Below are positions 1 through 41,541 of a DNA stretch of 41,541 bases, one piece after another. The notes below the pieces were generated by a model that saw only the letters and a program-made list of their open reading frames with translations, did not search any database and was not told the DNA's origin. Source of the DNA: Opitutia bacterium (lineage in GTDB: Bacteria > Verrucomicrobiota > Verrucomicrobiia > Opitutales > Opitutaceae); the NCBI GenBank assembly GCA_947472765.1, contig CANJCM010000038.1, positions 1 through 41,541 on the forward strand, in the 5' to 3' direction. Position 1 is the first letter of the stretch, and each line of letters starts with the position of its first letter. The translations under genes and the position numbers were made by a program.

Positions 1-201
1 AGCCACCGCTATAAAATCATTTTTATGACGCGCCCCGCTGCCGAGATCGCCCGCTCGCAGGAGAAAATGCGCGCCCGCCTCGAAGCTTCCGCCCCCGCCG
101 CCGGCGCCATGGAGCCGCTGCTCGCGCAGCACCAAACCGAAATCCTCGCTGGTTCCGCCGCCCTCTACCGCCGCCGCCAGCAGAAACAAGCCGCCGCCTG
201 A
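1..201 (+). CDS. 3' end of an unidentified gene, or a complete 58-residue ORF
   Basis: An open frame runs from the left edge to a TGA at 199-201. It may be the C-terminus of a gene that begins outside the window, or a small ORF starting at the ATG at 25 (58 residues). The readable peptide is rich in Ala, Arg, Gln and Glu, looks helical, and ends in a basic QQKQAAA tail. I recognise no domain. A strong intrinsic terminator begins 30 bases after the stop, which supports a real gene end here. Function unknown. Confidence 0.5.
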   Translation, partial: SHRYKIIFMTRPAAEIARSQEKMRARLEASAPAAGAMEPLLAQHQTEILAGSAALYRRRQQKQAAA

Positions 202-230
202 CCCGCGCGCCTGGCCTCCGCTGTTCACCA

Positions 231-257
231 CGCCGCCAAAGTCTTGGCGGCGTTTTT
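231..257 (+). terminator. Rho-independent terminator
   Basis: A perfect 9-bp stem (CGCCGCCAA / TTGGCGGCG) with a 4-base loop AGTC is followed directly by five T. It lies 30 bases after the first stop codon and fits an intrinsic terminator on the plus strand. Confidence 0.85.
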
Positions 258-769
258 CTTTGGCGCCAAATGCTGAGAGGAGACTGGACTTTGAGGGGCA
301 GTATTTTTTGGAGCCTGGAGTCGTTGAAAAGATGACATGCCGGGATTCGGGATATTCCCCCGCGACCCGGGGATTCTCGACCGTTGATTACGTCGGGTCG
401 TGGGCCGGGTGACTCACGCCAAGACGTGAAGTCGCGAAGGCCAAACCCCGGCTCCGACCGCTCCTGTCCCTCCGCGTCTCCGCGTGAGGGGATCGATGGT
501 GAGCCTGAAACCAGGAAGCCAGGAATCGGTCGCTCGAGCCTCAGCGGAGATTCTTCACCGCTTCGCGTAAAGCCGTCCCGCTGCTCACGCAGCGGGCTAC
601 AAAGCCAGCGCGCCCAATCTTCGCGGCCCTTCGCGCCCTTCGCGGTTTCGATCACATCTCCGGAAAACCCGTTGCCCGCGGCGATGTCGGCGTTACGGTC
701 ACCACCCGGGCGTCCCCTCGCCCCTCCCGCGCCGGCCCCGGCGCTGGCGTTAATCAATCCCCTTTCCCC
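258..769. other. Intergenic stretch with degenerate repeats, no gene seen
   Basis: Open frames on both strands here have no recognisable product. The stretch holds degenerate copies of the 8-base-period unit seen elsewhere (around 405-440, 465-485 and 618-650), a motif reading GAAACCAGGAAGCCAGGAAT near 508-527 that recurs near 18172 and, inverted, near 41487, and half of an R1 palindrome pair at 556-600. Confidence 0.5.
556..600 (-). repeat. R1 palindrome, half copy
   Basis: The hairpin is at 577-596 (stem CCCGCTGC / GCAGCGGG, loop TCAC on the plus strand) followed by CTAC, which is GTAG on the minus strand. The 20 bases before it match the spacer of the complete 76-bp copies, but the partner hairpin is missing. 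Confidence 0.8.
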
Positions 770-1507
770 ATGAAATTCCCGTCGCTTCGCGCTGCCTTGT
801 TCGCCGTCGGTTCCCTCCTCTGCCCGCTGGCGGTCACGGCCGCCGACCACGGCTTCGTCAGTCTCTTCAACGGCCGCGATCTCACCGGCTGGGATGGCAA
901 CCTCGACTTCTGGTCCGTCCGCGACGGCGTCATCACCGGGCAGACGACCCAGTCCCGTCTGCTCCTCTCGAACACGTTTCTCGTCTGGAAGGGCGGCGAC
1001 GTGAGGAACTTCGAGCTCCGCGCGAGCTTCCGACTCCAGGCCGACAACGACGACGGCTTCGCCAACTCCGGCATCCAATACCGCAGCAAGTTGATCGACG
1101 CGAAGAACTGGATCGTCGGCGGCTATCAGGCCGACATGGACTTCGCCGGCAAATACATCGGCATGCTCTACGAGGAGAAGGGCCGCGGCATCGTCATGCA
1201 GCCCGGCCAGCGCATCCTCATCCGCCCCGGCGTGAACGCCGAGGGTCGGACCGTCGTCGACGTCGCGGGAATCCCGACCACGCCCGAGAATGTCCTCGCC
1301 GCCTACCGCAAGGGCGAGTGGAACGACATCCGGATCGTCGCCGAGGGCAGCACGCTCCGGCACTATCTCAACGGCGTGATTGTCGCCAACGTGGTCGACG
1401 AGGACATGTCCCGCGGCGCCAAGAGCGGCCTGCTCGCGCTCCAGCTTCACGCCGGCCGCCCGATGACCGTCCAGTTCAAGAACGTACAGATGAAAAAGCT
1501 GCCCTGA
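770..1507 (+). CDS. Exported DUF1080 (3-keto-disaccharide hydrolase family) protein
   Basis: A 245-residue protein with a Sec signal peptide (about residues 1-24, ending AVTA/A) and one DUF1080 domain filling the rest. The domain opens with the typical FVSLFNGRDLTGWDG (about 29-43) and closes with a VQFKNVQMKKLP beta strand. DUF1080 has a concanavalin-like jelly-roll fold, and characterised members act on 3-keto-glycosides; the catalytic role of this copy is inferred from family only. The ATG at 770 is preceded by a C/T-rich leader with no Shine-Dalgarno sequence. The PVC-type cytochrome gene follows 11 bases after the stop, so the two probably form an operon acting outside the cytoplasmic membrane. 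Confidence 0.9.
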   Translation: MKFPSLRAALFAVGSLLCPLAVTAADHGFVSLFNGRDLTGWDGNLDFWSVRDGVITGQTTQSRLLLSNTFLVWKGGDVRNFELRASFRLQADNDDGFANSGIQYRSKLIDAKNWIVGGYQADMDFAGKYIGMLYEEKGRGIVMQPGQRILIRPGVNAEGRTVVDVAGIPTTPENVLAAYRKGEWNDIRIVAEGSTLRHYLNGVIVANVVDEDMSRGAKSGLLALQLHAGRPMTVQFKNVQMKKLP

Positions 1508-1518
1508 CCTTCCGCCCC

Positions 1519-4131
1519 ATGACCTTCGCCCCGCTCCCCTCCGTCCTCATCCACGTCAGCCGCTTCGCTCTGCTGCTCGCCCTTGCCCCTCTGGCCGGCG
1601 CGCAGTCGCCGGCCCCCGCCTTCCGCGGTCCGCCGCCGGCGCCCGAGGCGTCGACACTCCAGGTGCTCCCCGGCTTCAAGGCCGAGTTGCTCTACACCGT
1701 GCCGCGCGAGGATCAGGGTTCGTGGGTCAGCCTCGCCGTCGATCCCAAGGGCCGGCTCGTCGCCGGTGATCAATACGGCGGACTCTACCGCATCACCGTC
1801 CCGCCGATCGGCACCTCCACCGGCACCAAGGTGGAACTGCTCACGAACGAAATCGGCGGCGCGCACGGGCTGCTCTTCGCCTTCGACAGCCTCTACGTGA
1901 TGGTCAACGAGCGGACGGAACGCGGGCTCTACCGGCTGCGCGACACCGACGGCGACGACAAATTCGACGAGATCAAGCTGCTGCGGAAGATGAACGGCAC
2001 CGGCGAGCACGGCACGCACGCGCTCGTCCTCAGCCCCGACGGCAAATCGATCACCTTCGCCAACGGCAACCACACCGAACTGCCCGAGCACTGGGAGCGT
2101 TCGCGGCCGGTCGCCTGGGGCGAGGATCATCTGCTGCCGCGGATGTGGGATGCCCGCGGTCACGCCAAGGACAAATACGCCCCCGGCGGCTACATCGGCC
2201 GGACCGATCCCGACGGCAAGGCCGTGGAGATCGTGACGATCGGTTTCCGCAATCACTTCGACATCGCTTACGATCAGAACGGCGAGCTGTTCACCTACGA
2301 CTCCGACATGGAATGGGATCAGGGTTCGCCCTGGTATCTGCCGACGCGGATCGTCCATGCCGTCGCGGGCGGTGACTTCGGCTGGCGCAGCGGTGCGGGT
2401 CGCTGGCCGGACTACTACGCGGACAGCCTGCCCCCGGCGCTCGATGTCGGTCCCGGTTCGCCGACCGGAATCACGTTCGGCACGAGCGCGAAATTTCCCG
2501 CGAAGTACCAGCGAGCACTCTTCGCGTCGGACTGGACCTACGGGACGATGTACGCGATGCACCTCGTGCCGGAGGGATCCACTTTCCGCGCGGTGAAGGA
2601 GGAGTTCATCGCCGGCAAGCCGCTCCCGCTGACCGACCTCGTCATCAACCCCCACGACGGCGCGATGTATTTCGCCGTCGGCGGCCGGCGCACGCAGTCA
2701 GCGCTCTATCGCGTCACCTACGTCGGCAACGAGAGCACCGCCCCCGCGAAACTTCCGCCCCCGACGCCCGGCGTCGAACTCCGGCGCTCACTCGAAGCCC
2801 TGCAGAACGAAGGCACGGGACCGGAGGCGATCGACAAGGCGTGGCCGCACCTCGCGAGTCCGGATCGCTTCATTCGTTTCGCGGCCCGCGTCGCCATCGA
2901 ACGCCAGCCCGCCGCCCAGTGGGCCGACCGCGCGCTCGCCGAACTGCTGCCGCAGGCCTCGATCGAGGCGCTGATCGCCCTCGCCCGCGTCGGCGACAAA
3001 TCCTACCAGCCGCGGATCATCGAGGCGCTCAGCCGGCTCGACTTCGCCCGTCAGCCGGCGGAACTGCGCCAGCCGCTGCTCCGCGCCTGGCAGCTCGCGT
3101 TCACGCGCCTCGGCCGCCCTTCGCCGGAAGTGTGCGCCGGACTCGCCGCGAAATTCGATCCGCTGTTCCCGCACGCGGATCCCTTGGTGAATCGCGAGCT
3201 CGTCTCGCTGCTCATCTATCTCGGCTCGCGCACCGTCGTGGCCAAGACTGTCCCGCTGCTCACGGTCGCCGAGAAACCCGTCGAGGAGTGGGCCACGCCC
3301 TCCCTGCTCGCCCGCAACGACCGCTACGCCGCCGCCGTCACCGGCGCTTCGACGAGCCGGCCCGATCGGCAGCAAATCGCCTACGCCTACGCGCTCCGCA
3401 ATGCCACCACCGGTTGGACGCCCGAGCTGCACCGCAACTATTTCGCGTGGTTCCCCCGCACGCAGGGCTGGCGTGGCGGCGCGAGTTTCCCGGGCTTCAT
3501 GAAGAACATCCGCACCGAGGCGCTCGCCCAGACGGTCACCGATCCGGCGGAGCGTACCGCCCTCGAAGCCAGTTCGCAGATTCCGCCGCAGATGGGACTC
3601 GCCACCAGCGCGACCGCCAAGGGACCGGGGCGGAACTACACGCTGGCCGAAGCCACGACGCTCGTCGGCGCGAAGCCCACGGGACGGAATTATGCCCAGG
3701 GTCGGGCGATGTTCAGTGCGGCGGCCTGCACGGCTTGCCACCGGTTCAACAACGAAGGCATCGGCCTCGGCCCCGACATCAGCGGTGCCGGCAGCCGTTA
3801 CAGCGTTCGCGATCTGCTCGAGAACATCATCTCGCCGTCCGCCGTGATCAGCGACCAGTACGCCAGCGAGCAGGTGGAGAAGAACGACGGCAGCACGGTC
3901 GTCGGTCGCGTGATTGCGCAGGAGAACAACTCGCTGCTCCTGATGACGAATCCGTTCCTGCCCGACGACCTGACCCGCGTGATGCTGGTCGATCTGAAAA
4001 CCCGGAAACCGTTTCCGACGTCGATGATGCCGCCGGGGCTGATCAATTCGCTCAACGCCGAGGAACTGAAGGACCTCGTCGCCTACATCCTCAGCGGCGG
4101 GAATGCGAACGATGCGATGTTTCGCCGTTGA
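1519..4131 (+). CDS. Exported PVC-type c-heme protein with N-terminal beta-propeller
   Basis: An 870-residue protein. Residues 1-28 form a signal peptide (ending LAGAQ). About 40-430 resembles the glucose/sorbosone dehydrogenase-like propeller common in Planctomycetes and Verrucomicrobia (GxLVAGDQYGGLYRI, HGLLFAFDSLYVM, GFRNHFDIAYDQNGELFTYDSDMEWD). About 440-700 is helical and HEAT-like. The C-terminus is a cytochrome c domain: C737-T-A-C740-H741 binds heme covalently and Met836 or Met837 in SMMPPG is the likely distal ligand. This matches the PVC-type heme-binding CxxCH domain. The open frame extends upstream, but the ATG at 1519 gives the signal peptide and follows the DUF1080 stop by 11 bases. 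Probable role: periplasmic sugar oxidation coupled to electron transfer (inferred). Confidence 0.9.
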   Translation: MTFAPLPSVLIHVSRFALLLALAPLAGAQSPAPAFRGPPPAPEASTLQVLPGFKAELLYTVPREDQGSWVSLAVDPKGRLVAGDQYGGLYRITVPPIGTSTGTKVELLTNEIGGAHGLLFAFDSLYVMVNERTERGLYRLRDTDGDDKFDEIKLLRKMNGTGEHGTHALVLSPDGKSITFANGNHTELPEHWERSRPVAWGEDHLLPRMWDARGHAKDKYAPGGYIGRTDPDGKAVEIVTIGFRNHFDIAYDQNGELFTYDSDMEWDQGSPWYLPTRIVHAVAGGDFGWRSGAGRWPDYYADSLPPALDVGPGSPTGITFGTSAKFPAKYQRALFASDWTYGTMYAMHLVPEGSTFRAVKEEFIAGKPLPLTDLVINPHDGAMYFAVGGRRTQSALYRVTYVGNESTAPAKLPPPTPGVELRRSLEALQNEGTGPEAIDKAWPHLASPDRFIRFAARVAIERQPAAQWADRALAELLPQASIEALIALARVGDKSYQPRIIEALSRLDFARQPAELRQPLLRAWQLAFTRLGRPSPEVCAGLAAKFDPLFPHADPLVNRELVSLLIYLGSRTVVAKTVPLLTVAEKPVEEWATPSLLARNDRYAAAVTGASTSRPDRQQIAYAYALRNATTGWTPELHRNYFAWFPRTQGWRGGASFPGFMKNIRTEALAQTVTDPAERTALEASSQIPPQMGLATSATAKGPGRNYTLAEATTLVGAKPTGRNYAQGRAMFSAAACTACHRFNNEGIGLGPDISGAGSRYSVRDLLENIISPSAVISDQYASEQVEKNDGSTVVGRVIAQENNSLLLMTNPFLPDDLTRVMLVDLKTRKPFPTSMMPPGLINSLNAEELKDLVAYILSGGNANDAMFRR

Positions 4132-4165
4132 GGAGAACGCAGACGGCGGGAAGCAATGATTTTTC

Positions 4166-4184
4166 GGTGCGCCCAAGGCGCACC
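4166..4184. repeat. Triloop hairpin
   Basis: A perfect 8-bp stem GGTGCGCC / GGCGCACC with loop CAA lies between the convergent cytochrome and kdsB genes. It has no T run on its 3' side in either direction, so I do not call it a terminator. An R1 element abuts it. Confidence 0.6.
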
Positions 4185-4328
4185 TATTGAGACTCGTCTA
4201 TCAGCCTGGCAGCACGCTTCGAATCCCTGCCCTCACGGGCAGGGCCACGTTTCAGTCGTGGCCCGCTGCGTGAGCAGCGGGAGGATTGTCCCGCCGATGT
4301 GCGTCAGTCTATTGGGCGAGCCTCAATA
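4185..4328. repeat. R1b element, 144 bp with imperfect terminal inverted repeats
   Basis: The ends read TATTGAGACTCGTC and, inverted, TATTGAGGCTCGCC. Inside are two hairpins with their GTGG heads facing each other: 4225-4248 (stem CCCTGCCC / GGGCAGGG) and 4258-4281 (stem CCCGCTGC / GCAGCGGG). Their loops TCAC and GTGA are complementary. A second copy lies inverted at 34285-34427 with the same 57-bp core. Confidence 0.8.
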
Positions 4329-4337
4329 AGAATCTCC

Positions 4338-5084
4338 TCACCCGATCCACTGCTCGAACAGCACCGCGTCCTCCGGCGTATCGACGCCGATGGTGGGATC
4401 CGCGGTGATGCCGCAGGCGATCTCGTAGCCGTTTTCCAGGACGCGCAACTGCTCGAGCCGCTCGATCTGCTCCAGTTTTCCCGGGGGCAGGCTGGCGAAC
4501 TTCTGCAGCAAATCCGCGCGGTAGCCGTAGAGACCCAGGTGCTTGAAACAGGGATTGGCGGCGACCCAAGCGTCGTCGACGACCCCCTTGCGATCGCGGG
4601 GATACGGAATCGGTGCCCGGGAAAAAAACAGCGCGCGCCGCGCCTCGGCCGCGAGCACGACCTTCACTTGATTGGGATTCGCGAAGTCGGCCGCGCGTTT
4701 GAACGGCGTGCCGAGCGTCGCCATCGGCGCGCCGCTCGCGAGAAGATCGGCGAGGGCCCGGATTTGCGCGCCGGTGACGAGGGGTTCGTCGGCCTGCACG
4801 TTAATCACGAAGTCGGCCCCGACGGTGCGGTTGGCCTCGGCGATGCGGTCGGTGCCGCTCTGGTGGGCGGGACTCGTCAGGATGGCCTTGAAGCCGGCCT
4901 CGACCACGCACGCCCGAAGGATCTCGTCATCGACGGCGAACCAAAGCGGGAACTCCGGGGCTTCGGTCGCAATGCGTTCCGCGACCCAGCGCAGGAGGGG
5001 CCGACCTTTGATCGGGTGCATCAACTTCCGCGGGAAACGCGTTGATTCCAAGCGACAAGGGACGATTATCGCGGTCGATGACAT
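4338..5084 (-). CDS. kdsB: 3-deoxy-manno-octulosonate cytidylyltransferase
   Basis: A 248-residue cytosolic enzyme that activates Kdo with CTP to CMP-Kdo for lipopolysaccharide core synthesis, implying a Gram-negative outer membrane. Family motifs are plain: [15 protein letters not shown] (6-20) for nucleotide binding, SGTDRIAEA (76-84), and NVQADEP (95-101) with the metal-binding Asp. Length is usual for KdsB. The frame is open further upstream to 5192, but the Met at 5084 is the one followed directly by the family's N-terminal strand and it leaves room for the divergent HPr gene 79 bases away. It converges on the cytochrome gene. Confidence 0.95.
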
Positions 5085-5163
5085 CGGCACGCAGCCTGCC
5101 TTCGGGTTTTTGGGTTGCAAGCCGCTGACACGAACCGGACTTTGGCCGGTCTTTCCCGAATCC

Positions 5164-5463
5164 ATGAGCAAAAGCGAACCGACTCCTGCCACTCATTCCC
5201 AGACCAAGGAGCTGGTCGTGCAGAACAAAATGGGAATTCACGCCCGGCCGGCCGCGATGATCGTCCGCATCACGAACAAGTTCAAAGCCGAGGTCTTCGT
5301 GGAAAAGGATGAGGAGCAGGTGAACGGGAAAAGCATCATGGGCCTGATGATGCTGGCCGCGGGCAAGGGCTCGAAAGTGAAGTTCATCGCGACGGGTGAC
5401 GACGCCGGCTCCATGCTGGCCGAGATTGAGGCGCTGTTCGGGCGGAAGTTCGACGAAGCCTAG
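5164..5463 (+). CDS. HPr-like phosphocarrier protein
   Basis: A 99-residue HPr-family protein. His26 in GIHARPAA is the residue phosphorylated by enzyme I (His15 of classical HPr), and Ser57 in [11 protein letters not shown] matches the regulatory Ser46 phosphorylated by HPr kinase. It carries about 15 extra N-terminal residues (to about HSQTKE), a polar tail if the ATG at 5164 is right. No enzyme I, HPr kinase or EII gene is next to it, so whether it serves sugar uptake or regulation cannot be told here. It is transcribed divergently from kdsB. Two palindromes follow its stop codon. Confidence 0.93.
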
Positions 5464-5516
5464 ATTTTTGCTCCGCAAAAATCCTAAAGGTTTTTCGCCT
5501 CGGCGAAAAACCGAGG
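5464..5516. repeat. Two hairpins directly after the HPr stop codon
   Basis: The first begins on the base after TAG: stem ATTTTTGC / GCAAAAAT, loop TCC (5464-5482). The second, 5489-5512, has an 11-bp stem GGTTTTTCGCC / GGCGAAAAACC with a 2-base loop, and an alternative stem CCTCGG / CCGAGG overlaps it (5498-5516). No T run follows. They probably mark the transcript end. Confidence 0.75.
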
Positions 5517-5587
5517 GGCGTTGAGTCGAACCGGTCTTGCTAACCACGCCTCCTTCGCGACGCATTTCCCGCTCGATTTCGGCCTCT

Positions 5588-5649
5588 GTAGGGCCGGTGT
5601 TCACCGCCGGGCCTCTTCTTCACGCTTTTCGCGCCGCCTTCGCGGCTAC
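5588..5649. repeat. R3 palindrome pair (second half degenerate)
   Basis: GTAG at 5588 is followed by a hairpin to 5613 (arms GGCCGGTG and CACCGCCGGGCC). An inverted partner ending in CTAC at 5646-5649 is shortened. Confidence 0.7.
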
Positions 5650-5658
5650 ATGGCTTGC

Positions 5659-5683
5659 GTAGGGGCGCGCCTCGTGCGCGCCC
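5659..5683 (+). repeat. R4 palindrome, single
   Basis: GTAG, then stem GGGCGCGC / GCGCGCCC with loop CTCGT. The flank after it (ATACTTCAATTCAAT near 5700) recurs inverted beside the copy at 11836. Confidence 0.85.
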
Positions 5684-5720
5684 GCAAAGTCGGATCGGCC
5701 ATACTTCAATTCAATCCGTT

Positions 5721-6518
5721 CTATAGCCCGAAAAATCTCCGCGCGTTCGCGGTCGTCGTGGTGGCCAATTCCTCCTGGCTGACGCCAAAGACACCCGCGG
5801 CGAACTCCGCAGTGTGGCGGAGATACGCCGGCTCGTTGGGCTTTCCGCGATGCGGCATGGGCGTGAGATACGGCGCATCGGTTTCCAACATGAACCGGCC
5901 GAGCCCGAGTGCCTTGGCCGCGGCGCGCACGTTGTCAGCATTCTTGTAAGTGAGCACGCCGGTGAACGAGCCCACTCCCCCGCGCCGCGTGAGCTCCGCC
6001 ATCTCGGCCTCGCCCTCGGTGAAGCAGTGAAACACGACCCGCGTCCAATCCACGCCGCTCGCATCGATCATCTCGACACATTCGCGAAAAGCGCCGCGCG
6101 AGTGCACGACCAGCGGACAAGCGAGACGCTTCGCGAGCTCGAGCTGGAACGTGAACGCCGCCCGCTGCCACCCGAAGATTTGCTCCGCCTCGGCCGGGTC
6201 CTTCGGCAGGTGAAAGCGATCGAGTCCGCATTCGCCGAGCGCCACGGGGCGGGTGGGCGAGCCCGACCAGAACGCGGCGAGCTGCGCCACCGCGGGCTCC
6301 CATTGCGCATCGACGGCGCACGGATGGAGGCCGGCGGTGTAATAAATAAATCCCGGATTTTCGCGGGCGAGCTCCGCGTACATCGACCAGTCGTCGGGCG
6401 AGGTGCCGATGGTGATAATGGCACTGAGCCCCGCCTCCTTCGCGCGCTTCAGGATCGCCGGCAAAGCGCCCTGACGGGCAAACGACTCCAGGTGGGTGTG
6501 CGTGTCGATTAGCGACAT
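5721..6518 (-). CDS. tatD: TatD family metal-dependent hydrolase (DNase)
   Basis: A 265-residue TIM-barrel hydrolase of the TatD family, whose members are metal-dependent deoxyribonucleases. All metal ligands are visible: His7 and His9 (DTHTHL), Glu96 (GECGLD), His138 (VVHSRG), His163 (VFHCFT) and Asp213 (LETDAPYL). Length is normal and there is no signal peptide, so it is cytosolic. The usual FHCFSG motif reads FHCFTE, a small deviation. The ATG at 6518 sits only 4 bases from an A-rich 7-base-period array and has a CCCCC leader instead of a Shine-Dalgarno sequence. Which of the several bacterial TatD paralogues this is cannot be decided. Confidence 0.93.
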   Translation of the reverse strand: MSLIDTHTHLESFARQGALPAILKRAKEAGLSAIITIGTSPDDWSMYAELARENPGFIYYTAGLHPCAVDAQWEPAVAQLAAFWSGSPTRPVALGECGLDRFHLPKDPAEAEQIFGWQRAAFTFQLELAKRLACPLVVHSRGAFRECVEMIDASGVDWTRVVFHCFTEGEAEMAELTRRGGVGSFTGVLTYKNADNVRAAAKALGLGRFMLETDAPYLTPMPHRGKPNEPAYLRHTAEFAAGVFGVSQEELATTTTANARRFFGL

Positions 6519-6522
6519 GGGG

Positions 6523-6555
6523 GATTTTCGATTTTGGATTCTCGATTTGCGATTA
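6523..6555 (-). repeat. A-rich 7-base array upstream of tatD
   Basis: On the minus strand the stretch reads as degenerate heptamers of the type AAAATCG / AGAATCC. It lies directly before the tatD start in the same orientation as the arrays before five other genes. Confidence 0.6.
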
Positions 6556-6586
6556 ACCAGAGCGAGTCAGATTCCGTCAGACCAAT

Positions 6587-6657
6587 GGAGGGACGGTGCC
6601 TCCACCGTCCATGCATGCGAATCGGCTCGAACTGGCGGGTGAGGGCACCCGCCCTCC
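6587..6657. repeat. R2 palindrome pair, 71 bp
   Basis: GGAG, then stem GGACGGTG / CACCGTCC with loop CCTC; then an inverted partner with stem GGCGGGTG / CACCCGCC and loop AGGG, closed by CTCC. Outer ends match as ATGGAG and CTCCA. Confidence 0.9.
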
Positions 6658-6673
6658 AGAGAAGCGCGGAGCC

Positions 6674-8182
6674 TTACAAGCCGTAGAGACTGCCGTACCG
6701 CTCCCGCAGGTAGCGCACGAGCGGGCGCGGCGAGAGCTCCTCGCCGGTGACGCGGCGCACGAGCTCGAGCGCGCTGAAACGCCGGCCCTGGCGGTGCACG
6801 TTTTCCCGCAGCCACTCGAGCAGCCATGAGAAGTCGCCGCGGGCGAAGTCGGCCTCGAGATCGGGCCGGAGCGCGAGGGCCCGATACCAGAGCTGCGCGG
6901 CGATCATGTTGCCGAGACAATAACTCGGAAAATAGCCGAACGCCCCCCCGCTCCAGTGCACATCCTGCAACACGCCCTCGCGATCGTTCGCCGGCTCGAG
7001 GCCGACCAGTTCGCGCGACGCCCGCAGCCAGGCCGCCGGGAGATCGCGCACCGCGAGTTCTCCGGAGAAGAGCTGCTTCTCGATCTCGAAGCGGAGGATG
7101 ATGTGCAGATTGTAGGTCACCTCATCGGCATCCACGCGGATGAGCGTCGGCTCCACCGCGTTGATCGCGAGGTAGAGTTCGTCCGAAGACACTCCCGCCG
7201 TCTGCGCCGGAAACAACTCCCGCCACCGCGGCTCGAAGAACCGCCAGAACGGCCGGCTGCGCGCGACCTGGTTTTCCCAGAGCCGGCTCTGCGACTCATG
7301 CACCGCCATGCCCGCGTTGATGCCGAGGCCGGTCCCGAGCAGGTCCGCCGGCAGTCCCTGTTCGTAGAGGCCGTGGCCCGTCTCGTGGATCGAGCTCAGG
7401 AGCGCGTCGAGCGGCTGGTCCTCCTTGTAACGCGTGGTCATGCGCACGTCGCTGCCCGTGCCGGAACAGAAGGGATGAAGCGAGACGTCGATTCGACCGC
7501 GGTTGTAATCGAAGCCGATCCGTCCGGTCACTTCGCGCAGGAAGGCCCGCTGGCCGTCGATCGGGAAACCGCGCAACTTCTCGCCGACCGTGCGGGCCCG
7601 CGCGGTGACCGGAGAAGCCGTGATCTGCCGCACCAACGGCACAAGCTCGCGCTTCAGTTCGCCAAAGAGCCGATCGACCGCCGCGGCCGTCAGGCCGGGA
7701 TCATGCTTGTCGAGCATGTAGTCGTAGGGAGCGTCACCTTTTCCCAAGTACGCCGCCTCGCGCCGCACGAGCTCGAGATTCTTCTCCAGTACCGGGATGT
7801 AGCTCGCAAAATCGTTGTCGGCGCGAGCCCGGGCCCAGGCGTGGTAACCGCGGCTGTCCTGCGTCGCCTTTTCCTCCACGAACGCCGCGGGCAGCTTGGT
7901 CGCGACATCGTAGTCGCGCCGGGCTTGCCGCACGATGGTCCGCTCGTCGTCCGTCAGGCCCGCGGCGCCGTTCTGCTCGAGCTGCGCGAGCAGCGCGCCG
8001 ATCCGCGGTTCGCTGGAGGCCGTGTGCACCACCGCGGCGAGGGCCGCCATCTGCGCGCCGCGTTGCTCGGCGGCGCCCGGCGGAAGGTTTACCTGCTCAT
8101 CCCAGCCGAGCAGACCGGCGATGTTGGCGAGCGTATCAGCGCGTTTGACCAGGGCGATCAGTTCGGTTGTCGCGGAATTCAT
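6674..8182 (-). CDS. Metallocarboxypeptidase, M32 (Taq) family
   Basis: A 502-residue zinc carboxypeptidase. The signature helix reads H266-E-T-G-H270 (HExxH) and is followed by the conserved HESQSRLWEN segment about 30 residues on, which supplies the third ligand. N-terminal DTLANIAGLLGWDEQVNLPPGA and C-terminal DVHWSGGAFGYFPSYCLGNMIAAQLW are typical of M32. These enzymes remove C-terminal residues except proline from peptides in the cytoplasm. The length matches the family if translation starts at the ATG at 8182; the frame is open to 8368, but that extension is repeat-derived (an R3 palindrome) and is rejected. No neighbour suggests a special substrate. Confidence 0.95.
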   Translation of the reverse strand: MNSATTELIALVKRADTLANIAGLLGWDEQVNLPPGAAEQRGAQMAALAAVVHTASSEPRIGALLAQLEQNGAAGLTDDERTIVRQARRDYDVATKLPAAFVEEKATQDSRGYHAWARARADNDFASYIPVLEKNLELVRREAAYLGKGDAPYDYMLDKHDPGLTAAAVDRLFGELKRELVPLVRQITASPVTARARTVGEKLRGFPIDGQRAFLREVTGRIGFDYNRGRIDVSLHPFCSGTGSDVRMTTRYKEDQPLDALLSSIHETGHGLYEQGLPADLLGTGLGINAGMAVHESQSRLWENQVARSRPFWRFFEPRWRELFPAQTAGVSSDELYLAINAVEPTLIRVDADEVTYNLHIILRFEIEKQLFSGELAVRDLPAAWLRASRELVGLEPANDREGVLQDVHWSGGAFGYFPSYCLGNMIAAQLWYRALALRPDLEADFARGDFSWLLEWLRENVHRQGRRFSALELVRRVTGEELSPRPLVRYLRERYGSLYGL

Positions 8183-8237
8183 CCGGCGAGCGTGTGCCGG
8201 GCGCGAAGGTTCAGGCGAGCGCGTTGTGTGCGATGCA

Positions 8238-8340
8238 GGCCCGGCGGTGAACGCCGGCCCTACATTCGAACCAAGAATTCGCTTCCGACCGCGGTGCAGT
8301 CCGTTTCCGGATCCTGTAGGGCCGGCGCTCGTCGCCGCGC
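8238..8340. repeat. R3 palindromes in inward arrangement
   Basis: An inverted hairpin ending in CTAC (8238-8263) is followed about 50 bases later by GTAG plus hairpin (8316-8340). The heads face each other, the reverse of most R3 pairs. Confidence 0.75.
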
Positions 8341-8376
8341 CGCTTCTCACGACAACGGTCTCTGCCATGCCCGGAC

Positions 8377-9348
8377 TTACTTCACTTCCTCAAACAGCGT
8401 TTCGCCGGGGGCCAGCGTCACGGCTCCGCCGTCGGCCAGCACCTTGATTTTCGCGCCGCCGCGGTTGAGCCGCCCGGACACCCGCCGCTGGCCGTCACCG
8501 CCGCTCACACCGGTCAGCGGCAGCTTGTTGCGGACCCTGCCCCAGGCCGCCGCCGCGTCGAGGTCACAGTTGGCCGCCGGATCAACCTGCACGGTCACGT
8601 TGCCCCCGAGGCTGGTGAGGTTCGCATTGCCGGAATAATCGCGCGGAAAATTCACGGTCACGTCCCCGACCTCGGCCTGCACCTTCAATCCGCTCCGCGC
8701 CTGCATCACTTCGACGCTGCCGTTGGCCGTCCGCAGGTCAGCCGCCCCGCCAATCGTGCCGACGCGAATCGAACCCTGCCGGACCCGGGCCTTCACGGCG
8801 CCGGTGCAGCGCGAGATGACGAGTTCACCCTCACCCGTGGCGGCGTCGATCGAACCGTCGATCTGGCGGAAAAAAATCGTGCCCGCCTCGACGCGGGCCG
8901 ACATCCGACCCGCCAGCCGCCCCACCATCACCTTGCCACGGCCCGTCTTGAGATCGACGTGGCACTGCCGCGGGACGGTGATGCGGTAATAGAGGTTCAT
9001 CCGCCGTTCGTCGTTCCACGACAACCGCGGGCCGGTTGCCACGTCGTTGCGTGCCACGACCCGCACCGTGTTGTTCGCCGAGTCGAAGCTGGTTTTCAGG
9101 CCCTCCCAGAGGCGGGTCGCGTCGGCCTCGGTCTGCACGTCGAAGTCGACATTGAGCTCGATCCGGATCTCCGAGCCCTCCGACTCCTCGACCGCGATCT
9201 CGCCGTGGTAGGTATCCACGACAAGGGTGCAGCCCGGCGTGACGGCAAACGCGCGTTTGATTCCCCGCAGGCTCGCTTCCGGCGCCGCGTGCACGCCGCG
9301 GACGACCACCGCGGCAAGCAGCACGCAGAAAATCACGAGTCGCGACAT
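8377..9348 (-). CDS. Exported DUF4097-type beta-repeat protein
   Basis: A 323-residue protein with a signal peptide (MSRLVIFCVLLAAVVVRGVHA, about 1-21) and a repetitive beta-solenoid-like body of the DUF4097 (putative adhesin) type: short strands such as HVDLKTGRGKVMVGRL, ARVEAGTIFFRQIDG, EGELVISRCTGAVKARVRQGSIRVGT and AADLRTANGSVEVMQA recur about every 20 residues. A QVDPAANCDLDAAAAWG stretch follows. It is probably periplasmic or on the cell surface; the role is unknown. A paralogue of the same fold lies upstream at 9635-10576 in the same direction, but 286 bases filled with palindromes separate them, so co-transcription is uncertain. Confidence 0.8.
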   Translation of the reverse strand: MSRLVIFCVLLAAVVVRGVHAAPEASLRGIKRAFAVTPGCTLVVDTYHGEIAVEESEGSEIRIELNVDFDVQTEADATRLWEGLKTSFDSANNTVRVVARNDVATGPRLSWNDERRMNLYYRITVPRQCHVDLKTGRGKVMVGRLAGRMSARVEAGTIFFRQIDGSIDAATGEGELVISRCTGAVKARVRQGSIRVGTIGGAADLRTANGSVEVMQARSGLKVQAEVGDVTVNFPRDYSGNANLTSLGGNVTVQVDPAANCDLDAAAAWGRVRNKLPLTGVSGGDGQRRVSGRLNRGGAKIKVLADGGAVTLAPGETLFEEVK

Positions 9349-9441
9349 GCCCAGTTGAATGCACCGCCGCGCCCGCTGCCGCAATCCCGGCCGTGTGGGT
9401 ATAATCCGCCCCTGCGGCCACGGCCGGATCATGCCTGCCAT

Positions 9442-9465
9442 GGAGGGCGGGTGCCCTCACCCGCC
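9442..9465 (+). repeat. R2 palindrome, single
   Basis: GGAG plus stem GGCGGGTG / CACCCGCC with loop CCCT. The partner is missing; R4 sequence follows instead. Confidence 0.85.
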
Positions 9466-9498
9466 ATTTCAAGCCTGCAAAAGCATCCCGGCCGAGCC

Positions 9499-9574
9499 GG
9501 GCGTGGACAAGCCCCGCCCCTACCGATGTTGAAATCCACGCCCCTTTCTTAGGGGCGGGCCTCGTGCACGCCCT
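9499..9574. repeat. R4 palindrome pair, inward heads
   Basis: An inverted hairpin (arms GGGCGTGG and CCCCGCCC, loop ACAAG) ends in CTAC at 9520-9523. The second hairpin begins near 9550 with TTAG instead of GTAG and has loop CTCGT. Both stems carry mismatches, so the copy is decayed. Confidence 0.75.
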
Positions 9575-9634
9575 CTGCATTCTGTAGAGCGCACGATCCG
9601 GACGGTGAGGACACCGTCCCAAAAAGCTCCAATT

Positions 9635-10576
9635 CTAGTTGGCGCGGACGAAGATGTTGCCGCCACTCGAGCGCAGCTTGAGCAGCGGGCCGCCGCCATT
9701 GGCGGTTCCGCTCAGGCGGGCACGGCCCGTGTGGCCGCCATCGAGGGTCAGCGTGACTCCATCCGCATTGACGTTCCCACCGCTGGTGGAGGCGTCGAGC
9801 CGGAAGGCCGCCGACTTGGCGACCGCGACGCGCACGCTGCCGCCCGACGTGCTGAGCGTGCAATCTTCGCGCAGCGCACCGGTGATGCCGGCGTCAACGC
9901 TGCCACCACTGGTTTGGGCGCGGACCAGGTTTTCCACGGCGTCGATCCGGATGCCGCCACCCGAGGTGGAGAGATGGGCCGGTCCATCGGCCACGCGTCC
10001 GACCGCGATGTTGCCACCGGAGGTCTCCAGCTTAACCGCCCCGTGCGCCTCGGTCAGAGTGATGCTGCCGCCCGAGGTTCGCGCCTCCACGCCCGCGCCG
10101 AGCGTGCCGAGTTTGATCCGGCCGCCTGACGTCCGGGCTTCGACTTTGGCCATCATGTCACCGACCTCGATCGAGCCACCCGAAGTCCGGAGATCCGTCG
10201 TAAAATCCGCCGGGACCGTGACGATGAAATCGACTTTCACCGGTGGCCACGAACCGGCGAAGAACCCGTGGGACTTTTCGTATTTCGCCGCAGCCCGGAC
10301 ATCGTTGCCGGTCTGTTCGATGACGAGGTCGAGTTCCTTCAACAAGTCATCGGCCCCGGCCTCCGTGCTGGCGCGAATCGACTGCCGGGCCGTCACCCGG
10401 ATCACGCGCTCGCTCGAGGGCGTCACGCGGATTTCTCCGCGCTGGGTTTCGATCCGGAGATGGCCCATCGCGGACACCGTGAAGGATTTTTCGACCACGC
10501 GTTCGATGCGGGCGGAGGCCGGGAGGAAAGGCGACGCCAGCAGCGCACCGAGAGAGAGACGAAGAAGCAGGTTCAT
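9635..10576 (-). CDS. Exported DUF4097 protein with nine (T/S)SGG repeats
   Basis: A 313-residue protein with a signal peptide (MNLLLRLSLGALLASPFLPASA, about 1-22), an N-terminal domain of about 110 residues, and a C-terminal solenoid. In the solenoid TSGG occurs eight times and SSGG once, each followed by a strand such as SIEV, RIKL, SITL, NIAV, GIRI or SVRV, with a period of about 16-24 residues. This is the DUF4097 pattern, predicted to form a right-handed beta structure outside the cytoplasm. The chosen ATG at 10576 gives the signal peptide; its leader is pyrimidine-rich with no Shine-Dalgarno sequence. Function unknown; in other bacteria such genes often lie near anti-sigma factors, which I do not see here. 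Confidence 0.85.
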   Translation of the reverse strand: MNLLLRLSLGALLASPFLPASARIERVVEKSFTVSAMGHLRIETQRGEIRVTPSSERVIRVTARQSIRASTEAGADDLLKELDLVIEQTGNDVRAAAKYEKSHGFFAGSWPPVKVDFIVTVPADFTTDLRTSGGSIEVGDMMAKVEARTSGGRIKLGTLGAGVEARTSGGSITLTEAHGAVKLETSGGNIAVGRVADGPAHLSTSGGGIRIDAVENLVRAQTSGGSVDAGITGALREDCTLSTSGGSVRVAVAKSAAFRLDASTSGGNVNADGVTLTLDGGHTGRARLSGTANGGGPLLKLRSSGGNIFVRAN

Positions 10577-10659
10577 AAGGGAGGGGAAGTTTCCCGAAGA
10601 ACCCGCCACCGGCGGAAAAGTTACAGGCAATCCGGTCTCCCGCCGCTCCCGGCTTTCGA

Positions 10660-10873
10660 TGTCATCTGTTACCTGAATTCCGAAGTTAAACGGATTGGCG
10701 TGGCCCTGTCCGTGAGGACAGGGACTTATTGATCGCTTCGCCTCAAGCCGTCCCGCTGCTCACGCAGCGGGCTACGAAGCCAACCGCTCCGGACTTTCGA
10801 TGTCATCTATTAGATGACAACCCGACAACCTTCCGCCGTGCCGGCCGGCGTCGATGTCATCTGTTAGATGACA
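10660..10873. repeat. Palindrome TGTCATCT / AGATGACA, two full copies and one half
   Basis: Full copies lie at 10801-10819 (loop ATT) and 10855-10873 (loop GTT), perfect 8-bp arms. A half copy (TGTCATCT then GTT) at 10660-10670 is cut where the R1 element begins at 10672. The set lies 84-297 bases upstream of the DUF4097 gene, so it could be an operator cluster or another extragenic palindrome. Confidence 0.7.
10672..10775. repeat. R1 element with one terminal repeat and a 76-bp palindrome pair
   Basis: The left end CCTGAATTCCGAAGTT (10672-10687) matches the terminal repeat of the complete element at 25432. The pair at 10700-10775 has GTGG plus stem CCCTGTCC / GGACAGGG with loop GTGA, then stem CCCGCTGC / GCAGCGGG with loop TCAC and CTAC. 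The right terminal repeat is not recognisable. Confidence 0.9.
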
Positions 10874-11024
10874 ACCGAGTCAGGGAGAGCCCCGACGGCG
10901 AGCTGGGCCCTTACCCACAGATTCAGGTCCAGAATCAGATCGTCCGCAAAATGAGGCCCGCACCCTCCCGCATCCGTCGCAGCCCGACTCTCAAATCTCA
11001 AATCCGAGATCTCCACCCGGCGCG

Positions 11025-11279
11025 CTAGACCTTGGCGCTGTTGTCGGACTTGTAGTGAACCAGCGAACGGCGCATCGCGTGCGCTTTCAGGGCCGCGGCC
11101 TGAGCCGGATCCTGTCCCTTGATCAGAAAACGCTGCTGCTCGGACGCCTCTTCGATGGCCGCGAGCGCGGCCACACAGATCATATTCTCCGCCCGGGTCG
11201 GCAGCCGCACGGCGGGAAAGCCAGTGCTCCGCGCGAGCCATTGCACGACGTCACGGAAGGGATTGGGAGTGGTGCTCAT
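11025..11279 (-). CDS. Conserved-looking small protein of unknown function (84 residues)
   Basis: An 84-residue soluble protein starting at the ATG at 11279. It begins MSTTPNPFRDVVQWLARSTG, has a hydrophobic central helix (MICVAALAAIEEASEQQ) and a basic C-terminal part (HAMRRSLVHYKSDNSAKV). No signal peptide, membrane segment, metal motif or known domain is visible. Codon use and amino-acid composition look like a real gene rather than a shadow. It lies 75 bases upstream of the start side of nothing obvious: the next gene on the same strand, the ArsC-like gene, begins at 11708 and ends 75 bases before this one, so both could share a transcript. Confidence 0.6.
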   Translation of the reverse strand: MSTTPNPFRDVVQWLARSTGFPAVRLPTRAENMICVAALAAIEEASEQQRFLIKGQDPAQAAALKAHAMRRSLVHYKSDNSAKV

Positions 11280-11354
11280 GGAGGGAACACGCGAGCAGGT
11301 CAGCTTCGCGGCGACACCGCAACCGGTATTCGAGCGGCCTGGGCTCGCCCCGCC

Positions 11355-11708
11355 TCAGGCGAGCGCCTCCCGCCACGCCGCCTCATTGAAACCAACGAGC
11401 GCCACGCCCTCGCCAATGGCGAAGGGCCGCTTCACCAGATTGCCATTCGCCGCCAGGAGCGCGACGGCCTCGGCCGCACTCAGGCCGGGCAGCTTGGGAC
11501 CGATTCCCTGCTCCCGATAATCGCGACCCGAGGTGTTAAACAGCTTTCGAAGCTCGCCCGAATAGGCCGCGAGCATGGCGCGCAATTCGGCCGCGGACGG
11601 CGGCGTCTCGCGGATCGCGAGTTCCTCGAATTCGATATTCTGGCCGCGGATCCATTTCACCGCGCGCCGGCAGGTGTCGCAGGTGGAGAGCGTGTAGAGT
11701 TTTAGCAT
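11355..11708 (-). CDS. ArsC/Spx family thioredoxin-fold protein
   Basis: A 117-residue protein of the arsenate reductase-like (ArsC/Spx/YffB) family. It opens with MLKLYTLSTCDTCRRAVKWI, where C10 and C13 form a CxxC redox motif, and has the family segments RETPPSAAELRAML, LRKLFNTSGRDYREQG and GNLVKRPFAIGEGVALVGFNEAAW, the last holding the conserved KRP. Members are thiol-disulfide proteins; whether this one reduces arsenate is not shown, and no ars genes are nearby. The frame stays open to 12158, overlapping the ABC gene on the other strand, but the thioredoxin-like N-terminus fixes the start at 11708. Confidence 0.85.
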   Translation of the reverse strand: MLKLYTLSTCDTCRRAVKWIRGQNIEFEELAIRETPPSAAELRAMLAAYSGELRKLFNTSGRDYREQGIGPKLPGLSAAEAVALLAANGNLVKRPFAIGEGVALVGFNEAAWREALA

Positions 11709-11835
11709 GAGCAAGGGCAGGGACCGGCCCCACTCCAGCAGCCCCGGCCAGCGGGGAAACGAAAATCCCCTGGCCCGTGGAGGTCGGAGGAAGAACTGGA
11801 ACAGATTAAATTGAAGTGTAGCGGCAAGACTTCGC

Positions 11836-11908
11836 GGGCGCGCACGAGGCGCGCCCCTACGATGCGACATTGCAGGATCCGCTGCAGGGGCGTGGCTCGT
11901 CCACGCCC
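11836..11908. repeat. R4 palindrome pair, inward heads
   Basis: First hairpin: stem GGGCGCGC / GCGCGCCC, loop ACGAG, then CTAC. Second: GCAG head, stem GGGCGTGG / CCACGCCC, loop CTCGT. The loops are exact reverse complements. Apart from this pair the 307 bases between 11708 and 12016 show nothing else I can name. Confidence 0.88.
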
Positions 11909-12015
11909 GCCGGCTGCGCCATTTCTCAATTCGCCCTGGAATCGTCTTTGGGTGCTTAACGCGCCCACGGCTCCCGATTGACCCGCGCCCGCTGAAACCA
12001 ACATGCTGGCGGGGA

Positions 12016-12813
12016 ATGACGCCCGTCCTTGAAGTCACCCAGCTCCGCGTGGTGCGCGGAAAAACCGAGATCCTGCGTAACGTCCAGTGGCGCGTCGCGC
12101 CGGGCGAACACTGGGCCATCCTCGGCGCCAACGGCTCCGGCAAGACCTCGCTCCTCAAGGCGTTGACGGGGTTCCTCGCCCCGACCGAGGGGGAGTTTTC
12201 CGTCCTCGGCCAGCGCTACGGCGCGAGTGACTGGCGCGACCTGCGTCTGCAGATCGGGGTCGTGACGAGCGCCTTCGCCGCCTCCATCCCGCTGTCGGAG
12301 ACCGCGCTCGACACGGTCGTGAGCGGCAAGTTTGCGCAACTCGATCTCTGGCACCGCGTCACGGCCGGCCAGCGCGTCGAGGCGATGAAGCTCCTGCGCT
12401 CCGTCGGGCTGGCGGCGCTGGCGCAGCGCGAGTGGGCCTACCTTTCGCAGGGCGAGCGCCAGCGCGTGCTCATTGCCCGCGCCCTGATGGCCCGGCCGCG
12501 CCTGCTGATTCTCGACGAGCCCTGCGCGGGCCTCGATCCCGTGGCGCGCGAGCACTTCCTGCAATTCGTCAACCGGCTGGCCAGCCGCCGCTCCCGCACC
12601 GCCCCCACTCCGGCCCTTGTGCTTGTGACCCACCACGTGGACGAACTCATGCCCGCCTTCACCCACGCCCTGCTGCTCCGGCGCGGGCGGGTGGTCGCCG
12701 CCGGGCCGCGCGCCCAGGTTCTCACGTCCGCCAATTTGTCCGCGATCTTCGGCGCCCCGCTGCGTCTCCGAAAAGCGGGGACGCGCTACCGGCTCGAACT
12801 GGTGCCACGGTGA
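12016..12813 (+). CDS. ABC transporter ATP-binding protein
   Basis: A 265-residue ATPase with Walker A GANGSGKTS (about 38-46), signature LSQGERQR (about 143-150), Walker B LLILDEP and the switch His in LVTHH. It resembles the ModF/YbbL-like soluble ATPases that stand alone (the linker RIGVVTSAF is typical of metal- or cofactor-linked ABC proteins), but substrate cannot be told. No ABC permease or binding protein is adjacent. Its TGA overlaps the GTG start of the following membrane exchanger by 4 bases (GTGA), so the two are translationally coupled; that partner is not an ABC permease, which is unusual. Confidence 0.9.
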   Translation: MTPVLEVTQLRVVRGKTEILRNVQWRVAPGEHWAILGANGSGKTSLLKALTGFLAPTEGEFSVLGQRYGASDWRDLRLQIGVVTSAFAASIPLSETALDTVVSGKFAQLDLWHRVTAGQRVEAMKLLRSVGLAALAQREWAYLSQGERQRVLIARALMARPRLLILDEPCAGLDPVAREHFLQFVNRLASRRSRTAPTPALVLVTHHVDELMPAFTHALLLRRGRVVAAGPRAQVLTSANLSAIFGAPLRLRKAGTRYRLELVPR

Positions 12814-13826
12814 ATCCGCTCGCGGACGCGATCGAGCAGGCCGGCCTGACGAGCGTCTGGACCTATCTCGGGCTTTTCCTCGGCGCGTCGCTGCTGATGA
12901 TCTGGCGCCTGGAGGCGATGCTCGATCATGGACTCGAGGGGACGGCACTGGGCACGCTGGTCATGCCGTATTGCTCCGGGCTCGGTAACCTGATCTTCGT
13001 CGGACTGATCGCCGCGGGCCGGGGACCGGCCTCCGAGGTGTTGACCAACTGCCTGGTCAACAACGTCACCAATCTCACCCTCATCCTCGCCCTGCCCGCG
13101 CTCTGCTGGGGCCTGCGCCTCGGGCCCCCGCGCCAGAAGTCCGCCCGCCCGGCGGCGGGTCGCGCCGGAGCCGGGAAACCGGATACCAGCACCCAGCTCA
13201 ACCGGCTGTCGCTGCTCCTCACGCTGGTCGCAGGCCTGTTCTTTACCGGCGTGACGTGGGCACTCGGGTCGGACGGCGAACTTGGAGCCAGCGACGGCCT
13301 CGTCCTGATTGGCCTGTTTCTCTTCTGGCAGTGCTTCCAGGTCTTCGACGTGCTCAAGCACAACGTGCGGCAGCAGCGGGCCTTCGGCCCCATGTTCTAC
13401 CTCGACGCGTTCATCGTGTTGCTCGGGGCCGGGGCACTCTACAGCAGCATCGACTGGCTGATGACGTGGCTGCTGGCGCAGCAGGGCGGCTTCATCAGCG
13501 CCCAACACCTCGGCTGGTTGAGTGGCTGGCTGATGGTGCTGCCGAACGCGCTGCTCGCGTTCTTCTTTGCCGCGCGCGGCCGGGCCGACATCGCCTACGC
13601 CTCCCAGATCGGAGACGGCCACATCTGCATCCCGCTCTGCCTCGGGTTGAGCGCGCTCCTTCATCCCCTCGCCGTGCCGGGATTCTTCGAGACGGGGATC
13701 GTCATTCTCGCCCTGACCACCTTCGCCCACGTGATCTGCGTGCTGGCCGCCGGCGGGCTGCCGCGCTGGATGGGCTGGCCGCTCCTCGCGGCGTACGGGT
13801 GGTTTCTCGCCGCGGGACTCGGGTGA
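12810..13826 (+). CDS. CaCA-type cation exchanger-like membrane protein
   Basis: A 338-residue integral membrane protein starting at a GTG that overlaps the stop of the ABC ATPase. About ten hydrophobic segments are visible. Two alpha-repeat-like segments face each other in sequence: GLGNLIFVGLIAAGRGPASEVLTN-type with LVNNVTNLTLIL in the N half, and NALLAFFFAARGRADIAYASQIGDGHICIP in the C half, as expected of Na+/Ca2+ exchanger family proteins. The acidic residue (Glu or Asp) of each repeat is kept (SE, AD). Ion specificity is not known. A hairpin overlapping its stop codon follows. Confidence 0.78.
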   Translation: MNPLADAIEQAGLTSVWTYLGLFLGASLLMIWRLEAMLDHGLEGTALGTLVMPYCSGLGNLIFVGLIAAGRGPASEVLTNCLVNNVTNLTLILALPALCWGLRLGPPRQKSARPAAGRAGAGKPDTSTQLNRLSLLLTLVAGLFFTGVTWALGSDGELGASDGLVLIGLFLFWQCFQVFDVLKHNVRQQRAFGPMFYLDAFIVLLGAGALYSSIDWLMTWLLAQQGGFISAQHLGWLSGWLMVLPNALLAFFFAARGRADIAYASQIGDGHICIPLCLGLSALLHPLAVPGFFETGIVILALTTFAHVICVLAAGGLPRWMGWPLLAAYGWFLAAGLG

Positions 13827-13847
13827 GACGGCGCTGTGCGCCGTCTC
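13825..13847 (+). terminator. Hairpin overlapping the exchanger stop codon, probable terminator
   Basis: A perfect 10-bp stem GAGACGGCGC / GCGCCGTCTC with triloop TGT begins inside the TGA. A T-rich 7-base array (GATTTTG type) follows at once and could act as the U-rich tail. Confidence 0.7.
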
Positions 13848-13873
13848 GATTTTGGATTTTGGATTTTCGATTT
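13848..13873 (+). repeat. T-rich 7-base array
   Basis: Heptamers GATTTTG, GATTTTG, GATTTTC then GATTT follow the stop-codon hairpin. This copy lies downstream of a gene, unlike the six that precede start codons. Confidence 0.7.
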
Positions 13874-13875
13874 AA

Positions 13876-13948
13876 GGCGTGGACGAGCCACGCCCCTACG
13901 ATGCGGGACGTGACGAATTCTTCGTAGGGGCGCACCTCGTGTGCGCCC
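13876..13948. repeat. R4 palindrome pair, inward heads
   Basis: First hairpin arms GGCGTGG / CCACGCC with loop ACGAG, then CTAC; second GTAG, stem GGGCGCAC / GTGCGCCC, loop CTCGT. The two stems differ from each other and from other copies, yet both pair fully. Confidence 0.9.
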
Positions 13949-13992
13949 GGTCAGCAATTTCCCCCAACACGAATCGCTGGTCTTTCTGTCCT

Positions 13993-14016
13993 GGGGACGT
14001 GGACGAGCCACGTTCC
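13993..14016 (-). repeat. R4 palindrome, single
   Basis: Arms GGGACGTGG / CCACGTTCC with loop ACGAG. The base of the stem is G-T paired and the expected CTAC reads CTGC or is lost. Confidence 0.7.
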
Positions 14017-14026
14017 TGCCACCCGG

Positions 14027-14054
14027 CTCGGTGTCTCCTTGTCTCCGTGGTTAA
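14027..14054 (+). repeat. 28-base unit with 8-base period (degenerate)
   Basis: A C/T-G form of the unit CTTCGTGN repeated three times and ended by TTAA; here the octamers read CTCGGTGT, CTCCTTGT and CTCCGTGG. Confidence 0.7.
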
Positions 14055-14078
14055 TCCGGCTGGTTATTTCCGCCGTGC

Positions 14079-14495
14079 TCAGAGCACCAGCGGGTCCACA
14101 CGGAATTTCTCCGTCAGTTCGAAAAGGACGGCCTGGGCGCTGAGCCACTTGGGGTCGGCCCGGATTTCAGCCATCGTCCGGTTGGTGTGATTCAGGACGA
14201 GAAAACACCCCGGCCCCGCCTTCATCAACGCATCGTAGGATGTTTTGGCGGCATTGGGCACGAACTCGACGTCGCCGTCGGCGAATTCCCTGCCCCGCGT
14301 GCTCGAGCGCAGCAATTCGGCGTCCTTCGGCAGTTCGCGCCGGAAGCGATCGGGACGCGGTCCTTTGTAGGCCGCGATGCCGCCGGGCGTGGCGGCCGCC
14401 AGAATGGCCCACTCGTCGAACACCGGCTGCAGGTAGCAGGCGCGCATGCGTTCGAGACAGCTTTGAATGTGCCGCCGGGCGGTTTCCAGGTCCAT
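14079..14495 (-). CDS. Hypothetical protein, 138 residues
   Basis: A 138-residue soluble protein beginning MDLETARRHIQSCLERMRACYLQPVFDEWAI. The first 45 residues look helical, and the rest mixed (GGIAAYKGPRPDRFRRELPKDAELLRSS, DVEFVPNAAKTSYDALMKAGPGCFLVLNHT, AQAVLFELTEKF). No signal peptide, membrane helix or motif I recognise. The frame is open upstream to 14885, but that part crosses an R5 palindrome pair and the DLH gene, so the ATG at 14495 with its CCCGCCC leader is preferred. The stop codon lies in a small palindrome (GTGCT / AGCAC, 14075-14087). Function unknown. Confidence 0.65.
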   Translation of the reverse strand: MDLETARRHIQSCLERMRACYLQPVFDEWAILAAATPGGIAAYKGPRPDRFRRELPKDAELLRSSTRGREFADGDVEFVPNAAKTSYDALMKAGPGCFLVLNHTNRTMAEIRADPKWLSAQAVLFELTEKFRVDPLVL

Positions 14496-14592
14496 GGGCG
14501 GGAGAAAGGGGAATCCTCCGGACGACGCAAGCTGTGCAGCGCGGCAACCACGAAGGCCCGCAGTTTTGACAGACTCTTGGCGAACGGAACGG

Positions 14593-14669
14593 GTGGCACG
14601 GGTCTCCTGACCCGTGAAAGGCATTACATCTGGCGGAACGGTTGCCACGGGTCCGGAGACCCGTGCCAC
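14593..14669. repeat. R5 palindrome pair, 77 bp
   Basis: GTGG plus stem CACGGGTC / GACCCGTG with loop TCCT, a 29-base spacer, then the same stem with loop CGGA and CCAC. It fills most of the gap between two minus-strand genes. The other R5 pair is inside hrpA. Confidence 0.9.
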
Positions 14670-14679
14670 GCGGAGAGTC

Positions 14680-15477
14680 TTACTTCTTCGCGAAGATTTC
14701 GTTGAAAAAATCCTGCAGGTGCGACCACGAGCGGCGGTCGGCGGCGGCGTTGTAACCGATGCCGTTGAGCCCGGTCGCGCTCGCGACGGCGTCAGCCTTC
14801 GGATTCGTGAACGCGTGAATCGCGCCGGCATAGCTGATGAACTGGTAGTCGAACTTTCCGTCGTCGAGCGCCTTGGTGAAGGCATCGACGTCGGCCTTCG
14901 GCACGAACGGATCGACGGCCCCGTGACAAATCAGGAGACGCGCCTTGGTCATCGCGGCGGCTCCCGCCGGCGCCGGGATCAAGCTGCCATGAAAGCTCAC
15001 GGCTCCCGCGAGCGGCGCCCCGCTGTAGGCGAGAGCCTGCACGGTCGCGCCCCCGAAGCAGTAGCCGATCGCCGCGACGCGCGAGGCATCGACGAGCCCG
15101 GTGCCGAGCAATTGATCGAGTCCCGCGCGGGCCCGGTCGGCCATCAGCGGCTTGCCGTAAAACTGGCCGGCGAGTTCACCGGCCTTCTTCGGATCGGTCG
15201 TCACGACGCCCGCGCCGTACATGTCGGCGGCGAATGCCACGTAGCCGAGCCGCGCGAGCTGTTCGGCGCGGCCCTTGGGATAATCGTTCAAGCCCCACCA
15301 TTCCGGAATCACGACGACCCCGGGCAGTTTGGCGGAGGCGGTCCTGGCGTCGTCGTAGGCGAGATAGCCGGACAATTTCACCCCAGCGTGCTCGTAGGCG
15401 ACGTCGCGGGTGACGATCTTGGCCTGGGCGGACATGGCAAAAGCCAGCAGGGACAGCAGGAGCGGGAAAGTTTTCAC
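14680..15477 (-). CDS. Exported dienelactone hydrolase family protein
   Basis: A 265-residue alpha/beta hydrolase with a Sec signal peptide (MKTFPLLLSLLAFAMSAQA, about 1-19). The DLH catalytic triad is visible: Cys140 in GYCFGG, Asp189 in GAVDPFVP and His221 in AIHAFTNP; EWWGLND is the family's substrate-pocket loop. Classical dienelactone hydrolase opens lactones in chloroaromatic breakdown in the cytoplasm, but exported relatives are usually of unknown substrate. The start is a GTG at 15477 with AAGGTGG upstream, one of the few Shine-Dalgarno-like sequences in the window. It ends only 11 bases from the R5 palindromes. Confidence 0.9.
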   Translation of the reverse strand: MKTFPLLLSLLAFAMSAQAKIVTRDVAYEHAGVKLSGYLAYDDARTASAKLPGVVVIPEWWGLNDYPKGRAEQLARLGYVAFAADMYGAGVVTTDPKKAGELAGQFYGKPLMADRARAGLDQLLGTGLVDASRVAAIGYCFGGATVQALAYSGAPLAGAVSFHGSLIPAPAGAAAMTKARLLICHGAVDPFVPKADVDAFTKALDDGKFDYQFISYAGAIHAFTNPKADAVASATGLNGIGYNAAADRRSWSHLQDFFNEIFAKK

Positions 15478-15618
15478 GAGGCCACCTTCGACGGCGCCCG
15501 CGAAAAATCAAAAACTATTCCGGACCGGGTTCCCGGGTGGCGCCGACGCTCCGGACTTTTGCCCCACTCATCTTCCCGCATCGGACGCTCATTCCGAGTC
15601 GGATCTCAGCAGTGAAAC

Positions 15619-17280
15619 TCAGCTGCGGGCCGCATGCTTGAGCTCGAGCAGGTCTTTCATCACCCGTGAGAGATCGGCGGCCTGGTTGCGGCCGCCAAAC
15701 GCGTCGTGAATCTGACGGTAAAGCCCGTAAAGCTGATCGTAGGTTTTTCGATGGGCCGCCAGCGGACGGTAGCTCTTCGGCTTGACGCGGGTCATCGCCT
15801 TTTGCGCGCGTGGGAAGTCGCGATGCGCGCCAGCGAGCACCGCGGCGGAAATGGCCGAGCCCAGGGCGCAAGCCTGCGACGACCCGGACACCTGGATCGT
15901 GCAGCCGGTGATGTCGGCGTAGATCTGCATCAGCATGGGGTTCTTCTCCGCGATGCCGCCGGCGCAAACGATCCGGTCGACGCGCACGCCATATTCCTTG
16001 ATGCGTTCCAGAATTGCGCGGGCGCCGAACGCCGTCGCTTCAATCAGCGCGCGGTAGATTTCGGCCGGCGTGGTGTAGAGCGTCTGGCCGAGCAGGAGCC
16101 CGGTCAGCTGCGGATCGACGAGAATCGTGCGGTTGCCGTTGTTCCAATCCAGGGCGAGGAGGCCGCTCTGACCGGGCCGCTGCCGTTCCACCTGACGCGT
16201 GAGCTGCGCGTGCAGGGCGCCGTCGCCGCCGCAAACGCCCTCGACCCACCACTTGAAAATATCCCCGACCGCCGACTGGCCGGCCTCGATCCCGTAAAAG
16301 CCGGGCAGGATGGCGCCCTTGACGATCCCGCAGATCCCCGGGATGTCAGGCACGGACTTGCGGGCGGAAATGACCCCGCAATCGCACGTGGAAGTGCCGA
16401 TGACCTTGACCAGCACGCCCTCCGCCACGCCACAGCCGATCGCACCGTAGTGGACGTCCATCTCGCCAATCGCGATGGGGATGCCTTCGGGCAGGCCGAG
16501 CCGCTGCGCCCACTCGGGGCTGAGCCGCCCGGCGGCCACGGTGGCGTCATGGGCCTTTTCGTACAACCGCGGGCGGAGCGCGGCGAGTTTTGGGGACAGC
16601 AGCGCAAGGAACGCCGGGTCGGGGAGGCCACCCCATTCATCGGCGTAAAGGGCTTTGTGGCCAGCCATGCAGACGCCCCGCTTGATGGCCAGCGGGTCCG
16701 TGATGCCGGCGAGGACGGAGGGCACCCAGTCCGCAAGTTCAACCCACGAATGGGCCGCGGCGAAGACCTCGGGCGCGACGTTCAGACAGTGCCAGATCTT
16801 CGACCAGAACCACTCGGACGAATACGTGTTGCCGCATTTGGCGATGAACTGCGGCCGATGTTCCGCCGCGAGTTCCGTGATCCGCGCGGCTTCGCGCACG
16901 CCGGTGTGATCCTTCCACAGCCAGCACTGCGCGTGCAGGTTCTTTTTCCACTTCCGGTGGAGCGCGAGCGGCTGGTTCCGGGCGTCGACCGGCATCGGAC
17001 TTGACCCGGTCGTGTCGACTCCGATCCCGATCACCTGCGCGGCGGAGAAGCCACGCCTTTTACGGGCGGCCGCGAGGGCGGCCGTCACGCTTCGCTCCAG
17101 ACCAAAGAGGTAATCGCCGGGATGCTGCCGGGCCAGGTTATGATCCCGTGGATCAAGGAGCACGCCCTGCGTGCCGGAAGGATAATTGACCACGGCGGAG
17201 CCAAACTCCGCGCCGTCCGACGCGCGCACGACGAGCGCGCGAACTGAATTGGTGCCGTAATCGATGCCGAGCGTGAACAT
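15619..17280 (-). CDS. araB: Ribulokinase
   Basis: A 553-residue FGGY-family carbohydrate kinase. It begins MFTLGIDYGTNSVRALVV (phosphate-binding Asp and Gly of the ASKHA fold), and has GIGVDTTGSSPMPVD, KKNLHAQCWLWKDHTG, SEWFWSKIWH, IGEMDVHYGAIGCGV and GTSTCDCGV, all characteristic of AraB. AraB phosphorylates L-ribulose to L-ribulose 5-phosphate in arabinose use; some members take other ribuloses or ribitol. Length fits (about 560). No araA or araD is adjacent, so it stands alone here. The ATG at 17280 has a C/T-rich leader; the frame extends to 17358 without recognisable protein. Confidence 0.9.
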   Translation of the reverse strand: MFTLGIDYGTNSVRALVVRASDGAEFGSAVVNYPSGTQGVLLDPRDHNLARQHPGDYLFGLERSVTAALAAARKRRGFSAAQVIGIGVDTTGSSPMPVDARNQPLALHRKWKKNLHAQCWLWKDHTGVREAARITELAAEHRPQFIAKCGNTYSSEWFWSKIWHCLNVAPEVFAAAHSWVELADWVPSVLAGITDPLAIKRGVCMAGHKALYADEWGGLPDPAFLALLSPKLAALRPRLYEKAHDATVAAGRLSPEWAQRLGLPEGIPIAIGEMDVHYGAIGCGVAEGVLVKVIGTSTCDCGVISARKSVPDIPGICGIVKGAILPGFYGIEAGQSAVGDIFKWWVEGVCGGDGALHAQLTRQVERQRPGQSGLLALDWNNGNRTILVDPQLTGLLLGQTLYTTPAEIYRALIEATAFGARAILERIKEYGVRVDRIVCAGGIAEKNPMLMQIYADITGCTIQVSGSSQACALGSAISAAVLAGAHRDFPRAQKAMTRVKPKSYRPLAAHRKTYDQLYGLYRQIHDAFGGRNQAADLSRVMKDLLELKHAARS

Positions 17281-17412
17281 ACGAGGGAGGAGCCGGGAGG
17301 GTGGAGGCGCGAGTCGCCGGGAATAAATCTTTTTCAATGATCCCCTTTCATGGGGCAAGGCGATGCAGCACCCGATGTCTGCCGCGGGCTAAAGAATGTC
17401 GTAGCCATATTT

Positions 17413-17479
17413 GGGCGCGCACGAGGCACGCCCCGACACGAAATGACAATCGCTGTAGGGGCGCGCCTCTTGCGCGCCC
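17413..17479. repeat. R4 palindrome pair, inward heads
   Basis: First hairpin arms GGGCGCGC / GCACGCCC with loop ACGAG; second GTAG, stem GGGCGCGC / GCGCGCCC with loop CTCTT. The left head has decayed to CGAC. Confidence 0.85.
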
Positions 17480-17576
17480 GCAATTTCTGATCGGCTACAC
17501 TACAACTAAATCTGCGCTAACTCAGAACTGGCGCCCCGAGAGTAGACAGCGGCGAATCAATGGTGCCCAATCCCCA

Positions 17577-18020
17577 CTAAGCCGAGAAACCGCTCGTGAT
17601 GTAATTCTTGAGATGCTCGGCCTCGGCGCGATGCGACTCGCCGATCCAACGGGTGATGTCCCCGATGGAAATCGTGCCGCAGACAACACCGTCCTCGACG
17701 ACCGGCAGATGCCGGCAGCGCTTCTCGGTGAAAATTCGAGTGGTTTCCTCGACGGTCGCGTCGCGCGAAATCGTGATCACGTTCGAACTCATGACCTCGG
17801 TCACGCAGGTCTCCTTCGGATCCAGCGCGGCCGTGACGACCCGCCGGAGCACATCGCGCTCGGTGAAGATGCCGACGAGACGCCTGCCCTCCATGACGAT
17901 GATGGATCCAACGCGATTGCGGTTCATCTCGTCCACGGCCTCGGCGATCGTGGCGGTGGGCGGAACGGAGTACACGTGGCATCCTTTGCGATCCAGAATC
18001 GCGGAGATCGGAGCATTCAT
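17577..18020 (-). CDS. Two-CBS-domain protein
   Basis: A 147-residue protein made of a tandem CBS pair: first domain about residues 10-65 (VYSVPPTATIAEAVDEMNRNRVGSIIVMEGRRLVGIFTERDVLR), second about 75-130 (VMSSNVITISRDATVEETTRIFTEKRCRHLPVVEDGVVCGTISIGDITRW). Such Bateman modules bind adenine nucleotides and commonly regulate other proteins; stand-alone versions are widespread and mostly of unknown partner. The ATG at 18020 follows a run of C with no Shine-Dalgarno sequence. The open frame reaches 18269 but enters palindromic repeat DNA. Cytosolic. Confidence 0.92.
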   Translation of the reverse strand: MNAPISAILDRKGCHVYSVPPTATIAEAVDEMNRNRVGSIIVMEGRRLVGIFTERDVLRRVVTAALDPKETCVTEVMSSNVITISRDATVEETTRIFTEKRCRHLPVVEDGVVCGTISIGDITRWIGESHRAEAEHLKNYITSGFSA

Positions 18021-18254
18021 GGGGGGTAACCTTTCGGGGTTGGCCGCAGAGGGGACAGCGGCGTGCGGTCGGGGTTCACCCAGTCTGCGCGGGATGCGGA
18101 GCGCTGCAACTTGAAAGGCCGGAGCGGCGGCGTGCATTTTGCGGTTGGCCTCGATCGACGAGGCTTGAGCCGGAAACCAGGAAGCCAGGAATCGAGCCAC
18201 ACCCCGCCCTTCGGGCACCCCTCTTGAGTCGGAACGATGCAGTGAAACGAAATT

Positions 18255-18357
18255 GGCGGGTGTGGGCACCCGCCCTCCAGGGTAGGCGGAGCGTTCAGAC
18301 TTCCGTTCGCTCTCCTCTCCAAGAGCAATCCATGGAGGGACCGTGCCCCCACCGTCC
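18255..18357. repeat. R2 palindromes, inward heads, part of a 140-bp duplicated block
   Basis: An inverted hairpin (stem GGCGGGTG / CACCCGCC, loop TGGG, then CTCC) and a second hairpin after GGAG at 18334 (arms GGACCGTG / CACCGTCC). About 140 bases around them, near 18222-18366, are closely repeated near 28196-28340 in the same orientation. Confidence 0.88.
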
Positions 18358-18396
18358 AGGGCGGCCTAACGTGCGACGGAACGTCCACGGATCGGT

Positions 18397-18479
18397 GTAG
18401 GGCCGGCGCTTGTCGCCGGGCCACATTCGGCAATCGGAGATCGAAATTGCCGAGGCCCGCCGGCGAGCGGCGGCCCTAC
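18397..18479. repeat. R3 palindrome pair, 83 bp
   Basis: GTAG with arms GGCCGGCG and CGCCGGGCC, then an inverted partner ending in CTAC. The ends mirror each other as TGTAGGG and CCCTACA. Confidence 0.9.
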
Positions 18480-18492
18480 ATTTGATGCATCG

Positions 18493-18921
18493 CTACGCGA
18501 TCTCGTCCGGCAACTCGTTGCGGTCATCGCCCGTGCGCGGGAAGTGTTCGGCCAGGAGCGCCCCACACCGATCAATCCCGAGCACCAGCCCAGCCGTGAA
18601 ATCACCACGCTGAAACTCCGCGGTCATCGCGGCCGCGACCTCGGTCCAGAAAGTTGCGCCGCATTTCTCGTGCACGGCGGTGTCGCCGATGACGGCGAAG
18701 CGGCGCGGCGCGGGAGCGAGCAGGATGAGCACACCGTTGCGCGCGGCGGTTTGCGTCATGCCGAGCCGTTCGAATTCCCGTTGCGCGAGCGCCACGGGAT
18801 CGTCGGTTTTCCGCGGCGAGACGACGACCCGGATTTCGCCGCTGGTGCGGCGTTCCGCCGCCTGAATCGCGGCAATCACCCGCGGGTGTTCGATGGGAAG
18901 TTGGGGGGAGAGAAGGTTCAT
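18493..18921 (-). CDS. TPM domain protein
   Basis: A 142-residue soluble protein with a TPM domain (PF04536 type): IEHPRVIAAIQAAERRTSGEIRVVVSPRK, NGVLILLAPAPRRFAVIGDTAVHEKCG and FQRGDFTAGLVLGIDRCGALLAEHFP are the family's landmarks. There is no signal peptide. TPM proteins have been linked to photosystem repair in plants and to membrane stress in bacteria, but this type has no settled function. The ATG at 18921 overlaps the TGA of the upstream TPM gene by one base (TGATG), so it is translationally coupled and forms the third gene of the lemA operon. A weak triloop palindrome (ATCGC / GCGAT) covers its stop codon. Confidence 0.88.
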   Translation of the reverse strand: MNLLSPQLPIEHPRVIAAIQAAERRTSGEIRVVVSPRKTDDPVALAQREFERLGMTQTAARNGVLILLAPAPRRFAVIGDTAVHEKCGATFWTEVAAAMTAEFQRGDFTAGLVLGIDRCGALLAEHFPRTGDDRNELPDEIA

Positions 18922-19712
18922 CACCATTTCCCTCCCGCGCCGCCGCCACCAAAACTCCCGCCGCCGCCGGAAAATGTCCCGCCGCTCCCGCCGCCGCCCC
19001 AGCCTCCTCCTCCGCCGCCGCCCCAAGGGCCGCGGCCCATCCACATCGTACGCCGGCCACGACCGCCATACATGGTACCGCGTCGGGAAGCCGCCCGCAG
19101 AATGAGGATGATGAAGATGAAAACCACGAGCGGCCAGGGCAGGGCGAACCCGGTCCCGCCGCCCTGTCCGGCCGCAGCGGTGCGGCCCGTGCCGCGGTAC
19201 TCGCCACGGGTGGCGGCCATCATTGCCTGCACGCCGGCCACGAGTCCGCCGTCGAAGTCACCGGTCCGAAAGCGCGGCACGATTTCGTTCTCGATGATCC
19301 GCTTGCACAGCGCATCCGGCAGCGCGCCCTCCAGGCCGTAGCCGGTCACAATCCGGACATCGCGGCTCTGTTGAAAGACGAAGAGCACCGCGCCGTTGTT
19401 GCGGGCCTTCTGCCCCACGCGCCAGGACTGCGCGACGCGGACGGCGTAATCGTCGACCGACGACTCCGACTGCATCCGAGGATAGATTGCGACGAGGATT
19501 TGGTTCGACGTGTCGCGCTCGAATTGAGCCAGCTCCTGGTTGAGCCGGGCCGCGGTGGCGGGCCGCACCAGTTGCGCCGCATCGTTGAAATGATTCGGCG
19601 GGGCGGGCGGGATGACCTCCGCCGCGCGCAGACCGACGGCGAGCGCAAGCAGGCCGAACCACCGCCAGCAGCGGAAGACGGCGGCCCCGGCGTTCGCCCC
19701 GGCCGGACTCAC
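18921..19712 (-). CDS. Membrane-anchored TPM domain protein with Gly-rich tail
   Basis: A 263-residue protein: N-terminal signal or membrane segment (WFGLLALAVGLRA), an external TPM domain (FNDAAQLVRPATAARLNQELAQFERDTSNQILVAIYP, NNGAVLFVFQQSRDVRIVTGYGLEGALPDALCKRII), a transmembrane helix (PWPLVVFIFIILILRAA) and a C-terminal glycine/serine/tryptophan-rich tail ending GGGGAGGKW. This architecture is that of the YgcG-like proteins found beside lemA. It starts 4 bases inside the end of lemA (ATGA). The domain probably faces the periplasm. No enzymatic activity is established for the family in bacteria. Confidence 0.92.
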   Translation of the reverse strand: MSPAGANAGAAVFRCWRWFGLLALAVGLRAAEVIPPAPPNHFNDAAQLVRPATAARLNQELAQFERDTSNQILVAIYPRMQSESSVDDYAVRVAQSWRVGQKARNNGAVLFVFQQSRDVRIVTGYGLEGALPDALCKRIIENEIVPRFRTGDFDGGLVAGVQAMMAATRGEYRGTGRTAAAGQGGGTGFALPWPLVVFIFIILILRAASRRGTMYGGRGRRTMWMGRGPWGGGGGGGWGGGGSGGTFSGGGGSFGGGGAGGKW

Positions 19713-20350
19713 GGTTGCTTCGTCGCGGGCGCCTTGGCCCCGAAATCAAATTTCACGTCCGGCGGACGATCCGCCCCGGGCGTCGCGCTGAAGTAGGGCC
19801 GTGGCGAGTGTCCGAACATCCCCGCGAAAATCACCGCGGGGAATTGCTTGATCGCGGTGTTGTAGGCCTGGACCGCCTCGTTGAAGCGACCGCGCTCGAC
19901 GGCGATCCGGTTTTCCGTGCCTTCGAGCTGCACCTGCAAATCGCGAAACGCCGCCGTGGCCTTCAAATCCGGATACCGCTCCGCCACCACCAGCAGCCGC
20001 GAGAGCGCGGACCCGAGCTGCCCCTGCGCGCGCTCGAACGCGGCGAGCTGCTCGGGACTCGTCGGCGCACCGGCCGGCGGCAGCGTCACGCGACCGACAG
20101 AAGAGCGCGCCTCGACGATTTCCGTCAGCGTGGACTTCTCAAAGTTCGCCGCGCCCGAGACCGTGTTCACAAGGTTGGGAATCAGGTCGGCGCGCCGTTG
20201 ATAAACGTTCTGCACCTGGGCCCAGGCGGCATCGGTGCCCTGCTGGAGGCCGACGAGGCGATTGAAGACGCCGGCAGCCCAGAGTCCGAGGACCAGCGCC
20301 ACCGCGAGAAAACCGCCGAGAACGACGAGGAGAATTTTGCCAGCGCTCAT
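19709..20350 (-). CDS. lemA: LemA family protein
   Basis: A 213-residue protein with one N-terminal membrane helix (ILLVVLGGFLAVALVLGLWAA, about 5-25) and a helical LemA domain: FNRLVGLQQGTDAAWAQVQNVYQRRADLIPNLVNTV, then SRLLVVAERYPDLKATAAFRDLQVQLEGTENRIAVERGRFNEAVQAYN, both diagnostic. The domain forms a helical bundle; function is unknown, though the lemA-TPM pairing is found in many phyla. It is the first gene of a three-gene operon with overlaps of 4 and 1 bases. An A-rich 7-base array sits 47 bases before the ATG and may mark its promoter. Confidence 0.95.
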   Translation of the reverse strand: MSAGKILLVVLGGFLAVALVLGLWAAGVFNRLVGLQQGTDAAWAQVQNVYQRRADLIPNLVNTVSGAANFEKSTLTEIVEARSSVGRVTLPPAGAPTSPEQLAAFERAQGQLGSALSRLLVVAERYPDLKATAAFRDLQVQLEGTENRIAVERGRFNEAVQAYNTAIKQFPAVIFAGMFGHSPRPYFSATPGADRPPDVKFDFGAKAPATKQP

Positions 20351-20397
20351 GCGGCCCAAGCAACACGCAGAGGCGGACAGGCGCAAATCTTACTGGC

Positions 20398-20437
20398 GAT
20401 TCTGGATTTTGGATTCTGGATTCTCGATTTTCGATTG
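20398..20437 (-). repeat. A-rich 7-base array upstream of lemA
   Basis: On the minus strand the heptamers read as variants of AAAATCG, AGAATCC and AAAATCC. The array ends 47 bases before the lemA ATG, in the orientation shared by the other start-proximal arrays. Confidence 0.65.
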
Positions 20438-20562
20438 AGCAAACATCGATCCTCAGAGGACCACGAAGCTCTCGGAGCGCGTCCACTGCTCACGCCGCCC
20501 CGCAGATCGATCAATTTGACGCATTATCGAGCGATCGGCAGAGCGACCTTCCGGCCGAACGC

Positions 20563-20588
20563 GGCCCGGCGACGAGCGCCGGCCCTAC
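20563..20588 (-). repeat. R3 palindrome, single
   Basis: Inverted hairpin (arms GGCCCGGCG and CGCCGGCC around ACGAG) ending in CTAC. The gap 20351-20842 holds this, the 7-base array, an R1 element and an R2 pair, and no gene. Confidence 0.85.
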
Positions 20589-20619
20589 AGGCCAGCATCG
20601 GAGGTGTTGTCATCCAATA

Positions 20620-20723
20620 CCTGGATTCCGAAGTTAAACGGATTGGCGTGGCCCTGTCCGTGAGGACAGGGACTTCGTGATCGCTTCGCCTAAAGCCGTC
20701 CCGCTGCTCACGCAGCGGGCTAC
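20620..20723. repeat. R1 element with one terminal repeat and a 76-bp palindrome pair
   Basis: The terminal repeat is CCTGGATTCCGAAGTT (20620-20635). The pair at 20648-20723 is nearly identical to the one at 10700-10775, including its length. The right end is replaced by an R2 pair. Confidence 0.92.
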
Positions 20724-20735
20724 AATGCCGGCAAT

Positions 20736-20821
20736 GGAGGGACGGTGCCCTCACCGTCCAGGTGATCCTGCCGTCGATCGCTTCGCAGATTCGCTTTGGC
20801 GGGTGAGGGCACCCGCCCTCC
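20736..20821. repeat. R2 palindrome pair, 86 bp
   Basis: GGAG, stem GGACGGTG / CACCGTCC, loop CCCT; then stem GGCGGGTG / CACCCGCC, loop AGGG, CTCC. The loops are exact reverse complements although the stems differ. Confidence 0.92.
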
Positions 20822-20842
20822 ATCGGGCCCGGCCTTCGCGGC

Positions 20843-23800
20843 TCAGCGCTGGAACAGCCGATCGAGCGCGTTGAGATTCTTCAAGGGCGCGCCCTTGTCG
20901 CGTTTCGCGGCGGTGACGATCGGCTTCGGCGCGGCGGCCGGCTCTTCGCGGACCAGCGTCGGTGCACCCAGCGCCGCGAGGGCGCGGTCGAGCTTCACCG
21001 CGGACACCGGTTCCGCCGTGCCAAGTTCCTGCGCGAACAGACTCACGCGCAGCTCCTCGATGAGCCACCGAAAGGCGTCGACCGACTCCGCGCGTCCCGC
21101 CCGCCGCAAACGGACCAGCGCGGCGTGATACGGCGCCAGTTGGGCCGCGCGCTCGGCGTCCTTCGCGGGATTCTGCCGCCAGCGATCGATGCGCAGCTTA
21201 AACGCCTTCAGATAGCGCGGAAAATGGGCGAGCTGCGGATGCGGCGTGAGGCGAAGAAAGTCCGGCGGGATCAGCGTCGCCAGTTCGTCGGCCAGCCAAG
21301 GCGGCGGCTTCGGCGTCACGAGCAACGCCTGCCGGCTGACGAGAATCTCGCGCAGCAACGTGACGAAGCGCGGCACGAGTCCGAGCAGGTCAGCGCGGGC
21401 CCCGGCCAGCGCCCGCTGGAACTCTTCCTGCGTGCAGGACCCGCCGCCCGGCTCCACCTCGATCGACGTGCGACCGAGGATCCGCGCCGGATCGCAAATC
21501 CAGCGGCGAATCGAACTGAACGCCTGCGCCTGCAACTCATCCGGCGGCGAAAGCAGCGCGATCAACGGTCCGAGTTGCCGCACGGCGCGAAGGTCGCGTT
21601 CCAGCCAGCCCAGCTCATGACTCAGTTCCCGCTCCAGCAGCGCGATGAGGCCGAGATGCGTCGCCGCCCTCGCCTCCCCCGCGGTGGCAAAGAGCCGCAA
21701 CGCCACCGCCTGCATCGGCCGCTCCGTCGCGAGGGGGGCCTTGCGCCCCGGCGGTGCCGCCTCGACCTGTAGTCCCGGATACGCGAACACCGGCACGCCG
21801 GCCTGCTCCGTCACCACGATCCGCTCCGGCACCACGCCAAACGTCCACGCGGTCTGCGGAGTCGTCTCCCACTTGGCGCGGGCCTGACGCCAGGCCGCCG
21901 GCTCCACCCGCGCGACCGCGGCGCTGGCCGCGTGGTGATGCTGCCGGAGTCCCGCGGCAATCTCCCCGAGATCGCGGCTCGCGCCGAGTTCGCGCCCTTT
22001 GTCGTCCACCACCCGGACGCGAACCCGCAAATGATCCGGCAGGGGCTTGTCCGCCCAGGCCGCGGGGTCGATGCGGATGCCAAAGCGCTCCTCGAGCCGC
22101 GTCACGAGCGCGTCGGTCAGGGCCGGCCACCTGCCGCCGGCTGCGGGCTTCACGCGACGCGGCAACTCCGCGGCAAGTTCGCGGGCGGCATCGGCCAGCG
22201 GAATCGCGGCGGCGAGTTGCACGCGCACGGTCTTCGGCAGGCCGCGCAGGTAATGTTCGACCTTGGCCTCGAGGTGGCCGGGCACCGCCCAGTCGAGATC
22301 GGCCGGGGCGAGCGTCTCGGCCTCGTGCACGCTGACGTCGAGGGTCACGCCGTCGTCCGACTGTCCCGGGCGGTACGCGTAGTTCAACGGCAGGGCGCGA
22401 TTGTCGAGCGGCAGCGCGGCGGGATACGCCTCGGCATCATGGGCGAGCGCGTTGGGATCGCGGAGGTTCTCCGGCTCCATCATCAGGAAACGCGGTTCCG
22501 CGCCGCGGCGTTCGCGCACCAGATCCACCAGTTCCGCGACGGAAGAAATGCCCGCGGCCTCGGGTGGCACCGCACGTGGCTCTGCACGTGGCTCTGCACG
22601 TGGCTCTGCACGTGGCTCTGCACGTGGCACGGGTCTCCCGACCCGTGACTCAGGATCCTCACGGGTCGGGAGACCCGTGCCACTTGGAACCTGCAACCGC
22701 GCGGCGTAGAAGTGGTACGCCGCCTCGTCGAGGTTGAGGTAACCGGGATCGCGGGTCCGGGTCAGGAGGTCCTCGATCGTCTGCCGGACGCGACGGTTGT
22801 GGGTGATGAAATCGAGCGGGTACGTGACGGTGTCGTTCACGAGTCCCTCGCGAATGAAAATCTCGGTGGCGTGGACCGGATCGATTTTCCCGAAGCCGAC
22901 CGAACGGCTGTCGAGTTCGAGGCCGTAGAGCCGCGTCCGCTGCTTCACGAGCACGCGGCCCTGCTCCTCGTTCCAGAAGGGTTCGCTGTGCGCGACGCGA
23001 ACCACATGGGCGCCGAGTTCGAGAGCCCACGCAGGATCGAGCTTCGCACAGGTCCGGGCGTAGAGCCGCGACGTCTCCATGATCTCCGAGGCCATGATCC
23101 AGCGCGGGATTTTGGGGCGGCTCTCCTTGCCCGCCGGCGGCTTCACGGCGCCGGAGGACTTGCGACCCTCCTCGCGGCGAAAGAGCACGGAGCCGGGGAA
23201 GAGCACAACCTTGCGATCGTGGGTGGCCTTGAACGCCCCGCTGTCCTCGTCGTAGTGCGCGATGTTGCCGAGCAGACCGGCAAGAATGCTGCGGTGAATG
23301 GCGCGGTAGGCCGGCGTTCCGAAACCGAGCGGATCCTTCGGCGGCGCCTCCGACCGGTGCTTTGACTGGCCCGGCGGCGGCTTCGGCTCCGAGCGGGGCG
23401 CGGACCGCACGCCGTCGAACGCCGAGGTCATGCGGAAGTCGTCGCGCTCCTTCAGCACATCGAGGAGCTGCGTGTGGATGTCGCGCCACTCCCGCATTCG
23501 CGCGTAGCTGAGAAAATGTTCCCGGCAGAAACGCCGCAGCCGCGCCTGCGAGAGGCCCTCGAACTCGTCGTGATAGGTTTCCCAGATTTTCCAGAGCGTG
23601 AGGAAATCCGAGTCCGGGTGGACAAAACGCCGGTGCGCCGCGTCCGCCTGCTGCTGGCGGTCCATGGGACGCTCGCGGGGATCCTGAATCGAGAGTCCCG
23701 CGGCGATCACGATCACCTCGCGCAACGCCCTCTCGGCCCGGGCCTGCAGGATCATCCGCCCAACCGTGGGATCGACCGGCAGGCGCGCGAGTTCGCGACC

Positions 23801-25294
23801 GACCGGCGTCAATTCCAACGTCAGGCCGCGAACCGCCGGAGCCGATTCCCGTGCATCAACGCGCGACTCCTCCGCTGGCATTTTCTCCGGACTCCTGGCT
23901 CCTGACTCCTGACTCCTGACTCCTGGCTCCTGACTCCTCACCCCCACTTCCTCCCTCACGATCGCCCCGAGTTCCTCGAGCAGGGCATAGCCGGCCCGAA
24001 TGGATTTCGCGGCCGGCATGTTGAGGAACGGGAAGCGCTCGATGTCGCCGAGGCCGAACGCCTTCATCCGCAGCACCACATCCGCGAGATTGGCGCGCTG
24101 GATCTCCGGCTGCGTGAACCGCGGCCGCTCGAGGAAGTCCTTTTCCGAGTAAAGGCGGATGCACACGCCCTCGGCGACGCGACCGCTGCGGCCCTTCCGC
24201 TGGTCCGCGCTCGACTGCGAGATTTCCTCAATCGGGAGCCGCCGGGTCCGCGCCTGAGGGGAGTAGCGGCTGAAGCGCGCGAGGCCGCTGTCGATGACGA
24301 AGCGGATGCCGGGGATCGTGAGCGACGTCTCGGCGATGTTGGTGGCGAGGACGATCTTCCTTCGTTGGGAAGGTGCGAACACGCGCTGCTGCTCGGCATT
24401 CGAGAGCCGGCCGAACAGCGGCACCAGTTCGCAGTCGCGCAGCCGGCGGCCCTCGAGCACATCGCCCGCCTCGCGGATGTCGCGCTCCGCGGGCAGGAAC
24501 ACCAGCACGTCGCCCGTGGTGGATTCGCGGACAATCCGCTCCACCGCGTCGATGGCACCGTCGATGTAGTGCACCGCCTCGGCGCGCTCCGCCTGATGCG
24601 CGGCCCGGCCCGCCGCCTTGGCGTCCTCGTCGACTGCCTCCTCGCCGGGCGAGAGCGCGTCCTCGTCCCCCGAGCCGTCGAGCGGGGCATAGATGACCTC
24701 GACGGGAAACGTGCGCCCCTCGACCTTGAGCACGGGCGCGCCTTCGAACGCGGCGCTGAACGCCTCCGTGTCGATCGTGGCCGAGGTGATGATAATCGAG
24801 AGGTCCGGCCGCTTGAAGCGGAGGGTGCGCAGATGGCCGATCAGGAAATCGATGTTGAGCGAGCGCTCGTGGGCCTCGTCGATGATGATGGTGTCGTACT
24901 CACGCAGCAGCGGATCGCCCTGCACCTCGGCGAGCAGCATGCCGTCGGTGAGAAATTTGATCACCGTTTGCGAAGTGGTCTGGTCGTTGAACCGGATCTT
25001 GCAGCCGACCTCACGGCCCCAACCGACGCCGAGTTCCTCCGCCACGCGCCGCGAGATCGAAAGGGCCGCGACCCGCCGGGGCTGCGTGCAAGCGATGCGC
25101 CCACGCGTGCCGCGTCCGGCGGCGAGGCACATCTTCGGGATCTGCGTGGTTTTGCCCGAGCCGGTTTCGCCCGCAATGATGACGACCTGGTGGGCCTGAA
25201 TGGCCGCGGTGATTTCCTCGGCGCGCGCGCTGATGGGCAGCTCGGCGGGAAAGCCGAGGCGAAAGGGAAAGGAAGTGGGACGGGCCGCCGACAC
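20843..25294 (-). CDS. hrpA: ATP-dependent RNA helicase HrpA (DEAH family) with two repeat insertions
   Basis: A 1483-residue DEAH-box helicase, longer than the usual 1300 or so. Walker A GETGSGKTT is at 42-50, DEAH at 139-142, SATID follows, and motif VI reads QRKGRSGR; the helicase-associated and C-terminal DUF3418 regions fill the rest. HrpA acts on RNA and ribosome-bound mRNA in the cytoplasm. The start is a GTG at 25294; no in-frame ATG lies upstream, and the family N-terminus begins a few residues later. Two in-frame low-complexity inserts are odd: about residues 451-468 come from a 7-base tandem array (GVRSQE-type peptide), and about 871-907 from an R5 palindrome pair plus a 12-base tandem array (PRAE repeats). 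Both fall between domains and keep the frame. Confidence 0.95.
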   Translation of the reverse strand: MSAARPTSFPFRLGFPAELPISARAEEITAAIQAHQVVIIAGETGSGKTTQIPKMCLAAGRGTRGRIACTQPRRVAALSISRRVAEELGVGWGREVGCKIRFNDQTTSQTVIKFLTDGMLLAEVQGDPLLREYDTIIIDEAHERSLNIDFLIGHLRTLRFKRPDLSIIITSATIDTEAFSAAFEGAPVLKVEGRTFPVEVIYAPLDGSGDEDALSPGEEAVDEDAKAAGRAAHQAERAEAVHYIDGAIDAVERIVRESTTGDVLVFLPAERDIREAGDVLEGRRLRDCELVPLFGRLSNAEQQRVFAPSQRRKIVLATNIAETSLTIPGIRFVIDSGLARFSRYSPQARTRRLPIEEISQSSADQRKGRSGRVAEGVCIRLYSEKDFLERPRFTQPEIQRANLADVVLRMKAFGLGDIERFPFLNMPAAKSIRAGYALLEELGAIVREEVGVRSQEPGVRSQESGARSPEKMPAEESRVDARESAPAVRGLTLELTPVGRELARLPVDPTVGRMILQARAERALREVIVIAAGLSIQDPRERPMDRQQQADAAHRRFVHPDSDFLTLWKIWETYHDEFEGLSQARLRRFCREHFLSYARMREWRDIHTQLLDVLKERDDFRMTSAFDGVRSAPRSEPKPPPGQSKHRSEAPPKDPLGFGTPAYRAIHRSILAGLLGNIAHYDEDSGAFKATHDRKVVLFPGSVLFRREEGRKSSGAVKPPAGKESRPKIPRWIMASEIMETSRLYARTCAKLDPAWALELGAHVVRVAHSEPFWNEEQGRVLVKQRTRLYGLELDSRSVGFGKIDPVHATEIFIREGLVNDTVTYPLDFITHNRRVRQTIEDLLTRTRDPGYLNLDEAAYHFYAARLQVPSGTGLPTREDPESRVGRPVPRAEPRAEPRAEPRAEPRAVPPEAAGISSVAELVDLVRERRGAEPRFLMMEPENLRDPNALAHDAEAYPAALPLDNRALPLNYAYRPGQSDDGVTLDVSVHEAETLAPADLDWAVPGHLEAKVEHYLRGLPKTVRVQLAAAIPLADAARELAAELPRRVKPAAGGRWPALTDALVTRLEERFGIRIDPAAWADKPLPDHLRVRVRVVDDKGRELGASRDLGEIAAGLRQHHHAASAAVARVEPAAWRQARAKWETTPQTAWTFGVVPERIVVTEQAGVPVFAYPGLQVEAAPPGRKAPLATERPMQAVALRLFATAGEARAATHLGLIALLERELSHELGWLERDLRAVRQLGPLIALLSPPDELQAQAFSSIRRWICDPARILGRTSIEVEPGGGSCTQEEFQRALAGARADLLGLVPRFVTLLREILVSRQALLVTPKPPPWLADELATLIPPDFLRLTPHPQLAHFPRYLKAFKLRIDRWRQNPAKDAERAAQLAPYHAALVRLRRAGRAESVDAFRWLIEELRVSLFAQELGTAEPVSAVKLDRALAALGAPTLVREEPAAAPKPIVTAAKRDKGAPLKNLNALDRLFQR
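22573..22630 (-). repeat. 12-base tandem array inside hrpA
   Basis: Four full copies of CACGTGGCTCTG and a partial fifth, on the plus strand. On the coding strand each copy encodes Pro-Arg-Ala-Glu. The array runs straight into the R5 palindrome pair and its partial last copy shares CGTGGC with it. Confidence 0.95.
22624..22683. repeat. R5 palindrome pair inside the hrpA coding sequence
   Basis: GTGG, stem CACGGGTC / GACCCGTG, loop TCCC, a 12-base spacer, the same stem with loop GGGA, then CCAC. Loops are exact reverse complements. It is the only palindrome pair of the five families found within a gene here, and it is read in frame. Confidence 0.93.
23891..23939 (-). repeat. 7-base tandem array inside hrpA
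   Basis: Seven heptamers of the type ACTCCTG / GCTCCTG. Because 3 x 7 = 21, the array reads as a 7-residue peptide repeat (GVRSQEP / GVRSQES) and does not break the frame. Confidence 0.95.
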
Positions 25295-25337
25295 GCCGCG
25301 AAGATTGCGGCTCTCGAATGGGACGCAACCCCTCGGA

Positions 25338-25390
25338 ATTTTCGATTTTGGATGAGGATGTCGCTTCGCTCGGTACTCGATTTTCGAATT
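25338..25390 (-). repeat. A-rich 7-base array upstream of hrpA, part of a repeated block
   Basis: The array begins 43 bases before the GTG of hrpA and reads toward it as AAAATCG-type heptamers. Its 45 or so bases, including GATGTCGCTTCGCTCGGTAC, recur at 34217-34262. Confidence 0.65.
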
Positions 25391-25431
25391 CGGAGCCCGA
25401 CCGTAATCGGGAAGGTACCGACTACGGATCT

Positions 25432-25557
25432 CCTGGATTCCGAAGTTGGCCTCGTAGCCCGCTGCGTGAGCAGCGGGACAGTATTGAGCGCAGCAATGAA
25501 GAAGTCCCTGTCCTCACGGACAGGGCCACGGCGAACCGCTTAACTTCGGAATCCAGG
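25432..25557. repeat. Complete R1 element: 126 bp, 16-bp terminal inverted repeats, possible target duplication
   Basis: Perfect inverted ends: CCTGGATTCCGAAGTT (25432-25447) and AACTTCGGAATCCAGG (25542-25557). Inside, 25454-25529 is the 76-bp palindrome pair: GTAG, stem CCCGCTGC / GCAGCGGG, loop GTGA; then stem CCCTGTCC / GGACAGGG, loop TCAC, CCAC. The element is flanked on both sides by GATCT (25427-25431 and 25558-25562), as a transposition target duplication would be. Confidence 0.9.
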
Positions 25558-25563
25558 GATCTC

Positions 25564-25588
25564 GTAGGGGCGGGCCTCGTGCACGCCC
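25564..25588 (+). repeat. R4 palindrome, single
   Basis: GTAG two bases after the R1 flank, then arms GGGCGGGC / GCACGCCC with loop CTCGT (two mismatches). Confidence 0.8.
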
Positions 25589-25626
25589 TCCCGGCTTATC
25601 GGATGGTTGGATTATCGTCCTGCTCC

Positions 25627-25650
25627 GGCCGGTGGGGACACCGGCCCTCC
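25627..25650 (-). repeat. R2 palindrome, single
   Basis: Stem GGCCGGTG / CACCGGCC, loop GGGA, then CTCC. The upstream partner position is occupied by R4. Confidence 0.85.
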
Positions 25651-25669
25651 ATGGTTAGGTCTGCCTCCG

Positions 25670-25702
25670 CAATCGAAAATCGAGATTCCAAGATCGAGAA
25701 TG
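25670..25702 (+). repeat. A-rich 7-base array upstream of the membrane protein gene
   Basis: AATCGAAAATCGAGATTCCA-type heptamers end 41 bases before the ATG at 25744, oriented toward it. Confidence 0.65.
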
Positions 25703-25743
25703 ACGTTGTGCTTCCCGTCACGCGGCGGGATGAAAAGCACCCC

Positions 25744-26259
25744 ATGCAGCAACCTCCGCTTCTACCTTTCGAGACCTACCGGCGCGTGGTGCGGCTCGGG
25801 AAGATGGATGGATCGAGCATTCTGCTCATATCCGGGGCGTTCGCTTTGCTGCAGGCGGTGGCCGGGGACATCCCGGGCGCGATCGTCGGCCTGCTCGTGG
25901 CCGGGGCCGGCGCGATGGAGTTGCACGGCGTCGGCTTGCTCGAGGAAGGGGAGGCGCGCGGGATGGATTGGTTGATCGCAAGCCAGGTGTTCCTGCTCGT
26001 CTCGCTGCTCGGCTACTGCGGGATTCAACTGAGTCACATCGAGATTCCGCCCGTGCCCGATGCGATGGCCCCGATGATCGACGCGAGCGCCGCGCGGCTG
26101 GACATGTCGAGGGAGGAATATCTCCGGTTCATCGAGCGGCTCGGCCTGCAGATTGTGGCCGCTGTCTCGCTCCTCTACCAGGGCGGCATGACGATCTACT
26201 ACGCGCGGCGGCGGCAGATCGTCCGGCGCGCGTTGAACGAATTCACCGACGTAGCGTAA
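25744..26259 (+). CDS. Small integral membrane protein of unknown function
   Basis: A 171-residue protein with about four membrane helices: SSILLISGAFALLQAVAG, IPGAIVGLLVAGAGAMEL, WLIASQVFLLVSLLGYCGIQL and LQIVAAVSLLYQGGMTIYY. A loop of about 35 residues with MSREEYLRFIERLG separates helices 3 and 4, and the C-terminus is basic (ARRRQIVRRALNEF), which by the positive-inside rule is cytoplasmic. I recognise no family. The open frame continues upstream into palindromic repeats; the ATG at 25744 is chosen because the protein-like sequence begins there, 41 bases after a 7-base array. Confidence 0.75.
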   Translation: MQQPPLLPFETYRRVVRLGKMDGSSILLISGAFALLQAVAGDIPGAIVGLLVAGAGAMELHGVGLLEEGEARGMDWLIASQVFLLVSLLGYCGIQLSHIEIPPVPDAMAPMIDASAARLDMSREEYLRFIERLGLQIVAAVSLLYQGGMTIYYARRRQIVRRALNEFTDVA

Positions 26260-26341
26260 GCGGCGGAAGTTTCGGAGGAGCGGAGGGGCTGAGGAACGGA
26301 GGATCGGAATTCCAGAGTCACGGAGATCGGCGCGGCGCCAT

Positions 26342-26451
26342 GTAGGGCCGGCGCTCGTCGCCGGGCCGCTTCTGGACGCTGCCGTCCTTCGGATCACCGT
26401 TCGATCCCTCGTCCGAACGGTCCAGGGCCCGCCGGCGAGCGGCGGCCCTAC
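26342..26451. repeat. R3 palindrome pair, 110 bp
   Basis: GTAG with arms GGCCGGCG and CGCCGGGCC, a long spacer, and an inverted partner (GGCGAGC loop region) ending in CTAC. The gap 26260-26609 also carries a 7-base array; I see no gene. Confidence 0.9.
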
Positions 26452-26538
26452 AATCGAGCGAAGCCTCGGGAACATTCAATGGGTGGCGCGCAGCGCCGGG
26501 GTGTGTCGGGCCCCGCCGCGTGTCGGAGAACCTCGTCC

Positions 26539-26567
26539 GAGAATCGAGAATCGAGAATCCAAAATCC
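26539..26567 (+). repeat. A-rich 7-base array upstream of the molybdenum protein gene
   Basis: GAGAATC, GAGAATC, GAGAATC, CAAAATC heptamers end 42 bases before the ATG at 26610 and read toward it. Confidence 0.7.
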
Positions 26568-26609
26568 GCCCACACTTGCGCCGCCGGACCGGCTTCGTAG
26601 CGTCCGCGC

Positions 26610-27251
26610 ATGTCGAAGGAACGCTACATCGCCGCCAAGCAGAAGTGGGCGGAGAAACAAAAGGCACGCGGCGTCACGGCGCGACCCGTGGCCTCGGCGG
26701 ATCGACTTCCCCCCGGGCAAAAACTCACGACCGGATTTCCCGTGCTTGATCTCGGGGTGCATCCCGAGATCGGGCCCGACGACTGGCGGCTGAAAATCGA
26801 CGGACTCGTCGCGCAGCCACGCACGCTCAGCTGGAGCGAGTTCAATGACCTGCCGCAGGTCGAGGATACGAGCGACTTCCACTGCGTGACGACGTGGAGC
26901 AAGTACGACTGCCGCTGGGGTGGCGTCGCGTTCACCACGCTCTACGAACTCGTGCAGCCCGCACCCGAGGCGCGTTTCGTGTACTTCACGAGCTTCGACG
27001 GCTACTCGACCAACGTGGCGCTCGAGCAATGCCTCGATGACGACGTGCTGATCGCGACCTCCTTCGACGGCGCCCCGGTGTCGCGGGAGCACGGCGGCCT
27101 GGCGCGGGTGATCGTGCCCAAGCTCTATGCGTGGAAGGGCGCCAAGTTCGTCAGCGGCATCACGTTTCTCGCCGAGGACAAACTCGGCTTCTGGGAAGTG
27201 CGTGGGTATTCGAACACGGCGGACCCGTGGACCGAGGATCGCTACGCCTAG
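26610..27251 (+). CDS. Sulfite-oxidase-like molybdopterin oxidoreductase, single domain
   Basis: A 213-residue protein with the oxidoreductase molybdopterin-binding fold of the sulfite oxidase/YedY superfamily. Cys92 in DFHCVTTWSKYD is the expected molybdenum ligand; GVAFTTLYELV and DGYSTNVALEQCLDDDVLIAT and GGLARVIVPKLYAWKGAKFVSGITF are typical of the YuiH-type soluble members. No signal peptide or twin-arginine motif is seen, so it appears cytosolic, unlike YedY. Substrate unknown. mobA, which makes the guanine-dinucleotide form of the cofactor, is the next gene, convergent, 254 bases away. The gene ends in a hairpin that starts at the last base of its TAG. Confidence 0.9.
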   Translation: MSKERYIAAKQKWAEKQKARGVTARPVASADRLPPGQKLTTGFPVLDLGVHPEIGPDDWRLKIDGLVAQPRTLSWSEFNDLPQVEDTSDFHCVTTWSKYDCRWGGVAFTTLYELVQPAPEARFVYFTSFDGYSTNVALEQCLDDDVLIATSFDGAPVSREHGGLARVIVPKLYAWKGAKFVSGITFLAEDKLGFWEVRGYSNTADPWTEDRYA

Positions 27252-27271
27252 TTTTTCGCGGGGCGAAAAAC
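27251..27271. repeat. Triloop hairpin starting in a stop codon
   Basis: Perfect 9-bp stem GTTTTTCGC / GCGAAAAAC with loop GGG; the first G is the last base of TAG. It resembles the second hairpin after the HPr gene. Confidence 0.8.
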
Positions 27272-27282
27272 TTGGTCCGGGG

Positions 27283-27308
27283 GGCCCGCCGGCAAGCGGC
27301 GGCCCTAC
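27283..27308 (-). repeat. R3 palindrome, single
   Basis: Inverted hairpin (GGCCCGCCG arm, loop region GCAAGC) ending in CTAC. Confidence 0.85.
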
Positions 27309-27386
27309 CATCGAGCTACGGAGTTTTCATCTGGCTTTGTGCCCGTGGCCGCGAGCGTGAGCGAGTGGCAAGACATTTTCCCCCAT

Positions 27387-27467
27387 GGAGGGCGGGTGCC
27401 CTCACCCGCCGTTTCCAGACCGCGAAAGCATACGCAACGTTCTGGCCGGTGGGGGCACCGGCCCTCC
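27387..27467. repeat. R2 palindrome pair, 81 bp
   Basis: GGAG, stem GGCGGGTG / CACCCGCC, loop CCCT; then stem GGCCGGTG / CACCGGCC, loop GGGG, CTCC. The spacer with GCGAAAGCAT is shared with the copy at 28447. Confidence 0.92.
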
Positions 27468-27505
27468 ATCGTACAGCCCGCTCAGGAAATCCAAAATCGA
27501 GCATC

Positions 27506-28114
27506 CTAACGCTCGTTCCAGTTCTCAAACTGCGGCACTTCATCGTCTGAAATCGGATGCACCCGCATCAGCCCGGCGGACACCGCCCGGGCGAGCAGCG
27601 TCTGCAGCGAATACTCGCCCCGGACGAGCGCGTCCCAGGCGAGCGGCAGAATCTCGCGTGGATAGATCGCCGCGAGCGGCTCGAAGAAGTCTCCCCGCCG
27701 ACCGACCGCGCCGACGCCCGGACCACAGTGTGCACCGAGCGTGGCGAACCAACCGGCGTTCATCTGCGGGAGATCGATCGCCAGCACGGCGAGCCAGGGC
27801 GTCGTGCAGCGCTCGATGCCGGCGGTGATTCCCACGAGGGGACCGCCGCGACTGAAGGCATCATGGACGGACGCCGTGAATCCGGGCGCTTCCCGGGCCC
27901 ACGTCTGCTCCGATCGGACCGAGAGATAAATTTCGCTCGCGCCGGCGGCCGCGAGCACGTCGCGCTGGCGTTGCCAGAGCGGTTGACCTCCAACCGTCAG
28001 CAACGCCTTGTCGCTTCCCATCCGCGTCGAGTGCCCCGCCGCGAGCAGGACCGCCGCGAGCGGCGCGGCGCCCCGCGGCGACGCGGAGTAAGAATCGGAA
28101 TCGCCCGGAGTCAT
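27506..28114 (-). CDS. mobA: Molybdenum cofactor guanylyltransferase (MobA family)
   Basis: A 202-residue nucleotidyltransferase. LAAVLLAAGHSTRMGSDKALL (about 19-39) is the GTP-binding N-terminal motif of MobA/MocA proteins, and GGPLVGITAGIE and WLAVLAIDLPQMN (metal-binding Asp) follow. MobA adds GMP to molybdopterin to give the bis-MGD cofactor; the related MocA makes the cytosine form, and the two are hard to separate by eye. The neighbouring sulfite-oxidase-like protein would need only plain molybdopterin, so the pairing suggests a molybdenum cluster but not necessarily that this enzyme serves that protein. The ATG at 28114 is chosen over the open frame to 28171. Confidence 0.85.
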   Translation of the reverse strand: MTPGDSDSYSASPRGAAPLAAVLLAAGHSTRMGSDKALLTVGGQPLWQRQRDVLAAAGASEIYLSVRSEQTWAREAPGFTASVHDAFSRGGPLVGITAGIERCTTPWLAVLAIDLPQMNAGWFATLGAHCGPGVGAVGRRGDFFEPLAAIYPREILPLAWDALVRGEYSLQTLLARAVSAGLMRVHPISDDEVPQFENWNER

Positions 28115-28228
28115 GTTCGCCGACGCTAAACAACCGGCCGCGCGCGGCCATGGAAAAGCCTCGGACAACACACCCCGGCGCTGCGCGCCACCCCGCTCGA
28201 GCCGGAACGATGCAGTGGAACGAAATCG

Positions 28229-28330
28229 GCGGGTGTGGGCACCCGCCCTCCAGGGTAGGCAGATCGTTCAGGCTTCCGTTCGCGCTCCTCTCCAAGAGCA
28301 ATCCATGGAGGGACGGTGCCCCCACCGTCC
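28229..28330. repeat. R2 palindromes, inward heads, in the 140-bp duplicated block
   Basis: Same arrangement as 18255-18357: stem GGCGGGTG / CACCCGCC, loop TGGG, CTCC; then GGAG and stem GGACGGTG / CACCGTCC with loop CCCC. This copy pairs fully where the other has two mismatches. Confidence 0.9.
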
Positions 28331-28416
28331 ACGGCTGCCTTTCATCGAGCTGAACGTTCACCAATCAGTTTAGCAACTGCCGCTCGTCGCAGGCCACTGT
28401 CCTTCATTCGAGAAAC

Positions 28417-28442
28417 GGCCCGGCGGCGAGCGCCGGCCCTAC
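28417..28442 (-). repeat. R3 palindrome, single
   Basis: Inverted hairpin ending in CTAC, only four bases from the next R2 pair. Confidence 0.85.
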
Positions 28443-28446
28443 AAAT

Positions 28447-28527
28447 GGAGGGCGGGTGTCCTCACCCGCCGTTTCAAGATCGCGAAAGCATTCGAAACGT
28501 CGTGGCCGGTGGGGACACCGGCCCTCC
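28447..28527. repeat. R2 palindrome pair, 81 bp
   Basis: GGAG, stem GGCGGGTG / CACCCGCC, loop TCCT; then stem GGCCGGTG / CACCGGCC, loop GGGA, CTCC. Loops pair with one G-T. Confidence 0.92.
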
Positions 28528-28565
28528 ACGATACGGTGGCCCTTTCGGCGAGGGAGGTTTCCCCT

Positions 28566-28609
28566 GTAGGGCCGGCGCTCGTCGGCGCGCCGCAAGCAGC
28601 GGCCGTGCA
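28566..28609. repeat. R3 palindrome pair, compressed
   Basis: GTAG plus hairpin, followed at once by a degenerate inverted partner whose head reads GTGC instead of CTAC. Confidence 0.65.
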
Positions 28610-28674
28610 AATCGAGCTCCGGAATCCCGGCTCCATTGAACATTGTACAGGTGCCGAGCCATCCCCCGGCTCGG

Positions 28675-28702
28675 CTTCGTGCCTTTGTGTCTTCGTGGTT
28701 AA
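28675..28702 (+). repeat. 28-base unit with 8-base period
   Basis: CTTCGTGC, CTTTGTGT, CTTCGTGG, then TTAA. Confidence 0.85.
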
Positions 28703-28779
28703 AACCTCCGGGACGTCTCCATCCCGGCCTGCAAAACCCATTCGACAACCCCGGACCCAAAACTAGCGTGCGCGCGCAT

Positions 28780-30099
28780 ATGGCCGAGACCAACCGTCCC
28801 CTCGCCAATCGCATTCTGATCGGACTCGCGGTCGGCGTCGTCGCCGGCATCGCAACGCTGATCATCGGCCGGTTCTCGCCGGGCGTCCTGGACACCATGC
28901 GCCGCGTGTCGACGCAGGTGCTCGATCCCTTCGGCCAGATTTTTCTGCGGATGCTGTTCTTCGTGGTCGTACCTCTGGTGTTCGCGTCGCTCGCCACCGG
29001 GGTGCTGCAACTGGGACGACTCGATCGGCTCGGACCGCTGGCGGGACGCACGTTCACGCTGTTCTTTCTCAACATGTCGATCGGCGTGATGCTCGGCCTG
29101 ATCATGATGAACGTGGTCCAGCCCGGGAATCACCTCGATCCGGTGGCGAAGGCCCGGTTGCTGCAGGAATTTGGCGGCGCGGCCCAGCGTCACATCGCGG
29201 CCGGCGCGGCGAGCCCGGAGATGAGTTTCGCCGTCATCGTCGAGATGTTCATGCCGCGCAATCTGCTCGGCGCCGTCGTCGGCCACACCAACACCACGAT
29301 TGGCGACGTGCTCCCGCTGATCCTGTTCGCGATCCTCGTTGGCGCCGCAGGCACCAAACTCGCCGACGACCAGCGGCGCCAGTTGCAGGGCGCGCTCGAA
29401 ATGGTGAGCGAGCTGATGACCGGCATCGTCAACTTCGCCCTCCGGCTCGCGCCCTATGCCGTGCCGGCGATGATCTACAGTGTGATCGTGAAGATCGGCG
29501 TCGACATCCTCGTGGCGCTGGGGGTGTTCGTGATCGGCTGCGTGGCCGTCATGCTGCTCCACCTCTTCGGCACGATGTCGCTGTGGATTCGCTTCTGGGC
29601 GGGGCGCAGCCCGGTGCAATTTTTCCGGGAAATCCGCGCCGTGCTCATCACCGCGTTCTCGACGAGTTCGAGCAACGCGAGCCTCCCGGCCGCACTGGCC
29701 TGCGCGAAGGACACGTTGCACCTGCAGCCCAGCGTCGCGGGCTTCGTCCTTCCGCTCGGCACGACGATGAACATGAGCGGCACGGCGCTTTACGAAGGCT
29801 GTGTCGTGCTCTTCGTCGCGCAGGTCTTCGGCGTCGATCTTTCCTACAGCCAGCAATTCACCCTGCTCCTGCTCTCGGTGCTCAGCGCGGTCGCGGTCGC
29901 GGGCATCCCGGGCGGATCGCTCCCGCTGATCGCCGGGCTGCTGGTGACGTTCGGCATTCCGCCGGAGGGAATCGGCATCGTGCTCGGCGCGGACCGGATT
30001 CTCGACATGACCCGCACGATGACGAACGTCGGCTCCGATCTGGTGACGACGCTGGTCGTCGACGCGCAGGTGAAGACGGACGCGGCCGGGGCAGCGTAG
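28780..30099 (+). CDS. Dicarboxylate/amino acid:cation symporter (SLC1/DAACS family)
   Basis: A 439-residue inner-membrane secondary transporter. The diagnostic core is complete: serine-rich loop STSSSNASLP (HP1), NMSGTALYEG in TM7 (usually NMDGTALY), GIPGGS (HP2) and DRILDMTRTMTNVGSDL in TM8. These proteins take up dicarboxylates or acidic or neutral amino acids with Na+ or H+. Ser in place of Asp in NMDGT suggests that substrate or cation cannot be guessed from the best-known members. About eight membrane segments are present. The ATG at 28780 is chosen; a GTG four codons upstream is possible. It stands alone between two palindrome islands. Confidence 0.93.
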   Translation: MAETNRPLANRILIGLAVGVVAGIATLIIGRFSPGVLDTMRRVSTQVLDPFGQIFLRMLFFVVVPLVFASLATGVLQLGRLDRLGPLAGRTFTLFFLNMSIGVMLGLIMMNVVQPGNHLDPVAKARLLQEFGGAAQRHIAAGAASPEMSFAVIVEMFMPRNLLGAVVGHTNTTIGDVLPLILFAILVGAAGTKLADDQRRQLQGALEMVSELMTGIVNFALRLAPYAVPAMIYSVIVKIGVDILVALGVFVIGCVAVMLLHLFGTMSLWIRFWAGRSPVQFFREIRAVLITAFSTSSSNASLPAALACAKDTLHLQPSVAGFVLPLGTTMNMSGTALYEGCVVLFVAQVFGVDLSYSQQFTLLLLSVLSAVAVAGIPGGSLPLIAGLLVTFGIPPEGIGIVLGADRILDMTRTMTNVGSDLVTTLVVDAQVKTDAAGAA

Positions 30100-30129
30100 C
30101 CGCGTTTTCGGTCAAACAGCCCAGGCCGT

Positions 30130-30157
30130 TTAACCACGAAGACACGAAGTCACCAAG
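30130..30157 (-). repeat. 28-base unit with 8-base period
   Basis: Inverted: TTAA then CCACGAAG, ACACGAAG, TCACCAAG. Confidence 0.85.
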
Positions 30158-30227
30158 CGCCTCCAATCGCGATCCGGTTGGAACACGGAGTCGACCCGAG
30201 GCGAACCGAGGTCGAGCTTCATACCGG

Positions 30228-30255
30228 TTAACCACCGAGACACCGAGGCACCGAG
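30228..30255 (-). repeat. 28-base unit with 8-base period
   Basis: Inverted: TTAA then CCACCGAG, ACACCGAG, GCACCGAG; a CCGAG variant of the octamer. Confidence 0.85.
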
Positions 30256-30360
30256 GCAATTCCCGGATCGTTGATTCGAACCACAAACCCCGATCGGTTT
30301 ATCCGCAGATGGCGGGCAGATTTCGAACCAATCGCTGATACAGGAGCCAAGCTTCGGAAT

Positions 30361-30504
30361 GTAGGGCCGTCGCCCTTCGACCTAGCTCAGGGCCTTTATT
30401 TTGAGCGAACGTTAGGCTGTGAGCCTGTCGAACGGCTTGTCGACGCGCCGCTTCTGGACGTATTTCCATTTGCGTCCGCGGCACGCCGCAAGCGGCGGCC
30501 CTAC
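30361..30504. repeat. R3 palindrome pair interrupted by another palindrome
   Basis: GTAG at 30361 and the inverted end CTAC at 30501-30504 belong to an R3 pair. After about 12 bases the first hairpin is interrupted by some 65 bases carrying their own inverted ends (CCTTCGACCTAG and CCTGTCGAACGG type), after which R3 sequence (GTCGACGCGCCGCTTC) resumes. Confidence 0.7.
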
Positions 30505-30538
30505 ATTCGAACTTTCGTAACGAGTTTCGTATTCCCCT

Positions 30539-30742
30539 GTAGGGCCGGCGTTGGCCGCCGGCCCAGAGGACAACGTCCGAGCGGTGCGACCCGCGCGCAC
30601 GAGGGCTGCCTTCATCACGTGGCTTCCGTTCCGCAGCCCGCGTGCGCGCTGGATTGTTCGTCTCGGTGCCTCGGTGTCTCGGTGGTCCACCCGGTCTGGA
30701 ACGAGAAAATGCAAGCGGCACGCCGGCGAGCGGCGGCCCTAC
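30539..30742. repeat. R3 palindrome pair around a long repeated block
   Basis: GTAG plus hairpin (30539-30564) and an inverted partner ending CTAC (30717-30742). Between them lie the 125-base block shared with 37770-37893, with an imperfect 17-bp palindrome at 30593-30649, and a 28-base unit at 30662. Confidence 0.75.
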
Positions 30743-30844
30743 AAGCTCTGTGCCTTCGTGGTTAAACCGGTTTGAGATCGATGACCGAGCCTTTCGCGCG
30801 ATGCGAGTAACAGGCCCGTTACCGCTGGCTGCTTTTTTTTCGCG

Positions 30845-32428
30845 GTGCGCAGGCCTACGTTCCGCGTCACCCTCGTGCGCGCGCCACGGCCCCAGTTTCC
30901 TCAGTCTTGGGGCCACGGCCCGACTCTTTCGGAAGCCCGCAGAGCGCCCCGCGGATTCGTGCTCGCAGTTGCCGCGGTCCTTGCGCTCGCGGTCGGGCCG
31001 GGGACGTTGCGGGCCCAGCGGATCATCCCGGAGTCGACCCCGGATCCGCAGATTACCGGTTTTCGTTTCCCGGAGAGTGAGGCCACGATCACCAGCTGGG
31101 TCGCCAGCCTGAGTCGCGGCGACGCCGCGGAATCGGCGGTGGCCGCGGAGAAGATTCAACTGCATGGCTGGGGTCTCTGGACCGCGCTCACGAAGGAAAC
31201 GGGCCAGCTCTACGAGGGCCAGGTGCTGCGGGTGTTCGAAACGTGGCTCACGCCCGAGGACCTCCGCGGCCCGGCCGCCACCCGCAGCCTCGCCATGCTC
31301 GCGCAGTCGCCGCGTCAACGCGCGCCGCTGCAGGATGTCGTGGAGTTGCAACCGGCGCCGTCGATTCGCCTGCCGAAGGGCCGCCGCAGCTTGCGGACAT
31401 CCGCCTTCGAAGCTGAGCCCGCGCCCGAGCCCGCGTTGACTCCGGATCCGGACATGGCGGATCGGTTGACGGGCTTCGTGAAGTACGATCCGTCGGCGGC
31501 CGAACACATCCTGCGCCAGGATCTCTTCAACGCCGGCGCCCTCAATGCGCTGCTGCTGGGCGGCGCGCAGGGAATCCCGCCGTTCCCTTCGACGAGCCTC
31601 GTCGTGAAGCCGCTCTTTCAGGTCATGCGCCTCAGCACCCTCGTGGAGGGAAGATATTTCGCCCTCCGGACCTGGGAGGGGCCGCCCGCGACGCCGCAGC
31701 CGATGCCGCCGACGCAATGGCCGGGGGTTGTGTGGATTGACCTGCTCGGCAGCGGCAGCGGCATCGGGGACGTGGATACGGTGGCGGCCAGGGATGGCAG
31801 CTCGCGCACCGACGCGACGACCTACCCGCTCTCCGGCTTGCTGCACTACCGCCTCTCCGCCGCTGATGCGGCCGCGCTCAACGCCGATCAGCCGGGCACG
31901 AACGCCCGCGCCGGCGACATCGCCCTGCTCGTGGCGATGCATGTGGCCGGCCGCGAAATCGCGCGCTGGACCTGGCAGTCTTTCTGGTGGACGCCGAATC
32001 CCGACGATCCCCCGGCCCCGAGCTCGCCTGCGATTGCGAGCCAGCGGCCCAACCAACTCCGCGGCGCCGCACGTAACTACGCGATGGCGCAAACCTACAC
32101 CATGCTGATTCCCGATCCGCCCTACGTGGGTGGCGGGAACGTCGGCGCCGCGGTCTACGCTTACAATCCGTGGTTCGAGGCCCGGTTCGGCCCGAAGGAT
32201 CTGCCGGACTCCCTGCCCGGCTGGGATCCGTCCGGCCAGCCCGCCACGAACAATCACGGCGTGCAGAGCAACTGCATGAGCTGCCACGCGCAGGCGACCT
32301 ACAACCCGCGCGGATTGTCGACCGCCCCGCGCTTCGCCGGCGCGCGCTACGTTGACCTCACCGATCCCCAGTTCGTCGGCACACTGCAGGTCGACTTCCT
32401 CTGGTCGATTGCCCGGCACGCCCGGTGA
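30845..32428 (+). CDS. Exported monoheme c-type protein of unknown function
   Basis: A protein of up to 527 residues. A hydrophobic signal-like segment GFVLAVAAVLALAVGPGTLRAQ lies at about 37-58, followed by mature sequence starting RIIPESTPDP. Near the C-terminus C477-M-S-C480-H481 is a single c-type heme motif in a context (NHGVQSNCMSCHAQATYNPRG) that I know from large uncharacterised cytochrome-like proteins of several phyla. The middle has no domain I recognise. The start is uncertain: GTG at 30845, GTG at 30875, or GTG at 30959; none has a clear ribosome site. With one more T in the T8 run at 30833, an ATG at 30801 would join this frame. Probably periplasmic. Confidence 0.75.
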   Translation: MRRPTFRVTLVRAPRPQFPQSWGHGPTLSEARRAPRGFVLAVAAVLALAVGPGTLRAQRIIPESTPDPQITGFRFPESEATITSWVASLSRGDAAESAVAAEKIQLHGWGLWTALTKETGQLYEGQVLRVFETWLTPEDLRGPAATRSLAMLAQSPRQRAPLQDVVELQPAPSIRLPKGRRSLRTSAFEAEPAPEPALTPDPDMADRLTGFVKYDPSAAEHILRQDLFNAGALNALLLGGAQGIPPFPSTSLVVKPLFQVMRLSTLVEGRYFALRTWEGPPATPQPMPPTQWPGVVWIDLLGSGSGIGDVDTVAARDGSSRTDATTYPLSGLLHYRLSAADAAALNADQPGTNARAGDIALLVAMHVAGREIARWTWQSFWWTPNPDDPPAPSSPAIASQRPNQLRGAARNYAMAQTYTMLIPDPPYVGGGNVGAAVYAYNPWFEARFGPKDLPDSLPGWDPSGQPATNNHGVQSNCMSCHAQATYNPRGLSTAPRFAGARYVDLTDPQFVGTLQVDFLWSIARHAR

Positions 32429-32457
32429 GCGGCCCCTTTTCCTAACCCAATGCTACT

Positions 32458-34215
32458 ATGAACACCCGCTCTGCACCCCTGTTTTCGCGAACTGCCCATT
32501 CCAGCGAGCATCTTGAACAGGGAGATCGGGAAGAGATGGAGTCCACTTCTTCCCGGTCTCCCCGGCCTTCCTGTTCAATCCAGCTTGGCACCCTTTGGCG
32601 GCAGCTCCGCAGCGCTGGTCCTCTTTGGTTGCGCCTCAAACTTCCCGTCCTCCTGCTGGGGACACTCCTCCAACGCACCCCGGCAGTCCGGTTCTTATCC
32701 GCCGTCGAAGATGTCATCACGGCGTCACGGATCGGAAACTTGCTCCGGTCGGCGACCGCCGCCGTGGCCTCCCTCGGGGCTCTCCACTCGCTCGCCGGCG
32801 CGACGACGCTCGTTGCGACGGCTGCCAGCCCCGTTAGCGTCACCGCCGGCACGGCCATCACTGGCATCGGCTTCACCGTGACGAACACCTCCAACATCGC
32901 GAGGTGGCAGCTGGGGGGCAACCTGCCACCCGGCCTCAAGCTCACGTCGGCGGACGGCTCGAAGGAGATCACCGGTCCCGGCACGCTGGACGCCACCATC
33001 CCCGGAACCGTCGACAGCTACGGCGACATCCAGGGCGGCACGTTCAACACCGTGCCGCGGCTCGTCGGCACGCCGACGCAGGCCGGCAATTATACGATTA
33101 CGCTACAGGCCGTGCAGGGATCGCTCGGTTATGTCTCCAGCGTCTTCAGCTACACGATTAACGTGGCCGCGTCCGCCCAGCCGGGCGGTCCGCCCTCGGT
33201 CACGACGCAGCCCTCGAGCCAGGTGGCGGCCGCGGGCGGTTCCGCGACCCTGAGCGCGGCGGCGAGCGGCAGCCCGACCTTCCAATGGCAGCGCAACGGC
33301 ACGGCTGTCACAGGCGGGACCAGCGCCTCCCTGACCCTGAACAACCTGCAGCCGGAAAACACCGGCATCTATCAGGCGGAGGTCACCTCGACGGGCGGCT
33401 CGACGGCGAGCCGGGCGGCGATTGTCGGCGTCAGTTCCGCCGTCAAGATCGTGGGCACCGGCACCGAGTTTGCCGACATCTTCCACGCCGGCACCGGGTT
33501 CACCTACGACCAGATTCTCCTCGGCGGAGCCGCGGCCTCGGTCACGGCCGATTCCGGCCAGATTCTCCGGATGTCGTTCATCGATCTCAACGACGACATC
33601 GTGCAGGTGGAGTTCTCCGGCGCGGGCACGCTGAGTCTCGTGTTGGACAACCCCGCCGGGCCGGCTGCGCCGCAGAAATACAATCAGGGCACGACCTACA
33701 TGAAGGGTCACGCGGGCATCGTCCTGACGGGCGCCAACGAGAGCACCAATCTCTCCGTCTTCAGTGTCGGCCGCGCCAACGCCGCGAACCAGGCCCTCTT
33801 CCGCAGCGACGTCACGTACGACGGCTTCGCCGACATCGCGTACATCGCCATCACGAGCACCGACGGCAAGTTCGGCGGGCTGCGCGCGGCGAATGCGAGC
33901 TGCTTCGCGACGAAGGGCTTCACGGGACTTTATGCTCCGGGCGTCGAGTTCACCGGACCCGTGTTCGTGAACGACATCAACGCCTCCGATTCCGCCACGC
34001 CCGTGCTCAACATCGGCAGCGGCGCGGACGTTCGGATCACGGGCGGGGATCTGCTCCAGTCGAACAGCCGGGCCGTCCAGGTCAGCGGCGTGACGCAGCT
34101 CAAGTTCACCGCCGGCAGCACGTCTCACGGCACATTGTTCTCGGCTCAGACGAATCGCGCGCGATTGGAAAAGGACGGCGCAGACGTCACCACGTCGATC
34201 GTCGTGAATCCGTAG
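32458..34215 (+). CDS. Surface protein with Ig-like domain and LKLPVLLLGTLLQRTP N-terminus
   Basis: A 585-residue protein. Residues about 54-110 hold PLWLRLKLPVLLLGTLLQRTPAVRFL and a second hydrophobic stretch ending SLAGAT, which I take as an export region typical of Opitutaceae surface proteins. Then come a putative Ig/cadherin-like strand set (PRLVGTPTQAGNYTITLQA, about 200-220), an Ig-like domain at about 245-325 (FQWQRNGTAVTGGTSASLTLNNLQPENTGIYQAEV, with the Trp and Tyr of the fold), and a repetitive beta C-terminal part without a recognisable anchor. Probably exported and adhesive or structural. The first 45 residues are partly encoded by an inverted repeat, so the ATG at 32536 is an alternative start. 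It follows the monoheme gene by 29 bases. Confidence 0.8.
   Translation: MNTRSAPLFSRTAHSSEHLEQGDREEMESTSSRSPRPSCSIQLGTLWRQLRSAGPLWLRLKLPVLLLGTLLQRTPAVRFLSAVEDVITASRIGNLLRSATAAVASLGALHSLAGATTLVATAASPVSVTAGTAITGIGFTVTNTSNIARWQLGGNLPPGLKLTSADGSKEITGPGTLDATIPGTVDSYGDIQGGTFNTVPRLVGTPTQAGNYTITLQAVQGSLGYVSSVFSYTINVAASAQPGGPPSVTTQPSSQVAAAGGSATLSAAASGSPTFQWQRNGTAVTGGTSASLTLNNLQPENTGIYQAEVTSTGGSTASRAAIVGVSSAVKIVGTGTEFADIFHAGTGFTYDQILLGGAAASVTADSGQILRMSFIDLNDDIVQVEFSGAGTLSLVLDNPAGPAAPQKYNQGTTYMKGHAGIVLTGANESTNLSVFSVGRANAANQALFRSDVTYDGFADIAYIAITSTDGKFGGLRAANASCFATKGFTGLYAPGVEFTGPVFVNDINASDSATPVLNIGSGADVRITGGDLLQSNSRAVQVSGVTQLKFTAGSTSHGTLFSAQTNRARLEKDGADVTTSIVVNP
32513..32578. repeat. Inverted repeat inside the N-terminal coding region
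   Basis: Arms 32513-32534 and 32548-32578: the ends TTGAACAG and CTGTTCAA match exactly, as do GGGAAGA and TCTTCCC at the centre; the right arm has nine extra bases. It looks like an extragenic palindrome that became coding sequence. Confidence 0.75.
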
Positions 34216-34216
34216 T

Positions 34217-34262
34217 TGGATTTTCGATGACGATGTCGCTTCGCTCGGTACTCGATTTTGGA
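34217..34262. repeat. Copy of the block at 25349-25390 with 7-base motifs
   Basis: Two GATTTT motifs flank GATGTCGCTTCGCTCGGTAC. The same arrangement lies before hrpA; here it follows the Ig-protein stop codon. Confidence 0.8.
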
Positions 34263-34284
34263 TTTCGGGCACGAAATCCGATTC

Positions 34285-34427
34285 TATTTAGGCTCGCCCA
34301 ATGGACTGACGCCTGTTGGCAGGCCAATCCTCCCGCTGCTCACGCAGCGGGCCACGACTGAAACGTGGCCCTGCCCGTGAGGGCAGGGATTCGAAACGTA
34401 AGGTCAGTCTGATCGACGAGTCCCAAT
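34285..34427. repeat. R1b element, 143 bp, inverted copy of 4185-4328
   Basis: The ends read TATTTAGGCTCGCCC and, inverted, ATTGGGACTCGTCGATC. The 57-bp core 34332-34388 is stem CCCGCTGC / GCAGCGGG with loop TCAC and CCAC, then GTGG and stem CCCTGCCC / GGGCAGGG with loop GTGA. Confidence 0.8.
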
Positions 34428-34437
34428 TTTTTCCCAT

Positions 34438-34508
34438 GGAGGGCGGGTGCCCTCACCCGCCGGTTCAAGACGGTTCGCACGCATTGACGGTGGGGGCACC
34501 GTCCCTCC
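34438..34508. repeat. R2 palindrome pair, 71 bp
   Basis: GGAG, stem GGCGGGTG / CACCCGCC, loop CCCT; then arms TGACGGTG / CACCGTCC (one mismatch at the base), loop GGGG, CTCC. Confidence 0.9.
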
Positions 34509-34539
34509 ATGGTATGAATCGTCAAAGGCAGTCGGATCG

Positions 34540-34597
34540 AGGCGTGGACGAGCCACGCCCTAAACGCATTTCGCAGGGGCGCGCCTCGAGCGCGCCC
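34540..34597. repeat. R4 palindrome pair, inward heads
   Basis: Arms GGCGTGG / CCACGCC with loop ACGAG, head decayed to CTAA; then GCAG, stem GGGCGCGC / GCGCGCCC, loop CTCGA. Confidence 0.85.
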
Positions 34598-34612
34598 TCC
34601 GCGTCTGCCCTT

Positions 34613-34683
34613 GGAGGGCGGGTGCCCTCACCCGCCGTTTCAAGACGGCTCGCCTGCATGGACGGTGGGGGCACCGTCCCTCC
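34613..34683. repeat. R2 palindrome pair, 71 bp
   Basis: GGAG, stem GGCGGGTG / CACCCGCC, loop CCCT; then stem GGACGGTG / CACCGTCC, loop GGGG, CTCC. With the R1b, R2 and R4 copies just before it, this fills the 598-base gap 34216-34813, in which I see no gene. Confidence 0.92.
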
Positions 34684-34813
34684 ATGGAACGAATCCTCAC
34701 GGGGGTACCCGTGAGGGCGTGGCGTATAGCAATGGGATGCCTCCCAAAACTTCTTGCCTGATTCCGCGCGTGGCCGTGGCATGGGGCGTCCCCCCCTCAT
34801 CCCCCCCAACCCT

Positions 34814-35428
34814 ATGAATAAGTTACGTTCCACCTTCGTCATCGTCACCGCGCTCGCCGCCTCCGCGTTCGTGCAGGCCGCCGATATGTCCGAGCCTCAG
34901 TTCGTCTCCATCTTCAACGGCAAAGACCTCACCGGCTGGAAGGCGAATGGCGATGCTTCCATCTGGACCGTCGAGAACGGCATCATCGTCGGCAAGAACA
35001 ACGCCAAGCGCGAAGGCGGCACGCTCGCGACGACGAAGGAATACAAGAATTTCGTCATCGAGCTCGACGTGAAGTACATGCCCCCGGCGGACAGCGGAAT
35101 CATGATGCGCAAGCCGGGCCTCCAGATGCAGATTGGCACCTCGCACAGCCTGAAGACCGAGCTCACCGGCTCGTTCTATCTCGGGGCGCTGAGCTACACC
35201 GATGACTCCACCGCCAAGGACACCTGGAAGGTCTTCAAGCCGGGCGATTGGAACACCATCCGCCTGCAGGCGCGTGGCGCGATTTTCACGGTCTGGGTCA
35301 ACGGCCAGAAGGTTCACACCTACGCCGACGACAAACATCCGGACGCCGGCCCGGTCAGCGTGCAGGTGCACAACGACGAGCAGTCGAAGATCGAGTTCCG
35401 CAACATCAAGATTGCGGAGCTGAAGTAA
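34814..35428 (+). CDS. Exported DUF1080 (3-keto-disaccharide hydrolase family) protein
   Basis: A 204-residue protein with a signal peptide (MNKLRSTFVIVTALAASAFVQA, about 1-22) and a single DUF1080 domain: FVSIFNGKDLTGWKANGDASIWTVENGIIVG at the start, DSGIMMRKPGLQMQIG in the middle and GPVSVQVHNDEQSKIEFRNIKIAELK at the end. It is the shorter, more canonical of the two DUF1080 proteins and only distantly like the one at 770. Likely periplasmic, acting on 3-keto-glycosides (family inference). The ATG at 34814 follows a CCCCCCCAACCCT leader. The gene is monocistronic and closed by a strong terminator. Confidence 0.92.
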   Translation: MNKLRSTFVIVTALAASAFVQAADMSEPQFVSIFNGKDLTGWKANGDASIWTVENGIIVGKNNAKREGGTLATTKEYKNFVIELDVKYMPPADSGIMMRKPGLQMQIGTSHSLKTELTGSFYLGALSYTDDSTAKDTWKVFKPGDWNTIRLQARGAIFTVWVNGQKVHTYADDKHPDAGPVSVQVHNDEQSKIEFRNIKIAELK

Positions 35429-35503
35429 GGCTTTCCCGATCCGCAGCCGGAAGGCTGACGGCAGACGGCCGATGGCGGACGCCAGAGGACGTTAGCCGGA
35501 AAC

Positions 35504-35536
35504 AAGGCCCGACGAATTTATTCGTCGGGCCTTTTT
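35504..35536 (+). terminator. Rho-independent terminator
   Basis: A perfect 14-bp stem AAGGCCCGACGAAT / ATTCGTCGGGCCTT with a 2-base loop, followed by more T, 75 bases after the DUF1080 stop. The strongest intrinsic terminator in the window. Confidence 0.93.
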
Positions 35537-35553
35537 GTTGAACGAATTTCCCT

Positions 35554-35636
35554 GTAGGGCCGGCGTTCACCGCCGGGCCGCTTCTTCACGATTTTCATTC
35601 CGCCTTTCGCGGCACGCCGACAAGCGGCGGCCCTAC
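35554..35636. repeat. R3 palindrome pair, 83 bp
   Basis: GTAG with arms GGCCGGCG and CGCCGGGCC (loop TTCAC-type), then an inverted partner ending CTAC, starting 18 bases after the terminator. Confidence 0.9.
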
Positions 35637-35747
35637 ATTCGAGCTCCGAATGCATTTGAACAGGAGCCGATCCGAGCACGATCCGAGTGGATCGGCTTTT
35701 GCGCCTCCTGCACCTCTTCGCGCCAATTGAATTGGTCAAGCTAGGCG

Positions 35748-35762
35748 GGGCGCGAAGCGCCC
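35748..35762 (-). terminator. Triloop hairpin after the amidohydrolase stop codon
   Basis: On the minus strand, stem GGGCGC / GCGCCC with loop TTC begins five bases after the TGA. It has the GC-NNN-GC apex of the other stop-codon hairpins but no T run, so the terminator call is tentative. Confidence 0.5.
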
Positions 35763-35767
35763 GGCCC

Positions 35768-37507
35768 TCACTTCACTTCATGCACGATCTTCCCGCCGAC
35801 GACCGTCAGCCGGGAACGGATGTCCTTAATCTTGTCCTCCGGGCAGGCGAGGTAGTCGGCGGTGAGGATCGCCACGTCGGCGTATTTGCCGACTTCGATC
35901 GATCCAACCTTCTTCTCGTCGAAGCTGAACCAGGCCGCGTTGATCGTCACCATCCGCAGCGCATCCTCACGGGACACGCGTTCGCTCGGCCCGAAAACCT
36001 GGCCGCCTTCCGTCTTGCGCGTGATTGCCGTCTGCATCGCAAGGAAGGGATTGTAGGGATTCAGCGACGTGTTCGGATCGAGGCCCTGCATGTGGTCGGC
36101 GTTGATCGCGACCTTCACGCCGGCTTTCTGCCAGGTCTGCAGGCCGATGAAGTGCTCGAGCCGCTTCGGGCCCAGCGCCTCGGCGAGGGCGTCGCCATCC
36201 TTGTAATACCACATCGGCTGGATATCGACCGCGACGCCGAGCCGGGCGGCCTTCGCCGCCGTCTCGGGATTCGGAAAATAGCCATGGATGAGATTGTAAC
36301 GGCGCGGCGCCACCGGGCTGTCGGCGTTCGATGCCTCGATCGCCTCGAGCACGGCATCGACCCCGGCGTCGCCCGTGACGTGCGATGACATCTGCCAGCC
36401 AAGACGATGGCCGGTCCGGATGATATTCTTCAACTCCTCGCGGCTGATGCGAAGGTCGCCGCGGTAGTTCGGATCGGAGATGCCGTAGAGTGAAAACGAC
36501 TGCGGGCCGTACGGCTCGCGCATGTGGGCAGTGGCGTAGAGAATGCCTCCGTCCACGCCGAGTTTGAGCGGCCCCATCTTCACCCAGTCGTCGCCGTCGC
36601 CGGTCTTGTAAGGGATCGCTTTGATCACGCGCTCGGTGCCCGCGACGGTGCCGTCGGTGTTGAGCATGATCGTGACAGTCACGCGGGTCGTCAGCCGCCC
36701 TTGCGCCTTGAGCTTGTTGTAGGTTTCGAAGGCGGCGACGTTCGCGCCGCGCTCCCCGATGCTCGTGATCCCGATCGCGTTGTAGTTGTGCAGGAGCTGC
36801 ACGAGCGTGTCGTGGTACTTCTCGTCGGTGACACCGCGCGCCGGCATGAACTTGGTCACGAGTCCGCTCGCATTCTCAATCGTGCCAGTCGGCTGGCCGT
36901 CCGACCCGAAGTGGATTTTTCCGCCCGCGGGTGCCTGCGTGGACTGGTTGATGTTGGTAACCTTCAACGCGGCGGAATTCAGGATCTGGATGATCTTGTT
37001 CGCGTACTGCCAGGTGAAGACCGCGGGATTGTTGGGGGCGGCCTCGTCGAGATCGGCCTTGTTCGGCAGGCGGCGTTCCTTGATGCGCGTGACGTCGGTT
37101 CGCGGAAGTTGAATCCAGCCACCAGGACCTGCCTCACGAGCGCGGGCGCGGACCCAGTCCTTGATTTCCCCGATGGAGTAGAGCTGCTGGTAAGGCTGCT
37201 GCGCATCGCCGCGCGCGGCTTGAGTGGCGTGAAGGTGGCCCTCGACGATGCCGGGGATGACCGTGCGCCCGCCGGCGTCGACCGTCCGGGTGGCGGTCCC
37301 TGCCAGCTTGCGGATCTCGGCGTCGGAGCCGACCGCCACGAACTTGTCACCGCGAATCGCGACCGCCGACGCGCGGCTGAAGCTGGCGTCCACCGTGAGG
37401 ACCTTGCCATTGACGATGATGAGATCAGCGGGTGCCTCGGCGGCGCGCGCCACAAGGGCGAGTGCAAGCAGGCCGGCGACGCGAAGAAGAGGAGTGCGAA
37501 GGTTCAT
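35768..37507 (-). CDS. Exported amidohydrolase family 3 protein
   Basis: A 579-residue metal-dependent hydrolase with a signal peptide (MNLRTPLLRVAGLLALALVARA, about 1-22). It shows the amidohydrolase landmarks: DLIIVNGKVLTVD composite strand, IPGIVEGHLHAT with His91 and His93 as metal ligands, SSHVTGDAGVDAVLEAIE, YNLIHGYF, INADHM and VGSIEVGKYADVAIL. This is the YtcJ/NfdA-like branch (N-substituted formamide deformylase and relatives); substrate unknown. The proposed start gives the signal peptide; the open frame upstream is repeat DNA. Its export is consistent with the many periplasmic hydrolases of this neighbourhood. Confidence 0.9.
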   Translation of the reverse strand: MNLRTPLLRVAGLLALALVARAAEAPADLIIVNGKVLTVDASFSRASAVAIRGDKFVAVGSDAEIRKLAGTATRTVDAGGRTVIPGIVEGHLHATQAARGDAQQPYQQLYSIGEIKDWVRARAREAGPGGWIQLPRTDVTRIKERRLPNKADLDEAAPNNPAVFTWQYANKIIQILNSAALKVTNINQSTQAPAGGKIHFGSDGQPTGTIENASGLVTKFMPARGVTDEKYHDTLVQLLHNYNAIGITSIGERGANVAAFETYNKLKAQGRLTTRVTVTIMLNTDGTVAGTERVIKAIPYKTGDGDDWVKMGPLKLGVDGGILYATAHMREPYGPQSFSLYGISDPNYRGDLRISREELKNIIRTGHRLGWQMSSHVTGDAGVDAVLEAIEASNADSPVAPRRYNLIHGYFPNPETAAKAARLGVAVDIQPMWYYKDGDALAEALGPKRLEHFIGLQTWQKAGVKVAINADHMQGLDPNTSLNPYNPFLAMQTAITRKTEGGQVFGPSERVSREDALRMVTINAAWFSFDEKKVGSIEVGKYADVAILTADYLACPEDKIKDIRSRLTVVGGKIVHEVK

Positions 37508-37624
37508 GACGATTTCAGGGTATGAGCGGGAGCGCGAAAGAGGCGGCGATCCTTGCCGGTCGCGAGTGCGACAAACAAGGCATAAACTGGAGGGCGGAGG
37601 CCGGAAGCCGGATGCGGATCGAAT

Positions 37625-37650
37625 GTAGGGCCGGCGTTCACCGCCGGGCC
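37625..37650 (+). repeat. R3 palindrome, single
   Basis: GTAG with arms GGCCGGCG and CGCCGGGCC; no inverted partner within 100 bases. Confidence 0.85.
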
Positions 37651-37698
37651 GCTTCGTGACGGTTTTCGTTCCGGCTCGGACATCGATCTCAAACCGGT

Positions 37699-37727
37699 TT
37701 AACCACGAAGACACAGAGTTCACGAAG
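37699..37727 (-). repeat. 28-base unit with 8-base period
   Basis: Inverted: TTAA then CCACGAAG, ACACAGAG, and TTCACGAAG with one extra base. Confidence 0.8.
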
Positions 37728-37771
37728 CTTTGGGCTCAACCCTGACCAATCGAACCGGACCCAAGGCTTTT

Positions 37772-37800
37772 TTACCACCGAGACACCGAGGCACCGAGAC
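37772..37800 (-). repeat. 28-base unit with 8-base period
   Basis: Inverted CCGAG variant, with TTAC in place of TTAA; it forms one end of the block repeated at 30566-30692. Confidence 0.8.
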
Positions 37801-37810
37801 GAGCCATCCA

Positions 37811-37867
37811 GCGCGCACGAGGGCTGCCAGAGGGAAGCCACGTGATGAAGGCAGCCCTCGTGCGCGC
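37811..37867. repeat. Long palindrome, perfect 18-bp arms
   Basis: Arms GCGCGCACGAGGGCTGCC (37811-37828) and its exact reverse complement (37850-37867) around a 21-base loop containing CCACGTG. A related, imperfect copy lies inverted at 30593-30649. Confidence 0.92.
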
Positions 37868-37933
37868 GGGTCGCACCGCTCAGACGTTGTCCTCGCGTCT
37901 GTGGGCGGCCCCACTTCGGCCGTGCTCCGTCCT

Positions 37934-38014
37934 GTAGGGCCGCCGCTTGCGGCGGGTCGCAAAGGCGGAACGAATCTCGTGAAGAAGCGGCCCGTCGACG
38001 AGCGACGGCCCTAC
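37934..38014. repeat. R3 palindrome pair, 81 bp
   Basis: GTAG with arms GGCCGCCG and CGGCGGGTC (loop CTTG), then an inverted partner with arms CCCGTCG / CGACGG ending CTAC. The two stems differ at a paired position. Confidence 0.9.
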
Positions 38015-38129
38015 ATTCCAAGGCCTTGGTTTCTGTGAAAGCCGATTGAGCCGGAGATTGCTCTGCTTAAATCTGGCCGCCTCTGCGGATAGCACCGACC
38101 GGGGTTTGCGGTTCGAGTCCGAGGCTTGG

Positions 38130-38157
38130 CTCGGTGACTCCGTGTCTCGGTGGTTAA
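38130..38157 (+). repeat. 28-base unit with 8-base period
   Basis: CTCGGTGA, CTCCGTGT, CTCGGTGG, then TTAA. Confidence 0.85.
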
Positions 38158-38188
38158 TCCGCCTGGCGGCTCGGGATCGATGCCATCT

Positions 38189-38216
38189 CTTCGTGACTTC
38201 GCGTCTTCGTGGTTAA
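38189..38216 (+). repeat. 28-base unit with 8-base period
   Basis: CTTCGTGA, CTTCGCGT, CTTCGTGG, then TTAA. Confidence 0.88.
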
Positions 38217-38294
38217 ACGGCTCGGGATTCAATCCCCCAATCGGTTTGAACACAGAGCCAACCCGAGGCGATCCGAGGTCGAACTCCATACCGT

Positions 38295-38323
38295 TTAACC
38301 ACGAAGACACAGAGTTCACAAAG
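38295..38323 (-). repeat. 28-base unit with 8-base period
   Basis: Inverted, same variant as 37699-37727. Confidence 0.8.
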
Positions 38324-38325
38324 TA

Positions 38326-38423
38326 CTTGGATCCCGAAGTTGGCTTCGTAGCCCGCTGCGTGAGCAGCGGGACTGCTTTAGGCGCAGCGATGGAGAAATC
38401 CCTGTCCTCACGGACAGGGCCAC
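38326..38423. repeat. R1 element with one terminal repeat and a 76-bp palindrome pair
   Basis: The left end CTTGGATCCCGAAGTT (two differences from the complete copy) is followed at 38348 by GTAG, stem CCCGCTGC / GCAGCGGG, loop GTGA, and then stem CCCTGTCC / GGACAGGG, loop TCAC, CCAC. It has the orientation of the element at 25432; the right end is lost. Confidence 0.9.
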
Positions 38424-38453
38424 GCGGATGGTTCGTCTGGGACGATGCCTTTG

Positions 38454-38480
38454 CTTCGTGACTTCGTGTCTTCGTGGTAA
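38454..38480 (+). repeat. 28-base unit with 8-base period
   Basis: CTTCGTGA, CTTCGTGT, CTTCGTGG, then TAA (one T missing). Confidence 0.85.
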
Positions 38481-38524
38481 AACGGCTCGGGAAGCTTGGC
38501 GCCTTGGCATCTTTGCGCTTCGTC

Positions 38525-38560
38525 CGAAATCGAAAATCGAGAATCGAAAATCCAAAATTC
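38525..38560 (+). repeat. A-rich 7-base array upstream of the DUF6807 gene
   Basis: Heptamers of the type GAAAATC and GAGAATC end 82 bases before the ATG at 38643, in the common orientation. Confidence 0.7.
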
Positions 38561-38642
38561 ACTAAGGGGTTGCCGGAAATCCTCGCTCCGCCTTAGTACC
38601 CACCCTCCCCGACCGTCATCCCAACTCAACCGAATCGTTCCC

Positions 38643-39752
38643 ATGCTCCGTCTCCCCTTTCCGCGCACATCCGTTTCGTTTCGGGCTGGTCTCCGCCGTT
38701 CGACCGCCGTCATTGGTCTCTTTGCCGCTTCGCTCGCCACCGTCCAGGCGGCCGATTGGAAAGTCACCAAAGGAGCCAATGATGTTGGCCCCGGCGAGAA
38801 TGTGACCGTCAGCGTCGACGGAAAAGTGGTCGCCCGGCTGATCTACGGCGAGGGCCAGCAGAAGCCGTTCGTCGCCATCTACGACGAACAAGGCCGCGCC
38901 ATCACCAACCCGGGCGTCGGCAAGGACGGCAAGACCGTCGGCATCGAGCCGCACCAGCGCGGCATTTTCATCGGCTGGAAATCGATCGAGTCCGACCTCG
39001 GTCAGCTCGATCCCGTCAATTCCCAAGGCACGAAGTACGTCGGCAAACAGGCGGACACTTGGTCCATGATGAATGGCACCACCCAGCAGCTCGTGGAAGT
39101 TGAGAAGATGGCGACCAACGACGACTCCGCGAGCATCGTCGCCCGTGTGGAATGGCGGGCCGGCACCAAGGATGCTTCCGGCAGCAACCTGCTGCTCACC
39201 GAGACGCGCCGGATCCGCGTCTACAAGCCGGCGAGGGCGCTGGCCCAGGTTGATGTGACGTCCGACCTCCTCCCCGCCCGCGATCTTCGTCTCGGGGCCG
39301 ACGTCCAGCACGCGGGTGTTCACATGCGCGTCGATGCCAGCGTCTACGATCACATTGCCGAGACTTCCTATCTCTATGCCCCCGCGAACGCCGAGAAGGC
39401 GGGCAAGCCCTACTACAACGGCGGCCTGCCCGGCGCGACCGGCTCGATCAAGGGCGACAACCTGAAGTGGGGCGAGTTTCTGTTCCCGCTGCACGACCGC
39501 TGGTACAGCGTCACGCAGATGAACTCGATCATGAACCCGGTGGAGGAGTTCTCGACGCGCGAATACGGCCGGTTCGGATTCTTCTTCAAACAGGATCTCA
39601 AGAAGGATGAACCGCTCCGGATCTCCTATCGCTTCCTCGTGAAAGTAGCCGAGACGCCCGCGGAAGCCCCGAAACGTTCCGCCGCGCAGGCCACCAAGGT
39701 TCGCCAGGAACTCGAGTCCGCGTACGTGAAGTTCGTGCACGAAGTCCGGTGA
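38643..39752 (+). CDS. Exported DUF6807 (PmoA-like) family protein
   Basis: A 369-residue protein with a long signal peptide (about 1-36, ending ATVQA/A). The body matches the family annotated as methane oxygenase PmoA / DUF6807, a name that does not reflect methane oxidation: VARLIYGEGQQKPFVAIYDEQGRAITNP, GIEPHQRGIFIGWKSIES, DTWSMMNGTTQQLV, VDASVYDH and LHDRWYSVTQMNSIMNP are typical. Members occur next to DUF1080 and sugar-isomerase genes in Bacteroidetes and the PVC group and probably serve carbohydrate use; no activity is established. The ATG at 38643 has a TCGTTCCC leader. The sugar isomerase gene follows on the same strand but 486 bases away across repeats. Its stop lies inside a hairpin. 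Confidence 0.85.
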   Translation: MLRLPFPRTSVSFRAGLRRSTAVIGLFAASLATVQAADWKVTKGANDVGPGENVTVSVDGKVVARLIYGEGQQKPFVAIYDEQGRAITNPGVGKDGKTVGIEPHQRGIFIGWKSIESDLGQLDPVNSQGTKYVGKQADTWSMMNGTTQQLVEVEKMATNDDSASIVARVEWRAGTKDASGSNLLLTETRRIRVYKPARALAQVDVTSDLLPARDLRLGADVQHAGVHMRVDASVYDHIAETSYLYAPANAEKAGKPYYNGGLPGATGSIKGDNLKWGEFLFPLHDRWYSVTQMNSIMNPVEEFSTREYGRFGFFFKQDLKKDEPLRISYRFLVKVAETPAEAPKRSAAQATKVRQELESAYVKFVHEVR

Positions 39753-39771
39753 TTCCGCTTCGCGGAATCAC
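39749..39771 (+). terminator. Triloop hairpin containing the DUF6807 stop codon
   Basis: A perfect 10-bp stem GTGATTCCGC / GCGGAATCAC, loop TTC. The TGA at 39750-39752 is part of the stem. No T run follows; CTGAGGGG does. Confidence 0.65.
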
Positions 39772-39814
39772 TGAGGGGCCGTCGGGATTCGGGAGGGCAT
39801 GAGGCGGTTCCCCT

Positions 39815-39925
39815 GTACGGCCGGCGTTCACCGCCGGGCCGCTTCGCGACGCCGCGACCCTGAGGACGGTCATCAGCACGCCTGTCCGAACGGTCCTGCG
39901 GCCCGCCGGCAAGCGGCGGCCCTAC
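39815..39925. repeat. R3 palindrome pair, 111 bp
   Basis: The first head has mutated to GTAC, the arms GGCCGGCG / CGCCGGGCC remain, and the inverted partner ends in CTAC. Confidence 0.85.
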
Positions 39926-39985
39926 AAACGAGCCCCCTCCGACCCTCCGGCTTCCGCCCTCCGTCATCCGATTTCCCAATCCGGT

Positions 39986-40014
39986 TTGACCACAGAGACA
40001 CAGAGTTCACGGAG
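39986..40014 (-). repeat. 28-base unit with 8-base period (degenerate)
   Basis: Inverted ACAGAG variant beginning TTGA. Confidence 0.7.
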
Positions 40015-40061
40015 ACAATCCTCCGGAACTCGGTTGATTCCGGGGTTTGCAGTGGCTCGGC

Positions 40062-40137
40062 GTGGCCCTGCCCGTGAGGGCAGGGATTCCTACAACGCTT
40101 CGCTTTAACCTGTCCCGCTGCTCACGCAGCGGGCTAC
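40062..40137. repeat. R1 palindrome pair, 76 bp
   Basis: GTGG, stem CCCTGCCC / GGGCAGGG, loop GTGA; then stem CCCGCTGC / GCAGCGGG, loop TCAC, CTAC. The spacer differs from other copies but the total length is the same. Confidence 0.92.
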
Positions 40138-40147
40138 GAATCCCAGG

Positions 40148-40175
40148 CTTCGTGACTTCGTGTCTTCGTGGTTAA
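40148..40175 (+). repeat. 28-base unit with 8-base period
   Basis: The cleanest copy: CTTCGTGA, CTTCGTGT, CTTCGTGG, TTAA. Confidence 0.92.
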
Positions 40176-40238
40176 AACTCCGGCCGCTGGAATTCCGTAT
40201 TGCCAGTCAAACGACCGACTTCAACGTCGCTCCTGCCT

Positions 40239-41126
40239 ATGAAATTCCCCACGTCCTTTACCATCATCTCCGACGAAATCTCGCAGGACTTGCCTGACGT
40301 TCGCCGGTTCGTGAAAAACTTCGGCTTCACCGGCTTCGAGCTGCGGAGCATGGCAGGTCGGGCGTTCAAGGATCTGACCCCAGCCGACATCGCGGACGTC
40401 GCCGCGCTCGCCAAGGCCGAGGGCCTGAAGATTCACGGCTGCGCATCGCCGGTCTTCAAATGCGACATCGACAAGCCGGACGAAATCCGCGCGCACGTCG
40501 AAATCTTCAAGCGCAGCATCGAGACCGCCAAGGCGCTGAACTGCGACCTCATCCGGGTCTTCACCTTCCTGCGTCAGCCGACCGCACCGACGGCCGCGAC
40601 GATCGACAAGATCGCCACGCACCTGCGCGAGTTGATCGATCTGGCTTCGGCGGCGGGCATCCGCGTCGGCGTCGAGAACGAGAGCTCCTGCATCATCGGC
40701 ACCGGCGAGGAAGTGCTCCAACTGATCCCGAAGCTGCCGGCCAAGGGCTGGGGCATCATCTGGGATCCGTGCAACATCCTCTTCGTGCCCGGCTCGAATT
40801 TCCCGCCGGCGAAACTCTACGCGCAACTCGCGCCGCACATCATCCACATTCACGCGAAGGACGCAGTTCGCCGTCCCGGCTCGGGCAAGGATTATGTCGC
40901 CGACCCGGTTCCGGTGGGCGTGGGCGAAGTAAACTGGCGCGCGCACTTCAAGGAAATCGAGCAGAGCGGCTACCGCGGCCTGATCTCCCTGGAGACGCAC
41001 TGGCGCGTCGTGCAGATCGACGAGAAGCTCCTTCACCTCCCGGCCGGTTACAATTTCTCGAAGGGCGCCGAGGAAGCCTCGGTGGCCTGCCTGCGGAACA
41101 TCCAGGCCCTCTGCTCGTTGCCCTGA
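40239..41126 (+). CDS. Sugar phosphate isomerase/epimerase (xylose isomerase-like TIM barrel)
   Basis: A 295-residue cytosolic protein of the AP endonuclease 2 / xylose isomerase-like superfamily. Landmarks are FTIISDEISQDLPDVRRFVKNFGFTGFELR, CDLIRVFTF, GIRVGVENESSCI with the metal-binding Glu, GWGIIWDPCNIL, PHIIHIHAKDA and GYRGLISLETHWR with a second Glu. Such enzymes isomerise or epimerise sugars and related compounds, and several act on 3-keto-sugars; the substrate here is unknown. It lies near the exported DUF1080 and DUF6807 genes, which supports a role in breakdown of oxidised sugars (inference). The ATG at 40239 has no Shine-Dalgarno sequence. A hairpin begins at the last base of its TGA. 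Confidence 0.88.
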   Translation: MKFPTSFTIISDEISQDLPDVRRFVKNFGFTGFELRSMAGRAFKDLTPADIADVAALAKAEGLKIHGCASPVFKCDIDKPDEIRAHVEIFKRSIETAKALNCDLIRVFTFLRQPTAPTAATIDKIATHLRELIDLASAAGIRVGVENESSCIIGTGEEVLQLIPKLPAKGWGIIWDPCNILFVPGSNFPPAKLYAQLAPHIIHIHAKDAVRRPGSGKDYVADPVPVGVGEVNWRAHFKEIEQSGYRGLISLETHWRVVQIDEKLLHLPAGYNFSKGAEEASVACLRNIQALCSLP

Positions 41127-41150
41127 GGAATTCCGCGGTGCGGAATTCCT
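41126..41150 (+). terminator. Triloop hairpin starting in the isomerase stop codon
   Basis: A perfect 11-bp stem AGGAATTCCGC / GCGGAATTCCT with loop GGT; the first A is the last base of TGA. No T run follows. Confidence 0.65.
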
Positions 41151-41168
41151 GAGGACGGAGGGCGGGGT

Positions 41169-41210
41169 GGAGTTTGGAGTTTGGAGTTTGGAGTTCGGCG
41201 TTTGGCGTTC
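41169..41210 (+). repeat. 7-base tandem array
   Basis: Six heptamers: GGAGTTT three times, then GGAGTTC, GGCGTTT and GGCGTTC. After this the window holds only palindromes and no gene to its end. Confidence 0.92.
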
Positions 41211-41230
41211 GGCGGAGAGGCGGTTCGATT

Positions 41231-41312
41231 GTAGGGCCGGCGCTCGTCGCCGGGCCGCTTCGTGACGCCTTTGATTCCCAGTTTGCGGCCCGTCGGCGAG
41301 CGACGGCCCTAC
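41231..41312. repeat. R3 palindrome pair, 82 bp
   Basis: GTAG, arms GGCCGGCG / CGCCGGGCC; inverted partner with arms CCCGTCGG / CGACGG ending CTAC. Confidence 0.9.
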
Positions 41313-41368
41313 AATCGAACCGGCGCAACGGATTCCTTCGATCCGTCATCACGAATTTCGCGTTCCAT

Positions 41369-41450
41369 GGAGGGCCGGTGCCCCCACCGGCCACGGATTT
41401 CGTATCTAAATTCTCCACGGCCTATTGGCGGGTGAGGGCACCCGCCCTCC
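41369..41450. repeat. R2 palindrome pair, 82 bp
   Basis: GGAG, stem GGCCGGTG / CACCGGCC, loop CCCC; then stem GGCGGGTG / CACCCGCC, loop AGGG, CTCC. Confidence 0.92.
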
Positions 41451-41541
41451 ATTGAAGAAGTGGAACTCCGGGGTGTGCTCAGGGTTTCCTGGCTTCAGGC
41501 TCAACCCAGTCCGGCGTCACGTCCTTCCTTCGCGAAGCGGC

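Follow-up and report, generated by a model that had tools for sequence, protein, structure and literature searches.

The hairpins that crowd the intergenic regions of this stretch of DNA (the window; 41,541 nt) very probably belong to five co-resident families of REP elements, R1 to R5, arranged mostly as inverted pairs (REPINs or BIMEs), with each family the substrate of its own RAYT (TnpA_REP; HUH/Y1). The hairpins form sequence families, are dispersed across the genome, lie between genes, and pair in inverted orientation, and RAYT genes are flanked by REPs of their own family.

Scanning the window with the family consensus sequences at up to 5 mismatches, we found 75 hairpins (R1 22, R2 15, R3 21, R4 13, and R5 4), as compared to 1 when the window was read backwards; at up to 4 mismatches, there were 73 hairpins versus 0. 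This bears out the earlier note on this DNA, which described five families and about 78 hairpins (15, 20, 26, 13, and 4). Its family names differ from ours: matched by copy number, its R1, R2, and R3 are our R2, R3, and R1. The consensus scan is blind to short-loop copies, such as an R1-like hairpin at about 37933-37957, which may explain part of the gap between our R1 count and the 26 in the note. A generic scan for head, stem, and loop gave 78 sites in the window and 14-26 in each of ten Markov-resampled windows. Because the generic form is only about 4-fold above chance, it is the family consensus that carries the signal. The resampled sites are what one would expect if a G+C-rich background and tool bias had created the apparent families, but such an origin is practically impossible: it is refuted by the reversed controls in the window, in a 400-kb sample of the genome (153 hairpins versus 3), and in the entire genome (1,287 strict copies in 4.97 Mb versus 0).

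In consensus copies of R2 to R5, the head is 4 nt, the stem 8 bp, and the loop 4-5 nt long, as the note had it for all families; the stem of R1 is instead 8/9 nt with one bulged base. The published REP head is GT[A/G]G (as described in PMC3686654 and PMC6006769). The heads of R1 and R4 (mostly GTAG), of R2 (GTGG and GTAG), and of R5 (GTGG) agree with this at the foot of the palindrome, but R3 has GGAG in 56 of 58 copies. R3 behaves like a REP yet falls outside the published definition, so the suggestion that GTAG and GGAG heads are both known REP features holds for the GT[A/G]G form and not for GGAG, as far as those two sources define the head. Across the window and the sample (226 hairpins), 83 of the 84 same-family neighbors within 110 bp are inverted, in keeping with the note, and 58 hairpins are unpaired. 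All R2 and R3 pairs are heterotypic (0 of 22 and 0 of 21 are homotypic); R5 stems hardly vary, so for R5 the pair type says little. As judged by gene calls from our own codon-usage caller, 23 of the window's 27 gaps of 60 bp or more contain hairpins, in agreement with the claim that almost every intergenic region is filled, and 2 of 73 hairpins lie inside called genes. The features of the window are listed below by family, with the strand given for single hairpins; G004 is the genome of a sister species.

5588-5613, plus strand: R1 hairpin (GTAG, one-base bulge)
8238-8341: R1 inverted pair, heads inside
18397-18479: R1 inverted pair, heads outside
20563-20588, minus strand: R1 hairpin
26342-26451: R1 inverted pair, heads outside
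27283-27308, minus strand: R1 hairpin, within a 239-nt block (27273-27511) that corresponds to 1 nt in G004
28417-28442, minus strand: R1 hairpin
28566-28591, plus strand: R1 hairpin
30539-30564, plus strand: R1 hairpin, 3 mismatches
30717-30742, minus strand: R1 hairpin
33253-33278, minus strand: doubtful R1-like site inside a called gene, perhaps due to chance (5 mismatches; outside the 4-mismatch set)
35554-35636: R1 inverted pair, heads outside; in G004, the orthologous gap is occupied by an R4 pair together with a decayed R3
37477-38669: intergenic region orthologous to part of G004 contig C94, with the same two flanking genes; R1 RAYT gene in G004, none here
37625-37650, plus strand: R1 hairpin within 37477-38669, the region orthologous to the R1 RAYT locus of G004
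37933-38014: R1 pair (short-loop hairpin and 37989-38014) in the same region
39815-39925: R1 inverted pair, heads outside
41231-41312: R1 inverted pair, heads outside
577-600, minus strand: R2 hairpin, head GTAG, single (consensus scan, 0 mismatches)
4225-4281: R2 inverted pair, heads inside, 9-nt spacer, within a repeat of about 160 bp with near-identical inverted ends (TATTGAGRCTCG)
10700-10775: R2 inverted pair, heads outside, 28-nt spacer
20648-20723: R2 inverted pair, heads outside
25454-25529: R2 inverted pair, heads outside; the orthologous gap measures 82 nt in G004 versus 312 here and contains none of the five families' hairpins
34332-34388: R2 inverted pair, heads inside
38348-38423: R2 inverted pair, heads outside
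40062-40137: R2 inverted pair, heads outside
6587-6657: R3 inverted pair, head GGAG, heads outside
9442-9465, plus strand: R3 hairpin (GGAG)
9600-9623, minus strand: decayed R3 hairpin, 5 mismatches
18255-18357: R3 inverted pair, heads inside, with a 55-nt spacer; a larger repeat (about 210 bp) surrounds the pair
20736-20821: R3 inverted pair
25627-25650, minus strand: R3 hairpin
27387-27467: R3 inverted pair, in the same 239-nt block as the R1 hairpin at 27283-27308
28228-28330: R3 inverted pair, heads inside, 55-nt spacer
28447-28527: R3 inverted pair
34438-34508: R3 inverted pair
34613-34683: R3 inverted pair
41369-41450: R3 inverted pair
5659-5683, plus strand: R4 hairpin (GTAG)
9499-9573: R4 inverted pair, heads inside
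11836-11908: R4 inverted pair, heads inside
13875-13948: R4 inverted pair, heads inside
13995-14019, minus strand: decayed R4 hairpin, 4 mismatches
17413-17479: R4 inverted pair, heads inside
25564-25588, plus strand: R4 hairpin
34540-34597: R4 inverted pair, heads inside; its left copy is decayed
14593-14669: R5 inverted pair (GTGG), heads outside
22624-22683: R5 inverted pair within an HrpA-like helicase gene (20843-25294, minus strand), residues ~870-890; an R5 pair is also at the orthologous place in G004

The earlier note named two findings that would speak against it, and neither was made: the hairpins are not rare elsewhere, and Y1/RAYT genes are present in this genome. Strict copies number 189 for R1, 443 for R2, 388 for R3, 148 for R4, and 119 for R5, with 0 in each backwards control, so every family is an extragenic palindrome of 20-40 nt with over 100 copies, as expected of REPs. 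The window is a local hot spot and is not typical of the genome. Its density is 1.76 hairpins per kb, versus 0.38 in the 400-kb sample (about 4.6 times), and its 56 strict copies correspond to 1.35 per kb versus 0.26 genome-wide. The figure of two hairpins per kb that had been proposed thus fits the window and not the genome.

Called genes make up 83% of the sample and yet contain just 4 of its 153 hairpins. Between genes, the sample has 6.12 hairpins per kb in convergent gaps versus 0.68 in divergent gaps; in the window, the hairpins do not shun divergent gaps (5.73 per kb versus 9.17 in convergent gaps, with 5 gaps of each kind). The preference for convergent gaps in the sample, together with the strong stems, would suit elements that act at the RNA level, such as terminators or stabilizers of mRNA 3' ends, which are kept by selection and have multiplied incidentally. 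We consider this quite unlikely. The position bias would also fit simple purging from promoter regions. TTTT occurs within 12 nt on either outer side of 10 of the 226 hairpins (4.4%), as compared to 5.8% of random intergenic places; without enrichment of T-runs, we rejected terminators as the main explanation. No Rfam family matched the window at the gathering score. An RNA-level role also does not account for the existence of five sequence families that each have a head, a loop, and a RAYT of their own, or for orthologous gaps that contain different families or none. Furthermore, most of the 57 genomes that we searched for the R1 and R4 patterns have almost no copies of them (R2, R3, and R5 were searched for in the hairpins' own genome, G000). 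Strict R1 copies number 189 in G000, 33 in G004, and 28 in G016, with at most 5 in the other 54 genomes; strict R4 copies number 148 in G000, 45 in G004, and 15 in G007, with at most 3 in the other 54. These two families are not genus-wide.

Under the REP/RAYT explanation, the transposases should have their own repeats beside them. In this genome, RAYT genes with REPs of one family on both sides are found for R2 (contig C9), R3 (C32), and R5 (C37), each at one place. The R2 RAYT (L051) has 3 hairpins upstream and 2 downstream, with rarer stems (GCTCC and TGCGC) than the common R2 stems. Even at E up to 10, the search of the assembly turned up no RAYT for R1 or R4. Their RAYTs are instead found in the sister species G004, where L075 has 2 R1 hairpins upstream and 5 downstream and L216 has 3 R4 hairpins upstream and 2 downstream; a RAYT flanked by R4-like REPs is also present in G016. 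The prediction that the transposases lie elsewhere in the genome beside the same heads and loops thus succeeded for R2, R3, and R5, but for R1 and R4 it is true of the sister species only.

The R3 RAYT (99.5 bits) and the G004 RAYTs for R1 (82.0 bits) and R4 (87.4 bits) exceed the 80-bit cut-off of REP_Tyr_transpos (NCBIfam NF047646), while the R5 RAYT (74.8 bits) is below it and the R2 RAYT (40.9 bits, E = 1.8e-10) is far below. All five score better with this model than with transpos_IS200, where the latter is listed at all. We aligned 143 loci along with E. coli TnpA_REP (4er8), having set aside 28 of 29 PF01797-type loci and L070 (score below 85) from 172 loci. The HUH motif is present in 140 of the 143 loci, and of the 144 rows, 137 have the tyrosine that precedes xxxNP; the remaining 3 and 7 have gaps at these sites. 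By these two marks in the alignment, the proteins are predicted RAYTs. The motif described after the tyrosine is NP(L/V)(R/K)xG (PMC2817692), which fits the R3 RAYT (NPVRAG); R5 (NPPRAG), R1 and R4 (NPYRAG), and R2 (NPERAD) deviate at one place at least. The R2 RAYT also lacks W94, one of the published head contacts, and a structure predicted from its single sequence was unusable (pLDDT 34.6).

We also used a head-agnostic test for repeated flanking hairpins. These were present at 3 of 3 own RAYT loci, at 37 of 60 loci of relatives (hand-chosen among the matches listed, mostly shorter frames), and at 42 of 80 named loci (the best 80 of 240 relatives of R3's RAYT), and absent from the remaining 23 and 38; in the controls, they were found at 11 of 172 loci with reversed flanks and at 2 of the 29 top PF01797 loci. 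Long Y1 proteins (on C34, C49, C27, C4, and C141) were rejected as partners of R1, R2, or R4 because they have no repeated flanking hairpins. One R4 copy lies about 330 nt before the long-Y1 frame on C49, and another about 0.8 kb from the frame on C34.

Alternatively, many copies might have been moved by some other transposase inside larger MITE-like repeats with inverted ends. Conservation extends far past the heads in the 5 copies of the R2 heads-inside pair (over ~160 bp, with ends, TATTGAGRCTCG/CGAGTCTCAATA, that are nearly identical) and the 9 copies of the R3 heads-inside pair (~210 bp), and R2 heads-outside pairs show a weaker form of this (13 copies; CTGGATTCCGAAGTT ends). Because the heads-inside pairs lie within these larger repeats of about 160-210 bp, some copies may have moved with them. 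As an account of many copies, this is unlikely: in R1 (7 copies) and R4 (4 copies), conservation is down to background level by the edge of the hairpin or close to it, and for R2, R3, and R5, RAYT genes lie between matching REPs. At best, the MITE-like reading may apply in part, to a subset of R2 and R3.

If the RAYTs studied here work like those of E. coli and Marinomonas, each would bind the single-stranded REP hairpin, read the 4-nt head as a guide, cut a nearby dinucleotide via a 5'-phosphotyrosine, and re-join the ends. REP pairs would be copied or moved to new intergenic sites, mostly downstream of genes. Each family would have expanded while its RAYT was active; for R1 and R4, the RAYT may later have been lost from this genome, or may lie in an assembly gap, with the repeats persisting.

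In the region of the window that is orthologous to the R1 RAYT site of G004, we found no remnant of a RAYT (the best tblastn match of the G004 protein had E = 0.30, and our own RAYT profile had no match at E = 1). Another genome, G010, is syntenic at this site, and its gap contains neither a RAYT nor R1, so G004 may have gained the gene. The difference may reflect either loss here or gain in G004. We dropped the idea that the R1 pair at 37933-38014 is orthologous to the pairs beside the G004 RAYT, as by eye its spacer type recurs at other R1 pairs in the window. As for R4, the G004 contig with its RAYT (C111), when compared to about 0.5 of the 4.97 Mb of this genome, gave one 46-nt repeat match. 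Orthologous gaps of the two genomes differ in hairpin content. For the block at 27273-27511, which is 239 nt here versus 1 nt in G004, local alignment fixes the gap edges exactly; the block contains three hairpins and other sequence, and could be an insertion or a deletion. No clean empty site for a single REP insertion was readable in three gaps by global alignment (which was uninformative) or in one by local alignment: G004 is only about 75-87% identical in aligned blocks, which leaves a single-REP insertion and its target site unreadable.

The GGAG head is not limited to R3. In the head-agnostic scan, 23 RAYT loci have GGAG hairpins, from at least 3 RAYT lineages, one of which extends across several phyla. 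One GGAG lineage is a well-supported clade on the RAYT tree (which left out 13 of the 144 alignment rows as short, fragmentary, or divergent, including R2's L051), and the record titles in the GGAG clade name Verrucomicrobia, Lentisphaerae, Kiritimatiellae, Phycisphaerae, Latescibacterota, Fermentibacteria, and Proteobacteria. On R3's branch, GGAG-GGCGGGTG/CCCT (R3) contrasts with GTAG-GCGGGGTG/CCCT (L064 and L066), and the loop and stem are otherwise close. We see about an even chance that GGAG hairpins are a separate class of REPs outside GT[A/G]G, with their own RAYT lineages and at least 3 switches between GTAG and GGAG; by the Marinomonas guide rule, CT cleavage would be kept and CA would change to CC. 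Loci with other heads (20 of the 84 with repeated hairpins) were left out of the head test. They include L165, L175, and L192 inside the GGAG clade and L115, L117, L118, L119, and L122 near R3's RAYT, so the picture of heads in and near the GGAG groups is incomplete.

In the large GGAG clade, the change of head is accompanied by a change at the head-contacting residue 101. Histidine is found there in 32 of 37 GTAG/GTGG RAYTs versus 2 of 21 GGAG RAYTs (setting aside 4er8, L086, and L105 as well; L075 was labeled manually). However, the RAYTs of R3 and L113 have H101 with GGAG, five GTAG RAYTs have R101, and other alignment columns (such as 7, 14, 79, and 102) differ as much or more. The independent contrasts number only 2-3, too few for a sign test to reach 0.05. 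We rejected the idea that residue 101 determines the choice of head and keep the residue as a lead only. The E. coli-type contact residues W94, Q95, D/E100, and R104 are kept in the 58 labeled RAYTs, except for one Q95L (R2's RAYT is outside this set).

How a RAYT distinguishes its own REP, and how the tag sets the cleavage site, are open questions. The REP head is thought to act like the guide sequence of an insertion sequence, and a 2021 study used three GTAG enzyme-REP pairs (PMC8266576). The families described here offer a natural series of GTAG, GTGG, and GGAG pairs, several of them in one genome, with near neighbors that differ mainly in the tag, so head swaps could test these questions. 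R1 and R4, abundant families for which no transposase was found here and whose enzyme is present in the sister species (for R1, at a place orthologous to 37477-38669 of the window), may show the end of the REP life cycle.

The proteins share the HUH/Y1 fold family with the IS200/IS605 transposases (NF033573, PF01797), and the HUH and tyrosine core with E. coli TnpA_REP (group 2; 4er8; PMC8266576), which is the best PDB match of the R3 (E = 8.6e-9) and R5 (E = 4.8e-8) RAYTs. A stem bulge like that of R1 is described for E. coli group 2 REPs as well (PMC8266576); the consensus sequences of R2-R5 are instead perfect palindromes, and the GGAG head of R3 also differs from E. coli REPs. Stenotrophomonas maltophilia and fluorescent pseudomonads likewise have several RAYT/REP classes per group and REPINs, and in Stenotrophomonas, as here, short perfect stems of 8-9 bp directly adjoin the head; in contrast to our R3, the head described is GT[A/G]G only (PMC3686654). 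A further difference is that the R2 and R3 pairs sampled here are all heterotypic.

Among the closest known systems is that of another verrucomicrobium, Opitutus terrae. Several GTAG-tagged REP families in its genome were described in 2013 (Di Nocera et al.; PMC3733652), so this kind of system is known. According to that account, O. terrae shares with our genome GTAG heads (most copies of one family, GTAG-20, have GTGG), dimers with heads either outside or inside, and REPs that lie within genes, RNA helicase genes among them; shared with multi-family species generally are heterodimers and RAYT loci specific to one repeat. GGAG is at no word start in the text of the paper, and R1-R5 may or may not correspond to its families GTAG-17, GTAG-19, and GTAG-20. 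To this work we add a RAYT partner for each family, two of them traced to the sister species, and synteny at one RAYT site.

We rescanned the window with the consensus hairpins of the five REP families, counting non-overlapping copies and using the window read backwards as the control. With up to 5 mismatches we found 75 hairpins (R1 22, R2 15, R3 21, R4 13, and R5 4) versus 1 backwards; with up to 4 mismatches, we found 73 versus 0. A count by hand from the sequence alone, in an earlier note, had given about 78 hairpins in five families. The families are as follows, each beginning with its head (the 4-nt tag at the foot of the stem):

R1: GTAG-GGCCGGCG-CTCGT-CGCCGGGCC; R3 of the earlier note
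R2: GTAG/GTGG-CCCGCTGC or CCCTGTCC-GTGA; R1 of the earlier note
R3: GGAG-GGCGGGTG-CCCT; R2 of the earlier note
R4: GTAG-GGGCGCGC-CTCGT; R4 of the earlier note, by copy number (13)
R5: GTGG-CACGGGTC-TCCN; R5 of the earlier note, by copy number (4)

Hairpins were present in 23 of the 27 called gaps (length ≥ 60 bp), in agreement with the claim that they fill almost every intergenic region. Just 2 of the 73 hairpins lie inside called genes. These are the R5 pair at 22624-22683, which is in a HrpA-like helicase gene, between the OB_NTP_bind and DUF3418 domains; the orthologous site in the sister species (G004) has an R5 pair too. (A 12-bp tandem repeat, GTGGCTCTGCAC, adjoins this pair in the helicase linker, and together they span 22564-22683.)

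The window also contains a second dispersed intergenic repeat, outside the five hairpin families, with runs like ACCACGAAGACACAGAGTTCACGAAG and ACCACCGAGACACCGAGGCACCGAG. It comprises repeat families D7, D14, and D17, has 11 ACCACGAAG words on both strands, and spans 14025-40184 (for example, 14025-14063, 30205-30256, 37676-37727, 38128-38225, and 40146-40184). Heptad-like GGATTTTGGATTTTCGATT (repeat D20) forms short intergenic runs at 6522-6559, 13840-13877, 20390-20441, and 38530-38560, and words akin to it also adjoin an orthologous gap in G004.

The hairpins are not rare elsewhere in the genome: across 4.97 Mb, in which the window is contig C38, strict patterns matched 189 copies of R1, 443 of R2, 388 of R3, 148 of R4, and 119 of R5, while the backwards pattern of each family had 0 matches. 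The strict patterns matched 56 times in the window, or 1.35 per kb versus 0.26 genome-wide. A looser consensus scan of twenty 20-kb stretches (400 kb in total) found 153 hairpins versus 3 in the reversed control, or 0.38 per kb versus 1.76 in the window. Among the twenty stretches, density ranged from zero (one stretch) to 1.15 per kb. Because its density is above that of the genome and of the sample in both the strict and the looser scans, the window is a local REP hot spot. The earlier note's figure of about two hairpins per kilobase holds for the window only. The midpoints of only 4 of the 153 sample hairpins fell in called genes, though 83% of the sample is called coding. Hairpins per kb in the sample varied by gap type (convergent 6.12, tandem 1.94, and divergent 0.68), and this bias was weak in the window (9.17, 6.69, and 5.73, respectively).

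To describe pairing, we combined the window and the 400-kb sample (226 hairpins) and considered neighbors within 110 bp. Most hairpins were thought to occur as inverted pairs, and indeed 83 of 84 same-family neighbors were inverted (49 with heads outside and 34 with heads inside); 58 of the 226 hairpins had no partner. Orientation was heads-inside for R4 (19/19), heads-outside for R5 (6/6) and for R1 (15/16), and mixed for R3 (11 heads-outside to 10 heads-inside) and R2 (17 to 4). The stems of partners were mostly unlike. Homotypic pairs were at 0/22 for R2 (7.2 expected from the stem frequencies), 0/21 for R3 (7.0 expected), 1/19 for R4 (4.6 expected), and 4/16 for R1 (8.2 expected); for R5, 6/6 pairs were homotypic. 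In R1 and R4, conservation falls off at or near the hairpin's edge. In heads-inside pairs, it extends over about 160 bp for R2, with near-identical inverted ends, and over about 210 bp for R3. Passages of PMC3733652 record heterodimers and both dimer types in other REP families, and its authors suggest that heterodimers evade enzymatic removal.

REP-associated tyrosine transposases (RAYTs) are reportedly classified into five groups. The earlier note expected the transposases to lie elsewhere in the genome, and for three families they do. No RAYT was found in the window by PF01797, by NF047646 (REP_Tyr_transpos, E ≤ 10), or by a purpose-built profile. PF01797 matched 7 places in the genome and NF047646 (E ≤ 10) matched 9. 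RAYTs with one family's hairpins on both sides are on contigs C32 (R3), C37 (R5), and C9 (R2). Their REP_Tyr_transpos scores are 99.5 bits for R3's RAYT, and 74.8 (R5) and 40.9 (R2), which are both below the cut-off of 80. The best PDB match of the R3 and R5 RAYTs is E. coli TnpA_REP (4er8); R2's RAYT matches 4er8 weakly (E = 0.078). The genome also encodes long Y1 proteins, with frames of 307-371 amino acids:

L001: contig C34, 46478
L002: contig C49, 33619
L003: contig C27, 39743
L004: contig C4, 42794
L005: contig C141, 425

No flanking REP pairs were found at these five. (Those on C34, C27, and C141 are similar at their starts.)

Thus R2, R3, and R5 each have a matching RAYT in their own genome, while no partner for R1 or R4 was found in this assembly by PF01797 or NF047646 (E ≤ 10). 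NF047646 has matches in 41 of 57 genomes, including this one. (Matches of every kind reach 33 in one genus-mate, G003.) We scanned 60 of the RAYT places listed, mostly shorter frames, for flanking hairpins. In G004, the RAYT on contig C94 has R1-type hairpins (two upstream and five downstream) and the RAYT on C111 has R4-type hairpins (three upstream and two downstream); both proteins are above the curated NF047646 cut-off. Besides the 189 copies here, R1 has 33 in G004, 28 in G016, and at most 5 in each of the other 54 genomes; besides the 148 copies here, R4 has 45 in G004, 15 in G007, and at most 3 in each of the other 54. All five families now have named partner RAYTs, with those of R1 and R4 only in the sister species.

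A DNA search with window 24000-41541 as the query showed that G004's C94 is the counterpart of the window neighborhood: its 2563-4271 matches 35768-37476 (83% identity) and its 94-1195 matches 38670-39772 (79% identity). The R1 RAYT sits between the two genes matched there. The opposite interval of the window has R1 hairpins at 37625, ~37933, and 37989, and no trace of a RAYT (best tblastn E = 0.30; no profile match). Because the syntenic gap in another relative (G010, 614 nt) lacks both a RAYT and any R1 head, the R1 RAYT could have been lost here or gained in G004. We weakly favor loss, because the 189 R1 copies would need an earlier R1 RAYT.

Other orthologous gaps differ in their hairpins as well. 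The 239 nt at window 27273-27511, which include one R1 hairpin and one R3 pair, correspond to 1 nt in G004 (C485), and the flanks align right up to this block. An R2 pair, one R4, and one R3 hairpin lie in window 25354-25665 (312 nt), whereas the opposite gap in G004 measures 82 nt and has no hairpin from any of the five. At 35429-35767, there is an R1 pair in the window and an R4 pair plus a decayed R3 in G004; opposite 28072-28727, G004 has three R1 hairpins. (Window 30070-34907, about 4.8 kb versus about 0.7 kb in syntenic C94, carries called genes at 30959-32428 and 32629-34215, the latter with Ig-like domains.)

We also searched for repeated flanking hairpins, regardless of head, at 172 RAYT/Y1 loci: 3 from this genome, 29 top PF01797 loci, 60 from relatives, and 80 named loci (the best 80 of 240 relatives of R3's RAYT, picked by likeness to it). 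Repeated hairpins were found at 3/3, 2/29, 37/60, and 42/80 of these, respectively, and at 11/172 with reversed flanks. After re-labelling, the heads were GTAG at 36, GGAG at 23, GTGG at 5, and other at 20 (L075 was labelled GTAG by hand). (At L162, L155, L170, and L184, which are from other Verrucomicrobia, the heads read TAGC/AGCC; they could be GTAG in another register or additional kinds of head.)

In a quickly built tree with 131 RAYTs (59 labelled; R2's left out), the GGAG label requires 3 changes, three forced by well-supported branches, versus a shuffled mean of 17.3; all head labels require 5 versus 21.1. In one clade of 35 (support 100), 17 of 17 labelled RAYTs are GGAG; 15 others lack a repeated hairpin, and L165, L175, and L192 read as other heads. 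The titles of the 17 span Verrucomicrobia and subgroups, Kiritimatiellae, Lentisphaerae, Phycisphaerae, Latescibacterota, Fermentibacteria, and Proteobacteria, with one same-genus genome; because these are mostly MAGs, this phylum spread may include binning errors. R3's RAYT is outside this clade and groups with L113 (61% identity), whose flanking hairpins are identical to one R3 type. GTAG-headed L064-L066 adjoin R3's RAYT on the tree, and L064 and L066 share R3's loop. The R1 and R4 RAYTs are in one clade (support 100), and R5's is separate.

Five residues contact the GTAG head in the E. coli enzyme, according to passages of PMC6006769. Four of these are nearly invariant in the RAYTs we compared. 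Residue 101 is histidine in 32 of 37 RAYTs with GTAG/GTGG heads and in 2 of 21 with GGAG. There are exceptions in both directions, including R3's own RAYT, and the independent contrasts are too few to be tested.

The published head definition is GT[A/G]G (passages of PMC3686654 and PMC6006769), and the head is described as a guide, which specifies CC when it is GTGG and either CT or CA when it is GTAG (PMC8266576). In the main-text RAYT literature passages searched, GGAG was not found as a REP head; it appeared as part of longer strings, GTGGGAG and GTAGGAG among them. What would be new to a specialist is the putative class of GGAG-tagged REPs served by separate RAYT lineages, along with the missing R1 enzyme and its sister-species counterpart at the orthologous place. 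The system itself is real, of an ordinary kind, and unusually dense in the window. According to passages of PMC3733652, the GTAG REPs of O. terrae, on record since 2013, likewise form several families, include GTGG heads (family GTAG-20), and occur inside RNA helicase and other genes, much as the R5 pair does here.
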